Positions 1-64,000 of a DNA stretch of 64,000 nucleotides are shown in pieces. The notes beneath the pieces are model-generated. The model saw nothing but the letters and a program-made list of their open reading frames with translations, was not told the DNA's origin and did no database searches. How positions within the stretch are numbered: position 1 is the first letter of the stretch; each line of letters opens with the position of its first letter. A program made the translations under genes and the position numbers. Origin of the DNA: a virus; the IMG/VR virus record IMGVR_UViG_3300042302_000394, positions 1-64,000 of that record; one strand, written 5' to 3'.

Positions 1-530
1 GGTGCATTTGTTTTAGCGTCATACGGACCTAATTCATAATCAACTTGAATACGAACCTGCGGATCATCTAGCAACCAAATGCTTGATAACGAACTGTTAA
101 ATCCTAAGAATGTGCCGTTGCCAACTTTCTTACCAATAATACTCTTTAACCAAGCAGTGACTTCATCGCCCATATCCTGGTCAATCTGCGTGTCGATGTC
201 GCCAACTTTTGTTTTCTTTAGTTTGTTTAAGAAGTCCTGTGTATTGATTCCCTTAACATCAAAGAATTGTAAGCTGCTACCACTGAGCATCTTTCCCGAT
301 GCCAATAGTTTTGGATCCCAAATATATTTGCCGTAGGCTGCTTTAAATGATTCGTTTTGTGCAGACAATAATTCTCGCAGTTGAGCCACCATGTGATCAC
401 GGTCGTGAATCTTTAGATCAATTTCTTCTGCTTCTTGATCAGCAGCACCTTGCCAACCTGGACTTTGACTTGATACATTGCCGCCTTCGAGCAATGGTTT
501 TTTATTTCTGATTAGGTCGAACAACTGCAT
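1..530 (-). CDS. Nucleotidyltransferase-like phage protein, 3' part cut by window edge
   Basis: The gene starts at an ATG at 530 and runs off the left edge, so only about 176 N-terminal residues are visible. Near the start there is a KPLLEGGNV segment. Further on comes a GSS-containing stretch followed by VGDIDTQID (a D-x-D pair) and later IQVDYEL. This order, G-S then D-x-D then a later acidic strand, resembles polymerase-beta-like nucleotidyltransferases that phages often carry, but the match is from memory of the motif pattern only. The C-terminus, which could settle the family, is outside the window. It lies just downstream of a small conserved gene and is probably co-transcribed with it. 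Confidence 0.55.
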   Translation of the reverse strand, partial: MQLFDLIRNKKPLLEGGNVSSQSPGWQGAADQEAEEIDLKIHDRDHMVAQLRELLSAQNESFKAAYGKYIWDPKLLASGKMLSGSSLQFFDVKGINTQDFLNKLKKTKVGDIDTQIDQDMGDEVTAWLKSIIGKKVGNGTFLGFNSSLSSIWLLDDPQVRIQVDYELGPYDAKTNA

Positions 531-534
531 TAAA

Positions 535-897
535 TTATCCTAGATTGTATTTGTCTTTTTTAATATCTTCACGATAGTGATCGTATAGTCTCTTGCACAT
601 TTCTTCACGTAGGTCTTTGGGAAATACTTTGCCTAACTTGCCCTTCATTTCCTTGTACTCGTAATATTCTTTGCAACCTTTTTCCACCATGGGCATAAAC
701 AATTCCAGCACCATTTCTGGGCCACACTCTTTTAGAGTTTTAAGTTTTTTAGCAATAGGAAAGAAGTAGTCTTTGTGCAGTTTATCGTGGTCAACGATGT
801 ACCAGAAAAGATCATCGTCAAATTTTTCATCAGTTTGATCTTTTCTTTTGTTAGTGTTGAGGTCCATAGACCTACCGAAGAATTCTACTAGTTTCAT
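535..897 (-). CDS. Conserved phage hypothetical, charged, 120 aa
   Basis: A 120-residue soluble protein, rich in Lys, Glu and Asp and lacking signal peptide or membrane segments. I recognise no domain. It begins with MKLVEFF. No Shine-Dalgarno is seen before the ATG; instead a GGGTAAATA box lies 7 nt upstream and contains the TAA stop of the desaturase gene. It ends 4 nt before the next gene on the same strand. Confidence 0.75.
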   Translation of the reverse strand: MKLVEFFGRSMDLNTNKRKDQTDEKFDDDLFWYIVDHDKLHKDYFFPIAKKLKTLKECGPEMVLELFMPMVEKGCKEYYEYKEMKGKLGKVFPKDLREEMCKRLYDHYREDIKKDKYNLG

Positions 898-904
898 AAT
901 CTAA

Positions 905-910
905 TATTTA
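905..910 (-). promoter_or_regulatory. TAAATA late-type box, 7 nt before ATG
   Basis: TAAATA read on the minus strand, preceded by GGG, ends 7 nt upstream of the start codon at 897. Its first three bases are the TAA stop of the desaturase gene. No Shine-Dalgarno lies between box and ATG. Resembles the T4 late promoter TATAAATA. Confidence 0.5.
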
Positions 911-1612
911 CCCTTTTAACTTGGCTAAACCCAAAAACTCTAGCCCTTTAATGTACATCCAACCTATGTCAAATTCCCACCACTTCTGACTAAACTTAGG
1001 ATTTGCGATATCTGCATGGTGATTATTGTGCAATTCCTCACCGCCGATCCATATGCCCCATGGCATTAAATTTTTACTCTTATCTTTAGTGTCAGTATTG
1101 CGATATCCCCACCAATGTGCTAGTCCGTTTATTACACCTGCTGCAAAAAAAGGTATCCACAACATCTGTACACCCCATACTAAGAATCCCCACCAACCAA
1201 ATAACAACACGTCTATAACCAACATTACGAGAATACCCAATCGGTGATGGGGTGTATAAAGTGTACGTTCAATCCAGTCTTTAGGAGTACCCATTCCGTA
1301 TTTCATAACCATGTCAGCATCACTGCCTGCTTGATTATAATACTTGACTCCTCTAAATACTAAATTCCAAATACCAAACACATGCGGACTGTGTGGATCA
1401 CCTTCTACGTCAGTATTTTGATGATGTTTACGATGTACTGCCACCCATTGTTTAGTGGTCATACCTGTAGTGAGCCATAACCAGAAACGCATAGCGTGTG
1501 CCAGTACTGGGTGAAATTCAACGCCTCTGTGACTTTGACTGCGATGTAGATATAGTGTAACACACATTATAGTAATGTGTGTAAACAGTAACGTTATTAA
1601 AATTAAATTCAT
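908..1612 (-). CDS. Membrane fatty-acid desaturase (delta-9 / stearoyl-CoA desaturase-like)
   Basis: Integral-membrane di-iron desaturase of 234 residues that would insert a double bond in a fatty acyl chain. The three histidine boxes are all present: HRSQSH near residue 23, HRKHH near residue 60, and HNNHH near residue 196. Hydrophobic segments lie at the N-terminus (1-20), around 40-55 and around 125-170, as expected for four membrane passes. It is somewhat shorter than typical bacterial acyl-CoA or lipid desaturases but has every catalytic histidine motif, so it is probably active. A TAAATA box sits 4 nt before the ATG and no ribosome-binding site is visible. It is divergent from the gene at 1639 with only 26 bp between them. 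An auxiliary metabolic gene that may alter host membrane fluidity. Confidence 0.92.
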   Translation of the reverse strand: MNLILITLLFTHITIMCVTLYLHRSQSHRGVEFHPVLAHAMRFWLWLTTGMTTKQWVAVHRKHHQNTDVEGDPHSPHVFGIWNLVFRGVKYYNQAGSDADMVMKYGMGTPKDWIERTLYTPHHRLGILVMLVIDVLLFGWWGFLVWGVQMLWIPFFAAGVINGLAHWWGYRNTDTKDKSKNLMPWGIWIGGEELHNNHHADIANPKFSQKWWEFDIGWMYIKGLEFLGLAKLKG

Positions 1613-1616
1613 AGTG

Positions 1617-1622
1617 TATTTA
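1617..1622 (-). promoter_or_regulatory. TAAATA late-type box for desaturase
   Basis: GGGTAAATA on the minus strand, 4 nt upstream of the desaturase ATG at 1612. It shares a 26-bp intergenic region with an opposing TATAAATA box. Confidence 0.5.
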
Positions 1623-1625
1623 CCC

Positions 1626-1633
1626 TATAAATA
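1626..1633 (+). promoter_or_regulatory. TATAAATA late promoter box for 1639 gene
   Basis: Exact T4 late-promoter octamer TATAAATA on the plus strand. Exactly 5 nt separate its last base from the ATG at 1639. With T4 late geometry (box at about -13 to -6) the transcript would start on the A of the start codon. Confidence 0.6.
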
Positions 1634-1638
1634 TCATT

Positions 1639-2091
1639 ATGAGTATCAGCGACGACCCGCAATATTGGATCAACTTACAGTGGCCAGCGGCTCCTAATCA
1701 AGACGATTATTCTGTATTTTCTAGCTATTGTATAGGTCGTGTTTTACTGTTAGGTAGCACTCGACTGCTGTTGCCCTTGTGTACAGAAGCGTGGGACGTA
1801 AATCCTGTATATGATGACCCTAAAATCCAGTCTAGGGATTGGTTTACACTAGACAAACACTGGGATACTATTATCGTAGACGGTGCGTTAGCATTTGGTA
1901 AAGATTACTGCGAGCAGTTGTTAAAAGCAGTATTGCCAAACTGTGATCGTTTTATTGCCCGTAGTTTCCTAAACCCTAACTGGCCCACTAAGTATGCTCA
2001 ATATTTTCCTAGAGCACACGAATTAACACCTGTTCCACAAGAACACCCCATCAACGAAGTTTATACATTTTACATATGGAACAACAAGTAA
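1639..2091 (+). CDS. Methyltransferase-fold-like protein, 150 aa
   Basis: Conserved-type protein with a GRVLLLGSTRLLLPL segment (residues ~33-47) followed by VNP and an IIVDGALAFG strand (~75-85). The order suggests a Rossmann-like class I methyltransferase fold in which the glycine loop reads GST rather than the usual GxGxG. No clear catalytic motif is seen, so activity is uncertain. Start chosen at the ATG right after a TATAAATA box; no Shine-Dalgarno. Its last 16 nt overlap the downstream QueC-like gene, implying translational coupling. One of only six plus-strand genes in the window. Confidence 0.7.
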   Translation: MSISDDPQYWINLQWPAAPNQDDYSVFSSYCIGRVLLLGSTRLLLPLCTEAWDVNPVYDDPKIQSRDWFTLDKHWDTIIVDGALAFGKDYCEQLLKAVLPNCDRFIARSFLNPNWPTKYAQYFPRAHELTPVPQEHPINEVYTFYIWNNK

Positions 2092-2666
2092 TATTAGCCA
2101 TGTACTCAGGCGGCCTGGACAGCCTAGGTATGATCTACAAACTGTTAACAGAACCCGAGTATAAACACTATGTTCTACACATACATCACATACACCATCA
2201 CAATGTAGAACATAGAGATCGTGCTGAAGCTGTAGTTGTTGACCGTGTGCTGAAAGAATTAGAAAGTATGGGCTATAGTTTTATCTTCAGTGAAAGTGAG
2301 ATAGGCTCACAGCCCTACAATGGGCAGTTCATGTATGACACAGACAGCATCAACTTCTTTGCTGGCTATATTTGCTCTGTTAATCCACGTATTGTACGAG
2401 TTGCTATGGGGATGCAGGCCAACGATCATAACCATAGTTTAGAGGAACGCAGAATACGTGCCAATGCTATACTGACAGCATTTACACCTGTGGAGAAAAT
2501 ATATCCTGTGTTAGATATGACCAAGCGTGAAATATACGATATGTTACCAGAAGGTTTGCGTAACATGTTTTGGTCGTGCCGGCGTCCAGTGTACAGTGAA
2601 AAAAATATCGCACCTTGTCTAAAGTGCGATACTTGTGTGAAACTGCGTGAGCAGGGTATACGTTAA
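2076..2666 (+). CDS. QueC-like PP-loop ATPase (7-cyano-7-deazaguanine synthase family)
   Basis: QueC converts 7-carboxy-7-deazaguanine to preQ0 with ATP. The PP-loop SGGLDS is at residues ~10-15, the C-terminal half has the PVLDMTKREI segment, and the zinc site is visible as WSCRR followed by PCLKCDTCVKLR (four cysteines, residues ~168-190). Length of 196 residues is slightly below the usual 220-230. The protein overlaps the upstream methyltransferase-like gene by 16 nt. QueD (37571) and FolE (49050) are also in this window, which supports a deazaguanine role, used either for tRNA queuosine or for base modification of the phage DNA. Other PP-loop enzymes are possible but the cysteine pattern favours QueC. 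Confidence 0.8.
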   Translation: MEQQVILAMYSGGLDSLGMIYKLLTEPEYKHYVLHIHHIHHHNVEHRDRAEAVVVDRVLKELESMGYSFIFSESEIGSQPYNGQFMYDTDSINFFAGYICSVNPRIVRVAMGMQANDHNHSLEERRIRANAILTAFTPVEKIYPVLDMTKREIYDMLPEGLRNMFWSCRRPVYSEKNIAPCLKCDTCVKLREQGIR

Positions 2667-2668
2667 AC

Positions 2669-5065
2669 TTATACTGCTGTAAATGTTTTAGTCAACGGAA
2701 CTAATGTAATCGCAGTTGATATTTTGTTAGTTGAACCATATTGGAATATTGGATCAGCATACAGTACTGTGTTTGTACCAGTACCGTTGATAGCACGATT
2801 TGAACCATCTCCAACAGGTATGTTGAATGTACACACACCAAACTGCATGGATGCTGAACCACTCATTGTAATACCGTGAGTATCGGACCCTGCTCCAGTG
2901 TTGTTAAGAATAACTTCACCCATACCCCATTGTACTGAACCACTTAGGGTAATAACAGAGCCAGTGTTGGCATCCAATGAACTTCTCAACATAGTTCCTA
3001 ATGAATCGTTTGCTTGGTTAAGTACTTGTCCTGTACCGTTAGTTTCAAGATTGTTTATACTACAAAAGCCACGTTGGATATCTATTAGATATACAGAGCC
3101 ACCGGCTCTAGCCATGGTACAATCATTCATTTCCACTCTGCTACCTGTGCCAGTGTTATCCGCATAAACACAACTCTTAGTGGCGTTGCCTTGATAGCAG
3201 TATACATCGTTTAGGTAAAGTTTTGCTGGATTAGATCCAGTTAACTCGATACTGTGATACGTATCGTCGGTGCGAACGGCAATATTAAATAGGCCAAATC
3301 TATTAACGTTTATAGCGTTTGTGCCGGTGTTTGCCGGAGTGATAGTAACATGTCCCTCAATCCAAATAGGTACATGGCCGGCATCGGGAGTTTCGCCACA
3401 GATAAAAATATTTCCACGAGTCAACGCCACATTCTCTGTGATAGAACTCTTTAGGAAAATAAACTGTGGGTTATCAACGATAGAACCGTTTATGTCAATT
3501 ACTAAACTAGTATCAGCAATCCTTGCTTCAATATAGGCCAATGCCGACGCGATATTTTTGAAAGGTTTGTGTAAACTGCCATCAGCGGTGTATGTGCCCG
3601 TATTAGTTGGGTCGACAATCCATTGACTATCCGCTGTGTCGATATATACACTAACGCCTTCACTGTCGAGGATATCGCCCGGTACTGTTAGAGTACCATC
3701 ATTGCCAAATTCCCAAGTATTGCCACCAAGAACATCACCATTGGTGTAGCCACCTGTGATTACCTGTACAACTCCAGACTGTGTGGTTTCTGTGTAAGCA
3801 CGGCCGCCTGTGATTCTAACATCGCCACCATAACTACTGCCTGCGGCATTCTCAACAGTTACATCGCCGCCGGTGATTTCCACAAATCCAGGATTGCCCG
3901 TGGTAGAAGTGTTAAAGTGAGCAACATTGCCCCCTTCAATCCTAACATAGCCACCTGTGTCGTTAAGGCCTTCGCCGCCGCGTAATTTAACATCGCCACC
4001 ACTGCCGCCACCTTGGCCCCATCCTTCAGTGTTGCCGTTGGTGTCACCTCCAACTCCGCCCCAAATGTAAACATCGCCGCCTTCACCTGTGGTGCTGGTT
4101 GAGCCGTAGCCACGCTGGCCTTGGATCACAATACGTTGAGCGTTGGTGTTGTTTTCTGTAGCTGTCGGTCCTGTGACGATAACTTGATTTTCGCTGTCGT
4201 TGCTTAACTGTAGTGTTGGACCACTAAGGGTGGTAGTAACATCGTAGCCCATATTAGATTTAGTTGGCAGAGTCAAGCCTTCCGGTAGTTCTAGACTGCC
4301 ATCAAATCTAAATGTCCATGTGTAGTCAGTTGACGTGGTCTCTGTAGTAATCTCAATTCCGCTATTGGCAGGCATGTCAGCTTGGTTTACAAGTGTTAAT
4401 TGAAATTCATTGCCTCCTGATATGTAAACATCGTCTGCGGCGTCTAACGTAATATCTCTTCCTGAACGAATAGTTATATCATCGTCGCCAGTGGCCATGC
4501 CAAAGTAACTGTTACTTTCACCAACACCGTTAACTATGTCCAACCCAATGGTGTTGATGTAGTTGTAATTAAAATCAATGTCATCTATTGTTATAGGCTC
4601 TGGGTGTGCTGTAGCCAGTGTTATGGTGTACAATGGTGGATTACCACTAGAGATTACATTGGTCACTGTTGATGCGAGATCATCAGTGTTGGGATTTATC
4701 ACTAGGTTGATGTTGCTGTAATTATAGGGAAAGGCAAGATTGCCATCAAAATACTCCACCCATCTTGACAACAGATCATCGAGATACAGTCCAATATTAT
4801 CTCCCATCTGTACAGCAATAGATCCAGTGGTATAGGCAAAAGTGTGTTCACTACCGTCGTTAAAATTATCTGAATAAGTTTTTTCTGCTGTTATTTTATT
4901 ACCAGTACCACCAATGGATTCTAATCCGCTCCATACCGTTGTGCCATCACCAACTCTCAGTTGATTATTAGTAGTGTCGTAGCCTGCTTCACCTAAGGCC
5001 AGTACCGGATCGTTAGTAGTCCAATTAGCGGCTGTATCTCTACGTAGTTTGATTCTTGTTGTCAT
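2669..5065 (-). CDS. Tail fibre / structural protein with tropism-determinant-like N-terminus and beta-helix region
   Basis: A 798-residue virion protein. The N-terminus (residues 1-52) has the repeat IKLRRDTAANW...LALGEAGYDT...VGDGTTVW, the trimerising attachment module found at the start of many phage fibres and also in the 30484 gene here. Residues ~300-470 are strikingly Gly-rich with repeated GGDV and GG-x-V units. Residues ~480-798 read as a parallel beta-helix (many short N/T/G-rich strands, ending in VPLTKTFTAV). A Shine-Dalgarno CGGAGC precedes the ATG. Its 3' end is only 2 bp from the convergent QueC-like gene. Likely host-recognition fibre or tip. Confidence 0.85.
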   Translation of the reverse strand: MTTRIKLRRDTAANWTTNDPVLALGEAGYDTTNNQLRVGDGTTVWSGLESIGGTGNKITAEKTYSDNFNDGSEHTFAYTTGSIAVQMGDNIGLYLDDLLSRWVEYFDGNLAFPYNYSNINLVINPNTDDLASTVTNVISSGNPPLYTITLATAHPEPITIDDIDFNYNYINTIGLDIVNGVGESNSYFGMATGDDDITIRSGRDITLDAADDVYISGGNEFQLTLVNQADMPANSGIEITTETTSTDYTWTFRFDGSLELPEGLTLPTKSNMGYDVTTTLSGPTLQLSNDSENQVIVTGPTATENNTNAQRIVIQGQRGYGSTSTTGEGGDVYIWGGVGGDTNGNTEGWGQGGGSGGDVKLRGGEGLNDTGGYVRIEGGNVAHFNTSTTGNPGFVEITGGDVTVENAAGSSYGGDVRITGGRAYTETTQSGVVQVITGGYTNGDVLGGNTWEFGNDGTLTVPGDILDSEGVSVYIDTADSQWIVDPTNTGTYTADGSLHKPFKNIASALAYIEARIADTSLVIDINGSIVDNPQFIFLKSSITENVALTRGNIFICGETPDAGHVPIWIEGHVTITPANTGTNAINVNRFGLFNIAVRTDDTYHSIELTGSNPAKLYLNDVYCYQGNATKSCVYADNTGTGSRVEMNDCTMARAGGSVYLIDIQRGFCSINNLETNGTGQVLNQANDSLGTMLRSSLDANTGSVITLSGSVQWGMGEVILNNTGAGSDTHGITMSGSASMQFGVCTFNIPVGDGSNRAINGTGTNTVLYADPIFQYGSTNKISTAITLVPLTKTFTAV

Positions 5066-5078
5066 TTATCTGCTCCGA

Positions 5079-5285
5079 TTATGCTGTTCCACCATCTAAG
5101 GTGATGTCTGTTGCTGTAGTGTAGGTCCAGGCTGAATCGCCACCTTCTACATAGTATTTTGCTTGATTGTTGGTGATTGCCAGGCTAGACGACCAACGAT
5201 CGCCGGTCCATGTGTAGGTTACTGCGTTGGTAGCCACATAACTTTGGCCCACTGTGGGCGATGAGGGAAATGTTATTGCTGTCAT
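5079..5285 (-). CDS. Small structural-associated protein, 68 aa
   Basis: Begins MTAITFPSSPTVGQSY and contains a TYTWTGDRW motif, a module seen repeatedly in phage fibre-region proteins (a short beta-rich unit describing a product-like tip or connector). No catalytic feature. It is located between two fibre genes on the same strand. GGGTAAATACACAT precedes the ATG, without a ribosome-binding site. Function unknown; probably virion associated. Confidence 0.75.
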   Translation of the reverse strand: MTAITFPSSPTVGQSYVATNAVTYTWTGDRWSSSLAITNNQAKYYVEGGDSAWTYTTATDITLDGGTA

Positions 5286-5291
5286 AATGTG

Positions 5292-5297
5292 TATTTA
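5292..5297 (-). promoter_or_regulatory. TAAATA late-type box, 6 nt before ATG
   Basis: GGGTAAATA on the minus strand just 6 nt upstream of the ATG at 5285, the same nine bases as upstream of 897 and 1612. No Shine-Dalgarno between. Confidence 0.5.
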
Positions 5298-5302
5298 CCC
5301 TA

Positions 5303-6010
5303 TCATAGTCCGAATCTTGCCCGTAGAGCCGCATAGTTCTGTAGTTGTTCTGCTTCAGTTAGCACTCTATTGTATAGTAGGATAACAGCAAGTTTGCCTT
5401 TGAATCCTCTACTAAAGTAACCTTCCCCCCATACATAAGGAGTAGATCCCCATGATTGATTGGTTCTGGCGGCTCCTAGTATATTCCAACCTGTGACCAA
5501 ATTCCCTGCTCCTGGAATAACAGTACCGTTTATGTAATAGTTAGTTGCTGTTAGATATGCCCAGTCAGCGTTGTTGCCTGGATTTTGTATACTCCATGGA
5601 CTTGATCCGTTAGCATTACCAAATCGCATGGTACGGTCAGCATCAACACCTAGTCCATATGCTAGATTAGCATCATCTACATTGTAACTGAAATCAGGTT
5701 GAAATACCAGTGTACAATCTTGATAGTTCTGTGATAGGCTTGATGTCATACAATTTGCCGAGTCGCCATCAAATATAAAGTAACTAGAAGTACCGCTGTT
5801 GACAAATCCCACGGTCCCATTTAATGAAGCATCAGCACCTTGACCACTTATATCAAACCATGTGGCAGATTGCGAGCCTGGATAACTGGCTGTGATGCCT
5901 GCATCTAGATGAGCGATAAGGCCGTCTGTGACAATGGGCGGAGGCGGCGTGTGACCCCTCAGTGTAACACCGTTGCTGATAGTCTGTGCTGATCTAATAG
6001 TTATTGACAT
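5303..6010 (-). CDS. LamG/concanavalin-like domain structural protein
   Basis: A 235-residue protein. From residue ~28 it reads GLIAHLDAG...TWFDISGQG and ends with KLAVILLYNRVLTEAEQLQNY, the characteristic beginning and end of LamG/concanavalin A-like jelly-roll domains in phage and bacterial surface proteins; such domains bind sugars. The N-terminal 25 residues (SITIRSAQTISNGVTLRG) look like a capsid/fibre attachment leader. Sits within the fibre block, so probably a carbohydrate-binding tail appendage. Confidence 0.82.
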   Translation of the reverse strand: MSITIRSAQTISNGVTLRGHTPPPPIVTDGLIAHLDAGITASYPGSQSATWFDISGQGADASLNGTVGFVNSGTSSYFIFDGDSANCMTSSLSQNYQDCTLVFQPDFSYNVDDANLAYGLGVDADRTMRFGNANGSSPWSIQNPGNNADWAYLTATNYYINGTVIPGAGNLVTGWNILGAARTNQSWGSTPYVWGEGYFSRGFKGKLAVILLYNRVLTEAEQLQNYAALRARFGL

Positions 6011-6027
6011 ACTTTTATTTTACCGTT

Positions 6028-9000
6028 TTAAGTAACAAGAGTTGTTCCATACAGAGGCCACCAAGATGTAACGCCGTCACCAACAAGATAAATCAATTCT
6101 GCTGTTCCCTCAGGAGCAACATTTACCGCACCGTCGATGGCTCCATCTACAGTTAATGTACAATTACTGGAGATGTTGACAATAACTAATCGTTGTCCCG
6201 CCGTCCCGGGAGGCAATACAACAGTATGACCATCACTGCCACTATAACCACCAACCACTGTACAGAACAGTAAGTTGAATGTAACATTAGTAATCGTTAG
6301 CGTAGTATTAACACCATCAAACTCGTAGGTTTCTTGTCCTGTAACTACTGTCAATACTGAAGTACCAGAACTATTTTTAATGTCTCCACCATCAGGCAGT
6401 GTTAAACTACCATCCCCAGCAAAGGTCCACAACTGTGAAGTAGCACTGGTATCAACATTTGGTACTTTTATGTATATTTGATCATCTGCGGCCACTTTGA
6501 CATACTTGTCATCGTTGCCCAGGAATATGCTGGTCTGTGCCATATTCTCACTGATCAAATGTATGTGTCCGCTTTCACTGCCTTCGGTTGTGCCGTCTAC
6601 TATATTGACACGCAGGTAATTGGATCCAGCACCTGGAGCATAAGTTCCAGTAGTAACAATAGTGACAGTAAATGTTTCTTCGCCTTCAACAATAGCATCG
6701 TTAGCTATCATTAGCATGTTGGTATTAGTATAATTAAAACCGCCACCATCTAAAGTCCAATTAGCAGCCGCAAATGTTCCTGTTAGTACGGCAGGTGTGA
6801 AGTCTGCGGCTGTAATACCTGTGCCGGTAATTATGTATTCTACATCACCCTGAACATACTGAAGACCGCTAGCGTCCCACAATGTTATAGAAATAACAGT
6901 ACCTTCTGTGCCAGTGCTCACATAAGGGTCAGGATATGTCACTGGATCAAGTTCATGTAAGTATTGCTGATAACCTTGATCAGTGGGGTAGTCAGCAGTC
7001 ATATACGAATTATATGTCGAACGCAGAACTAGACTAGTTGCCTGTCCCGGACTGTTTGGAGTCAATACTAATGTGCTAGTCGTGTCTACAATGGTAGCAC
7101 CGTTTGGTAATGTTAACCCACCATCTGCGGCAAATGTCCAAGTATTAATTGCTGTTGATGTGCTAGCAGTTTCAATGTAGACATTAGGATCACTGTTGTT
7201 GCCCAGGATTGTGCTGGCTGTGCTTAATGTTAAGACACCATCTGTGCCAAATACCCAAGTGCTGGTTGTAGCAGTTGAATAAGTTTGAACAACAATATTA
7301 CCCCCATTCTTTTCAATCTTAACATACTGATCATCATCGCCTAGGAATAGATCAACTGTGGTAGGATTGCCTGATATCAAGTGTATGTGATTTGTTTCAG
7401 TAGTGCTGGTACTGCCAGTTGGACGAATAACCAAACTCTGTCCAGCACTGGCTCCAGGTGGGGATATAATCGTAGTAGTGTTTGTTTCACTTATGGTGCT
7501 ACCTTGGGGGAATTCTAATTCCCCATCTGTGCCAAATGTCCAGGTGCTGTTGGTAACAGTTGAGTAAGTTCCAACAACTATGTCACCACCGTGATCTATT
7601 TTAACAAACTGGTCATCGTTGCCTAGATATAGATCAGTCTCGCCACCAAAGCCTGCTGTCAAGTGTATGTGATTACCATCAACAACTGTGGGATAAATCA
7701 GCAATGCTTGAGTAGCACTAGATGCACCTGCGGGTTCAATTCTAAAAGCCCCCATACCCGATGATATAGTAGCACCGTCGTTTAATGTTAATGTACCATC
7801 CGATTCAAGTATAAATTCAGCGTCATTGTTAACTAATCTATCACCTAATGCTGTGGTACTGTCACCTGTGTACAGTGTGCCTATTAGAAAGGCACTGCTG
7901 TCGACGATTGGTGTAACAGTGGCAACGGTTATGTTTGACGTATTGTCAGTGTCAGTCTTATCTGCGTTGACCACTGTAATGTCGCTGGCCGATGTGTCTA
8001 ATGTACCAGTAAGATTTGAGGCTCTGAAATCCCATGCACCCACTGCGAACGGGTCGCCTGTGGCAGGTAACTGTGCTATTAGAGCATGGAAGTCACTTGG
8101 ACCTTCAAACGACCCAAAGCCACCGGCAAGTGCTACATAATCTTGTTTGACCGCTAGGTTACTTCCGCCGCCTTGACCAGCCAAGAAGTCGGAACCACTG
8201 ACTGAAAGCGTATCTATATTATCTAATAGTCGTTGCCATACTACTGTACCATCTAGATTATATTTGGCCACTACACAGGAAATGTCAATAGGATCGTCGG
8301 GCCCTGGATTGGGCACAGTTGTAGTGAACAGTGAACCAGACAGATAAAGTTTATCATCAGCACCAACCACTATGCTGGTGGCAATTGCTCCACAGTCGCC
8401 CTCTACACGACGGCTCCACTGTTTGACACCTGCACTGTTGAATTTAACTAAATTCATACAAATACCGGGTCCAGCATTGTCGACTTCGTATTGTCCGCAG
8501 ACATAGACGTTACCCTCACTGTCAATGTCAGCATCTGCTCCAGTACTGTCATATCCCTCGTCAAACAATATGGCCCTTTGCCAGTCAATGGTACCATCGC
8601 TGAGATACTTGACCACCAGCATGTGATTGTCTGTATCGCCTTCCCCACCCAGTTGATCCATATATCCAACGGCTACTACTTCGCCTGTGGGTCCAACTGC
8701 CATGCCGTAGGCTTCTTCGTCATCCTGTCCGTCTAGTTTTTTTGACCAAATGATTGAACCATCTTCAGCATCAACTTTAGTGGTTGTCACATAGCCACCG
8801 CCAAGGTTGTCAAAAGTGTAACCAACCATGACGGGATTTCCGTCCGATGCTACATCAACTACCTGGCTGTTACTGTTAATGCTCTCGCCAAACGCATAGG
8901 TCTTGCTCCATTCAACTGAGCCGCCGCCGCTGGCAATTTTAGTTAAAGTGGACTTTTCCTGTCCGCCATCGGTATTTGTTTTTCCCGCTACATAGATGAA

Positions 9001-12000
9001 TCCATTGGTTGGATCTACGGCCAGGCCCCATCCATCTGTTTCGTAGCCTGTACTAAATCGTGTGGTCCAAATTCGTGTGCCAGATGTGGTGTACTTGCCC
9101 ACTGAATAAAATGACCCGCCACTGTCTTCCCCGTGATAGAAAAGAGCAATCACGTTGCCAACACTGTCATATTCTACACTCAGTGCTATCAGTGGTGTAT
9201 CTAGTAGAGGAGTTGCTGACTCAAATGTCTGTACCCACACGTTGCTGGCAGCACTGCCGCCGCCCAATACACTAACTCCATTGCTGTCAAGGATATCACC
9301 ACCTGGTGGTAGTATGATATTGTTGTTGACAAATGTCCAAGTGTTGGTTACAGTAGAAGATCCACTGACACTGCCCAAGGCCAGTGTTTCACCAGTGAGT
9401 CCAACTATGTCAGTGACATAACTAACGCTGAGACTACTTGTTGACAATATTGCGGTTGATGTACCGGTTGACCACGTCAGGGTAGTCACAGTATATGTGC
9501 CAGTTGAAGAAATACTATCTATGTCACTGGTAAGATCAGCTATGGTTATATTGCCAAAGGTGCCAGTAACGCTGCCATCGATGGGCAGTTGTGCCACCAA
9601 TACTCTTGTCTCATTAGTGCCAGTACTGTCATCAATATCCGAACTGGTTACAGCAGTGACCGCTATCTTATCTTGATATATATCGCCTACTCTGTGGCCA
9701 GAACTGCCGCCGCCGTCAGCACCTTGATCTATTATAACTACACCCGCATCAGTTATCAGTATACGACTGTATAACATTTCTCCGTTGGCAGGATTGAGTT
9801 TTGTTATCCATAACTGTGGCTGTCCTACTGGCGGACCAGGTATGGTTCCAGTTACATATACATTGCCACTGGCGTCAAAACTTAAATCGTATGCTCCTGT
9901 ACTGTAGGAGCCGGGGCCGCCGTCTGTAATAGGGTCAAGTTCTCCCGTCGCTAGATATGAAGCCCATATCAAGTCACCATCTGTGTCGAATTTAGATACC
10001 ACGGCCTTTTGATCAGGGTCATCGTTGACTATGGTATAAACATAGCCACCGTTGTATATCACCGCAGCGGCTAGATCTCCTGTGGTAGTGACTAATTCTT
10101 TGGTCCATTGGTGTATGCCATTGATGTCCCACTTGGATAACATCGCACGTAAACCGCCGTCATAATAATCACCTATGGCCCAAACATCACCAGTGGCAGG
10201 GTTAACAGTCACAGCACGGTATTGTCCATCGACAGGAAGGTCTTCAAAATCCTCGGGTATGATATTGCCGGTCCAAATTGGTGTTCCGCTGTCTCCATCG
10301 ATTTTAATCACTACAGGAGTAGTACTGTACGAGATGTTGTCATAGTAAGAACCTGCTAGATAATAATTTCCAGAATTATCACAGGCTATATCCACAGCAG
10401 AAACATACCCATCCACGAAACCTAGACTTCCTTGGGCTATTCCGCCCAGTCCAAGATTTCCATCAGTGTCCATATAGCCGGACCAGCAACCGAAGCCGCT
10501 GACAACAGCAGTGGCCAACCAGTAGATTCGATCATTGCTGTCTATGGCAAAGGCCTGATTGACCGCACCGCAATTGGCACCACTGTTGTCATGCCATGTT
10601 CTACTCCATAATAAATTACCATTGGTATCGTATTTTAACAGTAGACTATCTACATCATTTAGGCCGCCGTCACCAAATAGTACACCACCTAGCACATATA
10701 CATTGCCCACGCTGTCATAGAAAGCACCGGTGCCTATGGTATAACTAGAAGTAGTGACCGCAGTGGTTATGCCGCCAAATTCTGCTGCCCAGTATGGACG
10801 AATTACTCCACTACTGGGTACTTGTATTGTCACGCTGTTGTTGCTGACAGATAACTTGGTATTATCGCCACCATCTATGACAATGGCATCGCTGTCAACA
10901 TTGGCAGTACTGATAACGGTACCATCAATGGCCAATCCGTCTAGGTATGTTTCTGGACTTGGGATCTGTGTTGGACTTGCGTCTAACCATACACCGCCGG
11001 TGGCAACATAGGTACGTCCTTCAACAGTGTCAAACCATTGCGAACCAGGCGTAGTCGCTGCTGGAGCAGTATCTGAAATTATCACTGCACCGAGTACAAT
11101 GTTGGTATCTCCCTGGACAGTTAAGTTGCCGGTGGTGTTTACTGTGATGAGAGGGTTGCCGTCAACTGTGACATAGTTGTCTTGGTTAACTCCCAGTGCC
11201 ACTCCGCCGATATAGATCGTGCCTGTTCCAACATAGATACTACGCCATTGACTTGATGTAGATCCTAGATCGTACTCTAGATCAGCGTCGGGAAGGATAT
11301 GGCCAGGCGCAGTCAGTGCACCATCTTTACCAAAACTCCAAAGATTTGTCACATCTGTACCAATCTGTACACCCACGTTGGTCAAAGTTGAATCATAGGG
11401 TAACTTGACGTAGTTAAGGTCATCACCGAAGAATAGATCTACAGTGGTAGGGTCATCACGCATGATGTGGAAATGTGATGCGACGGTTGGCACACACTCC
11501 GGAGTGTTACCAAACAATACTGTGCCACGATCGGTGGTTAGTTTAATACCATCTAAAGTACCGCTACCAATAGTTCCGTACGGTAATACGATATCTCCAG
11601 GGGCAGTTAATGTGCCATTACCACCAAATGTCCAATTGCTACCAACATCATCGCCGGCACTGATTTGTATGTCTGCAATAGATTTAATTAATGCGTTAGT
11701 CGTTGTGTATAACGCATTACTAGAGGTGGTTAATGTTATTGTACCATCAGTACCTAATATTACACTGTAACTGCCTGTAGTTAATCTATCTTCTTGTGCT
11801 CGCTCACCTTGTGGACCAGTTGGTCCTGGATCTCCTTGTGGACCTGTTGGACCTACAGAACCTGGATCACCTGTTGCACCTGCTGGTCCTGGATCACCGA
11901 TGTCACCTTGTGGACCAACAATTTGTCCAACATCGTTCCACGCTGTATTCGTTCCCCAGAACCATACACGACCTGTATCAACAGCAATATAACCTTCACC

Positions 12001-12648
12001 GAAGTTAGCACTCAGTGGAAGAGACAATGAATTAGTTACTGTACCTAATAGAACAATACTGACACCTTGATCTCCAGTTAGACCTCTAGGACCGGGATCG
12101 CCCTGTGGACCAGTTGGACCAACAGCACCCGGATCTCCACTTGCGCCTGCTGGGCCAGCAGGCCCACTAATACCTGTATTACCTTGTGGACCAGTTGGTC
12201 CTACAGCCCCGTTTTCACCCGCAACGCCTTGGGGCCCTTGAACGCCTTGTGGACCTGTGGGGCCTGTTACTCCTGCATTTCCTTGAGCACCCGAAGGTCC
12301 AGATGGTCCAACATCGCCTTGAATGCCCTGAGGGCCTGTTGCTCCTGCATTTCCTTGAGCACCCGAAGGTCCAGTTGGCCCCACTGCACCTGCATTTCCT
12401 TGTGGACCAGTTGCACCCGAAGGTCCTTGTGGACCAGTACTACCGTTTACACCTGAAGGGCCAGTTAGTCCTACATTTCCTTGTGGACCAGTTGCACCCG
12501 AAGGCCCAGTTGGTCCAGAAACGCCGCCACCTATTCCGCCTGCATAAATTTCGTCGAAGTTAGCATTTACTTTGACAAATGCAGAACGAATGCTTTCACC
12601 ATCACCTGCTAGTTCTCCCGAACCTATACTAATTGTCTGTTTTGTCAT
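6028..12648 (-). CDS. Giant collagen-repeat and beta-propeller tail fibre, 2206 aa
   Basis: The largest gene in the window. Order of parts: N-terminal module ending in [12 protein letters not shown] (1-40); Gly-Pro-Thr/Gln-Gly collagen-like triplets (~45-190 and ~245-285); beta-rich spacer repeats with [16 protein letters not shown]-type units; a first seven-bladed-like propeller (~615-1000) with blades bearing SVGNVYVLG and LLWSRTW style motifs (SBBP-like); a second propeller (~1125-1540); repeats with HIHLISG and [10 protein letters not shown] units (~1580-2080); and a C-terminal beta domain. Shine-Dalgarno AAGGA precedes the ATG. Likely a long trimeric fibre that projects propeller heads for receptor binding. 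Confidence 0.88.
11790..12550. repeat. Collagen-like GXY-coding DNA repeats
   Basis: Repeated 9-18 bp units coding Gly-Pro-Thr, Gly-Pro-Gln, Gly-Ala-Thr triplets on the minus strand, interrupted around 11925-12060 by a short non-collagen domain. Long open frames on the plus strand here are by-products of the repeats. Confidence 0.85.
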
Positions 12649-12657
12649 TGCAAGTCC

Positions 12658-13092
12658 TTAATGATTAATTCTAATATTGTTTACAGTACCATCAGTCCAA
12701 TCACTTACTCTGGCTCTAATCCAGACATAGTTTCCGGTAAAATTATAACTCTTTATATTAGTAGTTGCAGTAGTGTATTCGACGCTTGAAATGTTTTCTT
12801 CGCTAATCAGTCCTGTTGTATCAATAGACATGTTGTTTGTGCCTAGCTCAACAGAAAACCAGTCAGTGGACTGCGGTGAGGACGCAAGCGACCCCTGCAT
12901 CTCTATCTTTCCGATAAACTCGTTTATATTGATTTGGACAGTGTGAAAACCGTCGCTACCCCCGAAGTAACCGTCACCTTTTATAGGATCGCTGGCATAA
13001 ATTAGGGCAGTTGTACCTGTATTAGGATAATCTAATACTACTGTACTGGATGAATTGACGTTGAACGTTAAACTTTGGCTTAGTGATGGCAT
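12658..13092 (-). CDS. Small virion-associated hypothetical, 144 aa
   Basis: Beta-rich, Ser/Thr/Asn-rich, starting MPSLSQSLTFNVN. Nothing catalytic is visible. It precedes the giant fibre gene by 9 nt on the same strand, so it is likely a small structural partner or fibre connector. Upstream is a CATAAATA box 8 nt before the ATG. Confidence 0.7.
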   Translation of the reverse strand: MPSLSQSLTFNVNSSSTVVLDYPNTGTTALIYASDPIKGDGYFGGSDGFHTVQININEFIGKIEMQGSLASSPQSTDWFSVELGTNNMSIDTTGLISEENISSVEYTTATTNIKSYNFTGNYVWIRARVSDWTDGTVNNIRINH

Positions 13093-13100
13093 AGTAACAA

Positions 13101-13108
13101 TATTTATG
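13101..13108 (-). promoter_or_regulatory. CATAAATA late-type box
   Basis: Minus-strand CATAAATA, 8 nt upstream of the ATG at 13092; no Shine-Dalgarno. Would start transcription of the structural block running to 2669. Confidence 0.5.
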
Positions 13109-13126
13109 CTACTATACCACTTTCAC

Positions 13127-13816
13127 TTATACGGAAAAAGCAGTCTCTCTAAGGATAAACTCTTCAACTTTTTTGATGTATCCGCTCAAATATATGCCTA
13201 CCATGCTGAGCATTTTGTCGTCTTCTACGTACATAAAGGGATCTTGTGCGTAGTGTCTAGTGCTTACAAGCCATCGTCTACTGGTTTCGCTAATGTCTAG
13301 CTTGTCTCCGTACTTATCTGCCCAGGTTACAAATGTAGCTCGCTTGTCTGCAGGGAATCTTGATTTAAAATATACCCTGTATTTGTACTTTTCTTTGGGA
13401 AATACGTCTCGCAGTATCTTTTTATGACCATTACTAAGCATGAATTCTAGTTCTTGGTCCGTAGTCGGCCCGCTTATCTTTCTAATCCACTTGTTTAGAT
13501 CTTTATCTATTGTTTCTAATATAGATTTGTCTGTGCAAAATAGATTAAAATGCGACCCTTCTACTCGAATTTTTACATCGGGGTTGTCAATGAACGGTGC
13601 TACTAAGTTAGTAAACTCTAAGTAATCTGCTTTGTTGATTTGCAAAGCAGACAGCCTATCAACGTGCATACCTTTACCAGTAGCACACCACTCTCGAACA
13701 ATATCGACTCCGCTGTGAACAATTCTAGAGGCTCCTACTTGTCTACATTCGACTTTGTAGGGCCACTTGTTATAGAACAGTTTACTGGAGTTCAGTTTCT
13801 GTATCTGTGTTTTCAT
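13127..13816 (-). CDS. Conserved phage hypothetical, 229 aa
   Basis: Basic, mixed alpha/beta protein without signal or membrane segments. The start at 13816 (MKTQIQKLNSS) is preferred over an upstream ATG at 13855 because the longer form would overlap ClpA far more; even so it overlaps the ClpA 3' end by 35 nt. Contains FVTWADKYGDKL and a C-terminal helix-rich part (YVEDDKMLSMVG). No domain recognised. It follows ClpA on the same strand and may be an accessory factor, but that is inferred from position only. Confidence 0.65.
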   Translation of the reverse strand: MKTQIQKLNSSKLFYNKWPYKVECRQVGASRIVHSGVDIVREWCATGKGMHVDRLSALQINKADYLEFTNLVAPFIDNPDVKIRVEGSHFNLFCTDKSILETIDKDLNKWIRKISGPTTDQELEFMLSNGHKKILRDVFPKEKYKYRVYFKSRFPADKRATFVTWADKYGDKLDISETSRRWLVSTRHYAQDPFMYVEDDKMLSMVGIYLSGYIKKVEEFILRETAFSV

Positions 13817-16073
13817 CTGGAATCTTTGATTTAATGACTGGCATAACATCAACAATGTTAAGTTTTAGTTGTTCGTCTACTACATTAACTTCAACTACTC
13901 CGCCGTTTGTTAATTTACCAAAAAGAATTTCACGACTCATAGGTTTCTTAATGAATTCGTCAATAGTTCTTTGCAAAGGACGAGCACCCATTTTACTATT
14001 AAATCCTTTGGCAATTAAAAATTCAACTGCTTCGGCATTGGGTTTAACATGAATATTTTTGTCTTTAACTAATGCATTGAGCTCGTCAATAAATTTCTTA
14101 ACAACTTTGATCATTGTAACATGGTCTAACTTACCAAACTTAACAATACCATCTAAACGATTGCGGAATTCAGGCGCAAAGAATTTGTTAACAGCATCTT
14201 TAGGATCACTATCACGCTCTAGACTACCAAAGCCTACTGAATTCTTTTCAGCATCTGCGGAACCTAAGTTTGATGTCATAATGATAATAGCATTGCGACC
14301 ATCTGCCTTTTTGCCGTTACTACCGGTAATAAAACCATTGTCCATTAATTGTAGCATAACAGTTAGTACATCCGGGTGAGCCTTTTCGACTTCGTCTAAT
14401 AAAAGAACACAGTTAGGTGTTTCTTGTAAGCATGTAATCAACTGTCCTGCATTTTCATCAAATCCTACGTATCCAGGCGGCGCTCCAATAAATTTAGCAA
14501 CACTATGTTTTTCCTGAAATTCACTCATATCAAATCGTACAAGTTTAATTCCCATACCAGTGGCGAGCTGTTTAGCAGCTTCAGTCTTTCCTACGCCAGT
14601 AGGACCTACAAACAAGAAACTACCGACCGGCTTATTAAATGGTTTTAATCCTGCTTGGGCAATAAAAATCTTATCTAACAGGCTAGTGATAGCATTTTCT
14701 TGACCGAAAACCTTGTTACGTAGGCCTTTTTCCAGACTTGCAAGATTAACACCTTCTTTTGAGCTAACCTGTTCAATTGGAAGATTAGCCAGTCTTGCAA
14801 CTTCAAAAACAATCTCGTCATGATCAACAACTCCGTTTTCTTCGTCCTTAACTTTAAATCGAGCACATGCACAATCAATTAAGTCTAGCGCCTTATCTGG
14901 AAGCTTCTTGTCAGTCATGTACTTAACAGAGTAGGTTACTGCATCAGTAATGGCTTGATTGGTAATCTTAACACCGTGGTGTTTTTCGTAATACTTCTTA
15001 ACACCTTTTAGGATCTTAATAGTAACTGCTTCACTAGGCTCGTCAATAGTAACACGCTGGAATCGACGCATTAGGGCGCGATCTTTTTCAAAGTGCTTGC
15101 GATATTCTTCCCAGGTAGTACTGGCGATAACTTTTAGTGTACCTTTTGTCAGCATAGGCTTGAGCATATTTGCCATGTCGTTACTGTTACCATTTGCAGC
15201 GCCTGCCCCGTTCATCATATGTGCTTCATCGATAAACAGAATACAATTTTTCTTCTTTTCTAACGCACTGATAATAGCTTTAAGACGTTCTTCAAAATCA
15301 CCACGATACTTACTACCGGCAAGCATAGAACTAATGTCCATACTATAAACAGTGTGATCTTGAATAAATGTAGGAACAGTACCTTCAATGATTTTTTTAG
15401 CCAAGCCTTCTGCAATAGCAGTTTTACCTACACCGGGATCACCGATTAAAATAACGTTACTTTTGTTTCTTCGAGCAAGTACTAGTTGAACTTCTTCGAT
15501 TTCTTTTTCACGACCGATAACTGGATCAATTTTCTTTGATTTTGCTTTTGCAGTTAGATTGGTGCAGAACTGACTAATCATCCTTTCAAGTTGGAGATTA
15601 GATCGTGTGCTACCTGCAGAACTCTCCTCATTGTCTTCTTTGCTATATTCTTTTTGGATAAAATTTAGGAATTTATCTTTATCGATATTTGCTTTTTTAA
15701 TAAAGTGCGTGGCATAGCTTTTCTTTTCAGCAAACATGCTGATAAAACAATCAACTGGTTCAATAACATTTCTACCAGTAAACAACACCTGAGTAAACGC
15801 TCGATTTAAAACGCGATCAACTGTATTTGTTTTTTTAGGACGATCGACGCTTGGGTTAACAATTTCCTTTAAATCTTCTGATATATATTTTTCTAAGTCT
15901 GTAATTAAACTTTTAACGTCAGCACCAAAGCTACCGAGGAGTTTTGCAAATTCTTCGTTAGTAACTAGCCCGTGCAAGAAGTGTTCAAGAGTAACATACT
16001 CGTGTTCGTGTTCGTTGGCTAGACTCACGGCTGATTCGAAAATCTGCTCAAGATCTTTATTTGGTTGTAGCAT
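13782..16073 (-). CDS. clpA: ClpA: ATP-dependent unfoldase of the ClpAP protease
   Basis: Full-length HSP100 unfoldase of 763 residues, close to the 758 of E. coli ClpA. ClpN-like repeat domain at ~1-140 (YVTLEHFLHGL). D1: Walker A GDPGVGKTA (~210), Walker B LFIDEAH. D2: Walker A GPTGVGKTE (~489), Walker B LLLDEVEKAH (~558), sensor MTSNLG, arginine-finger region FRNRLD and MGARPLQR. Between MTSNLG and FRNRLD, near residue 612, is NSVGFGS, in the position of the IGL/IGF loop that docks ClpA onto ClpP. A ClpP gene is at 38178. There is no middle coiled-coil domain, so it is ClpA rather than ClpB or ClpC. Start overlaps the deformylase 3' end by 17 nt. Confidence 0.95.
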   Translation of the reverse strand: MLQPNKDLEQIFESAVSLANEHEHEYVTLEHFLHGLVTNEEFAKLLGSFGADVKSLITDLEKYISEDLKEIVNPSVDRPKKTNTVDRVLNRAFTQVLFTGRNVIEPVDCFISMFAEKKSYATHFIKKANIDKDKFLNFIQKEYSKEDNEESSAGSTRSNLQLERMISQFCTNLTAKAKSKKIDPVIGREKEIEEVQLVLARRNKSNVILIGDPGVGKTAIAEGLAKKIIEGTVPTFIQDHTVYSMDISSMLAGSKYRGDFEERLKAIISALEKKKNCILFIDEAHMMNGAGAANGNSNDMANMLKPMLTKGTLKVIASTTWEEYRKHFEKDRALMRRFQRVTIDEPSEAVTIKILKGVKKYYEKHHGVKITNQAITDAVTYSVKYMTDKKLPDKALDLIDCACARFKVKDEENGVVDHDEIVFEVARLANLPIEQVSSKEGVNLASLEKGLRNKVFGQENAITSLLDKIFIAQAGLKPFNKPVGSFLFVGPTGVGKTEAAKQLATGMGIKLVRFDMSEFQEKHSVAKFIGAPPGYVGFDENAGQLITCLQETPNCVLLLDEVEKAHPDVLTVMLQLMDNGFITGSNGKKADGRNAIIIMTSNLGSADAEKNSVGFGSLERDSDPKDAVNKFFAPEFRNRLDGIVKFGKLDHVTMIKVVKKFIDELNALVKDKNIHVKPNAEAVEFLIAKGFNSKMGARPLQRTIDEFIKKPMSREILFGKLTNGGVVEVNVVDEQLKLNIVDVMPVIKSKIPDENTDTETELQ

Positions 16074-16566
16074 TAATTTTTTCCTTTTTAGCTTTCTTTG
16101 CGGCCATTGTCCATTTTAATGGACTGGTCCTATCTTGATAAGTAATACCTTCTAAATGATCGAACTCATGTAAAAAGCACTTACAGTTGTATCCGTCGAA
16201 CTCACCTTCTTCCCATTCTCCGGAACTGTTTTGCCAACGTGCTTTAATAGCTGTTGGTCTTTTAATTTTAACATAAATTCCAGGGAAACTCAAACATCCT
16301 TCCTCCAAATCTTCTGTTTCATTTGTATTTGCAATGATAATGGGATTAAAAAATGCCATGCCTGCATCTGGACTTTCTCGATGTCCCATAACAAATACTC
16401 TAGCTGTTAGACCTAATTGATTTGCAGCAAGACCTATGCCATCTTGTGCGTACATAAATTCGAGCATCTGCCTTTCGAGTTCTTTTGGATTTAATATCGG
16501 ATTATTAAAATCAAAGTCTGGCATTCTTTCTCTAAGAATTGGGTTTGGAAATTTTACTATGTTCAT
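16057..16566 (-). CDS. def: Peptide deformylase
   Basis: Removes the formyl group from N-terminal methionine of nascent proteins. All three catalytic motifs are present: GIGLAANQLG (~44-53), EEGCLSFPG (~91-99) and HEFDHLEG (~134-141), supplying the Cys and two His metal ligands plus the catalytic Glu position occupied as HEFDH. Length of 169 residues is that of full bacterial enzymes, longer than the mini-deformylases of many cyanophages. It starts MNIVKFPNP. A CTTAAATA box lies 5 nt before the ATG and uses the TAA stop of dnaJ. Operon order is dnaJ, def, clpA. Confidence 0.95.
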   Translation of the reverse strand: MNIVKFPNPILRERMPDFDFNNPILNPKELERQMLEFMYAQDGIGLAANQLGLTARVFVMGHRESPDAGMAFFNPIIIANTNETEDLEEGCLSFPGIYVKIKRPTAIKARWQNSSGEWEEGEFDGYNCKCFLHEFDHLEGITYQDRTSPLKWTMAAKKAKKEKINATTK

Positions 16567-16571
16567 AATAA

Positions 16572-16577
16572 TATTTA
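16572..16577 (-). promoter_or_regulatory. TAAATA late-type box for deformylase
   Basis: Minus-strand TAAATA exactly 5 nt before the ATG at 16566; the first three bases are the dnaJ stop codon. No Shine-Dalgarno. Confidence 0.45.
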
Positions 16578-17399
16578 AGAAACTATTTGACGTATAAGAT
16601 CTTTTTGTTGATCAGTAAGGTTTGTGGGTGTTTTTAAATTAATAGTTATCAGTAATCTACCCCGCATTCGATTATCTTGCATAAATGGCATACCGTATCC
16701 CTGCACACTCATTATTTGTCCGTGTTGTGTACCCGGGGGAATGTTTATTTCTAATGTTTTATTATCTAATGTAGTAAATTGTTTCAAACACCCAATAATT
16801 GCTTCTAAAGAATTTACATCTAACGTTCTTACTAAATCGTCATTGTTTCGTTGAAAGACTGCATGTGGTATGACATGAATAGTTAAATGAATATCACCTC
16901 TAGGTACACCACTAATACTGTCATCACCCATTTCTGATAGTCTTAGTGTAGTTCCATCCCTAACACCTGCTGGAATTTTTACTTCAAGTAATTGTTCTCT
17001 ACCGGATGGTAGTTGTATATTGGCGATCAATTCTTTTCCACTAAATGCTTCCTCTAGCGTTATTTGAGTTTGAAGATTCATTATCCTGTTGCGAACAGGT
17101 TGCTGTCTACGCTGTCCAAATATATCACCAAATGGGCCGCCCCCAAACCCCCGTAGGATATCTTCAAACCCCGGAGGCATTCCTCCGTACTGTTGAAATC
17201 CACCCTGTGGCTGCGGATTATCATATTGTGCTTTTTTATCTACATCCCCTAACGTGTCGTATGCTACTGATATTTCTTGAAACTTGGCAGTGTCTCCTCC
17301 ACGATCCGGATGGTGTTTGGCTGCAAGTTTACGATATGCTTTCTTGATATCGTCTTGCGATGCCGAACGATCAACGCCTAAAATATTGTAATAATCCAT
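16575..17399 (-). CDS. DnaJ-family co-chaperone (CbpA-like, no zinc finger)
   Basis: Hsp40 co-chaperone, 274 residues. J domain at 1-65 with YNILGVDRSA, helix II KKAYRKLAAKHHPDRGGD holding the HPD tripeptide that stimulates DnaK. Gly/Phe-rich linker at ~72-105 (GGFQQYGGMPPGF, GGGPFGDIFG). C-terminal substrate-binding beta domains at ~115-260 with LPSGREQLLEVKIPAGV and INIPPGTQHGQ. The four CxxCxGxG zinc motifs are absent, making it a class B protein like CbpA. A perfect sigma70 promoter is just upstream. It would recruit host DnaK; no phage DnaK is seen here. Confidence 0.93.
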   Translation of the reverse strand: MDYYNILGVDRSASQDDIKKAYRKLAAKHHPDRGGDTAKFQEISVAYDTLGDVDKKAQYDNPQPQGGFQQYGGMPPGFEDILRGFGGGPFGDIFGQRRQQPVRNRIMNLQTQITLEEAFSGKELIANIQLPSGREQLLEVKIPAGVRDGTTLRLSEMGDDSISGVPRGDIHLTIHVIPHAVFQRNNDDLVRTLDVNSLEAIIGCLKQFTTLDNKTLEINIPPGTQHGQIMSVQGYGMPFMQDNRMRGRLLITINLKTPTNLTDQQKDLIRQIVS

Positions 17400-17406
17400 A
17401 AGTAGA

Positions 17407-17437
17407 AAAAGGTATAGTAAATTATACTATACCTTTT
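17407..17437 (-). terminator. 13-bp perfect stem-loop overlapping dnaJ promoter
   Basis: Left arm 17407-17419 (AAAAGGTATAGTA) and right arm 17425-17437 are perfect complements with a 5-nt loop. On the minus strand it follows the 17457 gene and ends in a T-run, so it can act as a terminator. The -10 box of the dnaJ promoter lies across the loop, so it may also be an operator-like dyad. Confidence 0.6.
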
Positions 17438-17449
17438 GGGTTGTGTCAA
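17421..17449 (-). promoter_or_regulatory. Consensus sigma70 promoter for dnaJ-def-clpA
   Basis: Minus strand: TTGACA (17449-17444), 17-bp spacer, TATAAT (17426-17421), both hexamers perfect. The -10 box sits in the loop and arm of a 13-bp dyad. Confidence 0.88.
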
Positions 17450-17456
17450 CTGCTAG

Positions 17457-17687
17457 TTATTTCTTTTCCGGAACTGCTGTTCCCTCTACCTTTTTACGAA
17501 CTTTAACCTTTTTGCATTCCTGCACAGGCTTACCGTCTTTGCCGTTAATTACTTTACCGGCTTTGTCTTTTTTCTCTGTGCATACTTCTTTCATTTCCCC
17601 TTTTCCTGGACCTTCTTTGTCGTCGGCAGCATATGCATTACCCATAAGTGCTAGTGCAAGTCCTGCTACAAAAATAATATTTTTCAT
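17457..17687 (-). CDS. Small exported lysine-rich protein, 76 aa
   Basis: Signal peptide MKNIIFVAGLALALMGNAYA with an AYA-A cleavage site around residue 20. The mature ~56 residues are very rich in Lys and Glu, with two cysteines that could pair. No known domain. It is last in the lysis-region transcript after the holin-like gene, so a periplasmic role during lysis is possible but unproven. Confidence 0.75.
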   Translation of the reverse strand: MKNIIFVAGLALALMGNAYAADDKEGPGKGEMKEVCTEKKDKAGKVINGKDGKPVQECKKVKVRKKVEGTAVPEKK

Positions 17688-17698
17688 TTTAATTTCCT

Positions 17699-18103
17699 TT
17701 AAATTAATGGTTGTGGTTCTTGTGGTACTATTAGTTTACCACTTACGGTTGTTGCATACGGAGATGCACTGGTACTGCCTGTCGAAGGTACGCCAAATGT
17801 TGGAGCCCTGCTTGATAATATGTCGGTTGTTGAGTTGCCATTTATAACTCCTCCTAATTTTTCCTGTCCTCTGCTCCACGCAGTAACTCCTACTATAGCA
17901 CCCATTGCTATATGAAAAAGTCCTGCACCTTGCAGTGTTAACGGTTGCCACTGAGATGTTACACTTCCTTTGTCCATAGCTTGTAACATGCTCCATAAGA
18001 TTGGAAATATAATAAAGTCAGTTATGCATACTATCATATACATCCATCCCATAGCTGGACGCCATTTTGTATTCATCCAGTCTTCTTTGCTACGGGCTGT
18101 CAT
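17699..18103 (-). CDS. Holin, 3-TM superfamily
   Basis: 134 residues. N-terminal RPAMGWMYMIVCITDFIIF-type segment and hydrophobic stretches at ~18-40, ~58-78 and a weaker one match the GTA/3TM holin family, which forms the membrane hole that releases endolysin. The C-terminal tail ends SGKLIVPQEPQP, nearly the same as the tail of the neighbouring 18110 protein. Overlaps nothing; 7 nt after the 18110 gene stop. Located with endolysin and spanins, which supports the call. Confidence 0.82.
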   Translation of the reverse strand: MTARSKEDWMNTKWRPAMGWMYMIVCITDFIIFPILWSMLQAMDKGSVTSQWQPLTLQGAGLFHIAMGAIVGVTAWSRGQEKLGGVINGNSTTDILSSRAPTFGVPSTGSTSASPYATTVSGKLIVPQEPQPLI

Positions 18104-18109
18104 AATATA

Positions 18110-18646
18110 TTATAGTTCAGGTTGTGGTTCTTCTGGAACAATACGTTTACCACTTGCAGTCATTGCAAATGTTTGACTATTTCCTTGTTGACCAAATCCG
18201 CCAAAACCTACGGGGACATTATTTCCAAAACTACTAGTCGGTGTTGCTCCGAATGCTGGCCCTGAACCGAATCCACCGTTGTTTGTTGAAGAAATAGTAG
18301 AAGAACCTAATGGTCCACTAATTGTTGTCGATGAAGTTTTTGGTCCTCTATCCCATCCGGAATTTGCCGCCTTCAATGCTTCTTTCTGTGCTTCCTTGTC
18401 ACCGGGACTTGCCAACATGATACCACTTAGTGTACCTGTTAAGAATGTAGCAATAGGAATGATTAATTCAAAGAACTTTTGATCAATTGGGCTAATAGCG
18501 TTAAGTGGTTGTGTGACAAAAATTAACGAATATAACACTACGAATACAATTCCAAATAATGTCAATGACAAGCAAATGCCGATGAAAAATTTCAATCGAG
18601 CCATTAACTGCTCTTCGGTATAAATGTGTTCTGTTTTATTTTCCAC
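18110..18646 (-). CDS. Lysis-region membrane protein with glycine-rich linker, 178 aa
   Basis: A GTG start at 18646 is chosen because AAGGAG lies 6 nt upstream of it; an ATG at 18709 would overlap the preceding gene by 74 nt and has no such site. Two membrane helices (about residues 23-45 and 62-82), then a Gly/Ser/Phe-rich linker (SSTNNGGFGSGPAF) and a C-terminal SGKRIVPEEPQP shared with the holin. It may be a second holin, an antiholin or a holin partner. No family recognised with confidence. Confidence 0.72.
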   Translation of the reverse strand: MENKTEHIYTEEQLMARLKFFIGICLSLTLFGIVFVVLYSLIFVTQPLNAISPIDQKFFELIIPIATFLTGTLSGIMLASPGDKEAQKEALKAANSGWDRGPKTSSTTISGPLGSSTISSTNNGGFGSGPAFGATPTSSFGNNVPVGFGGFGQQGNSQTFAMTASGKRIVPEEPQPEL

Positions 18647-18926
18647 AGTTTGCTCCTTGTGTGTTAGGCGCTCCTGCAACTGGAGCAGAAATTGTTTTAG
18701 TCGGTTCATCTTTTGGTGGTCCTAATCTTGGGTCTCGTTGCCCTTTAAAAATGTGTTCGGGACAGGTACGAGTTACATCACAGGTGGGTAACTTGCATAT
18801 TTGTTTATCCCAGTTATCTGGATTTTGGCAAGGATAACGAAAACTGTCACCATTGCTAAAATATGCTAACGCAAGCGGTGCTAATAGTAATACAAACACC
18901 CACTTGAGTAATTTTTTATCTTCCAT
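18636..18926 (-). CDS. Small membrane-anchored/exported protein, 96 aa
   Basis: Positively charged N-terminus followed by one hydrophobic helix (WVFVLLLAPLALAYF, residues ~9-23), then a hydrophilic domain with five cysteines (YPCQNPDNW, ICKLPTC, RTCPEH, ANCGK). This suggests a periplasmic, disulphide-bonded domain with an uncleaved or cleaved signal. Between spanin and holin genes; its last 11 nt overlap the 18110 gene. Function not known. Confidence 0.7.
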   Translation of the reverse strand: MEDKKLLKWVFVLLLAPLALAYFSNGDSFRYPCQNPDNWDKQICKLPTCDVTRTCPEHIFKGQRDPRLGPPKDEPTKTISAPVAGAPNTQGANCGK

Positions 18927-18948
18927 TACTCGGCTCCTTTATATACCA

Positions 18949-19221
18949 TTATTTAACGCTTTCAAAGATTTTTCTTTGGGTGTTATACCACTCATTCCAG
19001 CCATCTACTTTATTAGCACACTCGTAATATAATCCGTAGTTCTTAACCACAGTTTTAAGCAAGTCAGTGATAGCTACTTCTTTGCCAGTATTATCTACTG
19101 TAGATAATTCTGGGCATTTTTCTTGTAGAGCAGGAACAGCATCTGGAAAGTTTCTTTTAACTGGAGTAGGTGCCGCACATCCTACCAATAATACAGCAAG
19201 TCCTAAAATAATTATTTTCAT
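18949..19221 (-). CDS. o-spanin-like outer-membrane lipoprotein (Rz1 role)
   Basis: A 90-residue lipoprotein with signal MKIIILGLAVLLVGC; lipobox LLVGC puts the lipidated Cys at residue 15, followed by AAPTPVK. The Cys is not followed by Asp, so outer-membrane sorting is expected. The mature part is short and helical. Adjacent (4-nt ATGA overlap) to a coiled-coil inner-membrane protein, the typical spanin pair layout, which would fuse inner and outer membranes at lysis. Confidence 0.8.
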   Translation of the reverse strand: MKIIILGLAVLLVGCAAPTPVKRNFPDAVPALQEKCPELSTVDNTGKEVAITDLLKTVVKNYGLYYECANKVDGWNEWYNTQRKIFESVK

Positions 19222-19751
19222 TTCTTAGGCTCTCCTGCTGCTTTGTTTAGTTTTGCCGCGGCATCATGTATATCGATTAATTCTTTAGGAACTGGGCAAT
19301 TTTCAATATACTTTATAACTTCTTCTACGCGAACTCTTTCGGGACCCTGTACTTCTTTGATAATTTCTTTAGTTTCTAATTTATCAATATACTTTGTTAT
19401 ATACTCTGTCTTGCCCTTAATATACTCTTTTTGTTTTACAATTTTTTCTTGTACAACAACATTTTCTTTCTTAGACTCAACTTCGGCCGCAGCAACTTTA
19501 GTTTCTAACTCTTTAACTCGATCACGCCACATCATTTCTGTAGTGTAGCCGCCTTTAAAATAAATTCCCGCAGTTAACAATACAGCACTGACTATTTGAA
19601 ATGCTAATGCGTATTTTGACAGTCCGGGAATTTTGTTTAAAATTTTGTGCAGTACAAAAAACGCCAGGATGAAACTAATAACCCCTACAATCAATATTAT
19701 ATTGACAATGTACATCAACAGGGTGTCAGGGAGGAATGATAGTAACCACAT
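19218..19751 (-). CDS. i-spanin-like inner-membrane protein (Rz role)
   Basis: 177 residues. Two hydrophobic segments (about 5-32 and 45-65), then a long coiled coil (~70-145, DRVKELETKVAAAEVESKK onward) with many Lys/Glu heptads, and a C-terminal ENCPVPKELIDIHDAAAKLN that resembles the Rz-type C-terminus with its Cys-x-Pro-x-x-L and HDAA segment. Its end overlaps the o-spanin start by 4 nt. The presence of two rather than one membrane helices is a little unusual. Confidence 0.8.
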   Translation of the reverse strand: MWLLSFLPDTLLMYIVNIILIVGVISFILAFFVLHKILNKIPGLSKYALAFQIVSAVLLTAGIYFKGGYTTEMMWRDRVKELETKVAAAEVESKKENVVVQEKIVKQKEYIKGKTEYITKYIDKLETKEIIKEVQGPERVRVEEVIKYIENCPVPKELIDIHDAAAKLNKAAGEPKK

Positions 19752-19752
19752 A

Positions 19753-20388
19753 TTAATGGCCTAGAACGTGAAGTGCGTGATTGTAATGTTTGATACGATC
19801 TTCTAAACCAATTGTACCACCGTTGATACGCTTAGTCAATGTTAGAATGTCGCCTTTGTCTGCCCACTGATTTAAGTTGTTGGCTTCCCAGAACCAGGCA
19901 GCACTTTGCACACAACCTTCGAATGTTGTTAGATGTTCGCCAGCTTCTTCAACTGAGATTTCTAAACTTTGTGCATATCGTGTATAGTTGTCCTTGCCAG
20001 TTAGCTGAATTAGACCACGACCGCAATAACGAAAACCGTCGCCTGACTCTTCTGGACCATTGCCCATACGTCCACCGTAGACCTTATTGGCAATCATTTC
20101 TGGCTTGCCTGCATATTGAGCAGCAATGGCATCGTCGGAGAAATATTTAGGAAAAATCTTGCGTAGTGTCACAGCACGATAGTTTAAGTTTTCTTTGATT
20201 GCTCTATAGCCACCTGACTCGTGTGCAGTCTGTGCTAGGAATGCAGCAACACGTGGCGCTGTTTCAATATCATAATCTGGAAGAATTTGAGATATTGCTT
20301 CGTACCACTGCTCTGCATACGGAGGATTTCCGCCTACACACTCTTTAAACTTTGCCAATGTAAATTCAAATTTAAATCCGTTACTCAT
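19753..20388 (-). CDS. Endolysin, glycoside hydrolase family 19
   Basis: Lysozyme-like GH19 muramidase/chitinase fold, 211 residues with no signal peptide, so export depends on the holin. AHESGGYRAIKENLNY (residues ~53-68) supplies the catalytic Glu, then YCGRGLIQLTGKDNY (~120-134), and the C-terminal KRINGGTIGLEDR (~184-196) are hallmarks. First gene of the lysis run: endolysin, i-spanin, o-spanin, two small membrane proteins, holin. Spacing to the i-spanin is 1 nt. Confidence 0.95.
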   Translation of the reverse strand: MSNGFKFEFTLAKFKECVGGNPPYAEQWYEAISQILPDYDIETAPRVAAFLAQTAHESGGYRAIKENLNYRAVTLRKIFPKYFSDDAIAAQYAGKPEMIANKVYGGRMGNGPEESGDGFRYCGRGLIQLTGKDNYTRYAQSLEISVEEAGEHLTTFEGCVQSAAWFWEANNLNQWADKGDILTLTKRINGGTIGLEDRIKHYNHALHVLGH

Positions 20389-20407
20389 TTTTTATCCTTT
20401 TTAAATT

Positions 20408-21157
20408 TTACCAACTGTTTTTTTCTATAACAACAGCCTTGTCGCCGTTCCTTATTAAAAATTTGTTATCTATCTTATTAATTTCGTAGCTGCCCATGTA
20501 CTTGGCCAAAAAGAACATTTGACTTTGACTAGCTTCATCTAGACTTAATTTGCCTGGGACAGTATGCTTTACATCTTCATAATCACCGATTGCAATAAAC
20601 TTGGCTTGTATATCACCGGCATAGGGACGTTTGAAAGTTAGCATATTGTTTTCATCTAATGTAACATCCATTGCACCTTGATCAAAGAATTCCTGTACAT
20701 CGTTTTCTTTGATTGCTACTATTTTACTTTGATATGCTTCGGACGTCATGGGGATATGTGTTTTTACAGAGTCTTCGTTAAACTCTACACTGGTAGATTC
20801 TTTCTGATAACGGAATCTCCATTCGTTGAATCTGCATAAATGTCCAATTCCACCTAATAATTCTTGTAATTGATTTTTTAGTTGGGGAGTTCTTTCAATT
20901 TCAACGAACACTTGATATTGTCCGTCGTTCTCTTCTCCTGCACTCATGTCGGCATCTAGAATAAAGTCGTAACCTTTTTCAATAAATTCCATTAGATCAA
21001 TTGCGGGATGTTTTTCTCTAACACGGAAACTTAGTACAACGATATCAGTATCCTCTCCCATTTTGCTGCTGTATCTGTCAACGGTAAATGTCTCTGATAC
21101 GTAGTTTTCTAAATCACCGTAACGGAGACCTTCGTTTAAATTATGCTGTTTGGTCAT
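20408..21157 (-). CDS. Conserved phage hypothetical, 249 aa
   Basis: The ATG at 21157 is preferred because AGGAGG lies 9 nt upstream; an ATG at 21199 would sit deep in the previous gene. Overlaps that gene by 17 nt. Acidic, mixed alpha/beta soluble protein starting MTKQHNLNEG with VFVEIERTPQLKNQL in the middle. No family recognised; probably a virion or DNA-packaging accessory by its pairing with the 21141 gene, but this is a guess. Confidence 0.7.
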   Translation of the reverse strand: MTKQHNLNEGLRYGDLENYVSETFTVDRYSSKMGEDTDIVVLSFRVREKHPAIDLMEFIEKGYDFILDADMSAGEENDGQYQVFVEIERTPQLKNQLQELLGGIGHLCRFNEWRFRYQKESTSVEFNEDSVKTHIPMTSEAYQSKIVAIKENDVQEFFDQGAMDVTLDENNMLTFKRPYAGDIQAKFIAIGDYEDVKHTVPGKLSLDEASQSQMFFLAKYMGSYEINKIDNKFLIRNGDKAVVIEKNSW

Positions 21158-21671
21158 TTGGTGCAACCTCCTCGGGTGTTTCTTGTGCGACTGAATCAAC
21201 GCTAACTTCTTGATTGCTGTATTTCATTAGCTCTGCCATTCTATTATTTTCTTTATTTTCCTTGCCTATGTAGATATCTTGCATTAATTTTTTAGGCATT
21301 GTAATTTCCACAGTCCAAATAGGATGTGCATCAATCTTACCCTTCTTTGTGCCCGGGCGGTAGTCGCCAGGATCTTTAATCTTTCTGGGCAATAGCACTT
21401 CTTCTTTGGCAAATACAACTTGACATCCGTAATCCACTAAACGCTTTCCGCCTTTAGGATCTGGCATATCTGCCCTGGGCCACATGAACTTACAGGTAAC
21501 ATCGTAACGATTTACGTCAGGCCCTTTAATAAGTTCTCCGTCTTCCCAGTTTGTAAAAACATAGATATCTAACTCATCAAGTACTCTCTCAAAGTCTTTT
21601 AGTACTTTAAATGCTGAGTTATTCTCGCTGAGTGTTTGTAAGTTTTTGATAACGTCTATAATGTCGTGCAT
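21141..21671 (-). CDS. Conserved phage hypothetical, 176 aa
   Basis: Soluble protein with the segment KFMWPRADMPDPKGGKRL and ending in an acidic tail. No recognisable catalytic motif. Its 3' end overlaps the following gene, suggesting a functional pair. A CTAAATA box lies 19 nt upstream of its ATG with an AGAGAG Shine-Dalgarno-like stretch between them. Divergent from phoH. Confidence 0.7.
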   Translation of the reverse strand: MHDIIDVIKNLQTLSENNSAFKVLKDFERVLDELDIYVFTNWEDGELIKGPDVNRYDVTCKFMWPRADMPDPKGGKRLVDYGCQVVFAKEEVLLPRKIKDPGDYRPGTKKGKIDAHPIWTVEITMPKKLMQDIYIGKENKENNRMAELMKYSNQEVSVDSVAQETPEEVAPNDQTA

Positions 21672-21690
21672 TGCGGTTCTCTCTATTGAA

Positions 21691-21696
21691 TATTTA
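21691..21696 (-). promoter_or_regulatory. TAAATA late-type box with leader
   Basis: Minus-strand CTAAATA 19 nt before the ATG at 21671, with a purine-rich ribosome-binding stretch in between. A leadered version of the box. Confidence 0.4.
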
Positions 21697-21731
21697 GCTA
21701 AACGATACCTGGGACTCGTTTTTGGCCTATT

Positions 21732-22553
21732 ATGTCGGAGATTTTAAGTTTGATCTTAAATACTTTGCAGGTTGATCAACATGATCAGGAGGTAAAATTG
21801 CCTAGAGCCAAAAGAAGAGAAAGGGATTTTTCTATGGAAAAAGACCCTAGATTCCAAAAGAGCGCCGAGAGTAACTTGATTCCCATCAAGCAATACTTGA
21901 AGCGAAACCAGCAAGTCAATATAGTTCCACGGAACTTGTCTCAAGAGCAGTACTTAGAACTGCTTAAAAATCCTAAAAAATGTATAGTATTTGCCATCGG
22001 ACCTGCGGGTACGGGTAAAACTATGCTGGCCGTGAAAATGGCTATTAAACTGTTCAAAGAGGGCATGGTTAAAAAGATCGTGGTTACTCGACCAGCAGTT
22101 AGTGTGGATGAAGAGCACGGGTTCTTGCCGGGAGACCTAAACGCTAAAATGGCGCCATGGACTCGACCTATATTCGATGTCTTCGAAGAATACTACCACC
22201 CGCGAGAAATTGCGAGTATGCTAGAAGATGGTTCAATAGAGATTAGTCCGTTGGCATATATGCGAGGCAGAACATTTAAAAACGCCTTCATCGTTGCCGA
22301 CGAAATGCAAAATGCCACACCATCACAGATGAAGATGCTGTTGACACGCATCGGAGATAACAGCCGAATGGTTGTTACAGGAGATTTAAATCAGGCTGAC
22401 AGACCCAGAGAAAATGGGTTGCTAGAATTCTGCAATTTATACGGCCAAGGAGGTGATTATCGTATGATTGCTATGGCGGAGTTTGGTATACAAGACATCG
22501 AACGTCACCCTGTTGTTAAGGAAGTCTTGCGTATTTACAAAGAAGAAGATTAA
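21732..22553 (+). CDS. phoH: PhoH-like P-loop ATPase
   Basis: 273 residues. Walker A GPAGTGKTM at ~91-99, Walker B FIVADEMQNAT at ~187-197, and sensor VVTGDLNQ. The PGDLNAKMAPWTRPIFD segment is characteristic of PhoH. Widespread in marine phages; the role is probably in RNA metabolism or phosphate-stress response but is not settled. Shares no promoter with its neighbours. Ends at a strong bidirectional terminator facing the clamp-loader gene. Confidence 0.95.
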   Translation: MSEILSLILNTLQVDQHDQEVKLPRAKRRERDFSMEKDPRFQKSAESNLIPIKQYLKRNQQVNIVPRNLSQEQYLELLKNPKKCIVFAIGPAGTGKTMLAVKMAIKLFKEGMVKKIVVTRPAVSVDEEHGFLPGDLNAKMAPWTRPIFDVFEEYYHPREIASMLEDGSIEISPLAYMRGRTFKNAFIVADEMQNATPSQMKMLLTRIGDNSRMVVTGDLNQADRPRENGLLEFCNLYGQGGDYRMIAMAEFGIQDIERHPVVKEVLRIYKEED

Positions 22554-22559
22554 GAGGGT

Positions 22560-22601
22560 AAACCGGGCGGCAGATCAACCTGCTCCACCTCCGCCCGGTT
22601 T
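22560..22601. terminator. Bidirectional rho-independent-type terminator
   Basis: An 11-bp perfect GC-rich stem, AAACCGGGCGG at 22560-22570 and its complement at 22591-22601, with a 20-nt loop. It lies between the convergent stops of phoH and the clamp-loader gene. T-rich tails on each side are short. Confidence 0.85.
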
Positions 22602-22603
22602 AA

Positions 22604-23527
22604 TTACTGAAGTCTTGCCAGTTTAACCAGCGTAGCCGCTAAGTTGATTTCTGCATCTGCAATCAACGTGTGATCAACTAGACCTTGTTTAATGACCAGT
22701 AGAGCCTGGTCTTTCTTTTCATCACTATCGCCAAACAGTTCGAGATTGTCATACATCCAGCGATAGATGTCTTCCATCTCTTCAGGACGGGCTTTACCAC
22801 AGAGCAATTTTCGTGCATCTTGGATTTTACCTTTCTTAAACAATTCGACCATAGCAATCTTATAGTCAGCCCCACCGCTATCACCTGTAGTGGGTGCAGC
22901 TAACACATTATCTTCTGTTACATTTTGTTGTACTAGGTTAATACACTTACGAAGATCTGGGTAAGCAGTTTTAACATAGGTGTCAAGTGTGTCAAGATCA
23001 AAGTCAATATTCTCAGTTACTAAGATTGTAGCGACCCGAGCAGTGAATTCCGTTTGGTCGGTCTTCTCCACATGAAAACCCTGGCAACGACTATGCAGTG
23101 CAGGAATAATTTTATTCTTATAGTTGCAAGTTAAAATAAATCTTGCTGTATTAGAATAAGTTTCCATTAGCCCTCGCAAAATAGCCTGTGCGTTAATGGA
23201 CAAATAATCAGCTTCGTCTAATAGCACAACCTTAAACGGACCAAATGGGATCATTTGTACGAAGTTTGTAATCTTATGGCGTACATTGTCGACATCGTTA
23301 TCTCGACTAGCGTTAATTTCCAATACATCAAATTCTTCAATACCTAGCTCGTTTAATAGAACTTTTGCCAATGTAGTCTTACCAATACCAGCTGCACCAC
23401 TTAGCAACAAGTGCGGAATGCTACCCTCCTTGATCCATGACTCAACCTGCCGCTTTTGTGAAGCATCTCGAAATACATAGTCTTCAACCTTTTTAGGTCG
23501 GTACTTTTCTACCCATAGTTCTTTCAT
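22604..23527 (-). CDS. Sliding-clamp loader large subunit (T4 gp44-like)
   Basis: AAA+ ATPase of 307 residues that loads the DNA polymerase clamp. Walker A GAAGIGKTT at ~44-52, Walker B VVLLDEAD at ~104-111, and the LHSRC motif (residues ~146-150) carrying the arginine finger. Helical C-terminal oligomerisation region from ~210. The start codon overlaps the stop of a 31-residue gene by ATGA, so it is the last gene of a tight chain of tiny genes. The partner small subunit (gp62) is not seen. Confidence 0.95.
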   Translation of the reverse strand: MKELWVEKYRPKKVEDYVFRDASQKRQVESWIKEGSIPHLLLSGAAGIGKTTLAKVLLNELGIEEFDVLEINASRDNDVDNVRHKITNFVQMIPFGPFKVVLLDEADYLSINAQAILRGLMETYSNTARFILTCNYKNKIIPALHSRCQGFHVEKTDQTEFTARVATILVTENIDFDLDTLDTYVKTAYPDLRKCINLVQQNVTEDNVLAAPTTGDSGGADYKIAMVELFKKGKIQDARKLLCGKARPEEMEDIYRWMYDNLELFGDSDEKKDQALLVIKQGLVDHTLIADAEINLAATLVKLARLQ

Positions 23528-23619
23528 TCTTCTTTACCTTTTGCTACAACACACAATGATACTACCAACATGCCTAAATAAAAACCTATAAAAAGTCCAC
23601 CTATAAATGACCAAATCAT
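23524..23619 (-). CDS. Tiny membrane protein, 31 aa
   Basis: ATG at 23619, 31 codons: MIWSFIGGLFIGFYLGMLVV then a short hydrophilic end AKGKEE. One membrane helix (residues ~3-25). Shine-Dalgarno GAGG about 8 nt upstream. It overlaps both neighbours by ATGA, which strongly supports real translation. Confidence 0.75.
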   Translation of the reverse strand: MIWSFIGGLFIGFYLGMLVVSLCVVAKGKEE

Positions 23620-23783
23620 ACCAGTTCCTCAAAAATTCCAAACACTTCTGCTAAAATAATACAAACACCAGCCATTAGCAAATTTCCCTGCATTAACCAG
23701 CAGCCTGCTCCTATGCGAATAACACTCTTTACAAGGCTGACATAAAAATGTCCCTTGCTTGTGTCTTTAGGTTGAATTTCCAC
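23616..23783 (-). CDS. Small membrane protein, 55 aa, GTG start
   Basis: A GTG start at 23783 gives 55 residues with EIQPKDTSKG first, then a hydrophobic helix about residues 21-46 and an acidic end. Ends by ATGA into the 31-residue gene. No ATG is present in frame upstream. The purine stretch AAAGGA is 10 nt upstream of the GTG. Unknown function; probable inner-membrane peptide. Confidence 0.68.
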   Translation of the reverse strand: MEIQPKDTSKGHFYVSLVKSVIRIGAGCWLMQGNLLMAGVCIILAEVFGIFEELV

Positions 23784-23925
23784 GGCGAAACCATCCTTTA
23801 ATTGTTTGAAAGAGATTATAAAATCTAAAATGATAATTAGTCAGTATCGGTGGATGGTTAGGACACCTGCCTTGATTATAGTCGCATGAAGAACTATATT
23901 CTTTTTTACATAGATCACACTTCAT
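23767..23925 (-). CDS. Small zinc-binding protein, 52 aa
   Basis: Begins MKCDLCKKEYSSSCDYNQG, then RCPNHPP: CxxC, then further Cys, Cys and His, a compact zinc-ribbon-like arrangement. The C-terminus is basic (FQTIKGWFRRGN). The start overlaps the previous gene by 11 nt and the end overlaps the GTG gene by 17 nt, so three frames are used within a short stretch. Likely a nucleic-acid or protein-binding peptide. Confidence 0.72.
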   Translation of the reverse strand: MKCDLCKKEYSSSCDYNQGRCPNHPPILTNYHFRFYNLFQTIKGWFRRGNST

Positions 23926-24118
23926 TAATTAAATCCTTTAGTGCAGAAAAAGTTTTGTCGTCCATGCACATATCAAATCGAGTACGTTCACTGTTTGGAT
24001 CTTTGGCACCATCAAAGAAAGTTGATACTCGTAAGTATTTTGTTCCAGTTGGCATGTCGATGTCTCTAATCTCAACATAGGTCTTCATTCCACCTGTATC
24101 GCTAATTAATCGTTTCAT
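23915..24118 (-). CDS. Conserved small hypothetical, 67 aa
   Basis: Beta-rich soluble protein (YVEIRDIDMPTGTKYLRVST), no motif recognised. ATGA overlap with the upstream 24115 gene. First of a chain of small genes leading to the clamp loader. Confidence 0.7.
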   Translation of the reverse strand: MKRLISDTGGMKTYVEIRDIDMPTGTKYLRVSTFFDGAKDPNSERTRFDMCMDDKTFSALKDLINEV

Positions 24119-24522
24119 CGTAGTGCCTCCATTGTGATAATTTTGTCAATCTCTTTGCCAAAGTCTGCATCGTTGGTAATGACATACAGACCGTTTGAAC
24201 TACGATCAGTCTTTTTATCATAACGGCGTGTTTCTACAACACGACCACCGTTGGCGACATAAACTGTAAAGTGCAAGGCACGTTCTGGTTGATCAATGCT
24301 AGCAGGCCCGGCACTGATTGCCATTGACCTAGAAAGTCTATTCACTGAAACTGCTGAGTCTTTTTCTTGATTTTGTCGCTTCTCCCATTCGGCACCTTCC
24401 ATTAGTTTCTTAAGAAACCAACGTGCTAACACTCCCGGACGTTTAACTTTCTTTTGAACGTCCGGTCTAAAATCTGATTCTTCTGCGTATTTTTCTGACG
24501 CTGTTACTGCATATCCATTCAT
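24115..24522 (-). CDS. Conserved phage hypothetical, 135 aa
   Basis: Basic N-terminal half (QKKVKRPGVLARWFLKKL) and a C-terminal beta-rich half with HFTVYVANGGRVVETRRYD. No known domain. Joined by ATGA overlaps to a cytidylyltransferase upstream and the 67-residue gene downstream. Confidence 0.72.
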   Translation of the reverse strand: MNGYAVTASEKYAEESDFRPDVQKKVKRPGVLARWFLKKLMEGAEWEKRQNQEKDSAVSVNRLSRSMAISAGPASIDQPERALHFTVYVANGGRVVETRRYDKKTDRSSNGLYVITNDADFGKEIDKIITMEALR

Positions 24523-24983
24523 TGCTTATTCCTTTCTGCTTCTGCTACACGTTTACGCAGGCTTGAACTACTAAAAGAATGATCTCGTCCGTTGTACACA
24601 ATTTCAATTCCGCGCTTCATACAAATTTCTTTACCTGTAAACTCTTTGTCTGCATACTCTACACCTAATATTCTAACATCTACTGGCAGAATAAGCAATA
24701 GGTCTTCAAGGTCTTTTTCTGTTTGATAGACAACAACTTCATCCACATTGCGATTTGTACTGACCTGTATTTGTCGTTCTACAATAGTTTGTATAGGTGG
24801 ATTCTTTGTGTCTGGTCGATCAATAGTTGGATCAGTTTGCAGTGCAGCAATTAGATAATCACAATGATTCTTTGCTTCTGCCAACATGGCAACATGCCCT
24901 GCATGGAATAGATCAAAACTGCTGAATACAATTCCTACCTTTAATCCATCTTCTTTTAGTTGTTTTATTTTATTGAATATCAT
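24519..24983 (-). CDS. Cytidylyltransferase-like (TagD/RfaE-type) nucleotidyltransferase, copy 1
   Basis: 154-residue HIGH-superfamily enzyme that would couple a phosphorylated small molecule to a nucleotide (CTP or ATP). FSSFDLFHAGHVAML (~19-33) holds the HxGH active site; ERQIQVS, and the C-terminal HSFSSSSLRKRV carries the S-S-S/T-x-x-R signature that binds the nucleotide. A paralogue is at 36802. Substrate unknown; related enzymes act on glycerol-3-phosphate or heptose-phosphate. Confidence 0.88.
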   Translation of the reverse strand: MIFNKIKQLKEDGLKVGIVFSSFDLFHAGHVAMLAEAKNHCDYLIAALQTDPTIDRPDTKNPPIQTIVERQIQVSTNRNVDEVVVYQTEKDLEDLLLILPVDVRILGVEYADKEFTGKEICMKRGIEIVYNGRDHSFSSSSLRKRVAEAERNKQ

Positions 24984-25218
24984 CTTTAAGATAACTTATA
25001 ATTTTTTTCTGTTCTTGTTCATTGAGCCACTCTGCTTCAGTGCTTCCAAAGTTGGGACACATTTTCATCATGTCGTCTAAGAACCATTTTAACTGATATA
25101 GATCCTGTTTAACACCCCAAGCAATGAATCCGTCGTTGCGAGCGTTAGAGCATTCTGAAACTGCTGCTCTAACCTGTTGGAATGTTTCTATAATATTGTA
25201 TGAATGTTTGTGGCCCAT
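24970..25218 (-). CDS. Conserved small hypothetical, 82 aa
   Basis: ATG at 25218 (MGHKHSYNIIETFQQVR) is chosen because an ATG at 25269 would lie upstream of the mapped promoter. Helical soluble protein, one Cys near the middle. It ends inside the start of the cytidylyltransferase gene (14-nt overlap). First gene after a terminator/promoter unit. Confidence 0.75.
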   Translation of the reverse strand: MGHKHSYNIIETFQQVRAAVSECSNARNDGFIAWGVKQDLYQLKWFLDDMMKMCPNFGSTEAEWLNEQEQKKIISYLKDDIQ

Positions 25219-25224
25219 ATAGAT

Positions 25225-25253
25225 AGTATAGAGGTAAAAAAAGGGCCCGTCAA
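25225..25253 (-). promoter_or_regulatory. Sigma70 promoter for 24970 operon
   Basis: TTGACG, 17-bp spacer, TATACT on the minus strand. The -35 box lies in the loop of the terminator hairpin that ends the upstream operon. Confidence 0.8.
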
Positions 25254-25260
25254 GACCCTT
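25236..25260 (-). terminator. Terminator hairpin with embedded -35 box
   Basis: Minus strand: AAGGGTCTTGACGGGCCCTT followed by seven Ts in total. Stem AAGGG/CCCTT. It terminates the GroES-like operon and carries the next promoter's -35 hexamer in its loop. Confidence 0.75.
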
Positions 25261-25276
25261 ATTCCCCAATATCTTG

Positions 25277-25657
25277 TTAGATTCCCGGGATATTAAAGTT
25301 TACATTCGAACCTGCTCCGATAGTTTTTCGAATATCTACATCGTCTGGTCTTTCTTCTGCACTCATCAAAATAGCAGTATTATCTACTCGGCGTAGCTCA
25401 ATAATGTTTCCATCTTCTTGTTCTACTTCAAAAGTTCGCGTCCATCTACCATGTTCGACACATATCCAGTCCCCTACAGATACTTCGTTCTGCTCTGGAC
25501 CAATGGCCCATACCCGGCCCCATCTCGGCTTAACGCCTCGAGACTTTCCATTGTCTGATTGAATTACAATACCCGATGCAGTTTTTTGTACACCGAAATC
25601 CATATCAGAAACAATTACGTGATCTCTGATTGGGCGAATTTTGCCTTTAGTTACCAT
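25277..25657 (-). CDS. GroES-like co-chaperonin (T4 gp31 type)
   Basis: 126 residues; GroES fold indicated by IRPIRDHVIVSDMD at the N-terminus, a mobile-loop-like TASGIVIQSDN (~26-37), then WGRVWAIGP and VSVGDWICVEH (a GDxV-type strand). Phage co-chaperonins replace host GroES to fold large capsid proteins in GroEL. Longer than GroES by about 30 C-terminal residues. Together with DnaJ, ClpA, ClpP and deformylase here it makes an unusually complete set of protein-quality genes. Confidence 0.85.
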   Translation of the reverse strand: MVTKGKIRPIRDHVIVSDMDFGVQKTASGIVIQSDNGKSRGVKPRWGRVWAIGPEQNEVSVGDWICVEHGRWTRTFEVEQEDGNIIELRRVDNTAILMSAEERPDDVDIRKTIGAGSNVNFNIPGI

Positions 25658-25927
25658 TTATTCTCCAGTAGTTTTTGTTTTATTAGATGCAACAATACCT
25701 GATTGTGCTTGTTTAACTTTAGAAGATTCTGGAATTGCTTTAGGGTTGTTTTCATAATACTCAGCAATAACTTCTTCGCGTTTGCGAACAATTTTTCCAC
25801 CTGGGCCTAATTCGTCCCCTCTTGCATTTACTCTTGCGTTGCCGATAGCAGGCATAAGTTCATTTTGCGTCATGAGCTTATCCATGTCTACTTCTTTACC
25901 CTGCATTGTTTTATACACTCTTCCCAT
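25658..25927 (-). CDS. Conserved phage hypothetical, 89 aa
   Basis: Hydrophilic, likely partly disordered; MGRVYKTMQGKEVDMDKL start, a central NARGDELGPGGKIV segment and a Lys/Thr-rich end. Next to the co-chaperonin and probably co-expressed. It resembles a small head or scaffold protein often found in T4-like marine phages, but the function is not known. Confidence 0.7.
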   Translation of the reverse strand: MGRVYKTMQGKEVDMDKLMTQNELMPAIGNARVNARGDELGPGGKIVRKREEVIAEYYENNPKAIPESSKVKQAQSGIVASNKTKTTGE

Positions 25928-25937
25928 ATCTATCTCC

Positions 25938-26456
25938 TTATTTTAGGAATTCTTTTATATCTAGATCGTATTTAATGCTATCAATTCGGTGAACTCCGAT
26001 AAGATATAACACATAGCTTGCTACACTACTTCCACGACCGACTCCCCACACGATTTTATTCTCTCGCATAGTGTCTACTAAGTATTTAAGGTAGAACAAC
26101 AAATCAAACATGCCATGTTGGATAAAAAGTAGTAGTTCTTGATCTACTCTTGCACGTTGTTGTTCTGTAGTGCATCGATCATACAACCAATCGACTATAG
26201 GAAACTCACTGCATTCTTTGGGCATAAACCAAGTGCATTGATTTGCTTCATCAAAAAATGCCACATCTTCTTGGGGTTGCTGCCACTCTTGTAGTGGAAC
26301 AAGGTTGTCTTTGTTAGTGTCGACAGCAGTATTGAACTGAACTACTGTGTTGCTATCGAGGTAGACGTTTTGTAAACTTTTGAGTTTGCCCGAATACAAG
26401 TGTTCAAATAGTTCACTAGGATCTAGAAAGACGGCACCGTATTCATTGGTATTCAT
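25938..26456 (-). CDS. DnaE-like fragment protein (DNA polymerase III alpha motif), 172 aa
   Basis: ATG at 26456 (MNTNEYGAVFL) preferred; a TTG at 26492 overlapping the upstream stop is the alternative. The C-terminal third has WGVGRGSSVASYVLYLIG followed by HRIDSIKYDLDIKEFL, matching the GRGSAAGS...Y.L.F.RFL core motif of bacterial DnaE (palm). The rest of the polymerase is missing: no PHP domain and no DxD catalytic motif. It may be a remnant or a specialised small protein that keeps only this nucleotide-handling element. Confidence 0.72.
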   Translation of the reverse strand: MNTNEYGAVFLDPSELFEHLYSGKLKSLQNVYLDSNTVVQFNTAVDTNKDNLVPLQEWQQPQEDVAFFDEANQCTWFMPKECSEFPIVDWLYDRCTTEQQRARVDQELLLFIQHGMFDLLFYLKYLVDTMRENKIVWGVGRGSSVASYVLYLIGVHRIDSIKYDLDIKEFLK

Positions 26457-26488
26457 ATTAACATTATACGCACCTACTGCATACAATG

Positions 26489-26731
26489 TCAATTATCTAC
26501 GTTAATAAAATCGTCTAAATTCTTATTTTGATTTGCCAACTTTTGATTGGCTTTGATGTGACGGGTAGACTGCTCGGCTTTGTATGCTTCGAGTATTACT
26601 GAAATTTGGTTGCATACTGCGCCCTGTCCGAATCTAGCAGCCAAGAAGTACTTTTTCATTAACTCGGTAATCTTATTGTCGATATCTTCGTTTTTCAACG
26701 TAGACAAATCTGGTAATAACGGATTAAACAT
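26489..26731 (-). CDS. Small conserved hypothetical, 80 aa
   Basis: ATG at 26731 (MFNPLLPDLSTLKN), sharing one base with the stop of the upstream gene (TAATG). Helical, with Lys/Asn-rich C-terminus. Similar short proteins occur beside the DnaE-like gene in other T4-type phages by general memory only. Function not known. Confidence 0.7.
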   Translation of the reverse strand: MFNPLLPDLSTLKNEDIDNKITELMKKYFLAARFGQGAVCNQISVILEAYKAEQSTRHIKANQKLANQNKNLDDFINVDN

Positions 26732-27126
26732 TATGATAACGTAACTGAGGTACCAGTAAATGCATACCATGTGCCGCTATGATAATATGCAGGTCTATTG
26801 TATGCTGCGTCTGCAACAAATACCAATGTTCCGTTTTCTACATTTCCGGTATCAGTTAACGCAGATAGCTCGCTTAGACTATAATTTTTTAATACAATTG
26901 AACAATCTACTAAGGTTGCTTTTTTAATTTCATTTCCACCAAAATTATTTGAGCTAGATAGACTTACTAAGTTTACCTGAAGGTTGGAAATTTCTTCTCC
27001 TGTTGTAGACAGTGCTGATTGAATATTAGAAAAGTTAGTTCTAAAACCCTGAGAATCGTTATCAGATCCAGGAACTGGATAGTTGATGTTTATTAAATTG
27101 CTATAATCTGTAATAGTACTTGCCAC
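26731..27126 (-). CDS. Small structural paralogue A, 131 aa, GTG start
   Basis: GTG start with GGAG upstream. Starts MASTITDYSNLININYPVPG. Shares its layout with the 27139 protein (same TIT-YSNLI-IN-PV-G-DND start, FR-NFSNI, V-CSIVLK-Y), indicating duplication. A C-terminal extension (FVADAAYNRPAYYHSGTWYA) is extra. Likely a virion or fibre-tip protein, since it lies downstream of fibre genes. Confidence 0.72.
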   Translation of the reverse strand: MASTITDYSNLININYPVPGSDNDSQGFRTNFSNIQSALSTTGEEISNLQVNLVSLSSSNNFGGNEIKKATLVDCSIVLKNYSLSELSALTDTGNVENGTLVFVADAAYNRPAYYHSGTWYAFTGTSVTLS

Positions 27127-27138
27127 AATTAACTCCTG

Positions 27139-27396
27139 TTAAGATGAAGTGTAACTTTTTAATACAATGCTACAATTCACAATAGTTGCATTAGTGACGG
27201 TGTTATCGTTAAAGTTATTATTATCAGTTAAGAACACTCCGTTTGTTTTTAATGCATTAATTTCTCTATTAGCAATTTCTATGGAAGTTTTGATATTAGA
27301 AAAATTATCACGGAATTTTTGAAGGTCGTTGTCTGCACCCTGTACAGGGAAATTAATGTCAATTAAATTACTATAATTTGTGATAGTGCTAGTCAA
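27139..27396 (-). CDS. Small structural paralogue B, 85 aa, TTG start
   Basis: TTG start at 27396 with a GGAG Shine-Dalgarno 7 nt upstream and an exact TATAAATA box ~22 nt upstream; no in-frame ATG serves. Clear paralogue of the adjacent 26731 protein in tandem, lacking its C-terminal extension. Confidence 0.7.
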   Translation of the reverse strand: MTSTITNYSNLIDINFPVQGADNDLQKFRDNFSNIKTSIEIANREINALKTNGVFLTDNNNFNDNTVTNATIVNCSIVLKSYTSS

Positions 27397-27417
27397 GATT
27401 CAACTCCAGTGATGCTA

Positions 27418-27425
27418 TATTTATA
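27418..27425 (-). promoter_or_regulatory. TATAAATA late promoter (leadered)
   Basis: Perfect T4 late-promoter octamer on the minus strand, about 21 nt before the TTG start at 27396 with a normal ribosome-binding site in between. A clear leadered late promoter for the tandem pair. Confidence 0.72.
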
Positions 27426-27433
27426 GACAAAAC

Positions 27434-30400
27434 TCACTTGAGTTTATTTTTAAGTTCTTTAACTTCTTTAGATAATTCTTTAACAGCTTCAATTAAAAGT
27501 GGCACTAGTTTTTCATACTTGACAGCTAGATATCCGTTGGTTCTTGTAGCAACAATTTCTGGTAAAATTGCTTCAATTTCTTGAGCAATAACACCTATGT
27601 CGTGTTTTCTTACAAAGAAATCATCTTCTCCACCACGACTTTCAATATATGAATCTGTCCAGTCAAAGCGTACACCCCTAATTTGTTCAAGCATTTCGAG
27701 AGGGTTGCTTAATGATTGTACATTTTCTTTTAGTCTAGCATCAGATGAGTAGTAAGCAGTGATTTCGTTTTCTGCCCTGATTTCACCAACTGCCCCGCTG
27801 TACCAACCACTTCCTACTGACAGTGTAGTAACAGTAATTGTACTTTGATATGCTGGTGCCGCCGCACCTCGACTTACTGCAATTTGACCTATAGAGCCCG
27901 GACCGTAGAAAGCAGTTGTATCAGGAGCTGATTGATAAGGAACTTGACCAGCAGTACCACCTGCTAAGTTTGTAGAATTACCTACAGTAACTGTGCTAGG
28001 TGCTTGCCATGTAGCAGTGCTCGAACCCGCAGTTAACACATATCCGTTAACACCTATTGGAATAAATGCTGTTCTTCCAGGACCGCTTTGGATAGGAATG
28101 CTGCCAGCGGTACCACCTGCTAGGTTAGTTGCAGTTGTAGAATTACCTACAGTAACTGTGCTAGGTGCTTGCCATGTAGCAGTCGTTGCTCCGGCTGTTA
28201 ATACATGTCCAGCTGTTCCTAGAGTAATAAATGCAGTACGTCCCGGTGCGCTTTGAATAGGCATTGCACCTTGTGAACCACCTGCTAGATGAGTAGCAGT
28301 GGTTGCATTGCCCGCTGTTAAATCAGTTACCTGACTCCATTGTGGTGCTGTACCTCCTGAATTAACAGTTAGTATATAACCTGCAGAGCCGATGCCTAAG
28401 AAAGTTGTAGTACCTGCACCAGTTTGGTATACAATAGAACCTGCTAATCCACCACCAACATTGTCAGTGATTGCAGATCTTCCTACATATAAAGATGAAG
28501 TTGATATAAAGGACGGACCTGTTGCACTAGCACCGTTGCTTACTAAAACTTGTCCTGCTATACCCGGGCCTACAAAACTAGTAACACCTGATGTAGTTTG
28601 GAATGGTAACTGTCCAGTAGTACCGTTTTTCAAGTTTGTAGCAGTAGTTGCTTCGCCCGCTGCAACTCCTGCTAGTGTTTCCCAGCGAGGACCACTAGCA
28701 CCAGCGACCAGTACATAACCTAATGCGCCCAGTGATAAAAATACTGTACTGTTGGCAGCATTTTGATAAGGAAGTGATCCAGCACTACCACCTACTAGGT
28801 CGTCTGCTAAAGTTGATCGTCCAACATATATACTACTTGTGTTAGTAAACACCGGACCAGTTGATGTGGTTCCTGCACTCACTAGCAGTTGTCCTGCTGT
28901 TCCTGGGCCAAAGAAACTAGTCAATCCAGGGCTAGTTTGGAATGGAACTTGTCCTGTAGTACCGTTCTTCAAGTTAGTTGCAGTGGTTGCTTCACCTGTA
29001 GCAATACCACTTAGTGATGCCCATTGAGGTGCAGTTGCACCTGCGGTTAACACATAACCGTTAGTGCCTAGAGGTAAAAATACTGTGCTGTTAGCACCAT
29101 CTTGATAGACTAAACCACCTGCACCACCACCGACGATGTCATCTGCTAGTACCGCTCTACCTACGTAGATGTTTGATGTGGAAACAAATTTAGGACCAGT
29201 TGCACTTGCACCGTCACTGGTTAATATTTCACCCGCTGTACCTGGACCAAAGAAACTAGTGTTATGAGGTGCTGTCTGGAATGGAACTTGTCCCGTAGTA
29301 CCGTTCCTTAAATTAGTAGACGAATTAGCACTTGATATAGATCCAGAAACAGTTGCGTATAATGTTCCGCCTACATACAAATCTCCACCAATACCTGCAC
29401 CACCTCCGACAATCAATGCACCGGTATTAGTTGATGTTGCATTTGTAGCATTGTTAGTTTGTATAATATCATCTGTGACTATTAACGTTGTTGTAACAGT
29501 TGTTAATTGAATTGTTAATTTTTGAGCAACAATTTCACCACCAACATACAAATCGCCACCGATACCGACACCCCCTACAACTCTTAGAGCACCGGTTTGC
29601 GTAGAAGTTGCAATAGTTGTGTTGGTTATAGTTGACGCAGGTGTAGTTAGTATACCGTTGTTTGTATTAAACACGAGGTTACCACTTGCACCTAATGTTG
29701 CATAAGCACTAGCACCGGCAACCATTGTCAAGTATCTTAACGGAGTTGCTTCGCTGGTGCCCAAGCTGGTAACGTATGTTTTTTCACTTTCAGCAGATTT
29801 ACCTACAGATATTGTAGTTGTTGAAACAAAACTTGCAGTATTTGTCTGAGCTTGTAGTAAACTTCCTGCTGCACCGGCTGATATAAATGTAGTAACACTG
29901 GTTGCAGATTGAATAGGGATCTCGCCTGCTGCACCGTTGTTTATGTTATTTGTGTCTGTAGGGCCAGATGGACCAGATGGACCAGATGGCCCAGTAACAC
30001 CTTGCGGTCCTTGCGGACCGGGAGGTCCTGAAGGTCCTTGAACGCCTTGCGGTCCTTGTGGACCTGTAGCACCCCTAGGTCCTTGAACGCCTTGCGGTCC
30101 TTGTGGACCTTGCGGACCAGTAACGCCCTGTGGTCCTTGAACTCCTTGTGGTCCCTGCGGGCCTTGAACGCCTTGTGGTCCTTGGGGTCCCTGAACTCCC
30201 TGTGGTCCTTGTGGACCTGTAACACCTTGTGGTCCCTGTGGACCAGTGGCACCTATTTGATTTCCTAACCAAGTTCTAACTCTTGCTGGTTCGAGTTGTT
30301 GCTCAACACCGTCGTGCGCTACAATGAATACCGTTTGGTAATCAGTAGGATTCGTTAAGTTAGTCGATAAGACTTCAGAAAGAGATGCTCTAATAGACAT
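27434..30400 (-). CDS. Collagen-like tail fibre with C-terminal S74 intramolecular chaperone, 988 aa
   Basis: Residues ~1-48 form an attachment module ([10 protein letters not shown]). A dense collagen-like region of Gly-Pro-Gln/Gly-Val-Thr triplets covers ~50-150. From ~360 to ~830 there are tandem repeats with [23 protein letters not shown] and LYVGRS units. The end, from [11 protein letters not shown] (~887) through DWTDSYIES and [18 protein letters not shown] to [15 protein letters not shown], is the peptidase S74 chaperone that trimerises then self-cleaves. Typical of phage fibres whose final tip is released after folding. First gene after a late-type box. Confidence 0.93.
27950..29340. 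repeat. Tandem fibre repeats, period about 337 bp
   Basis: A unit of roughly 337 bp (112 codons) recurs about three times (for instance around 28516, 28852 and 29191), with shorter derivatives downstream (27960-28300). Corresponds to the repeating fibre modules of the S74 fibre. Such a tract is prone to recombination and to expansion or loss of units. Confidence 0.75.
29945..30255. repeat. Collagen-like repeats in S74 fibre
   Basis: Nine-bp-based units coding Gly-Pro-Gln-Gly-Val/Pro on the minus strand, with nearly no interruption for ~300 bp. Shadow open frames on both strands come from the repeat. Confidence 0.85.
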
Positions 30401-30429
30401 GTGTAGTATCAGTACCCGATTTAATATGT

Positions 30430-30437
30430 TATTTATT
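30430..30437 (-). promoter_or_regulatory. AATAAATA late-type box for S74 fibre
   Basis: Minus-strand AATAAATA about 29 nt before the ATG at 30400, inside an AT-rich inverted repeat (ATGTTATT/AATAACAT). Weaker match to the octamer. Confidence 0.45.
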
Positions 30438-30483
30438 ATCTTTCAATAACAATAACATTGCGGTTGTTTGCTATTAAATCCTC

Positions 30484-32031
30484 TTAAACCCAGGATTGAA
30501 TGTTGGAACCTGTAGTTCCTACTCTAATCCATGTATCAGTTGCTACACAAACGTAAAGAAAATTTGTGTCATAAGATACAAGCCCAGAAAAACCTGACGA
30601 GTTAGGAAGTTTTGATCCTGTTCCAACTGCTACAGTGCCTGGTGGTCCCGACGGACCTGATGCTCCAGTGGGTCCAGTAGCTCCACTAGGACCTTGTGGT
30701 CCTGTAGCGCCAGATGGTCCACTAGGTCCTGTAGCGCCTACTCCTGATGGTCCACTAGGACCTGATGGTCCTGTTGGTCCAGTTGGTCCAACAAAGCCAA
30801 TTCCGTTGGCGCCCGATGGGCCTGACGGTCCTGTCGGTCCTGTACTACCTGCGGGACCCTGCGGTCCTGTGGCACCTGCGCCCGATGGCCCAGTCGGACC
30901 TGATGGTCCTGCAACAGCACTTGCTGGACCCGGAGGTCCCGACGGTCCTGTTGCACCTTCTGGTCCTGTTGGACCCGACGGTCCTTGTGGCCCTGTAGCA
31001 CCTGCACCTGTGGGTCCTACGTCACCTGGAATTCCTTGAGCACCTGACGGTCCTTGTGGGCCTTGTGGTCCCGTAGTACCACCGCCGGTGCCGCCTGATA
31101 TTGTAACCCATTCGGTGTCATACTCAGTGTTTGATGCTTTGGCTAGAACTTGTCCAGTAAATCCACCTACTGCTATGCCTGTGCCTGTGCTTCCAGGTGC
31201 GCCTGATGGTCCTGATGGTCCTGATGGGCCTGGCAAACCGGGGCTTCCCGGACTACCTGCAGGGCCTTGTGGTCCAGTAGGCCCTGCACCAGCAGTTGTA
31301 CTAGTGTTGACCCATTTAGTACCGTCGTACTTTAAAAACTCTCCGCTAATAGGACTTGTTAGTGTTACATCAGTTAACGAGCTTAATGCAGTTACTCCCG
31401 GTGTTGCAGAACCTAAATTTACAACTCCGAATGTACCATACATGTCACTACTGTTTTCTGCGGCATAATATAGTGTAGATGGAGCGCCTAACGGTACAGC
31501 AAATGTAATTGTTCCCGTGGCTGTGCCATTATTAGTTACACCACTATTATATGTATTTTCAGTTCCTGTAGTAGCCGCAGTTTTAATCCATAACGGATAC
31601 CCAGCAGCATTAACACTGAAGTTATATGTAAATCCTCTTACAAGGTTTAATGTAGGATCATTGAATCCTTCGATAATATAGTCTAAACTACCGTTGTTAG
31701 TAATAGTATATGTAATTCCAAACCCGCCACCTTCTGGTCCAGTTGGACCAGCGTCACCTTGCGGCCCTTGAGGACCAGAAGGCCCAGTTGGACCAGGTAC
31801 TGTACTAGCATCGCCCTGCGGACCTTGTGGTCCTGTTGCACCTTCTGGTCCTTGTGGTCCAGCGCCACCAGCTACTCCGCCATAGGCAAGAGTAGCCCAG
31901 GTCGAAGTGCCGCTGCCTATTTTAAATTGCCCTGTATCTGTTTCTAGGGCCATTTCTCCTTCGGCCAGGACAGGGTTTGCAGAACTCCATTCTGCAGCGG
32001 TACCTCTTCTAAGTTGAATTTGAACAGCCAT
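30484..32031 (-). CDS. Collagen-like tail fibre with tropism-determinant-like N-terminus, 515 aa
   Basis: N-terminal attachment module (residues 1-52: [13 protein letters not shown]...[13 protein letters not shown]...[10 protein letters not shown]), the same module as in the 2669 protein. Collagen-like triplets at ~57-98, a beta domain at ~100-235 including [17 protein letters not shown], a second short collagen patch (~250-285), and a long collagen region (~315-470) with many GPSGPSG units. C-terminal beta strand region. Same strand and reading direction as adjacent fibre genes. Shine-Dalgarno GGAAAG near the ATG. Confidence 0.88.
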
Positions 32032-32056
32032 GTTTGTATTCTTTCCGTATTATCAA

Positions 32057-32064
32057 TATTTATT
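32057..32064 (-). promoter_or_regulatory. AATAAATA late-type box
   Basis: Minus-strand TAATAAATA about 25 nt upstream of the ATG at 32031, with a purine-rich ribosome-binding site between. Confidence 0.5.
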
Positions 32065-32485
32065 ACACACCACCTGCATTGATGGGTGTGATTCCACCAT
32101 ATATAGATGACGGTGTACCACCATCTAAATTTAAAATTCCTTCGCCACTTGCACCACTAGGACCCGATACTCCACTGGGACCTGTAGGTCCAGGTACTCC
32201 TATTGGTCCTTGAGGACCCGTGGGACCTACAATACTATCGCCCTGTGGTCCTTGCGGACCTGTGGGACCAAAAACTCCCTGTGGTCCTTCTGGCCCTTGT
32301 GGTCCTTGCGGCCCTACAGGACCAGTAGGTCCTACAATCTGTATAGCAGCTTCGTTAACTAGAGTAATTAACTGCTCTAATTCCATTTTCCTGGTTCTAG
32401 CAGGCTCGTAAGAGACATCAACAACTGGAACAATAAGTTGATCTGTTAATGTGCTTAAAAATGGTAAATTGGTGATTCTTGCCAT
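32063..32485 (-). CDS. Short collagen-like fibre protein, 140 aa
   Basis: N-terminal ~50 residues ([20 protein letters not shown]) form an attachment-type module like that of other fibre genes here (compare the 27434 start). Residues ~52-115 are collagen-like triplets; a short C-terminal end closes with [15 protein letters not shown]. Part of the fibre block; it may form the stalk of a heteromeric fibre. Confidence 0.8.
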
Positions 32486-32488
32486 AAA

Positions 32489-33571
32489 TTATTCTCGTTG
32501 TAAAGGTTGGTTATTTTCATCATCAAGGCGTACCCAACCTTCTGGACCAAATAGGTAACCATCTATATCCATCAGATCCCCAACAGCATTTCTGTTGAAT
32601 ATTAGATATTTAGCTCCACTATTGTCTAAACTATTTTCCACAATTATTCGGTCAACTTCAAAATCAACAGTGTTAAACTTAAAATTATTAGATTTAATTC
32701 TATTTAGAATAATTCTGCTTTTATTAGGCAATGTGTAACATAAAGGAACAACCCTCATGTACGTCTTTGTTCTGTAATCATTCGACTGCTGAGTTAACAT
32801 AAATCTAGGCTGTAGTTGTTCATCTACGCTGATAGTCGACCAGTCTTGTAGTGTAATAGATTGTAGCTGTTTACGCATATTATCTATACTTGCAGGGTAA
32901 TATAATTCATCGTTGTGGTCAGTGTGTACTACAGAAGAGACGCTAATATCGGAATTATTAACTAATTCGTCAACTACTTCCACATATATTAAATCGTATA
33001 CGTGTGTTCCTGCAGAATTTTTAGCAATAGCGGATTTTACACCGCCTAATCTTATCTTCTTTTTATAAAAATTCTCTTGTAATGCATATTGATATTCGTA
33101 GAGATTTAGTTGTTCTATACCAAAATCCAACGTTAGTTTAATACTTCTCTGGACTCCAAAGTTTGAATCGTAATATCTATACATTAATAGCGGGTCAAAT
33201 ATAGTAGAGTCGTTGATAAAATTGTTAAATTGATTACGTTTAGTAACACTCAAAAAAGGTCTAATATAGATATCGGTATACTTGATATTGTTGGGTTGCG
33301 TTACATTTAGAGTGAATGTCTGTGTTGATTCTTCGGTATTTGCAAGGTCAACAGCATTGATTATAAAAGTAAAGGTTCCCGAGGAATTATAATTTGCTCT
33401 ACCAACTATGGTACCATCATGTTTTAAAGTTAGCCCGCTGGGAAGTTGCCCAGCTTTAAGCTCGTATTTTAACTCTGAACCTGACGATGTCTGTGTAGAC
33501 TGCACAGAAATTTCACTAACATATCCAGTTTGAAGTGTACCTAGACTGCTAGTTGTCAACCATTTTAACAT
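32489..33571 (-). CDS. Structural protein with an Ig-like (He_PIG-type) domain, 360 aa
   Basis: The first ~95 residues contain AGQLPSGLTLKHDGTIVGR and FTFIINAVDLANTEES, the pattern of putative Ig (He_PIG) domains in surface proteins. The remainder (~115-360) is a mixed alpha/beta part with IDNMRKQLQSITLQ. A TATAAATC box lies ~21 nt upstream with an AGGGG ribosome-binding site. First gene of the second structural block. Possibly a baseplate wedge or fibre-base component. Confidence 0.75.
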   Translation of the reverse strand: MLKWLTTSSLGTLQTGYVSEISVQSTQTSSGSELKYELKAGQLPSGLTLKHDGTIVGRANYNSSGTFTFIINAVDLANTEESTQTFTLNVTQPNNIKYTDIYIRPFLSVTKRNQFNNFINDSTIFDPLLMYRYYDSNFGVQRSIKLTLDFGIEQLNLYEYQYALQENFYKKKIRLGGVKSAIAKNSAGTHVYDLIYVEVVDELVNNSDISVSSVVHTDHNDELYYPASIDNMRKQLQSITLQDWSTISVDEQLQPRFMLTQQSNDYRTKTYMRVVPLCYTLPNKSRIILNRIKSNNFKFNTVDFEVDRIIVENSLDNSGAKYLIFNRNAVGDLMDIDGYLFGPEGWVRLDDENNQPLQRE

Positions 33572-33592
33572 TAAGAAATACCCCTACGGTGA

Positions 33593-33600
33593 GATTTATA
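33593..33600 (-). promoter_or_regulatory. TATAAATC late-type box
   Basis: One mismatch from TATAAATA, on the minus strand, about 21 nt before the ATG at 33571; leads the second fibre block. Confidence 0.5.
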
Positions 33601-33688
33601 GAGGTATTTACCTAAAAATACTCAAATAACAATAGCCTTAATTTTTAGAAAGTTAAATATATTATACTTTAATTAAAGGAAAAGTACC

Positions 33689-34057
33689 ATGGAAATTATT
33701 GTCGCAGTCGCAGTATTTGGCTTTGGATTATGGTGGGTCTTTTTAAGAACTCCTGCTGATACAAAACCATCTGCACCTTATAAAATTGAAACTCCACCTG
33801 CACCAGAACCTGCTCCGGTTGTGGTAGAAACTGCACCTGCAGTTGTTACTGATACAGTAGTGGTAGTAGAAAATGCAGTCGTACCAGAAGCTGTAGTAGC
33901 AGAAGCTCCTGCTAAGAAGCCACGTACACCACGTGCTCCTAAAGTAGAAGCTCCTGTAGCAAAACCAGCCGCAAAAAAAGCAGCCCCTGTTAAGAAGGCT
34001 GCTGCTATTAAAGCTGCTCCTAAGAAACCAGCAACTCCGAGATCAAAGAAGGCTTAA
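33689..34057 (+). CDS. Membrane-anchored Ala/Lys/Pro-rich (histone H1-like tail) protein, 122 aa
   Basis: One N-terminal helix (IIVAVAVFGFGLWWVFL, residues 3-19), then a Pro/Ala/Val-rich segment with acidic residues (~25-72), then a strongly basic KKPRTPRAPK and AKPAAKKAAP-type C-terminus (~76-122) like histone H1 or bacterial Hc1 tails. Ribosome-binding site AAAGGA precedes the ATG. TonB-like Pro-rich spacers also look like this. The tail could bind DNA at the membrane; this is inference. Its last 15 nt overlap the convergent UvdE gene. Confidence 0.78.
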   Translation: MEIIVAVAVFGFGLWWVFLRTPADTKPSAPYKIETPPAPEPAPVVVETAPAVVTDTVVVVENAVVPEAVVAEAPAKKPRTPRAPKVEAPVAKPAAKKAAPVKKAAAIKAAPKKPATPRSKKA

Positions 34058-35071
34058 TTTTTTAGCTCGGTCGGCAAGGGCAACGCTCGCAAGGTTTTTG
34101 CCCTTTGCTTCTACCATAATATCATGGGTATCGAGGAAACTTAATGCCCATTCATTTACTGCGGTGTTCCACATAAAATTACTGTGGGCTCGCAGTTTCT
34201 GCTTTTTGTGTCCGGCTTCTAATAGCTGTGCATAATCGGGCAGTGTTTTCTCACAATGTCCAGGTAGCCATTCTTCACGGCTAACAGAATAGTGCATAAC
34301 GGGTCGAACACCCCGCCAGCTGTCAATCACACGTAGAACTCTATCGTCGGTGGGTTGAATGTAGTCTCCTGTACGGACCCAGTGATGGTGTACGTCAAGC
34401 ACGAGGGCGCAATGTTTTTGCAGCTCAAGGCTGCTTTCGATTCCCCAGGCGTTCTCGTCGTTTTCAATTGTGATGCAGTTTCTTGCTTCGGGGGTAAGTC
34501 TTCCGAGTACATCCTTAATGCCTTGTGGACCTCTTCGACCCGAGATGTGGACGTTGATTTTAAAGTCTTGAAACGATTTACCATATCCCATCCAGCGGGC
34601 CATATCCACATGATATTCAAACTCCTCTATCGACCTATTTACAATATCATCCGACTCACTTGCCAAGACAGTAAACTGACCAGGATGAAAGCTGAGCCTA
34701 ACGCCGCCCTTGCGAGCCAGATCTCCCACGGCTCGAAATGCTCTTTCGCAATAGGCTCTAACATCGGATAGCCTGTAAAAGAACTGCCAATCGCGCTGAG
34801 TATACACAGGTAGTATATCGCTGCCGAGTCGTACCATTCTAAGATTTTCATCAAGTGCTCCTACACGTTCTACCAGTTTGCGAACAGCTTCAATGTTACC
34901 TTTAGTAAGGTCCCAAAGTTTTTCTTCTGCTACATTCTGGCTCTGTCTATTTAACCACGCAACGGTGGTAGAGCCAGTATTGTACTTTTTAGCATCGTCA
35001 TTGGGCTTGATGCCATTAACTTGTGCAGGAGTGTCGATCCATTTGCAGGCAAATCCAATTTGTTTTTTCAT
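34043..35071 (-). CDS. uvsE: UV damage endonuclease (UvdE)
   Basis: 342-residue TIM-barrel nuclease that nicks DNA 5' to UV photoproducts. Family features: IGFACKWID start, LSFHPGQFTVL (~131-141), INVHISGR (~174-181), ENDENAWG (~204-211), DVHHHWVRTGDY (~226-237) and HYSVSREEW (~264-272), which supply the metal-binding His, Glu and Asp residues. T4-type phages usually use the unrelated DenV, so this is a different repair route. It ends overlapping the H1-like gene on the other strand. Confidence 0.94.
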   Translation of the reverse strand: MKKQIGFACKWIDTPAQVNGIKPNDDAKKYNTGSTTVAWLNRQSQNVAEEKLWDLTKGNIEAVRKLVERVGALDENLRMVRLGSDILPVYTQRDWQFFYRLSDVRAYCERAFRAVGDLARKGGVRLSFHPGQFTVLASESDDIVNRSIEEFEYHVDMARWMGYGKSFQDFKINVHISGRRGPQGIKDVLGRLTPEARNCITIENDENAWGIESSLELQKHCALVLDVHHHWVRTGDYIQPTDDRVLRVIDSWRGVRPVMHYSVSREEWLPGHCEKTLPDYAQLLEAGHKKQKLRAHSNFMWNTAVNEWALSFLDTHDIMVEAKGKNLASVALADRAKKLSLL

Positions 35072-35718
35072 GATATCAATCTTAAATGAGAGGGCGTTGT
35101 TATCCCAATTTCTGGAAAAAAGTTTTTTGTGTAAATGTCAAATGCAATTCCAACCCTTAAATTTCCCTGATAGGGCAATGTTTCGTGTGGCATAATGCAA
35201 GAAAAGAAATGTATGTCTCCTGTTTTATTTGGAATTTTTAAAATGTCTTTACCGTAATACACAGTATCACTAGGTGCATCACCTTGTAAGAATAAGTTTC
35301 CACAGATTGTTTTAAACACATTCTTTTTAAACATGTCATTCTCAATAATCGGAGATGCATGGTGCATGTGTTTTTCTATTCTTTCTCCTTTTCGGAAAAT
35401 ATTAGCCCACATTTTAACATAGAATTCCTCCCCACCAATGATCTGTTTTGCAGATTCTAAAATCTTTTTAAGCAACGGATTTATTTGATTAGGAAGAAAA
35501 TCAATTAAATTGTAATATTCGTGTCTAGTGGTAATAGAATTAACGGGTGCTTCTTTGTAATGTGACGGACCTAATCCAATAATTTTACTTTCTAGTTTAA
35601 CAATACTATCAGTAAGTGCATTACAATAAGTTTGATCTAGTACATTGACCCCGAGGATATTGTTTTTGAAATTCTCAATGCGGTCTTCGTAGACTATTTG
35701 GGTTTGTGCAACGACCAT
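35068..35718 (-). CDS. 2OG-Fe(II) oxygenase-like protein, 216 aa
   Basis: Segment MWANIFRKGERIEKHMHHASP (shortened), GNLFLQG, IHFFSCIMPHETLPYQG, and LRVGIAFDIY are the order of the double-stranded beta-helix fold: proximal His pair, distal His in MPHE, then Arg binding 2-oxoglutarate. The proximal motif is HMHH rather than HxD. Overlaps uvdE by ATGA. Such enzymes hydroxylate proteins, nucleic acids or small molecules; the substrate is unknown. Confidence 0.78.
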   Translation of the reverse strand: MVVAQTQIVYEDRIENFKNNILGVNVLDQTYCNALTDSIVKLESKIIGLGPSHYKEAPVNSITTRHEYYNLIDFLPNQINPLLKKILESAKQIIGGEEFYVKMWANIFRKGERIEKHMHHASPIIENDMFKKNVFKTICGNLFLQGDAPSDTVYYGKDILKIPNKTGDIHFFSCIMPHETLPYQGNLRVGIAFDIYTKNFFPEIGITTPSHLRLIS

Positions 35719-35861
35719 GAACCATCCTTGTTGTCAATCCATTCGAGGGTGTCGCCTTCTACCCAACCTTGCATATTGAGTAGTTCTTGAGGCAACGGCA
35801 AAATAAGATCCTTAGTATCGGGATCTTCTTCAAGTATTACTGTCCAAGAATGTTTAGTCAT
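35694..35861 (-). CDS. AbrB/SpoVT-like small protein, 55 aa
   Basis: ATG at 35861, 55 codons. LILPLPQELLNMQGWVEGD then TLEWIDNKDGSWSLHK: the L-PLP-ELL...W-GD-L-W pattern resembles AbrB-type swapped-hairpin DNA-binding domains of antitoxins and transition regulators. The 3' end overlaps the oxygenase by 25 nt. A possible regulator. TAAAATATACT lies just ahead of the ATG (a near TAAATA box). Confidence 0.72.
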   Translation of the reverse strand: MTKHSWTVILEEDPDTKDLILPLPQELLNMQGWVEGDTLEWIDNKDGSWSLHKPK

Positions 35862-35869
35862 AGTATATT

Positions 35870-36805
35870 TTACACGATTGTACGGAAATAGTCAATGGTT
35901 CTAACAAGTCCTTGTTCCAAATTGATTTTAGGTTCCCAATCGAGCATAGACTTTGCTACTGAAATATCCGGACGACGTTGCTTTGGATCGTCTTGAGGCA
36001 AAGGCATTTGAAGGATTTGGCTCTTGCTTCCGGTAAGTTCAATAACTTTATGTGCTAATTCCCACATGGTAAACTCTCCTGGATTGCCAGTATTGACAGG
36101 CCCGATAAAATTATCGTCGGTGTGGTTCATCATTGCCTGCATAGCATCCAAAAGATCATCAACATAGCAGAAACTACGAGTTTGCATACCATCACCGTAG
36201 ATAGTAATGTCTTTGCCTTGTAGTGCTTGAACGATGAAATTACTAACTACTCTGCCATCATTTTGAGCCATTCTTGGGCCATAAGTGTTGAAAATACGAA
36301 CAATTTTGGCCTTAACATCGTGAGTACGGTAGTAGTCCATAAACAGTGTTTCTGCGGCACGTTTACCCTCATCGTAGCAACTACGGATACCAATTGGATT
36401 TACATTGCCCCAATATGATTCCGGTTGTGGATGTACAGTTGGGTCACCGTAGCATTCACTGGTACTTGCCTGTAGAATCTTAGCACCAGTACGTTTGGCC
36501 AAACCTAGCATATTGTAGGCACCTAGCACACTGGTTTTCATTGTTTGGATAGGATCCCATTGATAATAATATGGACTTGCAGGGCAAGCCAAATTATAAA
36601 TCTCATCAACTTCTACATATAATGGAAAGCAAACATCTTGTCGGATGACTTCAAAATTCTTGTTATCTAATAAATGAGCAATATTGTTTTTGCTACCTGT
36701 AAAATAATTGTCCACACAAAGAACATGGTGTCCTTCGTTGACAAGCCGATCACATAAATGTGAACCTAAAAATCCTGCGCCGCCTGTTACTAATACTTTT
36801 TTCAT
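35870..36805 (-). CDS. uxs: UDP-glucuronate decarboxylase (UDP-xylose synthase)
   Basis: 311-residue short-chain dehydrogenase/reductase. NAD motif GGAGFLGSH at ~8-16; catalytic Ser/Thr region STSECYGD (~115-122); YDEGK (~143-147) is the YxxxK pair. The signature runs [41 protein letters not shown] and RSFCYVDD are specific for UXS. It converts UDP-glucuronate to UDP-xylose with release of CO2. A truncated UDP-sugar dehydrogenase that would make UDP-glucuronate is at 49798. One residue is unusual: SECYGD instead of SEVYGD. ATGA overlap with the upstream cytidylyltransferase. Confidence 0.94.
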
Positions 36806-37284
36806 TTGTTTCCTTTAATTAAATTAGGTGAGTACTGTGGCAATACATTACTAACTTCTGTTTCTTTTTTATTTTCTAGTTTAACGGTTCTATCTCTAAG
36901 TTCGCTAGAACTATAAACATGTTCTCTTTTATGATAGTGTAATTCTATACCGTTGTCAATACACCATTGCTTGCCTGTAAAATCTCTATTTAGATATTCG
37001 TCACTGAGAAACCGAATATGAATAGTCTGTGTCTTAAGTAATTGTAACAGATCGAATTCGGTTTCGTATATTAAAATTTCATCCACATATTTGCAGGCCT
37101 GTAATTGCACATATCTTTCATAGGCACTTTGAACAGGTTTATTTTTAACTCCAGGTCTATCTATTGAAGGATCAATTTGAAGTGCAACAACAAGATAATC
37201 GCATAACTGTTTCTCCATTTTAAGCATGGTTACATGACCTGCATGTAACAGATCAAAACTACTACAGTTAAATCCTATCTTCAT
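36802..37284 (-). CDS. Cytidylyltransferase-like nucleotidyltransferase, copy 2
   Basis: 160 residues, paralogue of the 24519 protein: [42 protein letters not shown] correspond residue for residue to motifs of the other copy. HxGH and S-S-S/E-x-R sites are intact. ATGA overlaps on both sides (uxs downstream, 44-residue gene upstream), so it is expressed with UXS. It may build an activated sugar or lipid head group for capsule-like modification. Confidence 0.87.
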
Positions 37285-37415
37285 TCTGCGTCCTTTGGCG
37301 CTACAATTCCATATTGTTCATACATCCATTTAATAAATCTTTCAATTTCTTTACTTGGGTATGGATACGCTTTGTATGCTATGGTTACTCTTTCTAACCA
37401 ATCTTTATCTGTCAT
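37281..37415 (-). CDS. Small hypothetical, 44 aa
   Basis: ATG at 37415, 44 codons (MTDKDWLERVTIAYKAYPYP...). Helical, no motif recognised. ATGA overlap with the cytidylyltransferase and 1 nt from the 57-residue gene upstream supports translation. Confidence 0.65.
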   Translation of the reverse strand: MTDKDWLERVTIAYKAYPYPSKEIERFIKWMYEQYGIVAPKDAE

Positions 37416-37416
37416 G

Positions 37417-37590
37417 TTAGTTCCAGTGCCTTAATACACCTGCTACTATAAAGCAGTTTGTTATTATGTATGATAGCACAATAAATGTGCGAAAGCAAGC
37501 AATTAGATCTGATTCCGAATCTGTATTGCCTGCTTTTTCTCCAAGGGCCTTAGCCCATAGTCTCCAAATGTTACGCAAATAGGTCTTCAT
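37417..37590 (-). CDS. Small membrane protein, 57 aa
   Basis: ATG at 37590 (MKTYLRNIWRLWAKALGEKAG), overlapping the QueD 3' end by 20 nt. Basic amphipathic start, then one membrane helix (TFIVLSYIITNCFIVAGVL, ~33-51). A longer start at 37734 is rejected because it lies deep in queD. Common type of small T4-like phage membrane protein. Confidence 0.72.
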   Translation of the reverse strand: MKTYLRNIWRLWAKALGEKAGNTDSESDLIACFRTFIVLSYIITNCFIVAGVLRHWN

Positions 37591-38077
37591 TCCATTCACG
37601 ATGTCCTTCACGGAACGCCATATTGGCCTGTGTTTCGCGTACTTCCACACGATAGCACCAAAGTCTTGCCGCTTCGCCCGGTCCCCACATCTCTGGAATG
37701 TAAACGCCGTTGACATATTTGTAGAGCATGTCACTTAATGCTTCACAACCGAGTGCTGGTAGAATGACAATCTTAGCCATGTTCTTTTCTTGTAGCATTT
37801 TGAATACTTCCATTTGAGGATCGTCTTGTGCAACAATTAAAGTATGATCGAATTGATCCTCTAATGTTTTCTTTAGTTCTTTTAAACCACCATAGTCAGC
37901 CGCCCAATTGCGGACATCTAGGTCGTTGGTGCCAAAGTAGAATTTCATGCTAAATGAATAGCCGTGAATTAGATTACAATGACTATCACTGCGCCATTGG
38001 CGGTATGCACAGGGAAATGCATCGTGATATTCTTTTGTGCTTGTGTACTTGTATAGTACGGGTTGTAGATTTGCCAT
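37571..38077 (-). CDS. queD: QueD-like 6-carboxytetrahydropterin synthase
   Basis: 168 residues. FPCAYRQWRSDSHCNLIHGYS (shortened here) shows the subfamily with HGY in place of the usual HGH zinc pair; DHTLIV and LGCEALSDMLY and WCYRVEVRETQAN agree with the QueD/PTPS fold. It makes the pterin intermediate of 7-deazaguanine from dihydroneopterin triphosphate supplied by FolE. FolE (49050) and a QueC-like gene (2076) are in the window. A ~100-nt leader with a good ribosome-binding site (AAGGAG) precedes it. Confidence 0.85.
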   Translation of the reverse strand: MANLQPVLYKYTSTKEYHDAFPCAYRQWRSDSHCNLIHGYSFSMKFYFGTNDLDVRNWAADYGGLKELKKTLEDQFDHTLIVAQDDPQMEVFKMLQEKNMAKIVILPALGCEALSDMLYKYVNGVYIPEMWGPGEAARLWCYRVEVRETQANMAFREGHREWNEDLFA

Positions 38078-38177
38078 CTCTAGTCTCCTTTGTAAGGTAG
38101 CAAGTTTGACGACATGCAGAGTTTATAAAGCGGGATGAATGTGCGTGAAAGTCCGCTGCCTACTATTTATTATAGGC
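38078..38177. other. Leader region before queD, 100 nt
   Basis: Non-coding. Reads TAATAAATA then a GC-richer stretch with GCAG...CTGC and GCGG...CCGC arms, followed by AAGGAG 11 nt before queD. Possible structured leader; no known riboswitch family identified with confidence. Confidence 0.35.
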
Positions 38178-38762
38178 TTATCGACGTGAAACAATTTTGT
38201 CGCAAAGACCATAAGCCAGTGCTTCATCTGCGCTCATAAATGTATCTCGATCCATATCACGCTCAAAATCGGCATAGCTTTTACCGGCGGTATTGTGTTC
38301 AACATACAATTTGGTTAACATGGTTTTCATTTGTGTGATTTCTTTGTATTGAATTTCAATATCACTCTGCATACCACGAGCACCACCACTAGGCTGATGA
38401 ATCATGTGACGAGCATGTGGCAACATAAAACGTTTACCTGGATGTCCTGCCTGTGCTAGGAAACTACCCATTGAACAAGCCTGACCCATAACATAGGTAC
38501 ACACATTTGGTTTGACAAACTGCATAACGTCATAGATAGCCATGCCACTTGTAATTACACCGCCTGGACTATTAATGTAAAAGTGAATATCCTTTTCGCT
38601 GTCTGAACTTTCCAAATGTAGGATCTGTGCTACAATTAGATTACTACTGTGATCATCGACTGGTCCATTCAAGAACACAATACGCTCATTAAGCAAGCGG
38701 CTAAAAATATCAAAGGCTCTTTCGCCTTGTCCGGTCTTCTCGACCACCATTGGTACTAACAT
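38178..38762 (-). CDS. clpP: ClpP protease subunit
   Basis: 194-residue serine protease forming the ClpP tetradecamer. Catalytic Ser in [10 protein letters not shown] (~94), His in [10 protein letters not shown] (~119), Asp in the [12 protein letters not shown] region (~168). [17 protein letters not shown] (~62-78) is the substrate-binding strand, and N-terminal LVPMVVEK matches. The gene overlaps its upstream neighbour by one base. It pairs with ClpA at 13782, forming a possible phage ClpAP. Confidence 0.95.
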
Positions 38763-39187
38763 TATTTGTATGCCTTATCAAGTGTTGTATTAGTCAGGCC
38801 AGCAATGACCTGGAAATTGTCCCACGCTTTTTTCACTGCGGGATTGCGATCTAGTTCTTCACTAGGTAAAACTGTTTCGAGCCATATTTCTGATCGACGA
38901 GCAGGATGTCTGCCAAACTTGCGAGGTTGGTGCAGTTTTCCATCTTCCCACAACATGATGCTGACACTACGGAACTTGTCCTCGTCGTCTTTATTGTTAA
39001 AGTCATAGTGACTCCACTCGGCATGGCTTGCACCTCCGAGGCAGTAGCCTTCCCAGATACCTGACCATTGTAGGTCATCTCGCGGGTCAAAATCTGTACG
39101 AGTAATTACTACCAGTACATCTTCTATGTCTACACGTTCTTCAACAATATCAAGAACGCAACGACTGTAACTTAGACCGACTTTCAT
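38762..39187 (-). CDS. Conserved phage hypothetical, 141 aa
   Basis: Beta-rich soluble protein; segments [20 protein letters not shown] and [14 protein letters not shown]. No domain recognised. It overlaps clpP by one base, so it is co-translated with it and could be an adaptor or substrate selector for ClpP, though this is inferred only from context. Confidence 0.7.
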
Positions 39188-39393
39188 TCTTTAACTCCGA
39201 AATATTGTTTCATGTACCACCCTACAGATACACTAGGATCGTATTGCTCGTATCCCTGTTCTTTCAATTCACCAATCTGAGCACATTTGCAAATAATCAA
39301 TTCGGCAAACTTTTCGGCGTGTTCGATGCCCATCCATTTACCGCTCGTATCAGTTCCAGCCTGTTTCATAAGTGTTTCAATTTGTTCTCTCAT
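39184..39393 (-). CDS. Conserved small phage protein, 69 aa
   Basis: Acidic-basic helical protein with IEHAEKFAELIICKC and VSVGWYMKQYFGV. Frequently occurs in T4-type aquatic phages as a small unknown. ATGA overlap with its neighbours on both sides. Confidence 0.7.
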   Translation of the reverse strand: MREQIETLMKQAGTDTSGKWMGIEHAEKFAELIICKCAQIGELKEQGYEQYDPSVSVGWYMKQYFGVKE

Positions 39394-39815
39394 TCTTTAA
39401 ATCTTTCTGCATAACGGGCATCTGATTCTGCCCTGTGTGTAGGACACAATGTTTTAATCCAACCTTTACCACCTGCTGTGCCAGGAGCACCGCAAGTTTC
39501 ACAACTCTTGTCAGCCCATGCTTCTGCCATACGTACCATACCACTAATTTGATCGTCGCCACCTTGATAGTAGAACCGCAATCCGCCAAACTTTTCTTTG
39601 ATCTGTTCTACTACTACCTGTTCAATAACAGGGCGAGTTTCGCGGTTCTTATTCCACCAGTCAGTGTGGCTTTGGATATTGGCACATAGGCTTTCGATAA
39701 TAGGCCACCATCCTTCACCTACAGCAAACCCACCGTAGGATTGTGAGAACATCTTTGGATACTTCTCTTCCATGCTTTTGGCAAATGCTTCGTACTTGTC
39801 TATATCACGATTCAT
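39390..39815 (-). CDS. Conserved phage protein with C-terminal zinc-finger-like site, 141 aa
   Basis: N-terminal ~80 residues are an alpha/beta domain (YPKMFSQSYGGFAVGEGWW, KEKFGGLRFYYQGG), then CETCGAPGTAGGKGW and TLCPTH form a possible CxxC...CxxH zinc site. Widespread phage family with no known function. Overlaps the 39805 gene by 11 nt. Confidence 0.75.
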   Translation of the reverse strand: MNRDIDKYEAFAKSMEEKYPKMFSQSYGGFAVGEGWWPIIESLCANIQSHTDWWNKNRETRPVIEQVVVEQIKEKFGGLRFYYQGGDDQISGMVRMAEAWADKSCETCGAPGTAGGKGWIKTLCPTHRAESDARYAERFKE

Positions 39816-40050
39816 TTTCTTTATCCTGTTCGTAGGCTTTTACCATTCGATATAACGGTTCCATGCGTTCAGAAAATACATCGGGGCAATTTTCAGCAGC
39901 TCGTTTCATATCCCACGCACTGGGATAATGTCTAAGACAATACCTAGCATTATCCTTAATGGCTTTAGGAACTCGAGGAGTATTAAGAATTTCTACTAAA
40001 AACTCTTGAGTCCTTACTACTGCTCGATATCTTTCATCAGGTAATGTCAC
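39805..40050 (-). CDS. BPSL0761-type small protein, 81 aa
   Basis: Starts MTLPDERYRAVVRTQEFLVE, with TPRVPKAI and CLRHYPSAWDM: matches the BPSL0761 protein family found in bacteria and phages. Function unknown. Overlaps the next upstream gene by 14 nt. Confidence 0.78.
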   Translation of the reverse strand: MTLPDERYRAVVRTQEFLVEILNTPRVPKAIKDNARYCLRHYPSAWDMKRAAENCPDVFSERMEPLYRMVKAYEQDKENES

Positions 40051-40600
40051 GACTGGCCTTCCATTGATCGGCCTTGTCCTTCATACCTTCTGGGTCACGC
40101 TTGTAGTCTTCAAGCACTGCTCGAAGAGCTTCTTCTATGAACTGGTTAAATGTCATATCACGTTCGTGTGCTAGCTTCATATATTTTAACAGCTCTTCGT
40201 CTGTAAAGTCTACAGGAACACTAACACGAGTATCATAATCCTCGCCTGCGGCAATGGCCAGAGCCTTTTGCATAAAGTCGTCATCGGCCTCGAGATCTAC
40301 ATAGTTGACATCTTCCCAGGCCTCATCCGGCACCCTGCGATTAGCAGTTTCTTTTGCATGAGCCGAGGCATAGTCGGAATTGATCATACGGTAGGCTCGA
40401 CCGTTACGGAAGTCGTGTGCCTCTACTTGATAAACTTCTTGAGTCTTAGTATCAAAGGTGATAGTAAAACTATGACCCTCTTGGTCACCATTCCAACTGT
40501 CGAGTTGATACACGTCATCTCCAAAACACCTCCACCCATAGGTGCTACCTTCGGTAATACGGTAATCGACAAGTTCCATCCATTCTTTAACTGTTAGCAT
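40037..40600 (-). CDS. Phage hypothetical with ribbon-helix-helix-like C-terminus, 187 aa
   Basis: The N-terminal ~100 residues are a beta domain (YGWRCFGDDVYQLDSW). The C-terminal part reads TRVSVPVDFTDEELLKYMKLA then MTFNQFIEEALRAVLE, a strand-helix-helix arrangement like RHH transcription regulators. May be an autoregulator of the operon. Overlaps both neighbours. Confidence 0.72.
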   Translation of the reverse strand: MLTVKEWMELVDYRITEGSTYGWRCFGDDVYQLDSWNGDQEGHSFTITFDTKTQEVYQVEAHDFRNGRAYRMINSDYASAHAKETANRRVPDEAWEDVNYVDLEADDDFMQKALAIAAGEDYDTRVSVPVDFTDEELLKYMKLAHERDMTFNQFIEEALRAVLEDYKRDPEGMKDKADQWKASRDIT

Positions 40601-41057
40601 TTTGCGGTTCCTTAGTTAGTTCGCACATTAAAATAAAATGTTCGTAGGCTTTACGAACTGCTTCATTAGAGTATAGCATCTTTGCTTCTTCTTGTAAAGC
40701 CTTTACACCAGCTTCGGCAATTTCTCTGGCACTGGGGATTTCCACATAGTAGCGGTCGTCACCGAATGCCTTGGCCATTGCTTCCCAAGCCTTCTTCTGC
40801 TTTTCAGTAATGGGCCTATTGTGTGGGCGCATCTCGCTAGCCTGCACCACTGCCTTACTAATAGCATCTTCAGCCACTCGGCTGGCCGCAATCAGCCCTG
40901 CATAATCCGGGTTGATATTAAAGCGGCGACTAGTGCCCCCAGGATAACACATAACCAAATGAGTACCCTTCGTATAACTATCCATAAAATCGCTGTCGTA
41001 CTCGGCGACAGGAACATATCTGCGGCCCTTTTTCTCATAGTATATCTTCTTGGTCAT
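40587..41057 (-). CDS. Conserved phage hypothetical, 156 aa
   Basis: ATG at 41057 (MTKKIYYEKKGRRYVPVAEY) preferred over 41198, which would sit inside the 41035 gene. N-terminal basic stretch, then VMCYPGGTSRRF, and a long helical C-terminal half. Family recurrent in T4-like phages. Unknown function. Confidence 0.72.
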   Translation of the reverse strand: MTKKIYYEKKGRRYVPVAEYDSDFMDSYTKGTHLVMCYPGGTSRRFNINPDYAGLIAASRVAEDAISKAVVQASEMRPHNRPITEKQKKAWEAMAKAFGDDRYYVEIPSAREIAEAGVKALQEEAKMLYSNEAVRKAYEHFILMCELTKEPQNANS

Positions 41058-41349
41058 TTTGTAATCCGTTGCTGTGTCGGTCTGTAGTTTTTTCAACATC
41101 TTGGAATAGACGTTTTTCTTGTGCTGTAAGACTGTCTTTGTGGATATGTCGAGGATTCCCGCACATAGCACAACCTGGTCTGCCACAATCCATTGCATGA
41201 TGCTTGGCCAAACGATGTGGCTCTTTTAGCACTTTGTTTTCATCAGCAAATGAATTGTGTTGTTTGGCAATTTTAAGTTGCTTCTTTACTGCTGTTTCAT
41301 CTTTAAAACGTCTGCGGCTATTCAAATACTTTGCTTGTTCATTGGCCAT
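41035..41349 (-). CDS. Conserved phage protein with cysteine cluster, 104 aa
   Basis: Starts MANEQAKYLNSRRRF; near residues 53-65 DCGRPGCAMCGNPRH is a cysteine-rich site that probably binds zinc, followed by LTAQEKRLFQDVE. Basic. Overlaps the following gene by 23 nt. Function unknown. Confidence 0.75.
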   Translation of the reverse strand: MANEQAKYLNSRRRFKDETAVKKQLKIAKQHNSFADENKVLKEPHRLAKHHAMDCGRPGCAMCGNPRHIHKDSLTAQEKRLFQDVEKTTDRHSNGLQNDQEDIL

Positions 41350-41358
41350 TATAACCTC

Positions 41359-41559
41359 TTATGTTGTTATTTTAGAAGATTGACGTTTTCGGCACTCCTC
41401 TCTAACCTTAGGAGGAATATCGGGATGCCATTCTGCCATTCCGCAGTCATATACTCGTTGCTGAGGTAAACTGTTTCCAAAAACTATAAGTCCAAACATT
41501 GCTAGAGATAACCCTACAACGATCATAGACAATCCGATCATTTGTAGAGTTTGCTTCAT
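41359..41559 (-). CDS. Small membrane protein with exported tail, 66 aa
   Basis: One hydrophobic helix (MIGLSMIVVGLSLAMFGLIV, residues ~7-26) followed by a Cys-containing hydrophilic domain (VYDCGMAEWHPDIPP, EECRKRQS). Likely bitopic inner-membrane. ATGA overlap with the gene upstream. Type common in T4-like aquatic phages. Confidence 0.73.
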   Translation of the reverse strand: MKQTLQMIGLSMIVVGLSLAMFGLIVFGNSLPQQRVYDCGMAEWHPDIPPKVREECRKRQSSKITT

Positions 41560-42776
41560 TTGTATACCTTTAGGATAACAGTATCTTCACTGAACCGGCC
41601 GTTGAGTTGAGTCTCTGTAGTTTTAACACTCTTAGCAAACCAAGTCTCAAAACGCTTCTGTGTATTCTGCTCTTTGAACTCTTTGATCTGCTCTGGCGGC
41701 TTACGCAGGGTCTTCTGAACACTCTTGTCAGTAAAGCCAGTTAGTGTGGTGCCTTTTACACCAAGTCCAACACTGCTGGTAGCAATGTAGTAACCGATCT
41801 TACGAGTCTTTACATTGAACACTGCTACACCACTTGCACCAATAATAGTAGCAGGCGGAGCACTGGTAATGCCAAGTTTAGTGTCGCTCAACATGAACTT
41901 GAGTTTAGCAACAATCTGTTCTGCAGGCTTGACCTTGGCAGCACGAGGCTTCTTCATAACCTTCTGTTCAGCCGCAATCTGCTCACATGCAGCCATAATG
42001 CTTTCGTAGAACTCGATCAGCTTCTTGACATTCTTACGTGGCAGGTGCTTGTAACCCTCACGAAGTTGCTCATCTGCGTTACCGCTAGCCAACTCCATCA
42101 GTTCATCGTGACCTCGCTGGAAGTAACCTTTGATGATACGACTGTGAGCTGCCTTGGCACCCTTGCCTTTGAGCAAGTTCACAACCTTAATGTCTTTAGG
42201 GTTAAACGCTTCTGGGTCTACGATAAAGCTGTCAATGGCTGCATCAATTTCCTCACTCATACCACCTGCGGCTTCACGCAGACGATCTTGAATAGTAGGA
42301 ACATATACATCAGCAGTCTTTACACTTTTAACAGAGTCGTCGCTCTCAACTTCGTCATCCGCACCTTGCTCGATTACTTTGGAAATTTCTTTGCCCAACC
42401 AAGTTGCAGTGTCACGCCCATTGTTAAACCCTGAATGAGTTGATGGCATACCTCGGAGCAAGCAAGCGGCTACTGCACCCATAGTAGTACCACAGCGGCT
42501 GTCTTTAGTATCTTTAAATGCTTTAATAGTAGACTTGTCGTAGCCGTTAGCACCCATCCAGTTAATAACTGAGGGCTTCAATTCTTTAGCAGACTTCTCC
42601 AAACGATACCAAGCCATTGCACCATGGAAGTGACGCATGAATTGATTGTCGCTCCACGATTCTGCACCATCCCACTTTGGGCTATAGTCGCGCTTGGCAT
42701 TCTCACGGATGCTTACGCTAGTGATCTTTTCTTTTTTAACTTTGGGTTTAATCTTAATGCCTGCGACTGTAGCCAT
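41556..42776 (-). CDS. Conserved phage hypothetical, 406 aa
   Basis: A large soluble protein with basic N-terminus, an aromatic WSDNQFMRHFHGAMAWYRLEK region, an acidic linker (QGADDEVESDD) and a long helical middle, ending in a beta-rich domain. No catalytic signature recognised. Often seen in T4-type phages as a conserved unknown of early regions. A consensus sigma70 promoter directly precedes it, so it heads the operon down to 37-38 kb. Confidence 0.75.
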   Translation of the reverse strand: MATVAGIKIKPKVKKEKITSVSIRENAKRDYSPKWDGAESWSDNQFMRHFHGAMAWYRLEKSAKELKPSVINWMGANGYDKSTIKAFKDTKDSRCGTTMGAVAACLLRGMPSTHSGFNNGRDTATWLGKEISKVIEQGADDEVESDDSVKSVKTADVYVPTIQDRLREAAGGMSEEIDAAIDSFIVDPEAFNPKDIKVVNLLKGKGAKAAHSRIIKGYFQRGHDELMELASGNADEQLREGYKHLPRKNVKKLIEFYESIMAACEQIAAEQKVMKKPRAAKVKPAEQIVAKLKFMLSDTKLGITSAPPATIIGASGVAVFNVKTRKIGYYIATSSVGLGVKGTTLTGFTDKSVQKTLRKPPEQIKEFKEQNTQKRFETWFAKSVKTTETQLNGRFSEDTVILKVYK

Positions 42777-42807
42777 TTTGTGCTCCTTGCTGTTTCAGTA
42801 TAGTTAT

Positions 42808-42836
42808 ATTATACAGCCAGAACGGCTGTAAGTCAA
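42808..42836 (-). promoter_or_regulatory. Sigma70 promoter with hairpin in spacer
   Basis: TTGACT (42836-42831), 17-bp spacer, TATAAT (42813-42808). The spacer contains a perfect 7-bp dyad TACAGCC...GGCTGTA (loop 5). The TGA inside the -35 box is the stop codon of the 42833 gene. Confidence 0.85.
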
Positions 42837-43111
42837 GAGTCGGTAATACCAGTTTTGTCCAAATATTCCGAGTATTTCAACAGGAACATAGTACGCTTTG
42901 GCTCGTTGTAAAAGTCCAAATAGATTGACTCTTTTAGATACTTATGTCCAAAATCTGGATCCATCTTCCATACCCTGTGGGTTCTGCTAGTAAAACCTAA
43001 AACCGATTTCATCTTATTTCGAATTAGTAATACACTAGGCGGGTAATCCTGAGCTATTTGATTATAGATTTTAAGCCATTGTGCCTCGGACAACACTATA
43101 GATCTGCTCAT
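42833..43111 (-). CDS. Small hypothetical, 92 aa
   Basis: Helical basic protein (VLSEAQWLKIYNQIAQDYPP, TSRTHRVWKMDP). No domain recognised. Its TGA stop forms part of the -35 box of the next operon; shares one base with the 43111 gene. Confidence 0.68.
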   Translation of the reverse strand: MSRSIVLSEAQWLKIYNQIAQDYPPSVLLIRNKMKSVLGFTSRTHRVWKMDPDFGHKYLKESIYLDFYNEPKRTMFLLKYSEYLDKTGITDS

Positions 43112-43650
43112 TAGAACTCATTATTTTGATCCACGACTATCCAACCAAGTCGTTTTAGGTCTTCTTGAATTTCGGCAGTGACAACACTTTCCGGAACATA
43201 CCCGTTTGGGAAGGCTATGTTTATTTTTGGATCATAATTGTTGTCGTTTCGAATGCCACTACAATACCAATCGATGTAGTCTCCTTCTTGTAGCATATCT
43301 GCCACAATTCCACCAGCACGTCTCCAAGAAGCGCCCCAAGTTTGATTCTTGAGAATGGGCATAACGTCTAACTTTTGGAAGTCATTGTTGCAGATTGCGG
43401 CGTAGAGATTTTGAGCATATACATCACTTGTCCGTACCTTTTCCAAAATCCATTCAGTACTACGGAGATCGTACTCCATGTTATCCTTTTGCCATTCTGG
43501 ATCAACCATATTTTCTTCATCCTGTTGTCGTGCAGATTTGTAAAGATTAAGGTAATCTTCACTCGGCACTTTACCTTCTTCTTCACAGCGTTTTATATAC
43601 CCTTCGGCTTGAAAAGTATGTCGTTCAGGACTGCTTGAAACTTTAGTCAT
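43111..43650 (-). CDS. Conserved phage hypothetical, 179 aa
   Basis: Acidic protein, likely all-alpha at the N-terminus (RHTFQAEGYIKRCEEEG, LYKSARQQDEENM) and a WGASWRRAGGIVADMLQEG segment. No motif recognised. ATGA overlap with the 43647 gene. Confidence 0.7.
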   Translation of the reverse strand: MTKVSSSPERHTFQAEGYIKRCEEEGKVPSEDYLNLYKSARQQDEENMVDPEWQKDNMEYDLRSTEWILEKVRTSDVYAQNLYAAICNNDFQKLDVMPILKNQTWGASWRRAGGIVADMLQEGDYIDWYCSGIRNDNNYDPKINIAFPNGYVPESVVTAEIQEDLKRLGWIVVDQNNEF

Positions 43651-43901
43651 TGCAGATTTCGTTTGTCAGCTTCACCGAAGTCCTCGGCAAACATGCGGAG
43701 TTCTTCATCGCTAAGTTCATCAATAGGGACTGCTTTGTCGAACAATTCTCCACTTTGGATCAGTTGTCCAATTTCAGCCATCAACTCATCGAGCTCTTCC
43801 TGGGAACCTTCAAAGCTGTCGAAACAGCCAGGTGCAAATACAACTTTGAGCTCTTTGCGCTCTTCTGGAGTCATATCTTGAGGAGTTTTCTTTTCAGTCA
43901 T
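43647..43901 (-). CDS. Small acidic hypothetical, 84 aa
   Basis: Very acidic (EELDELMAEIGQLIQSGELFD, ELSDEELRMFAEDFGEAD), probably helical; could be a DNA mimic or inhibitor but nothing proves it. Start overlapped by the zinc-site gene upstream by 8 nt. Confidence 0.7.
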   Translation of the reverse strand: MTEKKTPQDMTPEERKELKVVFAPGCFDSFEGSQEELDELMAEIGQLIQSGELFDKAVPIDELSDEELRMFAEDFGEADKRNLQ

Positions 43902-44049
43902 TATTTTCTTTCGGAGTTAAGGGTCGATTGTTACAATAAAAACATTCACGGTCGTTACAAATATCTTCTAACCATTCATTGCAGGTTTCGCAATAGTGAG
44001 CATCATACTCTTTCGAGTACGATTTTATGCAATCAAGTCCACAGGCCAT
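43894..44049 (-). CDS. Small zinc-binding protein, 51 aa
   Basis: ATG at 44049, 51 codons. MACGLDCIKSY, YCETCNEWL, DICNDRECFYC: four paired cysteines (CxxC, CxxC) plus others, a rubredoxin/zinc-ribbon-like knuckle. It overlaps the 44033 gene by 17 nt and the 43647 gene by 8 nt, supporting real use. Confidence 0.72.
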   Translation of the reverse strand: MACGLDCIKSYSKEYDAHYCETCNEWLEDICNDRECFYCNNRPLTPKENND

Positions 44050-44884
44050 GACGCACCTTGATAAGACGGATCATCATTTCTTCATCTTCGGCTTCGTATG
44101 CCTGCTCAATTTCGTGAGTCTTCATAAGAGCAGCATCGCCTAAGGCACGAGTTTCTGGATTAGCACTTTCTTTCATAAAGCTAAGTCCAGTCTCGCCGTG
44201 TTCTTTGCGCTTGAGTTCACAGTACTCACTCCACCCGCCGGCATCGTGTGCGTCAGGACGGTTTGGATAAACATCTTTCCACCAACGATATAGGTCAAGA
44301 ACTTCCTGTGCCTTAACAGCCTGCGGAGTTGGCTTACCAATATTTGGATCACCTTCGGCCCAGCCACTATCTGTATCGTGGCGGAGACTTCGTTGCCAAT
44401 CCAGATTGTCGAGTCCAGCTTGTGGACAACGCCAGGTTCTCCAACGGAACCAACCAGTTGCCCAGAATGGGGGATTATACTTAACACTGTCTGCCTTATC
44501 TGCCCAAGCAATTTGCCACCAAGCTAATTCGACTTCAACAAAGTCGACCAGCTCATTAAAAAGACAAGGAAGGAAACGATTACCAACATCACACCACTGA
44601 CCGGGTTTAATGTCTTTAGGGTGTGCAGTGAGACTATGAGTACGAGTAACCCACCGGTTATTAACATAATACTTGATATCATAAATCTTCCTAACGGGCC
44701 AAGTGACAAAGTCTTGGAGGTGGCCGAGTGCTTCTTCCGCTAGCCAGTAACGGAAATTGTGTTTCATTTGAGCCGCAGTTGTCCAGTCGTCCCATTGTTC
44801 AGCTGTACCGGCACTAAGTTTCTTAGTACCACGAAGCCAATCTGCAAAAGGACTGCAACTCCAATATTTCGAGTGTTGTGCCAT
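44033..44884 (-). CDS. Conserved phage hypothetical, Trp-rich, 283 aa
   Basis: Start at 44884 (MAQHSKYWSCSP) is preferred over 44905, which overlaps the previous stop. Very Trp-rich (FWATGWFRWRTWRCPQ, ELAWWQIAW) with many conserved polar patches. Seen as a conserved unknown in aquatic T4-like phages. No catalytic motif recognised. Confidence 0.75.
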   Translation of the reverse strand: MAQHSKYWSCSPFADWLRGTKKLSAGTAEQWDDWTTAAQMKHNFRYWLAEEALGHLQDFVTWPVRKIYDIKYYVNNRWVTRTHSLTAHPKDIKPGQWCDVGNRFLPCLFNELVDFVEVELAWWQIAWADKADSVKYNPPFWATGWFRWRTWRCPQAGLDNLDWQRSLRHDTDSGWAEGDPNIGKPTPQAVKAQEVLDLYRWWKDVYPNRPDAHDAGGWSEYCELKRKEHGETGLSFMKESANPETRALGDAALMKTHEIEQAYEAEDEEMMIRLIKVRHGLWT

Positions 44885-44885
44885 T

Positions 44886-45572
44886 TTAGTCTTTCTTTTC
44901 GCCAAACAGTTGTAGTAGGCTTAGGAACAAGTTAATAAAATTCAAATACAAGCTCAGTGCTCCGCGAATTTCGGCAACACCATCATTTTCCATTGATACC
45001 TCTTCACGAATACGCTGTGTGTCGTAGGCAGTTAATCCAAGGAACACTAGAATAGCAATGGCCGAAATGACCATTTGAAATACTGTGCTACCAACAAAAA
45101 TATTGATAACGCTGGCAATAATAATGGCAATCAATCCAATTAACAATAGTGATCCAAATCCACTAAGATCCTTTTTAGTAAAGTACCCGTATCCACTCAT
45201 AACACCAAATAGGATCGCACCTCCCATAAAGGCCGATACAATACTGCCCATGTTGTACACCACAAAAATTGTAGCAAAACTAAGCCCCATGAGTGCTGAA
45301 AATATATACAAAAATATCTGTGAGCCCGTTTTACTAAACTTTTCACTGGCTACACTAAATGCCAAAATCAGTAAAAGAGGTGCAAAAATTACTATCCATT
45401 TCATAATACCAGTGAAGAAAAAGGCCATCAATGCTGCATTAGCACTGACCTGATAGCTAGTAAACATTGAAATCAATACCGCAATTGCCATGTGCCCATA
45501 GACCCGACCCATTGCAGAATTGATCTGCTCTGCGTTTCTATAGACACTATTTTCATAAGTTGTCGAATACAT
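44886..45572 (-). CDS. Bax inhibitor-1 (BI-1/YccA/YbhL-type) membrane protein
   Basis: 228 residues with seven predicted membrane helices from about residue 25 to 215. The family marks are the C-terminal TAYDTQRIREE (~176-186) with the paired acidic residue that governs ion conductance, then LSLYLNFINLFLSLLQLFG. In bacteria such proteins (YccA) are substrates/regulators of FtsH, and eukaryotic members suppress cell death. A phage copy may guard the host membrane or FtsH during infection. Confidence 0.93.
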   Translation of the reverse strand: MYSTTYENSVYRNAEQINSAMGRVYGHMAIAVLISMFTSYQVSANAALMAFFFTGIMKWIVIFAPLLLILAFSVASEKFSKTGSQIFLYIFSALMGLSFATIFVVYNMGSIVSAFMGGAILFGVMSGYGYFTKKDLSGFGSLLLIGLIAIIIASVINIFVGSTVFQMVISAIAILVFLGLTAYDTQRIREEVSMENDGVAEIRGALSLYLNFINLFLSLLQLFGEKKD

Positions 45573-45586
45573 ATATATAATCTCCT

Positions 45587-45826
45587 TTAACCTCTAATGG
45601 TTATTTGTGTTTTATTTACAACGGGACCGTCGCTAACGAAGTCTAATCCAGCCATCTTGCCTTCATAAACTTTACCGTTCCATCTCATTGGCATCTTGAT
45701 GCTTTTATTTAATACAACAGTTAGCCGATCTTTATCTTTAAATTCATAGACGGTAGCATCCACTAACTTACTAGTATTTGCCTGCCGCACTTTACATGTT
45801 TCACTATGCCTAATTATATCTGCCAT
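45587..45826 (-). CDS. Conserved small phage hypothetical, 79 aa
   Basis: Beta-rich basic protein (MADIIRHSETCKVRQANT; MPMRWNGKVYEGKMAGLDF). Similar small proteins precede BI-1 or structural genes in other phages. First gene after a consensus promoter. Confidence 0.72.
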   Translation of the reverse strand: MADIIRHSETCKVRQANTSKLVDATVYEFKDKDRLTVVLNKSIKMPMRWNGKVYEGKMAGLDFVSDGPVVNKTQITIRG

Positions 45827-45832
45827 ACGACT

Positions 45833-45861
45833 ATTATATAGTAGATTGTACCAAAAGTCAA
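45833..45861 (-). promoter_or_regulatory. Sigma70 promoter for 45587 and BI-1
   Basis: TTGACT (45861-45856), 17-bp spacer, TATAAT (45838-45833). ACCAAAA/TTTTGGT arms form a dyad around the -35 box. The TGA of the -35 box is the mazG stop codon. Confidence 0.85.
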
Positions 45862-46229
45862 TTGGTTTTGGTAATAAACGGAGTTAATTCTGGAGGCGTC
45901 CAGCCCAAAGGTTTAAGCACTTTTCCATCCTCGCGCTTACGCACCTTGCCTGTTTCTTTGTCAATTTTGGCAAAATTAGTTCTCATGACTTCTTTCCATG
46001 CACCCTCTGCATCTGCGCCCATGCTGTGTAATGCTCCTATTGTAACAACTAAAATATCGACTAGTGCATCGACGGTTTCGACTTTATCGTGTTGGCCTAC
46101 AGCTTCGCCTAATTCTCTACACTCTTCTTCTATTAGCGTCATGTAAAGGTTAAATTGATCTTCGTTAAAGTTATCAACGGTCTGGTCGCAGGCTCGCATA
46201 AACTTTTCCATATCTCTAAAAACATTCAT
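45858..46229 (-). CDS. mazG: MazG-like nucleotide pyrophosphohydrolase
   Basis: 123-residue all-alpha NTP pyrophosphatase. The ligand pattern EEECRELGEAV (~34-44) and ETVDALVDILVVTIG (~51-65) gives E-x-x-E and E-x-x-D metal sites. Enzymes of this class hydrolyse dNTPs, non-canonical NTPs or ppGpp-linked nucleotides; phage MazG is often proposed to lower ppGpp. The HD hydrolase at 61090 is a possible partner. Shine-Dalgarno AAAGGA upstream of the ATG. Confidence 0.88.
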   Translation of the reverse strand: MNVFRDMEKFMRACDQTVDNFNEDQFNLYMTLIEEECRELGEAVGQHDKVETVDALVDILVVTIGALHSMGADAEGAWKEVMRTNFAKIDKETGKVRKREDGKVLKPLGWTPPELTPFITKTN

Positions 46230-46286
46230 ATTTGGTCCTTTTGTTTTTTATTTTTTCTATTTTGAGCAGCTAGTCTCATTTTTTCT

Positions 46287-47063
46287 TTAGTTTCGTCGGA
46301 ATGTGTTTGTCATATATTCCTTGTTGTAAATTAAATTTTTAATACTTTGAGATCTACTCTTAGAACTCTTTTCCCCTAACACTGCTACTGCAAACATAGT
46401 ATCATTGTGCTTGACCAACATTACTAAGCATCTACCTGCTTTGCTGGTAAAGCCAGTTTTACTAATCAACACATTATAGTTTGTAATATCAGGATTAGTG
46501 TTTCTTACCTGTAATGTTACAGTCTTGTTCCTGTTATTGTCAAACTCTACTTTCTCATTTTCAGCCGATGAAATCTGTGTGATTAGCGTGTATCTACGCA
46601 ACCACCATACAAAATTTACTAGATCATTAGCTGTACTAACATTTCCGGCGCCTATACCACTAGCATCTTCAATACGAGTATTTTTTAGACCGATGTCGCT
46701 TATATGTTCATTGACATAGTTTATAAAGGCAGCGTAGCCACCAGGATGAGCATGTGCTAAACTGTCAGCGGCCCGATTATCGCTGGCGATCAGCATGGCC
46801 TTGATAAGTTCTATTCGGAGAACCTTGGTCTTATTTGGAAATCGTCCTGTTGTAGATCCTTTGACAACGATTGATTCGTTGAGATCAACTCCACTGTCAA
46901 TTACTGCCATTGCTGTAAATAGTTTAGTAACACTGGCAATTGGTACTACTTGATCTTCTCTAACCGCAGCCTCCATTACTGCATCGGTAAAATTATATAG
47001 TGCGGCAGTTGTGGCACCTGCGTTTAGAGAGCAGAACAGAAGAAGGATAGTTAGGATTTTCAT
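46287..47063 (-). CDS. Peptidase S11 / D-alanyl-D-alanine peptidase (PBP7-like)
   Basis: Starts at 47063 (MKILTILLLFCSLNAGATT), a signal peptide. Active site motifs are present: SVTK (SxxK, residues ~44-47), SDN (~98-100) and KTG (~201-203). Length ~258 residues. The family cleaves D-Ala-D-Ala crosslinks in the periplasm. Rare in phages: it may loosen the wall before lysis or aid DNA entry, or resist superinfection. A TAAATA box 5 nt before the ATG; no Shine-Dalgarno seen. Confidence 0.93.
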   Translation of the reverse strand: MKILTILLLFCSLNAGATTAALYNFTDAVMEAAVREDQVVPIASVTKLFTAMAVIDSGVDLNESIVVKGSTTGRFPNKTKVLRIELIKAMLIASDNRAADSLAHAHPGGYAAFINYVNEHISDIGLKNTRIEDASGIGAGNVSTANDLVNFVWWLRRYTLITQISSAENEKVEFDNNRNKTVTLQVRNTNPDITNYNVLISKTGFTSKAGRCLVMLVKHNDTMFAVAVLGEKSSKSRSQSIKNLIYNKEYMTNTFRRN

Positions 47064-47067
47064 ACAT

Positions 47068-47361
47068 TTATTTAACTTGTCCCCAACGAAGATAAAACTC
47101 GGATAACTTCTTTGCTTCAAGTTCCGCCATAATAATATACCTATATCCCATCCACATTGAATCCATATGTCTATGCCATTCTGGTTTATCTACAGCGTGT
47201 TTGAATACAAACTGCCCTGCTTCACTACGTTCCCAATCAAACATAGGCCCAGCAGCATATATGTCAGGATCGTCGACATCGGCAAGATTAAACTTATGCA
47301 CAACAACCTTGTGAATCTTTTTCACAACATCGCCTTCTACAGTATATCTTACTGAGCCCAT
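47068..47361 (-). CDS. Small hypothetical, 97 aa
   Basis: Alpha/beta protein with HMDSMWMGYRYIIMAELEA and an N-terminal MGSVRYTVEGDVVKK. Unknown. Overlaps the 47349 gene by 13 nt. Confidence 0.68.
   Translation of the reverse strand: MGSVRYTVEGDVVKKIHKVVVHKFNLADVDDPDIYAAGPMFDWERSEAGQFVFKHAVDKPEWHRHMDSMWMGYRYIIMAELEAKKLSEFYLRWGQVK
47069..47074 (-). promoter_or_regulatory. TAAATA late-type box for S11 peptidase
   Basis: Minus-strand TAAATA exactly 5 nt before the ATG at 47063; overlaps the stop codon of the upstream gene. Confidence 0.45.
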
Positions 47362-47678
47362 GATAGATGAAATACAGTTATAAATTTTTCAGCATCACTG
47401 CGATTTTTAAAATCCCACATGTCCCAAGACATTCGCTTACAGTTGGGCCAATCTTTTAATTTTTCTTCTGTCCATCTAACACAGTTGTCTAGATTTATTG
47501 AATGAAGATGGTCGTTTACAAATTCCTCTGCCTCGGACGAACCCCAGTCTTCTACAAGTTGTAGCCGCCACCATCTTACACCGGTACCTGTTCCATCACA
47601 ATTAAGTTTAGGTTTAATCACAGAAAGTTTTTTGCTCCACTGAAATATCACCGCCTGCAAATCATCAAGTGCGCTCAT
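47349..47678 (-). CDS. Small hypothetical, 109 aa
   Basis: MSALDDLQAVIFQWSKKLSV start; WWRLQLVEDWG and LSWAQ at the end. No known domain. ATGA overlap with the upstream 47675 gene. Confidence 0.68.
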   Translation of the reverse strand: MSALDDLQAVIFQWSKKLSVIKPKLNCDGTGTGVRWWRLQLVEDWGSSEAEEFVNDHLHSINLDNCVRWTEEKLKDWPNCKRMSWDMWDFKNRSDAEKFITVFHLSWAQ

Positions 47679-48130
47679 GCCTTCTTCTTTTTAAAGTACC
47701 GACGCTTTGGTTTATTGTCTTTTAGATTTAAAGGAGCGTGTTCCATCTCCATTTGACTCTTCTGTAGAGCCGCATGTATTTCTTCCGTGCTAGGCCCTTC
47801 TTCTTCCTCAGATGAGTCAAGACTGGGATGATCATCAAATGCAAAACCAACAGTACTGGCAAATTTAATAGTAGATTCAAAATTACCAAGGTTTCTTAAA
47901 GACCCCACCGGACCTTTTTCGTCTTGACTAATGTTATGCCACGTTCGAATCTCAAGAATAGGTTCAATGTGTGAAGGTACTTCGATAATATAGTGATCAC
48001 CGACAGAGTACCCTGCTTCACTTAGGTCAATTACTTTAATAACCTTGCCCTGAACAGGCTTGGTATTGCTTCGGTTAATGCCATATATCCATACTGTATC
48101 ACCTACTGCATATTGTTTTTTAACTGTCAT
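47675..48130 (-). CDS. Conserved phage hypothetical, 151 aa
   Basis: N-terminal half beta-rich (YAVGDTVWIYGINRSNTKPV, YSVGDHYIIEVP), resembling an SH3/OB-like barrel as found in small RNA-associated proteins; C-terminal tail is acidic then basic (EEEEGPSTEEI, KPKRRYFKKKKA). Perhaps nucleic-acid binding. The start lies inside the 48120 gene's tail by 11 nt. Confidence 0.68.
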   Translation of the reverse strand: MTVKKQYAVGDTVWIYGINRSNTKPVQGKVIKVIDLSEAGYSVGDHYIIEVPSHIEPILEIRTWHNISQDEKGPVGSLRNLGNFESTIKFASTVGFAFDDHPSLDSSEEEEGPSTEEIHAALQKSQMEMEHAPLNLKDNKPKRRYFKKKKA

Positions 48131-48293
48131 GTTTTTCCTTAACGCTTACGTTACCTTTAGACTCTAACATGTCCTTAATGAACTTGATAGCTTTTCTATC
48201 GGTATCGTAAACGTATTCTGCGTCCTCGTCATCGGTCCGCAAAGTTACTACAACACCGTTTTTTACCTTACGGATCTCGATTGACTCAAACAT
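48120..48293 (-). CDS. Small hypothetical, 57 aa
   Basis: ATG at 48293 preceded by AAGGTG. MFESIEIRKVKNGVVVTLR, then an acidic part and a helical end. No motif recognised. Coupled to the downstream gene by overlap. Confidence 0.68.
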   Translation of the reverse strand: MFESIEIRKVKNGVVVTLRTDDEDAEYVYDTDRKAIKFIKDMLESKGNVSVKEKHDS

Positions 48294-48305
48294 AAATTCA
48301 CCTTT

Positions 48306-49037
48306 TTATTTAGGAACACTTAAATTGTAATTGAAGTGAAAGATTCCAATATGAGCTGTTTCACGACTCAACTCTTGATCACACCAGATCTCGTAACCTG
48401 CTTTTTGTGCCTGTTGACAGAAGAAGATATCTTCACCGATTTCCAAATTAAGTTCTGGAATAAACTCTTGCAAGTAATGAGGCTGTGGGATTTTTTCATA
48501 TACTTCACGCTTGCAAAGTACTAGACCGTGTGGTAGAACATCGATCAGTTCCATTGCTGGACTATTATCTGTAGTTTGGAATTCACGGAAGTTTCCGCTA
48601 GATCCAACCATACCTGTGAAGTTTGCATTAGGGAAACGACGACGACGATAGTTAGCACCCACAATGTCTTTGTTCCGCTTGAGTAAACGAATAGGAGCAT
48701 CGATTGGGAATTTCATGTCACTGTCAACCCACCAGATATAATCAAAGTCACTCTTTAAGAAGATGTCAACTAGGTTACGACGAGCAATAGTAATAACACT
48801 ACCGATATTAAATGCACAATTAATCTTAATACCGTGTGCTACTAGATTAGCAGCCGACATAGCAAGATGTTGTGCAAACTCTGCATTGACCATTTCCATT
48901 GCTGGAACAGCAATCATAATTGATGGCGGTTTACCTCCTGGCTGCGTTGGCATCGCAGTGGTAGTTGGTGCTGTCGGAGCTGCCGGGCGAGCCAAGTTAG
49001 TCGGGCGGCTTGGAATGTTTAATTTACCTTTTTTCAT
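48306..49037 (-). CDS. Glycosyltransferase (GT-A fold), 243 aa
   Basis: Begins with a Pro/Thr/Ala-rich leader (~10-35), then IMIAVPAME (~40-48), the start of a nucleotide-sugar fold. WWVDSDMKFP (~102-111) holds a D-x-D metal site; GANYRRRRFPN and GEDIFFCQQAQKAGYEIW (~200-217) provide the acceptor-side acidic residue. Resembles family 2-like transferases seen in phage genomes. Directly upstream of other operon genes; may modify phage DNA, capsid or host LPS. Confidence 0.85.
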   Translation of the reverse strand: MKKGKLNIPSRPTNLARPAAPTAPTTTAMPTQPGGKPPSIMIAVPAMEMVNAEFAQHLAMSAANLVAHGIKINCAFNIGSVITIARRNLVDIFLKSDFDYIWWVDSDMKFPIDAPIRLLKRNKDIVGANYRRRRFPNANFTGMVGSSGNFREFQTTDNSPAMELIDVLPHGLVLCKREVYEKIPQPHYLQEFIPELNLEIGEDIFFCQQAQKAGYEIWCDQELSRETAHIGIFHFNYNLSVPK

Positions 49038-49049
49038 TTTTATCCTTAA

Positions 49050-49748
49050 TTATCTAGGTGCGAACTCTTGTTGTAATTTGATGTTATCAAAAAATTCTTT
49101 CTTTGTAGCTGGATCATCTCTAAATGATCCTTTGAGCACAGTTGTTTGAGTTAATGAACTATGCGCCATGATGCCACGATTCTCACAGCACCCGTGTACT
49201 GCTTGAATGTAGACTGCTACGTTTTCTGAGGCAGTAGCTTTACTAATTTCTCGGGCAATGTCGTTGCAAAGTTCCTCCTGGAGAGTCCCGCGACGAGCAC
49301 ACCACTGAGCAATACGAGTGTACTTGCTAAGACCAATAAGTTTTTCTGCGGCGATGATGCCAATGTAAGCGACACCGCTAACGGGCTGATGATGATGACT
49401 GCACATAGAGCGCAACTCACTACGTACCACCAGCATACCTTCGTATCGGTCTTCTGAATCGTTTGGAAATGCTGTTGCGTCTGGTGCTGCTTCATATCTT
49501 CCTGCCATTATTTCATTGTAGTACATCTTGGCCAGTCTACGTGCTGTGCCTTTGCTGTTGGGGTCGGTTTCACGATCGATCAACAGTGAATCTAACACTT
49601 TTTCAAAGGCCTCTGTTGCTTCGTCAATAAGTTCAGGCATAACATTGTTGTCGACATAGTCGCTGATGTTGTCGCCTGCCCAGAAGCGTTTGTTATCTTG
49701 TTTCATTCGATCGCGGATAACTTGCGATAGATTTTTACTTGTATCCAT
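49050..49748 (-). CDS. folE: GTP cyclohydrolase I (FolE)
   Basis: 232 residues. CSHHHQPVSGVAYIGI (~133-148) and HGCCENRG (~199-206) provide the zinc-binding Cys, His, Cys set, and SKYTRI and EELCNDIA the substrate-binding region. Forms dihydroneopterin triphosphate, feeding both folate and, through QueD, the 7-deazaguanine route. The second motif is HGCCENRG rather than the common HLCMTMRG, but ligands are kept. Preceded by a TTGACT-17-TATTAT promoter. Confidence 0.94.
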   Translation of the reverse strand: MDTSKNLSQVIRDRMKQDNKRFWAGDNISDYVDNNVMPELIDEATEAFEKVLDSLLIDRETDPNSKGTARRLAKMYYNEIMAGRYEAAPDATAFPNDSEDRYEGMLVVRSELRSMCSHHHQPVSGVAYIGIIAAEKLIGLSKYTRIAQWCARRGTLQEELCNDIAREISKATASENVAVYIQAVHGCCENRGIMAHSSLTQTTVLKGSFRDDPATKKEFFDNIKLQQEFAPR

Positions 49749-49786
49749 TTATTCTCCGAGTTATTGTCGTGGATGACTTGTATATT

Positions 49787-49815
49787 ATAATACATTATTA
49801 TTTAGGTTCAGTCAA
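49787..49815 (-). promoter_or_regulatory. Sigma70 promoter for folE
   Basis: TTGACT (49815-49810), 17-bp spacer, TATTAT (49792-49787). The -35 lies in the last codons of the UDP-sugar dehydrogenase gene. Confidence 0.75.
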
Positions 49816-50631
49816 GCGTAGTATTAGATTTTTCTTAACTGCGGAGTCCAAAACATTCATTTGCACACCTTGTTGTTCTGCGTATTTTAATAGAGCAGAA
49901 GTATCTTTTGGAAAGCACATACCGCCAAATCCGAACTCGCCGTCGGGTCCTGGCACCTTCATATGACTATTGCCAATACGACTATCCATTGTAATCATAC
50001 TGGCAATCTTATTATAATCTTGCCCTGTTTTAGTAGCAAGGGCATATAACTCATTCATAAACGTAACCTTAGTCGATAGGAATGAATTGATAGCATATTT
50101 GCTCAGTGCGGCTTCTTGGATAGTGCAATGCTGTACCTGTTCTAATGCAGTTTGCCCAAGCCGAATAATGCGTTCTGCATCACGCTGATATGCACCTACG
50201 CTACCGCCGATAATGGCAAACTTGCCATTTATATAATCTCTCTCAGCATTGGCAGCAGTTAGAAACTCCGGAGCATGAACTAGATTAGGGTACTGATCAT
50301 TTAGAGTTTGGTACACACTAGGTGGTGCAGTACACTTACTGATAATAACGCCTTTGTAATCTTTAAGTTTTTCTAAGACGTACTCTAATATACTGGCATC
50401 GCATTTGCCATCGTCTCCCATTGGAGTAGGTACGCAGACAAACACGCCTTCGCAGTCGGCGAGATCTTTAAATGTGTGTGAACCTTTTGTTGTATCTTTA
50501 TCAACTAGTATAAGGTCAGTTGAGATTTCCATTGATCTAGCAATGGCACTGCCCACAAATCCTAGGCCCACAATGCCTATTTTTGGGTTATTTGAAAAAG
50601 GGAAATTCATAATATATGTATTTAATGTCAT
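49798..50631 (-). CDS. Short UDP-glucose/GDP-mannose 6-dehydrogenase, 277 aa
   Basis: Rossmann start KIGIVGLGFVGSAIARSM (~16-33). Catalytic Cys in FGGMCFPKD (~241-249), conserved SKYAINSFLSTKVTFMNE-type central helix (shortened), and PEFLTAANA. It lacks the C-terminal UDP-binding domain of usual 390-450-residue enzymes, ending soon after the Cys. ATG 50631 gives ATGA with the previous gene; an ATG at 50610 after a TAAATA box is an alternative. It would oxidise UDP-glucose to UDP-glucuronate, the substrate of UXS here. Confidence 0.87.
   Translation of the reverse strand: MTLNTYIMNFPFSNNPKIGIVGLGFVGSAIARSMEISTDLILVDKDTTKGSHTFKDLADCEGVFVCVPTPMGDDGKCDASILEYVLEKLKDYKGVIISKCTAPPSVYQTLNDQYPNLVHAPEFLTAANAERDYINGKFAIIGGSVGAYQRDAERIIRLGQTALEQVQHCTIQEAALSKYAINSFLSTKVTFMNELYALATKTGQDYNKIASMITMDSRIGNSHMKVPGPDGEFGFGGMCFPKDTSALLKYAEQQGVQMNVLDSAVKKNLILRLTEPK
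50619..50624 (-). promoter_or_regulatory. TAAATA box before alternative start of dehydrogenase
   Basis: Minus-strand TAAATA 8 nt before an internal ATG at 50610. It may mark a late, leaderless start giving a 7-residue shorter protein. Confidence 0.3.
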
Positions 50632-50855
50632 TCACTGAGCCCCATAAAAATAAGTTCACGCTCTGTAACATTGGCAACAGGTTTGAGCCAACCGTGACGA
50701 ATACATTCATTGATAATCATCTTGTATTCTTTTGGACAACTTTGATTGATCTCAAATCCTGCTCGAGGTGCCTGCATCAATCCGTCGTAGATTACGAATT
50801 TAGGATCGCTCTGTTTGAGAGTGCGTATTTGACTTTTGTATAGAGTGTATGTCAT
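50628..50855 (-). CDS. Small conserved hypothetical, 75 aa
   Basis: MTYTLYKSQIRTLKQSDPKF and a C-terminal NECIRHGWLKPVANV. Unknown; helix-rich with winged-helix-like end. First gene after a promoter at 50862. Confidence 0.7.
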   Translation of the reverse strand: MTYTLYKSQIRTLKQSDPKFVIYDGLMQAPRAGFEINQSCPKEYKMIINECIRHGWLKPVANVTERELIFMGLSE

Positions 50856-50861
50856 ACTGCT

Positions 50862-50890
50862 AGTATAGCAGTATTAACATTGCATGTCAA
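50862..50890 (-). promoter_or_regulatory. Sigma70 promoter with -10 in a hairpin loop
   Basis: TTGACA (50890-50885), 17-bp spacer, TATACT (50867-50862). The -10 hexamer is in the loop of a perfect 7-bp dyad ATACTGC/GCAGTAT. The TGA of the -35 box is the stop of the SprT-like gene. Confidence 0.85.
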
Positions 50891-51621
50891 CGGTCTATCC
50901 AGTCTTTATTACGGTAAGGTTTACCAATGGCTGCTTGCGGTAGATATCGAACTACTTTCTTTTTTAATCGTTGAATAATGGGATGGTTGTGATCGTGTTG
51001 GAATGCTCTTAAATACATTCTCCAACTGTTGTGACGTCGTCTGATGCCTTTTTGGTTTTCACTTAGGTAGTCGACGATTTGGTCCACATCACCTTTAAAT
51101 TTGTCTATTAATTCACAAGCGATATTGAATCCGTATGCATCTATTTCATCGGAACAGCCCAAATAACTCTGCTCCATTTGCACTTCTGTTTTGTTTGCAG
51201 TGCTGGCATAATCTGGAATAATTTTAAATTTACGCCTACGATACTGCCTCATGTGTATCAATTCGTGTAGTAGGGTGTCTGCTACTGTATAACACATTCC
51301 CTTGTAGCGTTTTTTAGTTATGCATATATGCTCGTCAAACAACGAATAAACAAATATTATCTCTACAGCCTTCTTTTTATCTTGGTCCCACTCACTATAA
51401 TATGTTCCGCCCACCCAAACTTGATTGGATTCTACTTTAAAATTAGTACTTCGTTTAAACCTAACTGGCGCTAATTTTTTTAAATGATTGGTAATTTTGC
51501 TGTGGAATTTTTCTATAGTAAGCTGTTGCCCGACTAATTCCGGATAAAGAGAGTACAGGAAACTGGCGATAGTTTCTCGATCTAGCATAGACCAATTGAA
51601 TCGTACTCTTGGTGTAGTCAT
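50887..51621 (-). CDS. SprT-like zinc metalloprotease domain protein
   Basis: 244 residues with LLHELIHMRQYRRRKF (~118-133): HExxH active site of the SprT/zincin fold; a basic C-terminus (RLKKKVVRYLP). SprT relatives act on DNA-protein crosslinks (SPRTN) or as small metalloproteases in phages. Preceded by no ribosome-binding site of note. Located next to nucleotide metabolism (dCMP deaminase) genes. Confidence 0.85.
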   Translation of the reverse strand: MTTPRVRFNWSMLDRETIASFLYSLYPELVGQQLTIEKFHSKITNHLKKLAPVRFKRSTNFKVESNQVWVGGTYYSEWDQDKKKAVEIIFVYSLFDEHICITKKRYKGMCYTVADTLLHELIHMRQYRRRKFKIIPDYASTANKTEVQMEQSYLGCSDEIDAYGFNIACELIDKFKGDVDQIVDYLSENQKGIRRRHNSWRMYLRAFQHDHNHPIIQRLKKKVVRYLPQAAIGKPYRNKDWIDR

Positions 51622-51641
51622 GTTTCCACCTTGTAATATAT

Positions 51642-52175
51642 TTAGTTATCACTTACACTTTCATTATGTGCTACTTTAATGACGCTAAGACCACTCTTCT
51701 CTAAAAATTCTACGCCCGCCATGTCCCTATAACTATTGCGATAGTATACGCTAGATATGCCGCTTTGGTATATAAGTTTGGCACAATCCAAACAAGGAGC
51801 GTGAGTAATAAAAATATCAGCATCACGGCCGCTTTGGCTCGACTTGGCCAGCTTCGCAATCGCATTGGATTCAGCATGTAATACCTCTGGTTTAGTTTTT
51901 AATCCGTAACGAACATTTCGTTGAGCACCTTCGTGCCATCCTTCGTGCGGGTACTTAGCATCGAACTCCTCTGGGTCAAGCCAACCACCTGCACCCGAAT
52001 CCCAAACTTTATCTTCACAGTCATTATCCCAGCCCGCAGGCATTCCGTTGTAGCCGTAGCTAATAACTGAACCATCTTTAACAATAACCGCACCTACCTG
52101 AAGTCTAATGGCGTGGCTAAGTTCAGCAGCTCTTAAAGCCCAATCCATATACATGTCTATGTATTTTTCTTTCAT
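51642..52175 (-). CDS. dCMP deaminase
   Basis: 177 residues. HAESNAIAKL (~100-109) gives the zinc His and catalytic Glu; APCLDCAKLI (~130-139) the two zinc Cys. The insertion between N-terminal helix and HAE (DCEDKVWDSGAGGWL) may bind a second zinc or the allosteric dCTP/dTTP, as in T4 Cd. Converts dCMP to dUMP for thymidylate synthesis. Overlaps the next gene by ATGA. Confidence 0.93.
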   Translation of the reverse strand: MKEKYIDMYMDWALRAAELSHAIRLQVGAVIVKDGSVISYGYNGMPAGWDNDCEDKVWDSGAGGWLDPEEFDAKYPHEGWHEGAQRNVRYGLKTKPEVLHAESNAIAKLAKSSQSGRDADIFITHAPCLDCAKLIYQSGISSVYYRNSYRDMAGVEFLEKSGLSVIKVAHNESVSDN

Positions 52176-52927
52176 TGATAATCTCTGCCGTCTCTAGAGT
52201 GGTACTTTTTATCGGGATCATAGTGGGCAAATTGATCATAATTTGGTTCGTTTGGTAACACTCTTTTACCTACGAACCACTCGCCTATGTGATTAATTAG
52301 TTTTCTTCCATAATAATTTCTAATATTCGCAGACACCATGCCGTACTGTTCGTGTAGTACTTTACCTACAAGCCCTTCATTTAAATTAAAATCGTAGAAT
52401 TTTCTATAGTCCACCTTAACCCTATCTAATGAATATAAACTTGCCATGGGACTAAAAATCAAGCTATTTTTTGTATAACGAAAATTCTTATAGATATGAT
52501 CTGATCTGTCAGCAATCGGATCCGTTTCGTGACCGTACCATGCTTGTCTTGCTAACTGAACCTGTCCCAATTCTTGATCTTTTTGCAATAGCTCTATAAG
52601 GTCGGTGACTAGTACAGGTTCTAGTATTTCTACGTCATCTTCTTGGTGCCATATGTAGTCATAATCTCTTTCTTTCATTAGGTCCCAGAATTGACTCCAT
52701 GTTACACTCAACCCTAGATTTTCTGGATGCAAAATAATTTCATTATAGCCGTACAACTTAACCAGCTCTGTGATCATCAAATCGTTTCGAGTTTTAGGAT
52801 AATCATCGATGAAAATTTTATGTACTTCGCATCCGTAATAATTTATATTACGCTGTGCTCTTAGTGTACGAGTCAAGTACTCTAGTCTGTTAGTTGAAAA
52901 TATTACCTGACAAATTTTATAGGTCAT
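52172..52927 (-). CDS. Glycosyltransferase family 2-like, 251 aa
   Basis: ICQVIFSTNRLEYLTRTL at the N-terminus and FIDDYPKTRND; the metal site WHQEDDVEIL (~93-102) is the DxD-like motif. ENLGLSVTWSQF is an active-site loop. Shares an operon with a DUF6445-like oxygenase and two more transferases, pointing to a surface-glycan or hypermodified-base pathway. Confidence 0.82.
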   Translation of the reverse strand: MTYKICQVIFSTNRLEYLTRTLRAQRNINYYGCEVHKIFIDDYPKTRNDLMITELVKLYGYNEIILHPENLGLSVTWSQFWDLMKERDYDYIWHQEDDVEILEPVLVTDLIELLQKDQELGQVQLARQAWYGHETDPIADRSDHIYKNFRYTKNSLIFSPMASLYSLDRVKVDYRKFYDFNLNEGLVGKVLHEQYGMVSANIRNYYGRKLINHIGEWFVGKRVLPNEPNYDQFAHYDPDKKYHSRDGRDYQ

Positions 52928-53475
52928 TAGATTCTCTCAGTATTAAAGAAGAAAGTTTGGAAAAGTCTGCCAGTTTCGTTGCTGTTACCAAAATAATCTA
53001 AACTTGCGTGATATAGATCACCTCGATAAATTATTAGCCTGTTGTATTTGTTTCCTACTCTATCAAATTGATCCCATTTAGTATAATCATAACCTTCGTG
53101 GTCTTTGTTAGATCTTCTAAATTCTCCAGTTTCTTTGTGACGATAAAATGCAGTTCCACCTGTATGTGGAGCATCTGGAGTTAGGTAACAAACACCTGCC
53201 CACATATTATGATGGTCGGCATGTATCCATGTTCTGTCTTGAGCTGTGGCTAATTGAAAGGCTCCGGTGTAACCTTGATCTTCAAACCAGTGAGTAACCG
53301 GCCCTGCAAATGCCATCCAGTATTCGATACAGGATTTAACATCGTCCGGTAGATAAGGTTTAGTTCTTGATCCGGGATAATTTCCTTTTACCGAGAAGTC
53401 TTGAGACAATGCATAATTTCTAACAATGTCTGGGTTCTCATAAAAGTTATCGATAACTAATAATTCTAAATTCAT
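52927..53475 (-). CDS. DUF6445-type 2OG-Fe(II) oxygenase-like, 182 aa
   Basis: Order of motifs: WIHADHHNMWAGVCYLTPD (~84-102) with H-x-D; PHTGGTAFYRH; LIIYRGDLYHASLDY (~146-160) distal His; GRLFQTFFFN with Arg. This is the double-stranded beta-helix set that binds iron and 2-oxoglutarate. Likely a hydroxylase associated with glycan assembly in this operon. TAATG-type overlap with the glycosyltransferase at 52172. Confidence 0.8.
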   Translation of the reverse strand: MNLELLVIDNFYENPDIVRNYALSQDFSVKGNYPGSRTKPYLPDDVKSCIEYWMAFAGPVTHWFEDQGYTGAFQLATAQDRTWIHADHHNMWAGVCYLTPDAPHTGGTAFYRHKETGEFRRSNKDHEGYDYTKWDQFDRVGNKYNRLIIYRGDLYHASLDYFGNSNETGRLFQTFFFNTERI

Positions 53476-54237
53476 TTAATACCTCATGTATGTTCCACTA
53501 ACTCCTTCCCAGCCATATATTTTCCAGTCAGTTTCTACTATGTCTTTTTCGTAAGGTCTAGTAAAGAAATATAACAAGGTTTCAAGATCATATGCTATAC
53601 CATTGGGGTTATTCGTAAATTCTGCAATCACTCTATAGATGTCTAGCATTTTTTCATGATACTCAGAAGTCCATCCATAAAGCACTGAGCAATATTGTCT
53701 AAGCGTGTTATCTTGCTGGGTACTTCGTCTATCTACCATTTCATAGGGCCAAGTATCCTGCCACTCAAATTTTAACGGATGTTTAAAAAACAATTTCCCT
53801 GTATTTTCATTTGTACAATGAGTTAGGTTAAACGACCGATCAAAGAAATATCTTCCACTTAATTTAAAAAAGAAGTCATATTCTTTGAGCAAATCTTTAT
53901 ATCTATTAAAGAATGCAAGTTGTAATATTGTTTCACAGTGACTCTTGTGAGAGTGTGTTCTAATAATATCAAATAAGTCGGGAAATTCTTCTGCTACATT
54001 AATAAAAACAAGATTTGGTTGGTAGGCAAGTACTGCTTTGTAGTGTGCAGAATTTTTAGATGAGTCAACTAAAAATATAGTTGTTTCGTCGTCTATTATT
54101 CTATCTAAAGATGATAGAGTAAAAATAGTTTGTCTTAATCGTTCTTCATTACTGAAGATAGATCTTACATTACTGTAGGTAAGTGGATAGGTATTATCAA
54201 CATCAATGACGCTAGTAACCAGTATTGCTTTCTTCAT
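53476..54237 (-). CDS. Probable glycosyltransferase, 253 aa
   Basis: Starts MKKAILVTSVIDVDNTYPLT, then RLRQTIFTLSSLDRII and TTIFLVDSS, FFFKLSGRYFF (substrate loop), DLETLLYFF. Looks like a sugar transferase of the GT-A class with DSS as a metal site, though no textbook family match. Same operon as the 54234 GT4 enzyme (ATGA overlap). Confidence 0.65.
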   Translation of the reverse strand: MKKAILVTSVIDVDNTYPLTYSNVRSIFSNEERLRQTIFTLSSLDRIIDDETTIFLVDSSKNSAHYKAVLAYQPNLVFINVAEEFPDLFDIIRTHSHKSHCETILQLAFFNRYKDLLKEYDFFFKLSGRYFFDRSFNLTHCTNENTGKLFFKHPLKFEWQDTWPYEMVDRRSTQQDNTLRQYCSVLYGWTSEYHEKMLDIYRVIAEFTNNPNGIAYDLETLLYFFTRPYEKDIVETDWKIYGWEGVSGTYMRY

Positions 54238-55256
54238 GATCTATAAAAGTTGCCTGTTAATAATTTTTTAAAATATTCATCGAGTTGTTTATGTACAACT
54301 TCTTCAGAGTAGTGTTTCATTGCCCAGTCTCGGCAAACTTTGGGGTCTATCTTGTCAATGTTATTCAATGCGTCGACAAATTCTTTAAACTCTCTACAAC
54401 GGAATCCAGTTACACCTTGTACAACTGTTTCTGTAAAGCCCCCCCAGTCTGTGGTAATAGCTGGGGTGCCGGAGAAGTAGCCTTCAGCAACCATATTGCC
54501 AAAAGGTTCAACGTAGTAAGTCGGTCCTATGATCGCCTTTGCATCTCGCATTAATACTTTACGCTGTTCTGCATTTGCCACACCAAACACTTCTACATGA
54601 CTAGGAATTTCAGAATAACCCATGTCTGCTAGATCTCCGGGACCTGCTACAATCAATTTATGTCCTGTTTCTTTTGTAGCTTGTATAGCAATATTAAGAC
54701 CTTTGTTTTCAATAACTCTACCAAAGTAAAGAATATAATCTTTCTTTGCCTTAGAGAATTCAAACTCGTCTGGTGAAAATGCATTTGGTATAACAGCGTC
54801 ATACCAGCTAGGAGCCATTAACATCTTTCTCTCACCGTAGAACATGTGCATTTGGGCATAGCTGACAAATACTCTATAAGGTGCGAACACTGCCTTAGTG
54901 TCGTAGCCTATGCTAGGTTCGATGATAATAAGATCGTTATTGGCTTCGGCGGCAACTTGATTTTCCCAACCATGAAAGCAAACTATAATATCTCCGGGAG
55001 ATTTTCGGGATTTAATTTCACCGGCTGCTCTTATATTGTATTTGTCTATACAAGAATTTCTGTGTGGGTATATCTCATCTAAACAAATTACAGTTTCACA
55101 ATCTACTTTACAGCCCACTATACCGTAATGGATACAGTCCCATCCTAGAGGCATCATGTTGTTGATAAATTTTATTACCGCTATAGAAAAGGGATCGGTC
55201 CTGTTATTAATATGAACAGGACCGGTTGGATTGCTTAATATATGAATTGTAGGCAT
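54234..55256 (-). CDS. Glycosyltransferase family 4 (GT-B), 340 aa
   Basis: ILYFGRVIENKGLNIAIQA (~181-199) and LIVAGPGD (~206-213) are the typical C-terminal domain; YVEPFGNMVAEGYFSG (~247-262) shows the E-x7-E retaining signature, then GGFTETVV. N-terminal domain has CFHGWENQ. A retaining glycosyltransferase acting on NDP-sugar. The operon probably builds a glycan on a phage or host surface component, using UDP-sugars from UGD and UXS. Confidence 0.9.
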   Translation of the reverse strand: MPTIHILSNPTGPVHINNRTDPFSIAVIKFINNMMPLGWDCIHYGIVGCKVDCETVICLDEIYPHRNSCIDKYNIRAAGEIKSRKSPGDIIVCFHGWENQVAAEANNDLIIIEPSIGYDTKAVFAPYRVFVSYAQMHMFYGERKMLMAPSWYDAVIPNAFSPDEFEFSKAKKDYILYFGRVIENKGLNIAIQATKETGHKLIVAGPGDLADMGYSEIPSHVEVFGVANAEQRKVLMRDAKAIIGPTYYVEPFGNMVAEGYFSGTPAITTDWGGFTETVVQGVTGFRCREFKEFVDALNNIDKIDPKVCRDWAMKHYSEEVVHKQLDEYFKKLLTGNFYRS

Positions 55257-55260
55257 AGAG

Positions 55261-55434
55261 TTAATTAGATGCTTTTGATTTTTGTAGCCGCAATTTATTA
55301 AGTTGATCTTCTAACATTTTAATATAATGTACAGAAAATCTTCTTCTTAGTTCTACGGGAAAATCTTTTGATGCAAGTCTGTACTTTTGAATCTCTTCTT
55401 CTTTGAGAAAAATAAGTTTATCGATATCATTCAT
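55261..55434 (-). CDS. Small hypothetical, 57 aa
   Basis: ATG at 55434 (MNDIDKLIFLKEEEIQKYR), ATGA with the upstream stop. Charged, coiled-coil-like. No motif. Directly precedes the glycan operon. Confidence 0.68.
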   Translation of the reverse strand: MNDIDKLIFLKEEEIQKYRLASKDFPVELRRRFSVHYIKMLEDQLNKLRLQKSKASN

Positions 55435-55613
55435 TGTGTACTATTTAATCGATCAATCTCATCGGCTGCTTCTTCTAACAAATCTGCAATACGGTCTGGC
55501 GTGCCTTCCTGTACTGATTTACGGTCTTTGATCTGTCTGCGAATCTCTGCTCGCTTGCGTAGGCGGAATATAAGACTCTGTTCACTTACTGGTAAATGAC
55601 TTTCGTCTTTCAT
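55431..55613 (-). CDS. Small hypothetical, 60 aa
   Basis: Basic, coiled coil with RLRKRAEIRRQIKDRK and an acidic end DLLEEAADEID. Conserved-type small phage protein. ATGA overlaps on both sides. Confidence 0.68.
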   Translation of the reverse strand: MKDESHLPVSEQSLIFRLRKRAEIRRQIKDRKSVQEGTPDRIADLLEEAADEIDRLNSTQ

Positions 55614-55834
55614 TTTATATCAAGCCCCTGTGTTTCTGGACTATAGTCCAATGTGCCGCCGTCTTTGTCATTAGGGTAGAAGTAAGCATCCTCATCTACT
55701 ATTGTAACTTCTAAATCACCATGACGCAGGTCATAGTCCGTGAATCCACCTTTGTCGTGATATACACGGAATACATATCCGTTCAGTGTGTCCAGAATAA
55801 ATCCTCGTGTGCCCACAGCGTTTTTGATTTTCAT
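55610..55834 (-). CDS. Small hypothetical, 74 aa
   Basis: Beta-rich acidic protein: GFILDTLNGYVFRVYHDKGG, then DAYFYPNDKDGG. Type seen in T4-like phages. ATGA with the 36-residue gene upstream. Confidence 0.68.
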   Translation of the reverse strand: MKIKNAVGTRGFILDTLNGYVFRVYHDKGGFTDYDLRHGDLEVTIVDEDAYFYPNDKDGGTLDYSPETQGLDIK

Positions 55835-55941
55835 TTTTCTACCACCTTATATCCTGAGTAGGGATAGTGTTCTTGCAACCATTCCAACATGCCTGGTTCA
55901 TTGGGCAGTCGGATTGAATCGTATTTGTTTGTGATATACAT
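55831..55941 (-). CDS. Small hypothetical, 36 aa
   Basis: ATG at 55941, 36 codons (MYITNKYDSIRLPNEPGMLE). No recognised motif; ATGA overlap into the 74-residue gene supports translation. Confidence 0.6.
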   Translation of the reverse strand: MYITNKYDSIRLPNEPGMLEWLQEHYPYSGYKVVEK

Positions 55942-55954
55942 TATGCTTTCTCTG

Positions 55955-55976
55955 AAAAAGGGCCGTGACAGCCCTT
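55955..55976 (-). terminator. Terminator after SPFH gene
   Basis: Minus strand: AAGGGC TGTCACG GCCCTT followed by TTT: a 6-bp GC-rich stem with U-run, resembling the 25236 terminator. The loop TGTCACG is a degenerate version of the embedded -35 box. Confidence 0.7.
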
Positions 55977-55994
55977 GTTCTTCTTTTTGTCTAA

Positions 55995-56792
55995 TTACTT
56001 AGGCATCATCAATGCATTGAAGTTGCTTGGAACAACAATGGTCTGTACTTGTCCATTCTTGATACCTTCTGAGATATTCAACATGGCTTGTGCCTGCATG
56101 AATGCAATACTAGCACCTGAGTTATTTGCAAGTGCTGCCATACGACGGCTTTCAGCTTCGGCAGTCTTAACTTCAACTTCCTTCTGCTTGAGTTCGTTCT
56201 TACTACGAACCAATGCGTTAGCCGACTCAACAACAGTATCACTTGGCAGTACATTACGAATCATAACCTGACTGATCATAATGGAACCGTCCAACTTTTC
56301 TTCAGAAAGGTTGCGAACAATTTCTTCCTTAATGTAGTTTTCCATGTCAGTGCGGTTGTCTGCCATATCCAATGCTTCGTACTTTCGTGCGGCTTTGTAG
56401 ATAGCATTACGAGCATTCTGAACCACATAGTTGTACATCACATAAGTGTCACCTTTGAATTCAGCGTGGAACGATTTGTTCTTGGTTGAATAAAGTTCGG
56501 CAACATTCTGTGAATTGATGTTGTAAACAACTACAGCATCGAAGTCTTTCATGGTTGAGTTGTCCTTGGCCACCGGAGTCATATTCTCCAAGACCACGTT
56601 AACATCCTTGACCGGGAATGTAAGCACATCACCGATGAATGTCTGATTGAACGAACCAGGCAACAACTCACCTGGTTGTACCTGTTTATCAAAACCAACT
56701 CGCACACCGACCTCACCAGTCTCAATACGAGTACAAGCACTAGTTAGAGCAACTGCGGTCAAAACCAAACCAACTTTAATAAAACGCATCAT
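55995..56792 (-). CDS. SPFH/prohibitin (Band 7) lipoprotein-like protein
   Basis: 265 residues. N-terminal signal with lipobox-like LTSAC (Cys residue 20), then an SPFH core GEVGVRVGFDKQV (~25-37), VKDVNVVLEN (~62-71), and the long C-terminal coiled coil (NELKQKEVEVKTAEAESRRMA) ending in INISEGIKNG. SPFH proteins form membrane microdomains; phage copies (prohibitins) are reported to bind and regulate host FtsH/HflKC. Strong promoter 56940. BI-1 here is another FtsH-linked protein. Confidence 0.9.
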   Translation of the reverse strand: MMRFIKVGLVLTAVALTSACTRIETGEVGVRVGFDKQVQPGELLPGSFNQTFIGDVLTFPVKDVNVVLENMTPVAKDNSTMKDFDAVVVYNINSQNVAELYSTKNKSFHAEFKGDTYVMYNYVVQNARNAIYKAARKYEALDMADNRTDMENYIKEEIVRNLSEEKLDGSIMISQVMIRNVLPSDTVVESANALVRSKNELKQKEVEVKTAEAESRRMAALANNSGASIAFMQAQAMLNISEGIKNGQVQTIVVPSNFNALMMPK

Positions 56793-56887
56793 TTAGATAA
56801 CTCCAGTGGAAAAAAGATAAAAACAAACAACAAAACCCAAAGCAAAATACAAGGGCCTTAGCCAACGATCATTGATCATACAATACC

Positions 56888-57064
56888 TTAAAAAAGAATT
56901 ACAAGCACTGTCATCAACATTACTGCTGCCAGTGATACAAGTATACTATAGCCTATGCTTTTTGTCAAGGCCAATTGTTCCTTGCCTTCCATATTTCTCA
57001 TAGCACGAATGCCAAAATGTATCAGAACAGCAAGGATAGCAAATGCAAACCAAAGTTTAATCAT
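56888..57064 (-). CDS. Small two-helix membrane protein, 58 aa
   Basis: ATG at 57064: MIKLWFAFAILAVLIHFGI (first helix) and SILVSLAAVMLMTVLVILF (second helix). The coding sequence itself carries the promoter of the SPFH gene. A gap of about 90 nt to the SPFH start holds no gene. Function unknown; positions beside rIIB and SPFH suggest a membrane role. Confidence 0.72.
   Translation of the reverse strand: MIKLWFAFAILAVLIHFGIRAMRNMEGKEQLALTKSIGYSILVSLAAVMLMTVLVILF
56940..56968 (-). promoter_or_regulatory. Sigma70 promoter inside the 58-aa gene
   Basis: TTGACA (56968-56963), 17-bp spacer, TATACT (56945-56940) on the minus strand, driving the SPFH gene from within the coding region of the small membrane protein. 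Confidence 0.75.
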
Positions 57065-57069
57065 TTTGA

Positions 57070-58125
57070 TTATCCTTTAGTTGGGAAAGGCCAATCACTG
57101 CCTTGTGCCCTAAACACAGTTCCAGGAGGTGGTGTCACCTTACCATCAGTATTGCGAGTCCAACCAGTTGGTTGCACATAACGATACCGTGCTGGATCAC
57201 CGTTTTCGCGATCTTCCACACCGGCCTCGTATCCAACGTCATATGCATTGTGTTCTCTGGAACCATAGTTGTATGAATTGCTATAGTCTGCACCAGAGAA
57301 GCCGTCACTATAACCACGCTTATGGATACTTGAACCGACTCGGACTTCTGGCGCAGGCTTAGCCGCACGTACAGTTTCAGTACTGTTGGCATTGCTCTGT
57401 ACAGGCTTGTCAAAAGCATCCCTTGCTTCACCGCCCATTTCACCAATAACTTCATATCGGCAAGCACGACCCTTGGCACCATTGTAGTCACTTGGGATTG
57501 AAACAACATCAGCTGGATCAATCTTAACAATTACCACACGGCTGTCATTACCACCAAAGTGGTCCAAGTAACTCAAACCGCAGAAGTGGAGACCAGTACT
57601 GCAAGTTTGATCCTTGTTGTCGTCAACAGCGTTGCGTTCCATTTCGACAACAGTACCCGGGCTATTGTCCATAGTACCACTGTGAATGTCTTTGAAGTCT
57701 CGGCGTACTTTCTTGTAGGCAAGGAAGTAACCATCGGGAGTGATGGGCAAACTGTTCTTTTCCAAGAAGCCATAGAGTTCATCTACTGAACGCTTTGAAG
57801 GGTTCTTCATCAAGTTGTGCATGAACAGAACCATTGGCTCAATAGTAAAGCCATCCTGCAACATGGTAATCATACGGCTTGCCAATACACCTGCAAAAGG
57901 TTGTCCTTTCCAGAACAGTTGTTCGCCTTTGACAGAGATGTTGCCAGCACCGTAGTTCAGCACAACCTTGACTGGGTCAATAATGTTTTTAACAGTGTCC
58001 CAGTCTTGTGCTTTAATAGCATCAACTACCTTTTGGTAAGTGACGTGGGTCTTAGAAATCGTATGTGGTTTGCCGTCAATAACGACAGTAACATTCGAAC
58101 CTTGAAGAATAAACGGATAACTCAT
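57070..58125 (-). CDS. rIIB: rIIB-like protein
   Basis: Start at 58125 (MSYPFILQGSNVTVV) has an AAAGG ribosome-binding site 9 nt upstream. Features: AQDWDTVKNIIDPVK, VLFMHNLMKNPSKRSVDELY, SLPITPDGYFLAYKKVRRD, and STGLHFCGLSYL: the rIIB pattern of T4. The C-terminal third is Asn/Ser/Tyr-rich. rIIA/rIIB act at the membrane in lysis timing and exclusion avoidance. Starts 2 nt from the rIIA stop. Confidence 0.9.
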   Translation of the reverse strand: MSYPFILQGSNVTVVIDGKPHTISKTHVTYQKVVDAIKAQDWDTVKNIIDPVKVVLNYGAGNISVKGEQLFWKGQPFAGVLASRMITMLQDGFTIEPMVLFMHNLMKNPSKRSVDELYGFLEKNSLPITPDGYFLAYKKVRRDFKDIHSGTMDNSPGTVVEMERNAVDDNKDQTCSTGLHFCGLSYLDHFGGNDSRVVIVKIDPADVVSIPSDYNGAKGRACRYEVIGEMGGEARDAFDKPVQSNANSTETVRAAKPAPEVRVGSSIHKRGYSDGFSGADYSNSYNYGSREHNAYDVGYEAGVEDRENGDPARYRYVQPTGWTRNTDGKVTPPPGTVFRAQGSDWPFPTKG

Positions 58126-58126
58126 T

Positions 58127-60304
58127 TTAAATACCTTTCTTTGCATCAATTAAATTTACATACTCGGCAATATCGCTTGCCTCTACGCGGTAAGTACTCA
58201 AACTAGTCAACAACGGATAACGGCTGTTAACTGTGTTGAGTTCTGTTTGATACTTGGTCACAAGTGCTTCTGGGCTAAGGTTAGCTGTAGGAGCAAACTT
58301 GCGGAACAGTCTATCAATATTGTAGCGGTTTCCTGTGAACTTGTCAACCTTTACAAACACTGAAACCAGTTTAGCGTAAGGACTGTTGGCATCAATTTCA
58401 GCCAAAATATCTTTATTGTGGATGCCGTTGATAACATCGGCCCCCTCTAATGCACTCTTAACCAAACTCATCAACAGTTTGGAATTGTCCTTAGCAGCCA
58501 ACTGATCAACAATGTGTTCTTCAAAGTTCTTCCAGTTTGGCTTCTTCTTGATATCTTCAATGTCGCTCTTACGTACACCGTAGATCTCACCGTTGAACAA
58601 ATTGTGCAAGCTCTTGACATCTTCATGCATGTCCTTACCGCTAGTATAGCCTTTGGCACTTAGCATTGTGAAGCCGCTCAATGGTACATAGTAGTAGGTT
58701 TCTGTAGTGACAAACTTGCTAGTATCGCCTGCGGCACGCCAGACCATATCTTGCTCATCACGACGATAGCCACCGCCACCACGACGTTCCAACTTGAGAA
58801 TTGAAACGTTCTTACCCATGTTCTCACGTTCACGTTGCTTCAAGGTACTTGCGACAAAGCGACGAGCAAGCGGAGGTTCTTGGATAGCGGCAAAGAAAGA
58901 CTTGGTATCCATGTCCTTAGTCTTGTCTGCCTTTTCCAAAATCCAGATAGCACGGCTGTAAACATCGCAACCAGTTTCACGATAGTGATAACGAGCACGT
59001 TCGCCGGCACCGGTCTTTAAATCATTGATGATGAAGTGACTGGCGTCATCAACCTGCACATGCCATTCTTGCCAAGTGATGTAATGTCCGGCAGCATTTT
59101 TTGCATGTCCGGGAGCGTACTCTGTAGTGCTCTTACCAGTGGTCACAGCCTTGTTATGACGAGTCTGATGCAACTGTCGAATCTGGATGTTATAGTTAGC
59201 AGCCAGGTCCTCTACTTTAAACTCAAACCGCTTCAAACGGTTGTACTGTTTGTCGTCATAAGTAGGCAAAGCAGTGTCTTGAGCATACTTGCTCACAGCC
59301 GCGGTCCACAGTCGATGCTCTTTCTTCTTGAACAAGAACACAGCACGATCCCACAGGTTCTCAATAGCATCTGCTTCCTTGGCAATGACCACAGTCAACG
59401 CCGCATTGACTGCTTCCAATTTACGTTTGATAGCCGCAACAGTTGATGGGATGTAACTGAGGCCTTCGCGGCTGGCTTGGAAGTCCAGTTCGCCAATACC
59501 AAAGTGCATTTCCAAACCGCAGATCAACAACTGCTTCAACTCAGGCGGAATAGATCCGTCAGCGTTAGGCACCTCGATAGGATAAGCAATATTGCCCATA
59601 ATGGCTGCACTGTTACTGCGATCCTTGAAACTATGCACACCGGGAACAATGTCGCGGCTTTCGTACTCAGCATCAACAAACTGGAAATCGGAACTGCCAG
59701 AAACAACCGGACGGAGAGCAAAGTGTTTGTAGACAACTCGAGCTTCTTGTCGGAACTTGTCAAAGTCGTAACGATCGTTGACGGAAAACTTAACTTCAAC
59801 ACCAGCAGGCTCGTCTGTAGCTTCCTGCATCATCAAGGCAATGCTGGGCACGCCTTCCCCGTTGATAAAAGCTGAGTAGATACCCTTAACGCCGTTTTGG
59901 ATAGCAGTCACAGTGAAGTTGTCAGTGTAGCTGAACGGACTCTTTGAACCCAACCCCAGCGCACCAATAAACTCGTTGGAGTTTGTTTTAGTACTTTCAA
60001 AGTAAGTGGTGTAGATTTGGGTAACTTGCTGATGACTCAAGCCAGTGCCGTAGTCACGGATGGCAAAGTGCGGCTCCAATGTGTTGGGCAAATGCACATC
60101 AAACGGAGTGTCTTTCTTACCTGCGGCTGCATGGCTGTCCACAGCATTGCAACTCAATTCGCGGATGATAGCACGGATCTTGTTAGCATACAAGCCCGAA
60201 CTCAAAATGCTGAACGCTTTGGCAGAATTGCGAATACGGAACTCGCCAATTTCTGCTACGTTAGAAACAATAGCTTCGTTAACTGGAGCATTGTTGAGAA
60301 TCAT
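58127..60304 (-). CDS. rIIA: rIIA-like protein (GHKL ATPase-like)
   Basis: 725 residues with a GHKL ATP-binding fold: RELSCNAVDSH (~46-56), AIRDYGTGLS (~76-85), and GALGLGSKSPFSY (~105-117). The T4 rIIA protein is similar in size. Together with rIIB it governs rapid lysis and evades RexAB-type exclusion. A consensus promoter, fused to a terminator, lies upstream of the gene. Confidence 0.92.
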   Translation of the reverse strand: MILNNAPVNEAIVSNVAEIGEFRIRNSAKAFSILSSGLYANKIRAIIRELSCNAVDSHAAAGKKDTPFDVHLPNTLEPHFAIRDYGTGLSHQQVTQIYTTYFESTKTNSNEFIGALGLGSKSPFSYTDNFTVTAIQNGVKGIYSAFINGEGVPSIALMMQEATDEPAGVEVKFSVNDRYDFDKFRQEARVVYKHFALRPVVSGSSDFQFVDAEYESRDIVPGVHSFKDRSNSAAIMGNIAYPIEVPNADGSIPPELKQLLICGLEMHFGIGELDFQASREGLSYIPSTVAAIKRKLEAVNAALTVVIAKEADAIENLWDRAVFLFKKKEHRLWTAAVSKYAQDTALPTYDDKQYNRLKRFEFKVEDLAANYNIQIRQLHQTRHNKAVTTGKSTTEYAPGHAKNAAGHYITWQEWHVQVDDASHFIINDLKTGAGERARYHYRETGCDVYSRAIWILEKADKTKDMDTKSFFAAIQEPPLARRFVASTLKQRERENMGKNVSILKLERRGGGGYRRDEQDMVWRAAGDTSKFVTTETYYYVPLSGFTMLSAKGYTSGKDMHEDVKSLHNLFNGEIYGVRKSDIEDIKKKPNWKNFEEHIVDQLAAKDNSKLLMSLVKSALEGADVINGIHNKDILAEIDANSPYAKLVSVFVKVDKFTGNRYNIDRLFRKFAPTANLSPEALVTKYQTELNTVNSRYPLLTSLSTYRVEASDIAEYVNLIDAKKGI

Positions 60305-60342
60305 GTAAAACCTTTCAGTAGTGTGTTTGTCTGTATGTATAT

Positions 60343-60371
60343 ATTATACAAGAAAAAACCAACCCTGTCAA
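60343..60371 (-). promoter_or_regulatory. Consensus sigma70 promoter for rIIA-rIIB
   Basis: TTGACA (60371-60366), 17-bp spacer, TATAAT (60348-60343): perfect hexamers. The -35 box is in the loop of the terminator hairpin 60353-60380. Confidence 0.9.
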
Positions 60372-60380
60372 GAGTTGGTT
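60353..60380 (-). terminator. Terminator hairpin with embedded -35 box
   Basis: Minus strand: stem AACCAAC/GTTGGTT (7 bp) followed by TTTT; loop holds TTGACA. It ends the 60389 operon and starts the next. Confidence 0.8.
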
Positions 60381-60388
60381 TGTCCAAA

Positions 60389-60592
60389 TTATCTACCCAC
60401 TGCAATCAATCGAATTCGTAATGCGTTCAAACTTGACTGGATGGTCATAAGTTCTGCCAACGCCTTAGTGTAGTGACCGTTAGGATGTTTATCATGTCCC
60501 AGTTTACGATCTACGCCTAGAGCCATTTTTACACTGGCAATGGCTGTGTCAACTGCTTCAATTCTTGCTTCGAGTTTTTCTAAATCTGTCAT
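60389..60592 (-). CDS. Small coiled-coil protein, 67 aa
   Basis: MTDLEKLEARIEAVDTAIAS: heptads typical of a coiled coil; then NGHYTKALAEL and a basic end. Conserved small type. Overlaps the 60589 gene by ATGA. Confidence 0.7.
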   Translation of the reverse strand: MTDLEKLEARIEAVDTAIASVKMALGVDRKLGHDKHPNGHYTKALAELMTIQSSLNALRIRLIAVGR

Positions 60593-60798
60593 TTTCTTTT
60601 TCCAATCTTGTCTACAACATCGGCCTTGCTCTGTAGCAGTTGGGCACGGAAGCGACGATAAACTCGCAGTGAAGCGACACTCATAGGATCTTCCTTGCCC
60701 TCCAACTCTGCTATCTTAGCATCCAGTTCGGCTTCGTGGGCACGATGACGTTCGACATCTGCCTTGAGCCCTTTCGCATCACCCCAGAAGAATTTCAT
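60589..60798 (-). CDS. Small coiled-coil protein, 69 aa
   Basis: MKFFWGDAKGLKADVERHRA then AELDAKIAELEGKED and basic QSKADVVDKIGKRK. No domain recognised. Paired with the preceding gene. Confidence 0.68.
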   Translation of the reverse strand: MKFFWGDAKGLKADVERHRAHEAELDAKIAELEGKEDPMSVASLRVYRRFRAQLLQSKADVVDKIGKRK

Positions 60799-60799
60799 A

Positions 60800-61093
60800 T
60801 CATCCCCACTTTAAAATAAAGAACACAGCGTCCTTTTCGTTTTTAAATCTATACTCAAAGGGTCCAGTACTCCAGCGAGGATTATTATATCCTTCGTTTC
60901 TGTGTCCGAAATACTTTGAGCACCATGCCATCATCTCATCCTTTTCTTCCCACCAATCACCGCCTGAATAATACACAGTGTATTTCTGGGGAGCAAGTTC
61001 TTCTCGAACCCGCAGTTCTAAACTACGGGGCCGTTTAGTAAACCAGTTCATAGGAGTATGCGGATAAAAACTATTAACGTCTAAATCAATCAT
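60800..61093 (-). CDS. Small hypothetical, 97 aa
   Basis: Aromatic-rich protein (VYYSGGDWWEEKDEMMAWCSK, PFEYRFKNEKDAVFFILKW). The start at 61093 is supported by an ATGA overlap with the HD gene; an internal ATG at residue 15 is also possible. Unknown function. Confidence 0.66.
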   Translation of the reverse strand: MIDLDVNSFYPHTPMNWFTKRPRSLELRVREELAPQKYTVYYSGGDWWEEKDEMMAWCSKYFGHRNEGYNNPRWSTGPFEYRFKNEKDAVFFILKWG

Positions 61094-61626
61094 ACACCTA
61101 CGAACCGGCTGGCTTCGGCGTGCAACCCTGCGTCACCCTTGGTCATCACAGCCAACAACAATCTCTTTTCCTCCAAGTAGGTCTTGGCGAAAGCAGGATC
61201 GTGAGCCATGATGCTACGGCTGTTGCTGATCAAATCTGCCAACTTGATGGTCTGTGCTTCGGCGGGCGCTCTTGCAGTATGCTCACGGTCTATTGCCTTG
61301 CGGTGGGCACGATTGCCATCATGCGGTTGGCTAACATCAGTCAACCATCCAACCAAGGTAGCAACATCGATACCAAAGGCCATGTGGATGTCAGTGTATG
61401 TGCAACCAGTGTCTTCCACAACATCATGCAACCAAGCAGCCGCAACCATATCAGGAGTGCTACCCGGAACGCCTGCTACGATCTTGGCAACTTCAGCCGG
61501 GTGGACAATGTAGGGTTCGTTAGTGTACTTACGCCTCTGTCCAACTGCGGCGTGAGCAGCCATGGCATAGACTTGCGCCTTACGGACTACATCAAATCCG
61601 CTGAGATCCATTGTAAAATCTTCCAT
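61090..61626 (-). CDS. RelA/SpoT-type HD hydrolase (Mesh1-like)
   Basis: 178 residues. YIVHPAEVAKIV (~39-50), AAWLHDVVEDT (~63-73) and KLADLISNSR (~128-137) are the metal-binding His, His-Asp, Asp set of the ppGpp/NADPH hydrolases. The synthetase domain is absent, so only hydrolysis is expected. It may remove the stringent alarmone to keep the host growing; MazG is also in this window. A consensus sigma70 promoter precedes it. Confidence 0.87.
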   Translation of the reverse strand: MEDFTMDLSGFDVVRKAQVYAMAAHAAVGQRRKYTNEPYIVHPAEVAKIVAGVPGSTPDMVAAAWLHDVVEDTGCTYTDIHMAFGIDVATLVGWLTDVSQPHDGNRAHRKAIDREHTARAPAEAQTIKLADLISNSRSIMAHDPAFAKTYLEEKRLLLAVMTKGDAGLHAEASRFVGV

Positions 61627-61652
61627 GCTGCTCTCCTTGTTAATAAGTATAT

Positions 61653-61681
61653 ATTATAGCATGGATTTACCATGCTGTCAA
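61653..61681 (-). promoter_or_regulatory. Consensus sigma70 promoter for HD gene
   Basis: TTGACA (61681-61676), 17-bp spacer, TATAAT (61658-61653). GCATGG/CCATGC dyad fills the spacer. The TGA is the stop of the 61678 gene. An AAGGAGAG ribosome-binding site follows. Confidence 0.9.
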
Positions 61682-61908
61682 CCGGAAGTTTTAACCACTT
61701 CCAGGATGGTAATTTCTACTACTAAATGCTTACGCAGTAGCATGAACTTTTTGAACTTGGCTTCTATGTCCGCCTGAATGTACTCGTCATGGTAAGGCAT
61801 AGTAGCAACGTCCTCATAGGGTTCATCGTTTTCGTTTAACGCTATGAAACTGAGCTTCACTGTGCCCTGTTCGGGCTCTTTGAACATTTTAACAAATTTG
61901 TTGAACAT
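61678..61908 (-). CDS. Small hypothetical, 76 aa
   Basis: Beta-rich (VKLSFIALNENDEPY, LVVEITILEVVKTSG). No motif. A TAAATA box lies 5 nt before the ATG and uses the stop of the upstream phosphoesterase gene. Confidence 0.7.
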   Translation of the reverse strand: MFNKFVKMFKEPEQGTVKLSFIALNENDEPYEDVATMPYHDEYIQADIEAKFKKFMLLRKHLVVEITILEVVKTSG

Positions 61909-61913
61909 GCAAA

Positions 61914-61919
61914 TATTTA
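61914..61919 (-). promoter_or_regulatory. TAAATA late-type box
   Basis: Minus-strand TAAATA, 5 nt before the ATG at 61908; first three bases are the stop codon of the phosphoesterase gene. No Shine-Dalgarno. Confidence 0.45.
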
Positions 61920-62462
61920 GTGATGCCCTTTAATTTCGTTATCTTTAATCATACGAACTGCCCGATCCATGGAGATTACAATTTCCCCAGTTGAGTCCAT
62001 ACCCACATCCATGCAACGATATTTTTCCATGCCTGTAGTGCCACCGTGCAAGTGACCGTGAAAGTGCAGAGAACCACGATGCATCTGATCCCATTCATAG
62101 ATAGGATAGTGAAACATCACGCACTTGTGGCCATCATAGGTGATATCCAAATACTTATGTACTTCAACAAATGCATCGCGGAATGTTACATCCATTAGGG
62201 TCTTGCGGTCATGGTTGCCTTCTACAAGGATCTTATCTCCGTTCAACCGATTCATCATTCGTCCAGCATCACTTCCTGACATAAACGCTACATCGCCTAA
62301 GATGTAGACTAAATCACCCGGCTCTACTTTGTCGTTCCATTCTTCCGCCATTGCGTTATTCATATAAGCAACATCGTCACGAAATCGTGCCCGTGTTTGC
62401 GGACAGAACTTCATAATGTTCTTGTGCCCGAAATGGAGATCCGAAGTAATCCAAGTTTTCAT
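61917..62462 (-). CDS. Calcineurin-type metallophosphoesterase
   Basis: 181 residues. SDLHFGHKN (~7-15), GDVAFMSG (~56-63), VEGNHDRK (~80-87), MFHYPIYEW (~115-123) and FHGHLHGG (~134-141) are the metal-binding motifs. The family includes phage phosphatases acting on nucleotides or nucleic-acid ends. Its promoter at 62473 uses the stop of the kinase gene. Part of a cluster of phosphate-transfer enzymes. Confidence 0.92.
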   Translation of the reverse strand: MKTWITSDLHFGHKNIMKFCPQTRARFRDDVAYMNNAMAEEWNDKVEPGDLVYILGDVAFMSGSDAGRMMNRLNGDKILVEGNHDRKTLMDVTFRDAFVEVHKYLDITYDGHKCVMFHYPIYEWDQMHRGSLHFHGHLHGGTTGMEKYRCMDVGMDSTGEIVISMDRAVRMIKDNEIKGHH

Positions 62463-62472
62463 ATTATTTCCT

Positions 62473-62501
62473 ATTATACAGCCAGTGACCTATACCGTCA
62501 A
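62473..62501 (-). promoter_or_regulatory. Sigma70 promoter for phosphoesterase
   Basis: TTGACG (62501-62496), 17-bp spacer, TATAAT (62478-62473). GCCAGT/ACTGGC arms surround the -35 box. The TGA is the kinase gene stop codon. Confidence 0.85.
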
Positions 62502-62962
62502 CTGGCATACCAAATTTCTTTAAACCCTTCTTCCTCAGTGGGCTCTTCCCAACTGGCAATCATGCTGGCAATAACATGATCCGGAATCTCTTTGCCAGGG
62601 CGGCTCATCAATCGGCGCATAAGTTCTTTGTGTTCAGGTGTCTTAAACACTATTGCAATATGCTCATAGTCAGGTAACATGTTAAACTTGCGAGTACGAC
62701 TTGCAAGAGTAGTACTAGTTTGATCCCAGATAATATCTCGATTCATTTCACGAGCCGCAACAACTTCCTTGGCCATAAGGTCTACAGCAGTGGGCATAAA
62801 GTCTACAAACACTTCGCTGTAGGTGCGTCCTACTTCCTTTGCGTAGATTTCAACCCACTTGTCTGTGCTAATACAAGAGCAGGTCAACGCCCAGTCTTGT
62901 TCAGCCACCCAAGTACTTTTACCTGAACCAGGCACTCCAATCAATTGATAACATTTTGCCAT
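62498..62962 (-). CDS. P-loop kinase (polynucleotide-kinase-like domain)
   Basis: 154 residues. Walker A GVPGSGKST (~8-16); IIWDQTSTTLASRTRKF (~74-90) is the D-x-T/S motif region; VFKTPEHKELMRR then RRLMSRPGKEIP lid segment. This fits the AAA_33/PNK 5'-kinase family. Standing between a phosphoesterase and a DSP phosphatase, it may form part of a nucleic-acid end-healing set. No ligase is seen in the window. Confidence 0.85.
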   Translation of the reverse strand: MAKCYQLIGVPGSGKSTWVAEQDWALTCSCISTDKWVEIYAKEVGRTYSEVFVDFMPTAVDLMAKEVVAAREMNRDIIWDQTSTTLASRTRKFNMLPDYEHIAIVFKTPEHKELMRRLMSRPGKEIPDHVIASMIASWEEPTEEEGFKEIWYAS

Positions 62963-63430
62963 TTAATCTACACTCCTAAAAGTTCGCCAATCGTCTATGT
63001 TTGGCTTTTCATCTTCATCATATGTCCAACCCAAAGCCTTCATCATGCGATGCTTGACCAATAGGTTGGGGCTACGGAATCTACCTGTGTCTTCAAAGCC
63101 CATCATAACACCAACTTCGCAAACTGCACCACTGCGGCAAATACCCGCATAGCAGTGAACAACTACATTCATACGGTTGTCCTTTGCGTGTTGCAACAGT
63201 CGAACAAGCTCGTTAGCCTGCTCTTGACTACATTTCATTGCTTCTTCCAACACTTCGTCCTTGGCCTCTACGTCCAAAAACTCAAAGTTGTGTTGCTCTT
63301 TAAACTTGTGAGCAGGCACAGGGCGCCAGCTGGCCGGATCAACAATGCTGATCAGCATACTGTTCTCACCTGCCTCATGATGAAACCTTGTGGGTATATC
63401 AGCGGCCGCTACGTTTTCAATCCATGGCAT
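62963..63430 (-). CDS. Dual-specificity / tyrosine-type phosphatase
   Basis: 155 residues with the CX5R active site HCYAGICRSG (~92-101). Front part WIENVAAADIPT and a VARIABLE loop DVEAKDEV. The C-terminus is helical. It may dephosphorylate proteins, or RNA 5' ends. Strong promoter upstream; heads the operon of kinase, phosphoesterase and further genes. Confidence 0.9.
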   Translation of the reverse strand: MPWIENVAAADIPTRFHHEAGENSMLISIVDPASWRPVPAHKFKEQHNFEFLDVEAKDEVLEEAMKCSQEQANELVRLLQHAKDNRMNVVVHCYAGICRSGAVCEVGVMMGFEDTGRFRSPNLLVKHRMMKALGWTYDEDEKPNIDDWRTFRSVD

Positions 63431-63453
63431 TTTATTCTCCTGCGCATTATATA

Positions 63454-63482
63454 ATTATAGCATCACTTTACCATTTTGTCAA
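63454..63482 (-). promoter_or_regulatory. Consensus sigma70 promoter for phosphatase operon
   Basis: TTGACA (63482-63477), 17-bp spacer, TATAAT (63459-63454), perfect hexamers. It lies back to back with a TAAATA box that drives the plus-strand 63499 gene. Confidence 0.9.
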
Positions 63483-63487
63483 GCCAG

Positions 63488-63493
63488 TAAATA
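63488..63493 (+). promoter_or_regulatory. TAAATA late-type box for 63499 gene
   Basis: GTAAATA exactly 5 nt before the ATG at 63499 on the plus strand; no Shine-Dalgarno. Overlaps the region just upstream of the opposing sigma70 promoter. Confidence 0.5.
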
Positions 63494-63498
63494 ATGTT

Positions 63499-63711
63499 AT
63501 GTCCACCCAAAAAACTCGCCTAGAAAAAAAAGCTGACGATATATTTGAGTTGCTGGATCATTATGTTTATCCCACAACGGGCGAAACACTGGCAGCTCAA
63601 AAGGGTTTGATGGTAGGCTGGTTAGCTAGACTGGCAACTACTGACTGGACAGTTGCAGAAGAATTAGAAAGACGATTACATCTTGCTCGGAAACAAAAAG
63701 GTAAAATTTGA
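63499..63711 (+). CDS. Small phage hypothetical, 70 aa
   Basis: ATG at 63499 (MSTQKTRLEKKADDIFELLD) is preferred over 63388, which lies inside the antisense phosphatase gene. Helical, with a C-terminal LERRLHLARKQKGKI. No domain recognised. Plus-strand, behind a TAAATA box. Confidence 0.7.
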   Translation: MSTQKTRLEKKADDIFELLDHYVYPTTGETLAAQKGLMVGWLARLATTDWTVAEELERRLHLARKQKGKI

Positions 63712-63734
63712 ATTTTATACCCTCTAATTTTAGA

Positions 63735-63742
63735 AATAAATA
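63735..63742 (+). promoter_or_regulatory. AATAAATA late-type box for 63748 gene
   Basis: AATAAATA ending exactly 5 nt before the ATG at 63748; the sequence AAATATAATTATGAG closely repeats the one before 1639. Confidence 0.55.
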
Positions 63743-63747
63743 TAATT

Positions 63748-64000
63748 ATGAGATGTTTCTATAAATTAAAAATTAATAATCTAGAATCTATACAGGCACA
63801 CGCATTATCTAAAATATCTGAAGAAGATCTTAATTTGATGCCAACTAGATTATTTTATCCAGAATATAATTTTTTAGATGATCAAGATCTCTTATGTGCG
63901 TTAAATCAATACGGGTTGACAAATTATATACATAATGTTGCTCTTTTTGTTCTCAATTCAGGAGGCATAAGCCCTATTCATGTCGACGGGGATAATGACT
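63748..64000 (+). CDS. 2OG-Fe(II) oxygenase-like protein, 5' part only
   Basis: Plus-strand gene truncated by the right edge; 84 codons visible (MRCFYKLKINNLESIQAHAL...). Near the end GGISPIHVDGDND supplies an H-x-D pair as in the third oxygenase-like gene type of this phage. Downstream residues that would show the distal His and Arg are outside. Confidence 0.6.
   Translation, partial: MRCFYKLKINNLESIQAHALSKISEEDLNLMPTRLFYPEYNFLDDQDLLCALNQYGLTNYIHNVALFVLNSGGISPIHVDGDND

Follow-up and report, generated by a model that had tools for sequence, protein, structure and literature searches.

Protein degradation is usually hijacked by phages, and the locus considered here raises the question of whether a phage might run a degradation machine of its own. 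It lies in the window (the whole stretch of 64,000 nucleotides that was analyzed), which is the first part of the 207,813-bp IMG/VR record IMGVR_UViG_3300042302_000394. An earlier note on this DNA had reported a complete ClpA and a complete ClpP, and had proposed that they form a self-sufficient phage ClpAP protease. The record encodes collagen-like tail fibers, baseplate, clamp loader, PhoH, endolysin, and rIIA/rIIB, a gene content that marks a T4-like tailed phage. The source is a large freshwater T4-like jumbo phage, whose record is probably incomplete, since relatives reach up to 353 kb. We consider it probable that this phage possesses its own ATP-dependent Clp protease, in which phage ClpA or ClpX would act with phage ClpP and be fed by ClpS.

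A complete ClpA encoded beside DnaJ and peptide deformylase

The ORF, its Pfam matches, and an alignment with Escherichia coli ClpA identify a ClpA-type double-ring AAA+ unfoldase of 763 aa (13782..16073, minus strand). The note had given the right coordinates for both Clp genes and left the strand unstated; both lie on the minus strand, and a plus-strand reading of the two ORFs was rejected, their plus-strand translations having many stops throughout. The Pfam domains of ClpA are Clp_N, AAA, AAA_lid_9, AAA_2, and ClpB_D2-small, and the alignment with structure 1ksf of E. coli ClpA extends over residues 5 to 735 (663 bits; E = 4.8e-198). Both AAA+ sites are intact, as had been claimed: D1 has the Walker A motif GDPGVGKT (residues 211 to 218; 15420..15443, minus strand) and the Walker B motif ILFIDEAH (residues 278 to 285; 15219..15242, minus strand), and D2 has GPTGVGKT (residues 490 to 497; 14583..14606, minus strand) and VLLLDEVE (residues 556 to 563; 14385..14408, minus strand). 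The pore loops, KYRG and GYVG, are likewise intact. Its N-domain, its two AAA+ modules (each with intact Walker A and B motifs), and its D2-small domain give the protein the architecture of HSP100 class 1. Its score against the NCBIfam equivalog TIGR02639 (876 bits) is the top one among all models and lies below the curated cutoff of 993. The gene is under purifying selection (NG86 dN of 0.11 to 0.12 versus dS of 1.75 to 1.95 for the pairs with a computable dS, figures that are rough because dS is near saturation), and nonsynonymous changes are far below synonymous ones, at a dS near saturation, in ClpA, ClpP, and ClpS alike. From their sequences, both phage ClpA and phage ClpP look active.

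The clpA gene is the third in a tight cluster on the minus strand, in which a DnaJ co-chaperone gene (274 aa; 16575..17399) is followed after 8 nt by a peptide deformylase gene (169 aa; 16057..16566), whose final 17 nt overlap the start of clpA. DnaJ adjoins clpA in most of the 80 related viral loci (those with enough flank), and the deformylase gene is upstream of clpA in most of these relatives and missing from some. Beyond this group, DnaJ is adjacent to ClpA in Agrobacterium phage Atu_ph07, in PA5oct, and in Sinorhizobium phage Phosso; the order DnaJ-deformylase-ClpA recurs in Phosso, whereas the Atu_ph07 cluster is without the deformylase. The Clp genes themselves are scattered and form no single operon, ClpP being 22 kb from ClpA and ClpS and ClpX about 70 to 115 kb off.

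The ClpP-docking loop

At the site of the IGL/IGF loop, the sequence NSVGFGS (residues 611 to 617; 14223..14243, minus strand) aligns without gaps with KSIGLIH of E. coli ClpA, which bears out the placement made in the note; its VGF triplet comprises residues 613 to 615 (14229-14237, minus strand). E. coli ClpB has a gap at this position and is missing the loop. In 89 of 89 phage ClpAs, the triplet is [VIL]G[F/V/M/Y], with an invariant Gly, V, I, or L at position 1, and F (85 proteins), V (2), M (1), or Y (1) at position 3. IGL/IGF tripeptides dock into hydrophobic clefts of ClpP (PMC7707817). The loop indicates that this ClpA can dock to some ClpP, and does not by itself discriminate between that of the phage and that of the host; it would fit a host ClpP too, because bacteria commonly have VGF or IGF, their ClpA/ClpC relatives mostly showing IGF, LGF, MGF, or VGF at the loop.

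In RaK2, 121Q, XaC1, and Vibrio phage 2.275.O, the ClpA loops are IGV, IGM, VGF, and IGV, respectively. SCTP-2 has the rare IGY in ClpA and ClpX alike, as expected if both unfoldases fit one phage ClpP. Strict matching of ClpA and ClpX loops was nevertheless set aside, being only partial: the relatives of the source phage have VGF, IGF, or AGF in ClpX and constantly VGF in ClpA.

A true ClpP with altered residues in its predicted docking cleft

The second gene of the window encodes a ClpP serine peptidase of 194 aa (38178..38762, minus strand), recognized from its ORF, a PF00574 match (255.6 bits), and an alignment that covers the whole mature length of E. coli ClpP (239.5 bits). The catalytic Ser, His, and Asp that the note had seen are S97 (38472-38474), H122 (38397-38399), and D173 (38244-38246), all on the minus strand; D173 corresponds to D171 of E. 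coli ClpP, and the triad is kept in every ClpP row aligned. The protein starts with MLVPMV, as compared with (A)LVPMV in mature E. coli ClpP; it thus begins at the mature N terminus and has no propeptide to remove.

Since the best PHROGs family for this protein is labeled head maturation protease, as are some RefSeq phage records, we asked whether it could be such an enzyme with no relation to ClpA. We find this extremely unlikely, and rejected the identity on model scores and on the presence of a separate protease in relatives. The protein scores 291 bits with the true ClpP model NF001368 (cutoff, 249) versus 101.5 bits with NF045542, the model for ClpP-related head maturation proteases (cutoff, 120); with the NCBIfam equivalog TIGR00493, it scores 271 bits, below the cutoff of 308.6. 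Its gene neighbors are sugar, pterin, and tail-fiber genes, and 9 of 16 records of the group encode a T4-type prohead protease (S77) as a distinct protein, although none was found in the incomplete record of the source phage.

The cleft of this ClpP has features of its own. We take positions L48, F49, Y62, F82, I90, and L114 to be the docking pocket in E. coli ClpP. The ClpPs of the window clade keep L48, Y62, F82, and L114, while F49 is replaced by H49 in 13 of 13 (His is found at this position in 0 of 27 bacterial ClpPs) and I90 by Y90 in 12 of 13 (Tyr or Phe overall). In the group of RaK2, 121Q, XaC1, and the Vibrio phage, ClpP is divergent and L114 is changed. Taken with the loop variants, these changes hint at a coadaptation of ClpA and ClpX with ClpP.

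ClpS and ClpX elsewhere in the record

Two further components are encoded outside the window, so that the phage appears to carry a ClpA/ClpX/ClpP/ClpS set. ClpS (record coordinates 110435-110752, minus strand) matches PF02617 with 87.4 bits (cutoff, 23) and scores under the NCBIfam equivalog cutoffs; its N-degron pocket residues (N34, D35, D36, T38, H66, and L99) are all as in E. coli. A gene for an IbpA-type small heat shock protein is directly upstream. ClpX (record coordinates 127437-128666, minus strand) has a C4 zinc finger, an AAA+ domain, and an SVGF loop, and lies above the curated cutoffs (530 bits versus 359 and 502 versus 370.75). The ClpS proteins of Atu_ph07, Vibrio phage 2.275.O, RaK2, and 121Q are without H66, and an N-degron reading is therefore unlikely for them. 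The leucyl/phenylalanyl transferase Aat (PF03588) was found in 0 of the 16 group records; the Leu/N-degron pathway would thus be incomplete in the phage, and Aat could come from the host. As ClpX is also encoded, ClpP would not be dedicated to ClpA, and the system exceeds the pair that the note had envisaged.

Co-occurrence of Clp components in large phages

The note had advised a search for the pair in other phage genomes, and this search recovered it repeatedly. Among 16 large records of the group (source record included), ClpP is present in 15 and ClpS in 10; each of the four longest (322 to 353 kb) has both, and ClpX was found in 7 of the 9 records tested. All eight ClpA-bearing named jumbo phages (Atu_ph07, PA5oct, Phosso, SCTP-2, RaK2, Vibrio phage 2.275.O, 121Q, and XaC1) have matches to PF00574 (ClpP) and PF02617 (ClpS), the ClpS matches being weak in RaK2 and 121Q (25 to 26 bits) and below the cutoff in XaC1 (18.4 bits). 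As controls, we used an ad hoc panel of nine jumbo phages named before testing (phiKZ, 201phi2-1, KVP40, G, CcrColossus, PAU, Lak-B1, Aeh1, and SPN3US): 0 of 9 have a full ClpA, 0 of 9 have ClpS, and G and Lak-B1, which also have ClpX, are alone in having a strong ClpP, KVP40 showing a weak ClpP match (47 bits). Naive Fisher tests of the association between ClpS and ClpA (P = 4e-5) and between ClpP and any unfoldase (P = 6e-4) give values that are both too small, because the phages are not phylogenetically independent. The Clp parts hence co-travel in giant phages much more consistently than earlier noted.

This distribution bears on two other readings of the genes. In the first, ClpA would act with DnaJ in virion assembly, as a chaperone or translocase that needs no ClpP, a role already suggested for phage ClpA (PMC7824862). 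DnaJ is indeed adjacent, and in this phage, as in PA5oct, RaK2, and 121Q, clpA neighbors giant tail-fiber or structural genes. Nonetheless, the docking loop kept in every phage ClpA, as in proteolytic ClpA and unlike in ClpB, and the ClpP and ClpS family genes that accompany ClpA in all eight named phages make this role highly unlikely. The expectation from such a role that RaK2/121Q-type phages would have ClpA without ClpP was also rejected, as a divergent ClpP and a ClpS-like domain were found there.

In the second, phage ClpA and ClpX would pair mainly with host ClpP, and phage ClpP mainly with host unfoldases, so that the host machine is boosted or retargeted. The VGF/IGF loops and most cleft residues fall inside the bacterial range, and a comparative review of jumbo phages, which handles ClpP, ClpS, and ClpA separately, reads phage ClpS as encoded "instead" to deliver to host ClpAP (PMC7824862). 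Were host ClpP sufficient, though, ClpA-bearing phages should often have lost their own ClpP, which they nearly always have; the H49 and Y90 of the window clade's pocket likewise count against such mixing, which we regard as rather unlikely.

Phage ClpA is an old phage lineage

In a mixture-model tree, the 15 phage ClpAs included are monophyletic (100/98) and sister to the bacterial ClpAs, and their clade has a support of 98 in a larger quick tree; long phage branches could inflate its separation. The closest bacterial ClpAs among the matches listed are at most 45% identical, and with the phages in one clade, a recent acquisition from a host was rejected. As the phage ClpAs stand in one clade apart from bacterial ClpA, phage ClpA appears to be an old phage lineage. 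A branch with 76/92 support places the ClpPs of the ClpA-bearing phages together, close to alphaproteobacterial ClpP and separate from the ClpPs of G and Lak. The subgroups {Atu_ph07, Phosso} and {XaC1, Vibrio, RaK2, 121Q} and the group of the window are common to the ClpA and ClpP trees; the placement of PA5oct is discordant between them.

A model for the phage Clp machine

The loop site, the co-occurrence, and the subgroups common to both trees favor what the note had proposed, and of the readings considered, a self-sufficient ClpAP(S), in the wider form that takes in ClpS and ClpX, has the best support. In this model, ClpA would be produced together with DnaJ and peptide deformylase from their common cluster; hexamers of ClpA (and of ClpX) would take hold of substrates and unfold them, with the kept VGF loops docked in the ClpP clefts, and the unfolded chains would be threaded into the phage ClpP barrel. 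ClpS would deliver N-degron substrates to ClpA. The set probably provides phage-controlled protein quality control and turnover during a long infection. A bolder version, in which an ancient phage-specific system with loops and clefts coadapted to join phage ClpA and ClpX to phage ClpP, to the exclusion of host ClpP, forms a private ClpS-directed N-degron protease beyond host regulation, strikes us as doubtful.

If the model is right, a widespread group of giant phages itself controls protein turnover through a conserved ClpA/ClpX/ClpP/ClpS set that has been maintained long enough to have its own ClpA lineage. The linkage rule, by which ClpS occurs only with ClpA and ClpP only with an unfoldase, would join separate "accessory" genes into one testable machine, for which Phosso, PA5oct, and 121Q offer cultured phages.

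Relation to known Clp systems

A close bacterial counterpart is E. coli ClpAP/ClpXP with ClpS, in which the four components recur with their domain order unchanged; the Walker motifs and pore loops, the site of the docking loop, the catalytic triad, and the pocket residues of ClpS are shared too. The system described here differs in being phage encoded, with scattered genes, a VGF rather than an IGL loop, no Aat found, and a ClpP that is without a propeptide and has H49 and Y90 in its cleft.

The statement in the earlier note that only phage ClpP is known is outdated, as ClpX, ClpA, ClpB, ClpP, and ClpS were reported in Atu_ph07 in 2018 (PMC6102473), six Clp ORFs are described in a Sinorhizobium jumbo phage (PMC11242549), and ClpA and ClpP are annotated together in the PA5oct and SCTP-2 records. 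The ClpA-ClpP pair is hence already known in phages; the literature searched seems not to state the ClpA-ClpP-ClpS linkage, the conservation of the docking loop, or the single ClpA lineage. Atu_ph07 and Phosso are the nearest in content, each with ClpA, ClpX, ClpP, and ClpS in a single jumbo phage (ClpP is 64 to 65% identical, and ClpA just 42%), although the ClpS of Atu_ph07 is without N34 as well as H66. PA5oct, SCTP-2, RaK2, 121Q, XaC1, and Vibrio phage 2.275.O share a ClpA with the docking loop and ClpP and ClpS family genes; the last four differ in being without ClpX and in their divergent ClpP, and RaK2, 121Q, and XaC1 in their weak ClpS-like domains. Large aquatic phages with Clp genes, which we liken by description, include the moraphages, whose core genes include ClpA (PMC12619734), and the bS21 lake phages, which have chaperones and a Clp protease (PMC9723584); unlike the source phage, both have Bacteroidota as predicted hosts. 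Bacillus phage G and Prevotella phage Lak-B1 have ClpX alone, without ClpA or ClpS, and are alike in combining a phage unfoldase, whose ClpX loop is LGF, with a phage ClpP.

Variation and genomic settings of phage ClpP

About half of the relatives encode a second form of ClpP, in which the handle region carries a 10-residue insertion and HRVSSG replaces HQPSGG. This form was found in the related large viral records G001, G015, G014, G007, G004, G010, and G012 (ClpP loci L089 to L095) and is shared with the jumbo phage PA5oct (L133); one of its carriers, G001, encodes a ClpA that is ~82% identical to that of the window. The PA5oct ClpP (L120:2727-3398) is annotated "ESI-MS/MS," as are virion structural proteins, but ClpA is not; this record annotation raises the possibility that PA5oct ClpP may be packaged in virions. 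In Bacillus phage G, the ClpP gene adjoins that for ClpX (W12, 187823-189648), forming a compact phage ClpXP.

Other genes in the window and near clpS

Downstream of clpP in the window lies a 6-pyruvoyl-tetrahydropterin synthase-like (PTPS) gene (37571-38077, minus strand). Nucleotide-sugar and glycosyltransferase genes, those for an epimerase, a heptose adenylyltransferase-like protein, a UDP-glucose dehydrogenase, and a glycosyltransferase, occupy 35870-37284, 49798-50631, and 54234-55256 (all minus strand).

Outside the window, close to the ClpS gene, the full record (G000) encodes a full-length 5-aminolevulinate synthase (112459-113694, plus strand, equivalent to L109:12459-13694; 528 bits against a cutoff of 338). 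As a phage-borne enzyme of the heme pathway, it suggests an alphaproteobacterial host. Directly upstream of clpS is an IbpA-like small heat-shock protein gene (G000:110795-111268, minus strand; L109:10795-11268).

Follow-up and report, generated by a model that had tools for sequence, protein, structure and literature searches.

In a large freshwater phage, several genes end on a stop codon that forms part of the promoter of the gene downstream, so that one trinucleotide both closes a reading frame and belongs to a -35 box (TGA of TTGAC) or to a late-type box (TAA of TAAATA). Here, we ask whether such overlaps recur beyond what the geometry of the motifs would itself produce, and what the same junctions imply for the expression of the genes that follow them.

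The phage and the comparison set

The window (the whole 64-kb stretch analysed) is the first part of a 207.8-kb virus record (IMGVR_UViG_3300042302_000394). It encodes proteins that distantly resemble those of T4-like phages: rIIA, rIIB, NrdA and others have matches in T4, KVP40, cyanophages and HTVC008M, with identities that are mostly 25-48%. The source is a large freshwater phage of a distant T4-like jumbo-phage lineage. None of the head and tail genes of T4 that were searched for was found in the 207.8-kb record, which is thus probably incomplete or very divergent there. A search of bacterial genomes for the host by means of the peptide deformylase recovered only 33-38% matches in unrelated taxa.

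Relatives were found by two IMG/VR scans. Eleven relative contigs were read almost entirely and, together with the source genome, make up a 12-contig comparison set of about 1.1 Mb. Since these contigs share ancestry, counts pooled across the set are not independent, and deduplicated counts were used where a p-value matters.

Stop codons inside promoters

All the overlaps named in the original prediction lie on the minus strand and were recovered from sequence and frames: a TGA stop lies in the TTGAC of five -35 boxes, and a TAA stop in three TAAATA boxes (for the starts at 897, 16566 and 61908). Each of the five -35 boxes is followed by a 17-bp spacer and then TATAAT or TATACT, and the upstream ORFs that end on them are open for 94, 129, 252, 83 and 154 codons (boxes at 42831, 45856, 50885, 61676 and 62496, respectively). 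These sites, and the junction at 26454..26492, are as follows.

895..910, minus strand: late-type box TAAATA 905-910 (gene 908-1612 ends on the TAA), ATG 895-897 seven nt later
16564..16577, minus strand: late-type box TAAATA 16572-16577 (gene 16575-17399 ends on the TAA), ATG 16564-16566 five nt later
16057-16566, minus strand: peptide deformylase gene, downstream of TAAATA 16572-16577
26454..26492, minus strand: bare-promoter junction, -35 TTGACA 26487-26492, 18-bp spacer, -10 TATAAT 26463-26468, ATG 26454-26456 six nt later; upstream gene 26489-26731 ends on the TGA, ORF 25938-26456 is predicted leaderless
42774..42836, minus strand: promoter with leader, -35 TTGACT 42831-42836 (TGA is the stop of gene 42833-43111), -10 TATAAT 42808-42813, ATG 42774-42776
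45824..45861, minus strand: bare-promoter junction, -35 TTGACT 45856-45861, -10 TATAAT 45833-45838, ATG 45824-45826 six nt later
45858-46229, minus strand: MazG-like gene upstream of that junction, stop TGA 45858-45860
45587-45826, minus strand: ORF after the same promoter, predicted leaderless
50853..50890, minus strand: bare-promoter junction, -35 TTGACA 50885-50890, -10 TATACT 50862-50867 in a hairpin loop, ATG 50853-50855 six nt later; upstream gene 50887-51621 ends on the TGA, ORF 50628-50855 is predicted leaderless
61624..61681, minus strand: promoter with leader, -35 TTGACA 61676-61681 (the 76-aa gene ends on the TGA), -10 TATAAT 61653-61658, ATG 61624-61626
61678-61908, minus strand: 76-aa gene, predicted leaderless, after TAAATA 61914-61919
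61906..61919, minus strand: late-type box TAAATA 61914-61919 (TAA is the phosphoesterase stop), ATG 61906-61908 five nt later
62460..62501, minus strand: junction, -35 TTGACG 62496-62501, -10 TATAAT 62473-62478, ATG 62460-62462 ten nt later; kinase/ATPase-like gene 62498-62962 ends on the TGA, phosphoesterase gene 61917-62462 lies downstream

At 45824-45861, 50853-50890 and 26454-26492 the intergenic region is one bare promoter that reaches from stop codon to next start codon; the zero-length intergenic regions that had been predicted were borne out in this form, as junctions made solely of promoter. The junction at 50853..50890 is also present in one relative (G008). Three stop/promoter junctions follow in succession between 62962 and 61090, among whose genes the phosphoesterase is predicted to be leaderless or to have a leader of few nucleotides. 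The two leadered promoters (61624..61681 and 42774..42836) each have the Shine-Dalgarno (SD) motif AAGGAG and a 7-bp inverted repeat in the spacer.

The overlaps recur genome-wide, and several are conserved in relatives. The 207.8-kb record holds 12 TGA/-35 overlaps among 57 candidate promoters, and 6 TAA/TAAATA overlaps. When the offsets of upstream stops were tallied in the source genome, offset +1 (the TGA of TTGAC) was found at 12 sites and every other offset at 3 or fewer; in the 12-contig set it was found at 39 (23 after removal of similar contexts), with any other offset at 9 or fewer in the set. Measured against uniform placement, the TGA/-35 overlap is clearly above chance. This uniform-offset null was nonetheless dropped as too generous, since TTGAC imposes a stop on one of the three frames, and was replaced by a frame null in which one third of read-in genes are expected to end in the box, because any gene entering TTGAC in the TGA frame must stop there.

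Against this expectation, 11/14 read-in genes of the source genome end at the TGA of TTGAC (p=7e-4), as do 21/39 in the deduplicated family including the source genome (p=0.007), whereas without the source genome the family share is 11/26 (p=0.22). A sample of strong sigma70-like promoters from IMG/VR gave 18/48 (p=0.32), and TAAATA boxes, with read-ins ending at TAA, 16/37 (p=0.14). The claim that the overlap occurs too often to be casual therefore holds against uniform placement and, by the frame-aware count, for the source genome; it loses significance outside that genome and for TAAATA. Relative to the frame expectation, the excess is modest and clearest in the source genome, and the pattern is mostly forced by geometry, a caution that motif coincidences call for a frame-aware null. 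To plain compaction, by which crowded genes and stop-containing motifs (TTGAC, TAAATA) yield overlaps that have no function of their own, we give somewhat better than even odds: the shares outside the source genome, in the virome sample and at TAAATA boxes are near one third, while those of the source genome and of the deduplicated family exceed it. Compaction leaves wholly unexplained, however, the position of the ATG on the other side of the promoter.

Start codons at the predicted transcription start

The stronger regularity, missed in the original prediction, is on the downstream side, where the start codon stands at the predicted start of transcription. Across the 12 contigs, TAAATA precedes a coding ATG by 4-8 nt (mode 5) in 131 cases versus 19.5 expected, and in the source genome alone in 33 versus 4.5. 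A scan of all hexamers ranked TAAATA at 5 nt first among start-site signals, both in the family (82 versus 4.9 expected) and in the T4-like Pelagibacter/SAR11 phage HTVC008M (12 versus 0.9 expected), the proteins of which are only distantly related to those of the source phage. Other viral contigs (IMG/VR sample) likewise have a TAAATA peak at 5 nt, with 57 cases versus about 9 per position. The core shows a preference for a preceding A, and the full TATAAATA is found in only 53/795 boxes. The window contains the following late-type boxes in addition to those that hold a stop codon.

1628..1641, plus strand: TAAATA 1628-1633, ATG 1639-1641 five nt later; no co-directional ORF was seen to reach the box
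5283..5297, minus strand: TAAATA 5292-5297, ATG six nt later
13090..13106, minus strand: TAAATA 13101-13106, ATG 13090-13092 eight nt later
47061..47074, minus strand: TAAATA 47069-47074, ATG 47061-47063 five nt later; the G010 orthologue keeps the spacing
50608..50624, minus strand: TAAATA 50619-50624, ATG eight nt later
55432..55447, minus strand: TAAATA 55442-55447, ATG seven nt later
63488..63501, plus strand: TAAATA 63488-63493, ATG 63499-63501 five nt later; kept in four relatives, and back to back with an early promoter (63454-63482, minus strand)
63737..63750, plus strand: TAAATA 63737-63742, ATG 63748-63750 five nt later

The start codons after TAAATA are almost uniform (ATG 131, GTG 1, TTG 5, with GTG and TTG each below background), and an SD motif precedes only 2/114 of the putatively leaderless genes. 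Box and spacing were kept in 65/103 orthologue pairs of less than 75% identity. For 52 of the 114 deduplicated genes of this class, no co-directional ORF was detected that reaches the box.

These counts bear on two readings that place the signal in translation. The first takes TAAATA before ATG as a translational signal (stop-start coupling or an A/U-rich ribosome site) and not as a promoter; the TAA is indeed the upstream stop in 16/62 cases having an upstream ORF. Most boxes overlap no stop, though, nearly half of the genes have no detected ORF to couple with, the fixed 5-nt spacing fits a T4-type late box, and sigma70 promoters have a matching spacing shifted by one, all of which makes this reading very improbable. 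Still less credible is the proposal that ribosomes which terminate on the upstream gene rest on the promoter that follows and so couple upstream translation to downstream initiation. The stop/promoter overlaps that inspired it exist, but a ribosome rides the RNA and not the DNA of the promoter, the majority of promoters of the same class lack the overlap, and the genes without a detected co-directional ORF up to the box again speak against it; this part of the original prediction is not upheld.

Sigma70-type promoters behave in a parallel manner. The first coding ATG after TTGAC/TATAAT falls either in a sharp class, 5-7 nt past the -10 box (mode 6), or in a broad class at 17 nt or more, with little between. 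SD-like motifs accompany 1/39 of the 5-7 nt class versus 72/89 of the leadered class (p=4e-18), and all start codons of the TATAAT leaderless class are ATG (29, with GTG 0 and TTG 0). About one fifth of the host-type sigma70 promoters have this leaderless layout (TTGAC-17-TATAAT-N6-ATG). In IMG/VR samples, where the comparison is one of coding fractions within samples, ORFs of at least 60 codons followed TATAAT in 75/120 cases at 6 nt versus 32/108 at 12 nt. Under strict criteria the class is absent from two relatives (G002, G003) and from HTVC008M.

The -10 box of sigma70 promoters ends at -7. The late box of T4 begins at -13/-12 (PMC2988020), hence it ends at -6, which matches the TAAATA mode of 5. 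The modes of 6 (TATAAT) and 5 (TAAATA) thus both place the A of ATG at +1. From these distances we infer the start sites and leaderless translation; a leader of 1-3 nt would also fit. TAAATA may be recognised by a gp55-like factor. No gp55 homologue was found in the source and relative contigs, which are incomplete; HTVC008M has one.

Promoter hairpins and possible gene-exchange boundaries

A subset of the promoters is combined with inverted repeats, as exemplified by the site before rIIA.

60343..60381, minus strand: composite terminator/promoter before rIIA, hairpin and U-tract AACCAACTC-TTGACA-GGGTTGGTTTTTTC, -35 60366-60371 in the loop, -10 60343-60348

In several promoters the -35 or -10 box is enclosed in the loop of an inverted repeat, which in some is accompanied by a U-tract (60371, 126640, 25253, 202975), and in two relatives (G002 at 130166, G008 at 88054) the 3' arm of the repeat and the U-tract are the first codons of a predicted leaderless gene. 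Pairing between spacer and downstream sequence, and between upstream sequence and spacer, exceeds that of permuted partners (p 0.0016 or less); overall folding energy around promoters did not differ from that of random genome positions (p=0.24). A hairpin across the -35 or -10 box could stop read-through RNA, whereas transcripts initiated at the promoter cannot fold into the same hairpin and would then be spared. The promoter hairpins may, by this logic, act as terminators.

The surroundings of the promoter at 61681 differ among relatives. Its TGA ends the 76-aa gene in G000, G003 and G007; in G002, G008 and G011 this gene is absent, and the phosphoesterase runs two codons further and ends on the same TGA. 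Here the promoter and the stop codon that it carries mark the edge of a unit that was gained or lost. The gene end at 62501 is kept in G010 and G012 despite different downstream genes and spacers, and that at 127223 in G006 and G007 with unrelated spacers. Such cases would suit a module boundary resembling the promoter-terminator elements of T4-like phages (PeSL), composed of promoter and stop (in some with a hairpin), at which overlaps are kept since any gene joined in that frame receives a stop, making exchange safe. We regard this as possible and rather doubtful: a swap of upstream genes at one promoter is clear in a single case (61681), two thirds of the frames would escape the stop, and exchange at the promoter itself is hypothetical.

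Minimal junctions and putative leaderless mRNAs

We reason that the minimal gene junctions are best explained by promoters that extend downstream right to the transcription start, the A of AUG being the predicted first nucleotide of the mRNA. This leaderless layout would cover many T4-late-like boxes (TAAATA-N5-ATG) and about a fifth of the sigma70 promoters. Upstream, promoter and preceding gene may lie so close together that the gene ends on the TGA of TTGAC or on the TAA of TAAATA, and the stop may travel with the promoter as neighbouring genes are gained or lost. To this overall account (minimal junctions, leaderless expression through fusion of promoter to AUG, and a stop overlap that is mostly frame-forced with a modest excess in the source genome) we assign a probability of roughly 0.8, on sequence evidence.

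The layout allows start sites and mode of translation to be predicted from sequence alone for dozens of genes in each phage, and would correct start-codon calls that depend on SD motifs. It also separates T4-like phages whose late genes have leaders from those in which they are leaderless. More tentatively, and with odds below even, environmental T4-like phages (the source lineage, HTVC008M and others in IMG/VR) might run much of their late programme on leaderless mRNAs through late promoter-AUG fusion, possibly for a 5'-AUG initiation favoured in the infected cell, most early genes keeping SD leaders. A T4-type late box joined systematically to AUG, as in part of the T4-like phages, looks new; among the titles and abstracts listed from the open-licence literature, none dealt with leaderless T4-like, cyanophage or pelagiphage transcripts.

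Comparison with known systems

The boxes described here resemble T4-type late promoters (TATAAATA, served by gp55/gp33/gp45) in being a single AT-rich box with the core TAAATA, placed just upstream of gene starts with no -35 required, and the T4 start position fits the 5-nt spacing. They differ in that the full octamer is rare in the source lineage, and in that TAAATA is not found 4-8 nt from ATG in T4, KVP40, Syn9, S-PM2 and phiM12. HTVC008M sides with the source lineage, TAAATA-N5-ATG being its strongest start-site hexamer signal; in its depositors' annotation, made independently of our analysis, genes start 5 nt past TAAATA at five checked sites, and two annotated upstream genes have the TAA of the box as their stop. 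Unlike the source genome, it is without the sigma70 leaderless class (strict criteria).

Composite promoter-terminator motifs of T4-like phages have been named PeSL (Arbiol 2010; Comeau 2014; cited in PMC4503421). As outlined there, they share with the subset found here a strong early promoter and a terminator-like stem-loop at intergenic sites; in the source lineage, by contrast with that outline, the stop codon of the gene before is often built into the hairpin promoter, and some relatives carry the 3' arm and U-tract inside predicted leaderless coding sequence.

Leaderless translation itself is already established (PMC9031893). In bacterial leaderless genes the Pribnow box lies about 10-12 bp ahead of the start codon (PMC3160421), and the source lineage agrees with them in a -10 box at start-site distance, no SD motif and an AUG start; it differs in being a phage lineage whose two promoter classes each keep the spacing expected of them. 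According to PMC5312081, transcripts of phages often lack a leader, and the mRNA of lambda cI, with AUG at its 5' end, is the classic phage case (reviewed in PMC9031893). Whereas lambda cI and other leaderless phage transcripts concern single genes, dozens per genome are predicted in the source lineage.

Promoter layouts

The spacing that places an ATG 5 nt after the late-type TAAATA core also gave a peak in the mixed sample of IMG/VR viral contigs (loci L091-L328), with 57 occurrences against approximately 9, and this sequence layout may therefore be widespread.

At window positions 63454-63501 an early promoter (minus strand) and a TAAATA box (plus strand) lie back to back, an arrangement that was retained in four related contigs (G008, G010, G011 and G012).

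Hairpins carrying the -10 element in their loop persist between the present phage (127223 and 143435) and its relative G006 (6651 and 23798, respectively). As compared by eye, the arm sequences had changed between the two genomes, with at least one paired change, while the structure persisted.

Near the end of the record (198431-207616; L009 and L010), near-identical early promoters of the form TTGACA-agttggtaaaaccttgc-TATAAT are densely spaced, situated 5' of small plus-strand genes, and GGTAAAACC is conserved within their spacer.

Gene content

The record holds an almost complete set of about 40 tRNA genes (83-92 kb, L003 and L004; 207 kb, L010). Protein-coding genes of the window include:

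13782-16073, Clp-like ATP-dependent protease gene
16057-16566, peptide deformylase gene
45858-46229, MazG-like gene

The curli-type genes of the distantly related, T4-like Pelagibacter phage HTVC008M (annotated CsgF and CsgG; 7562-9557) have homologues in the family of the present phage, found in two related contigs:

G003 171669-174556, curli-type gene homologues
G008 40880-41386, curli-type gene homologues
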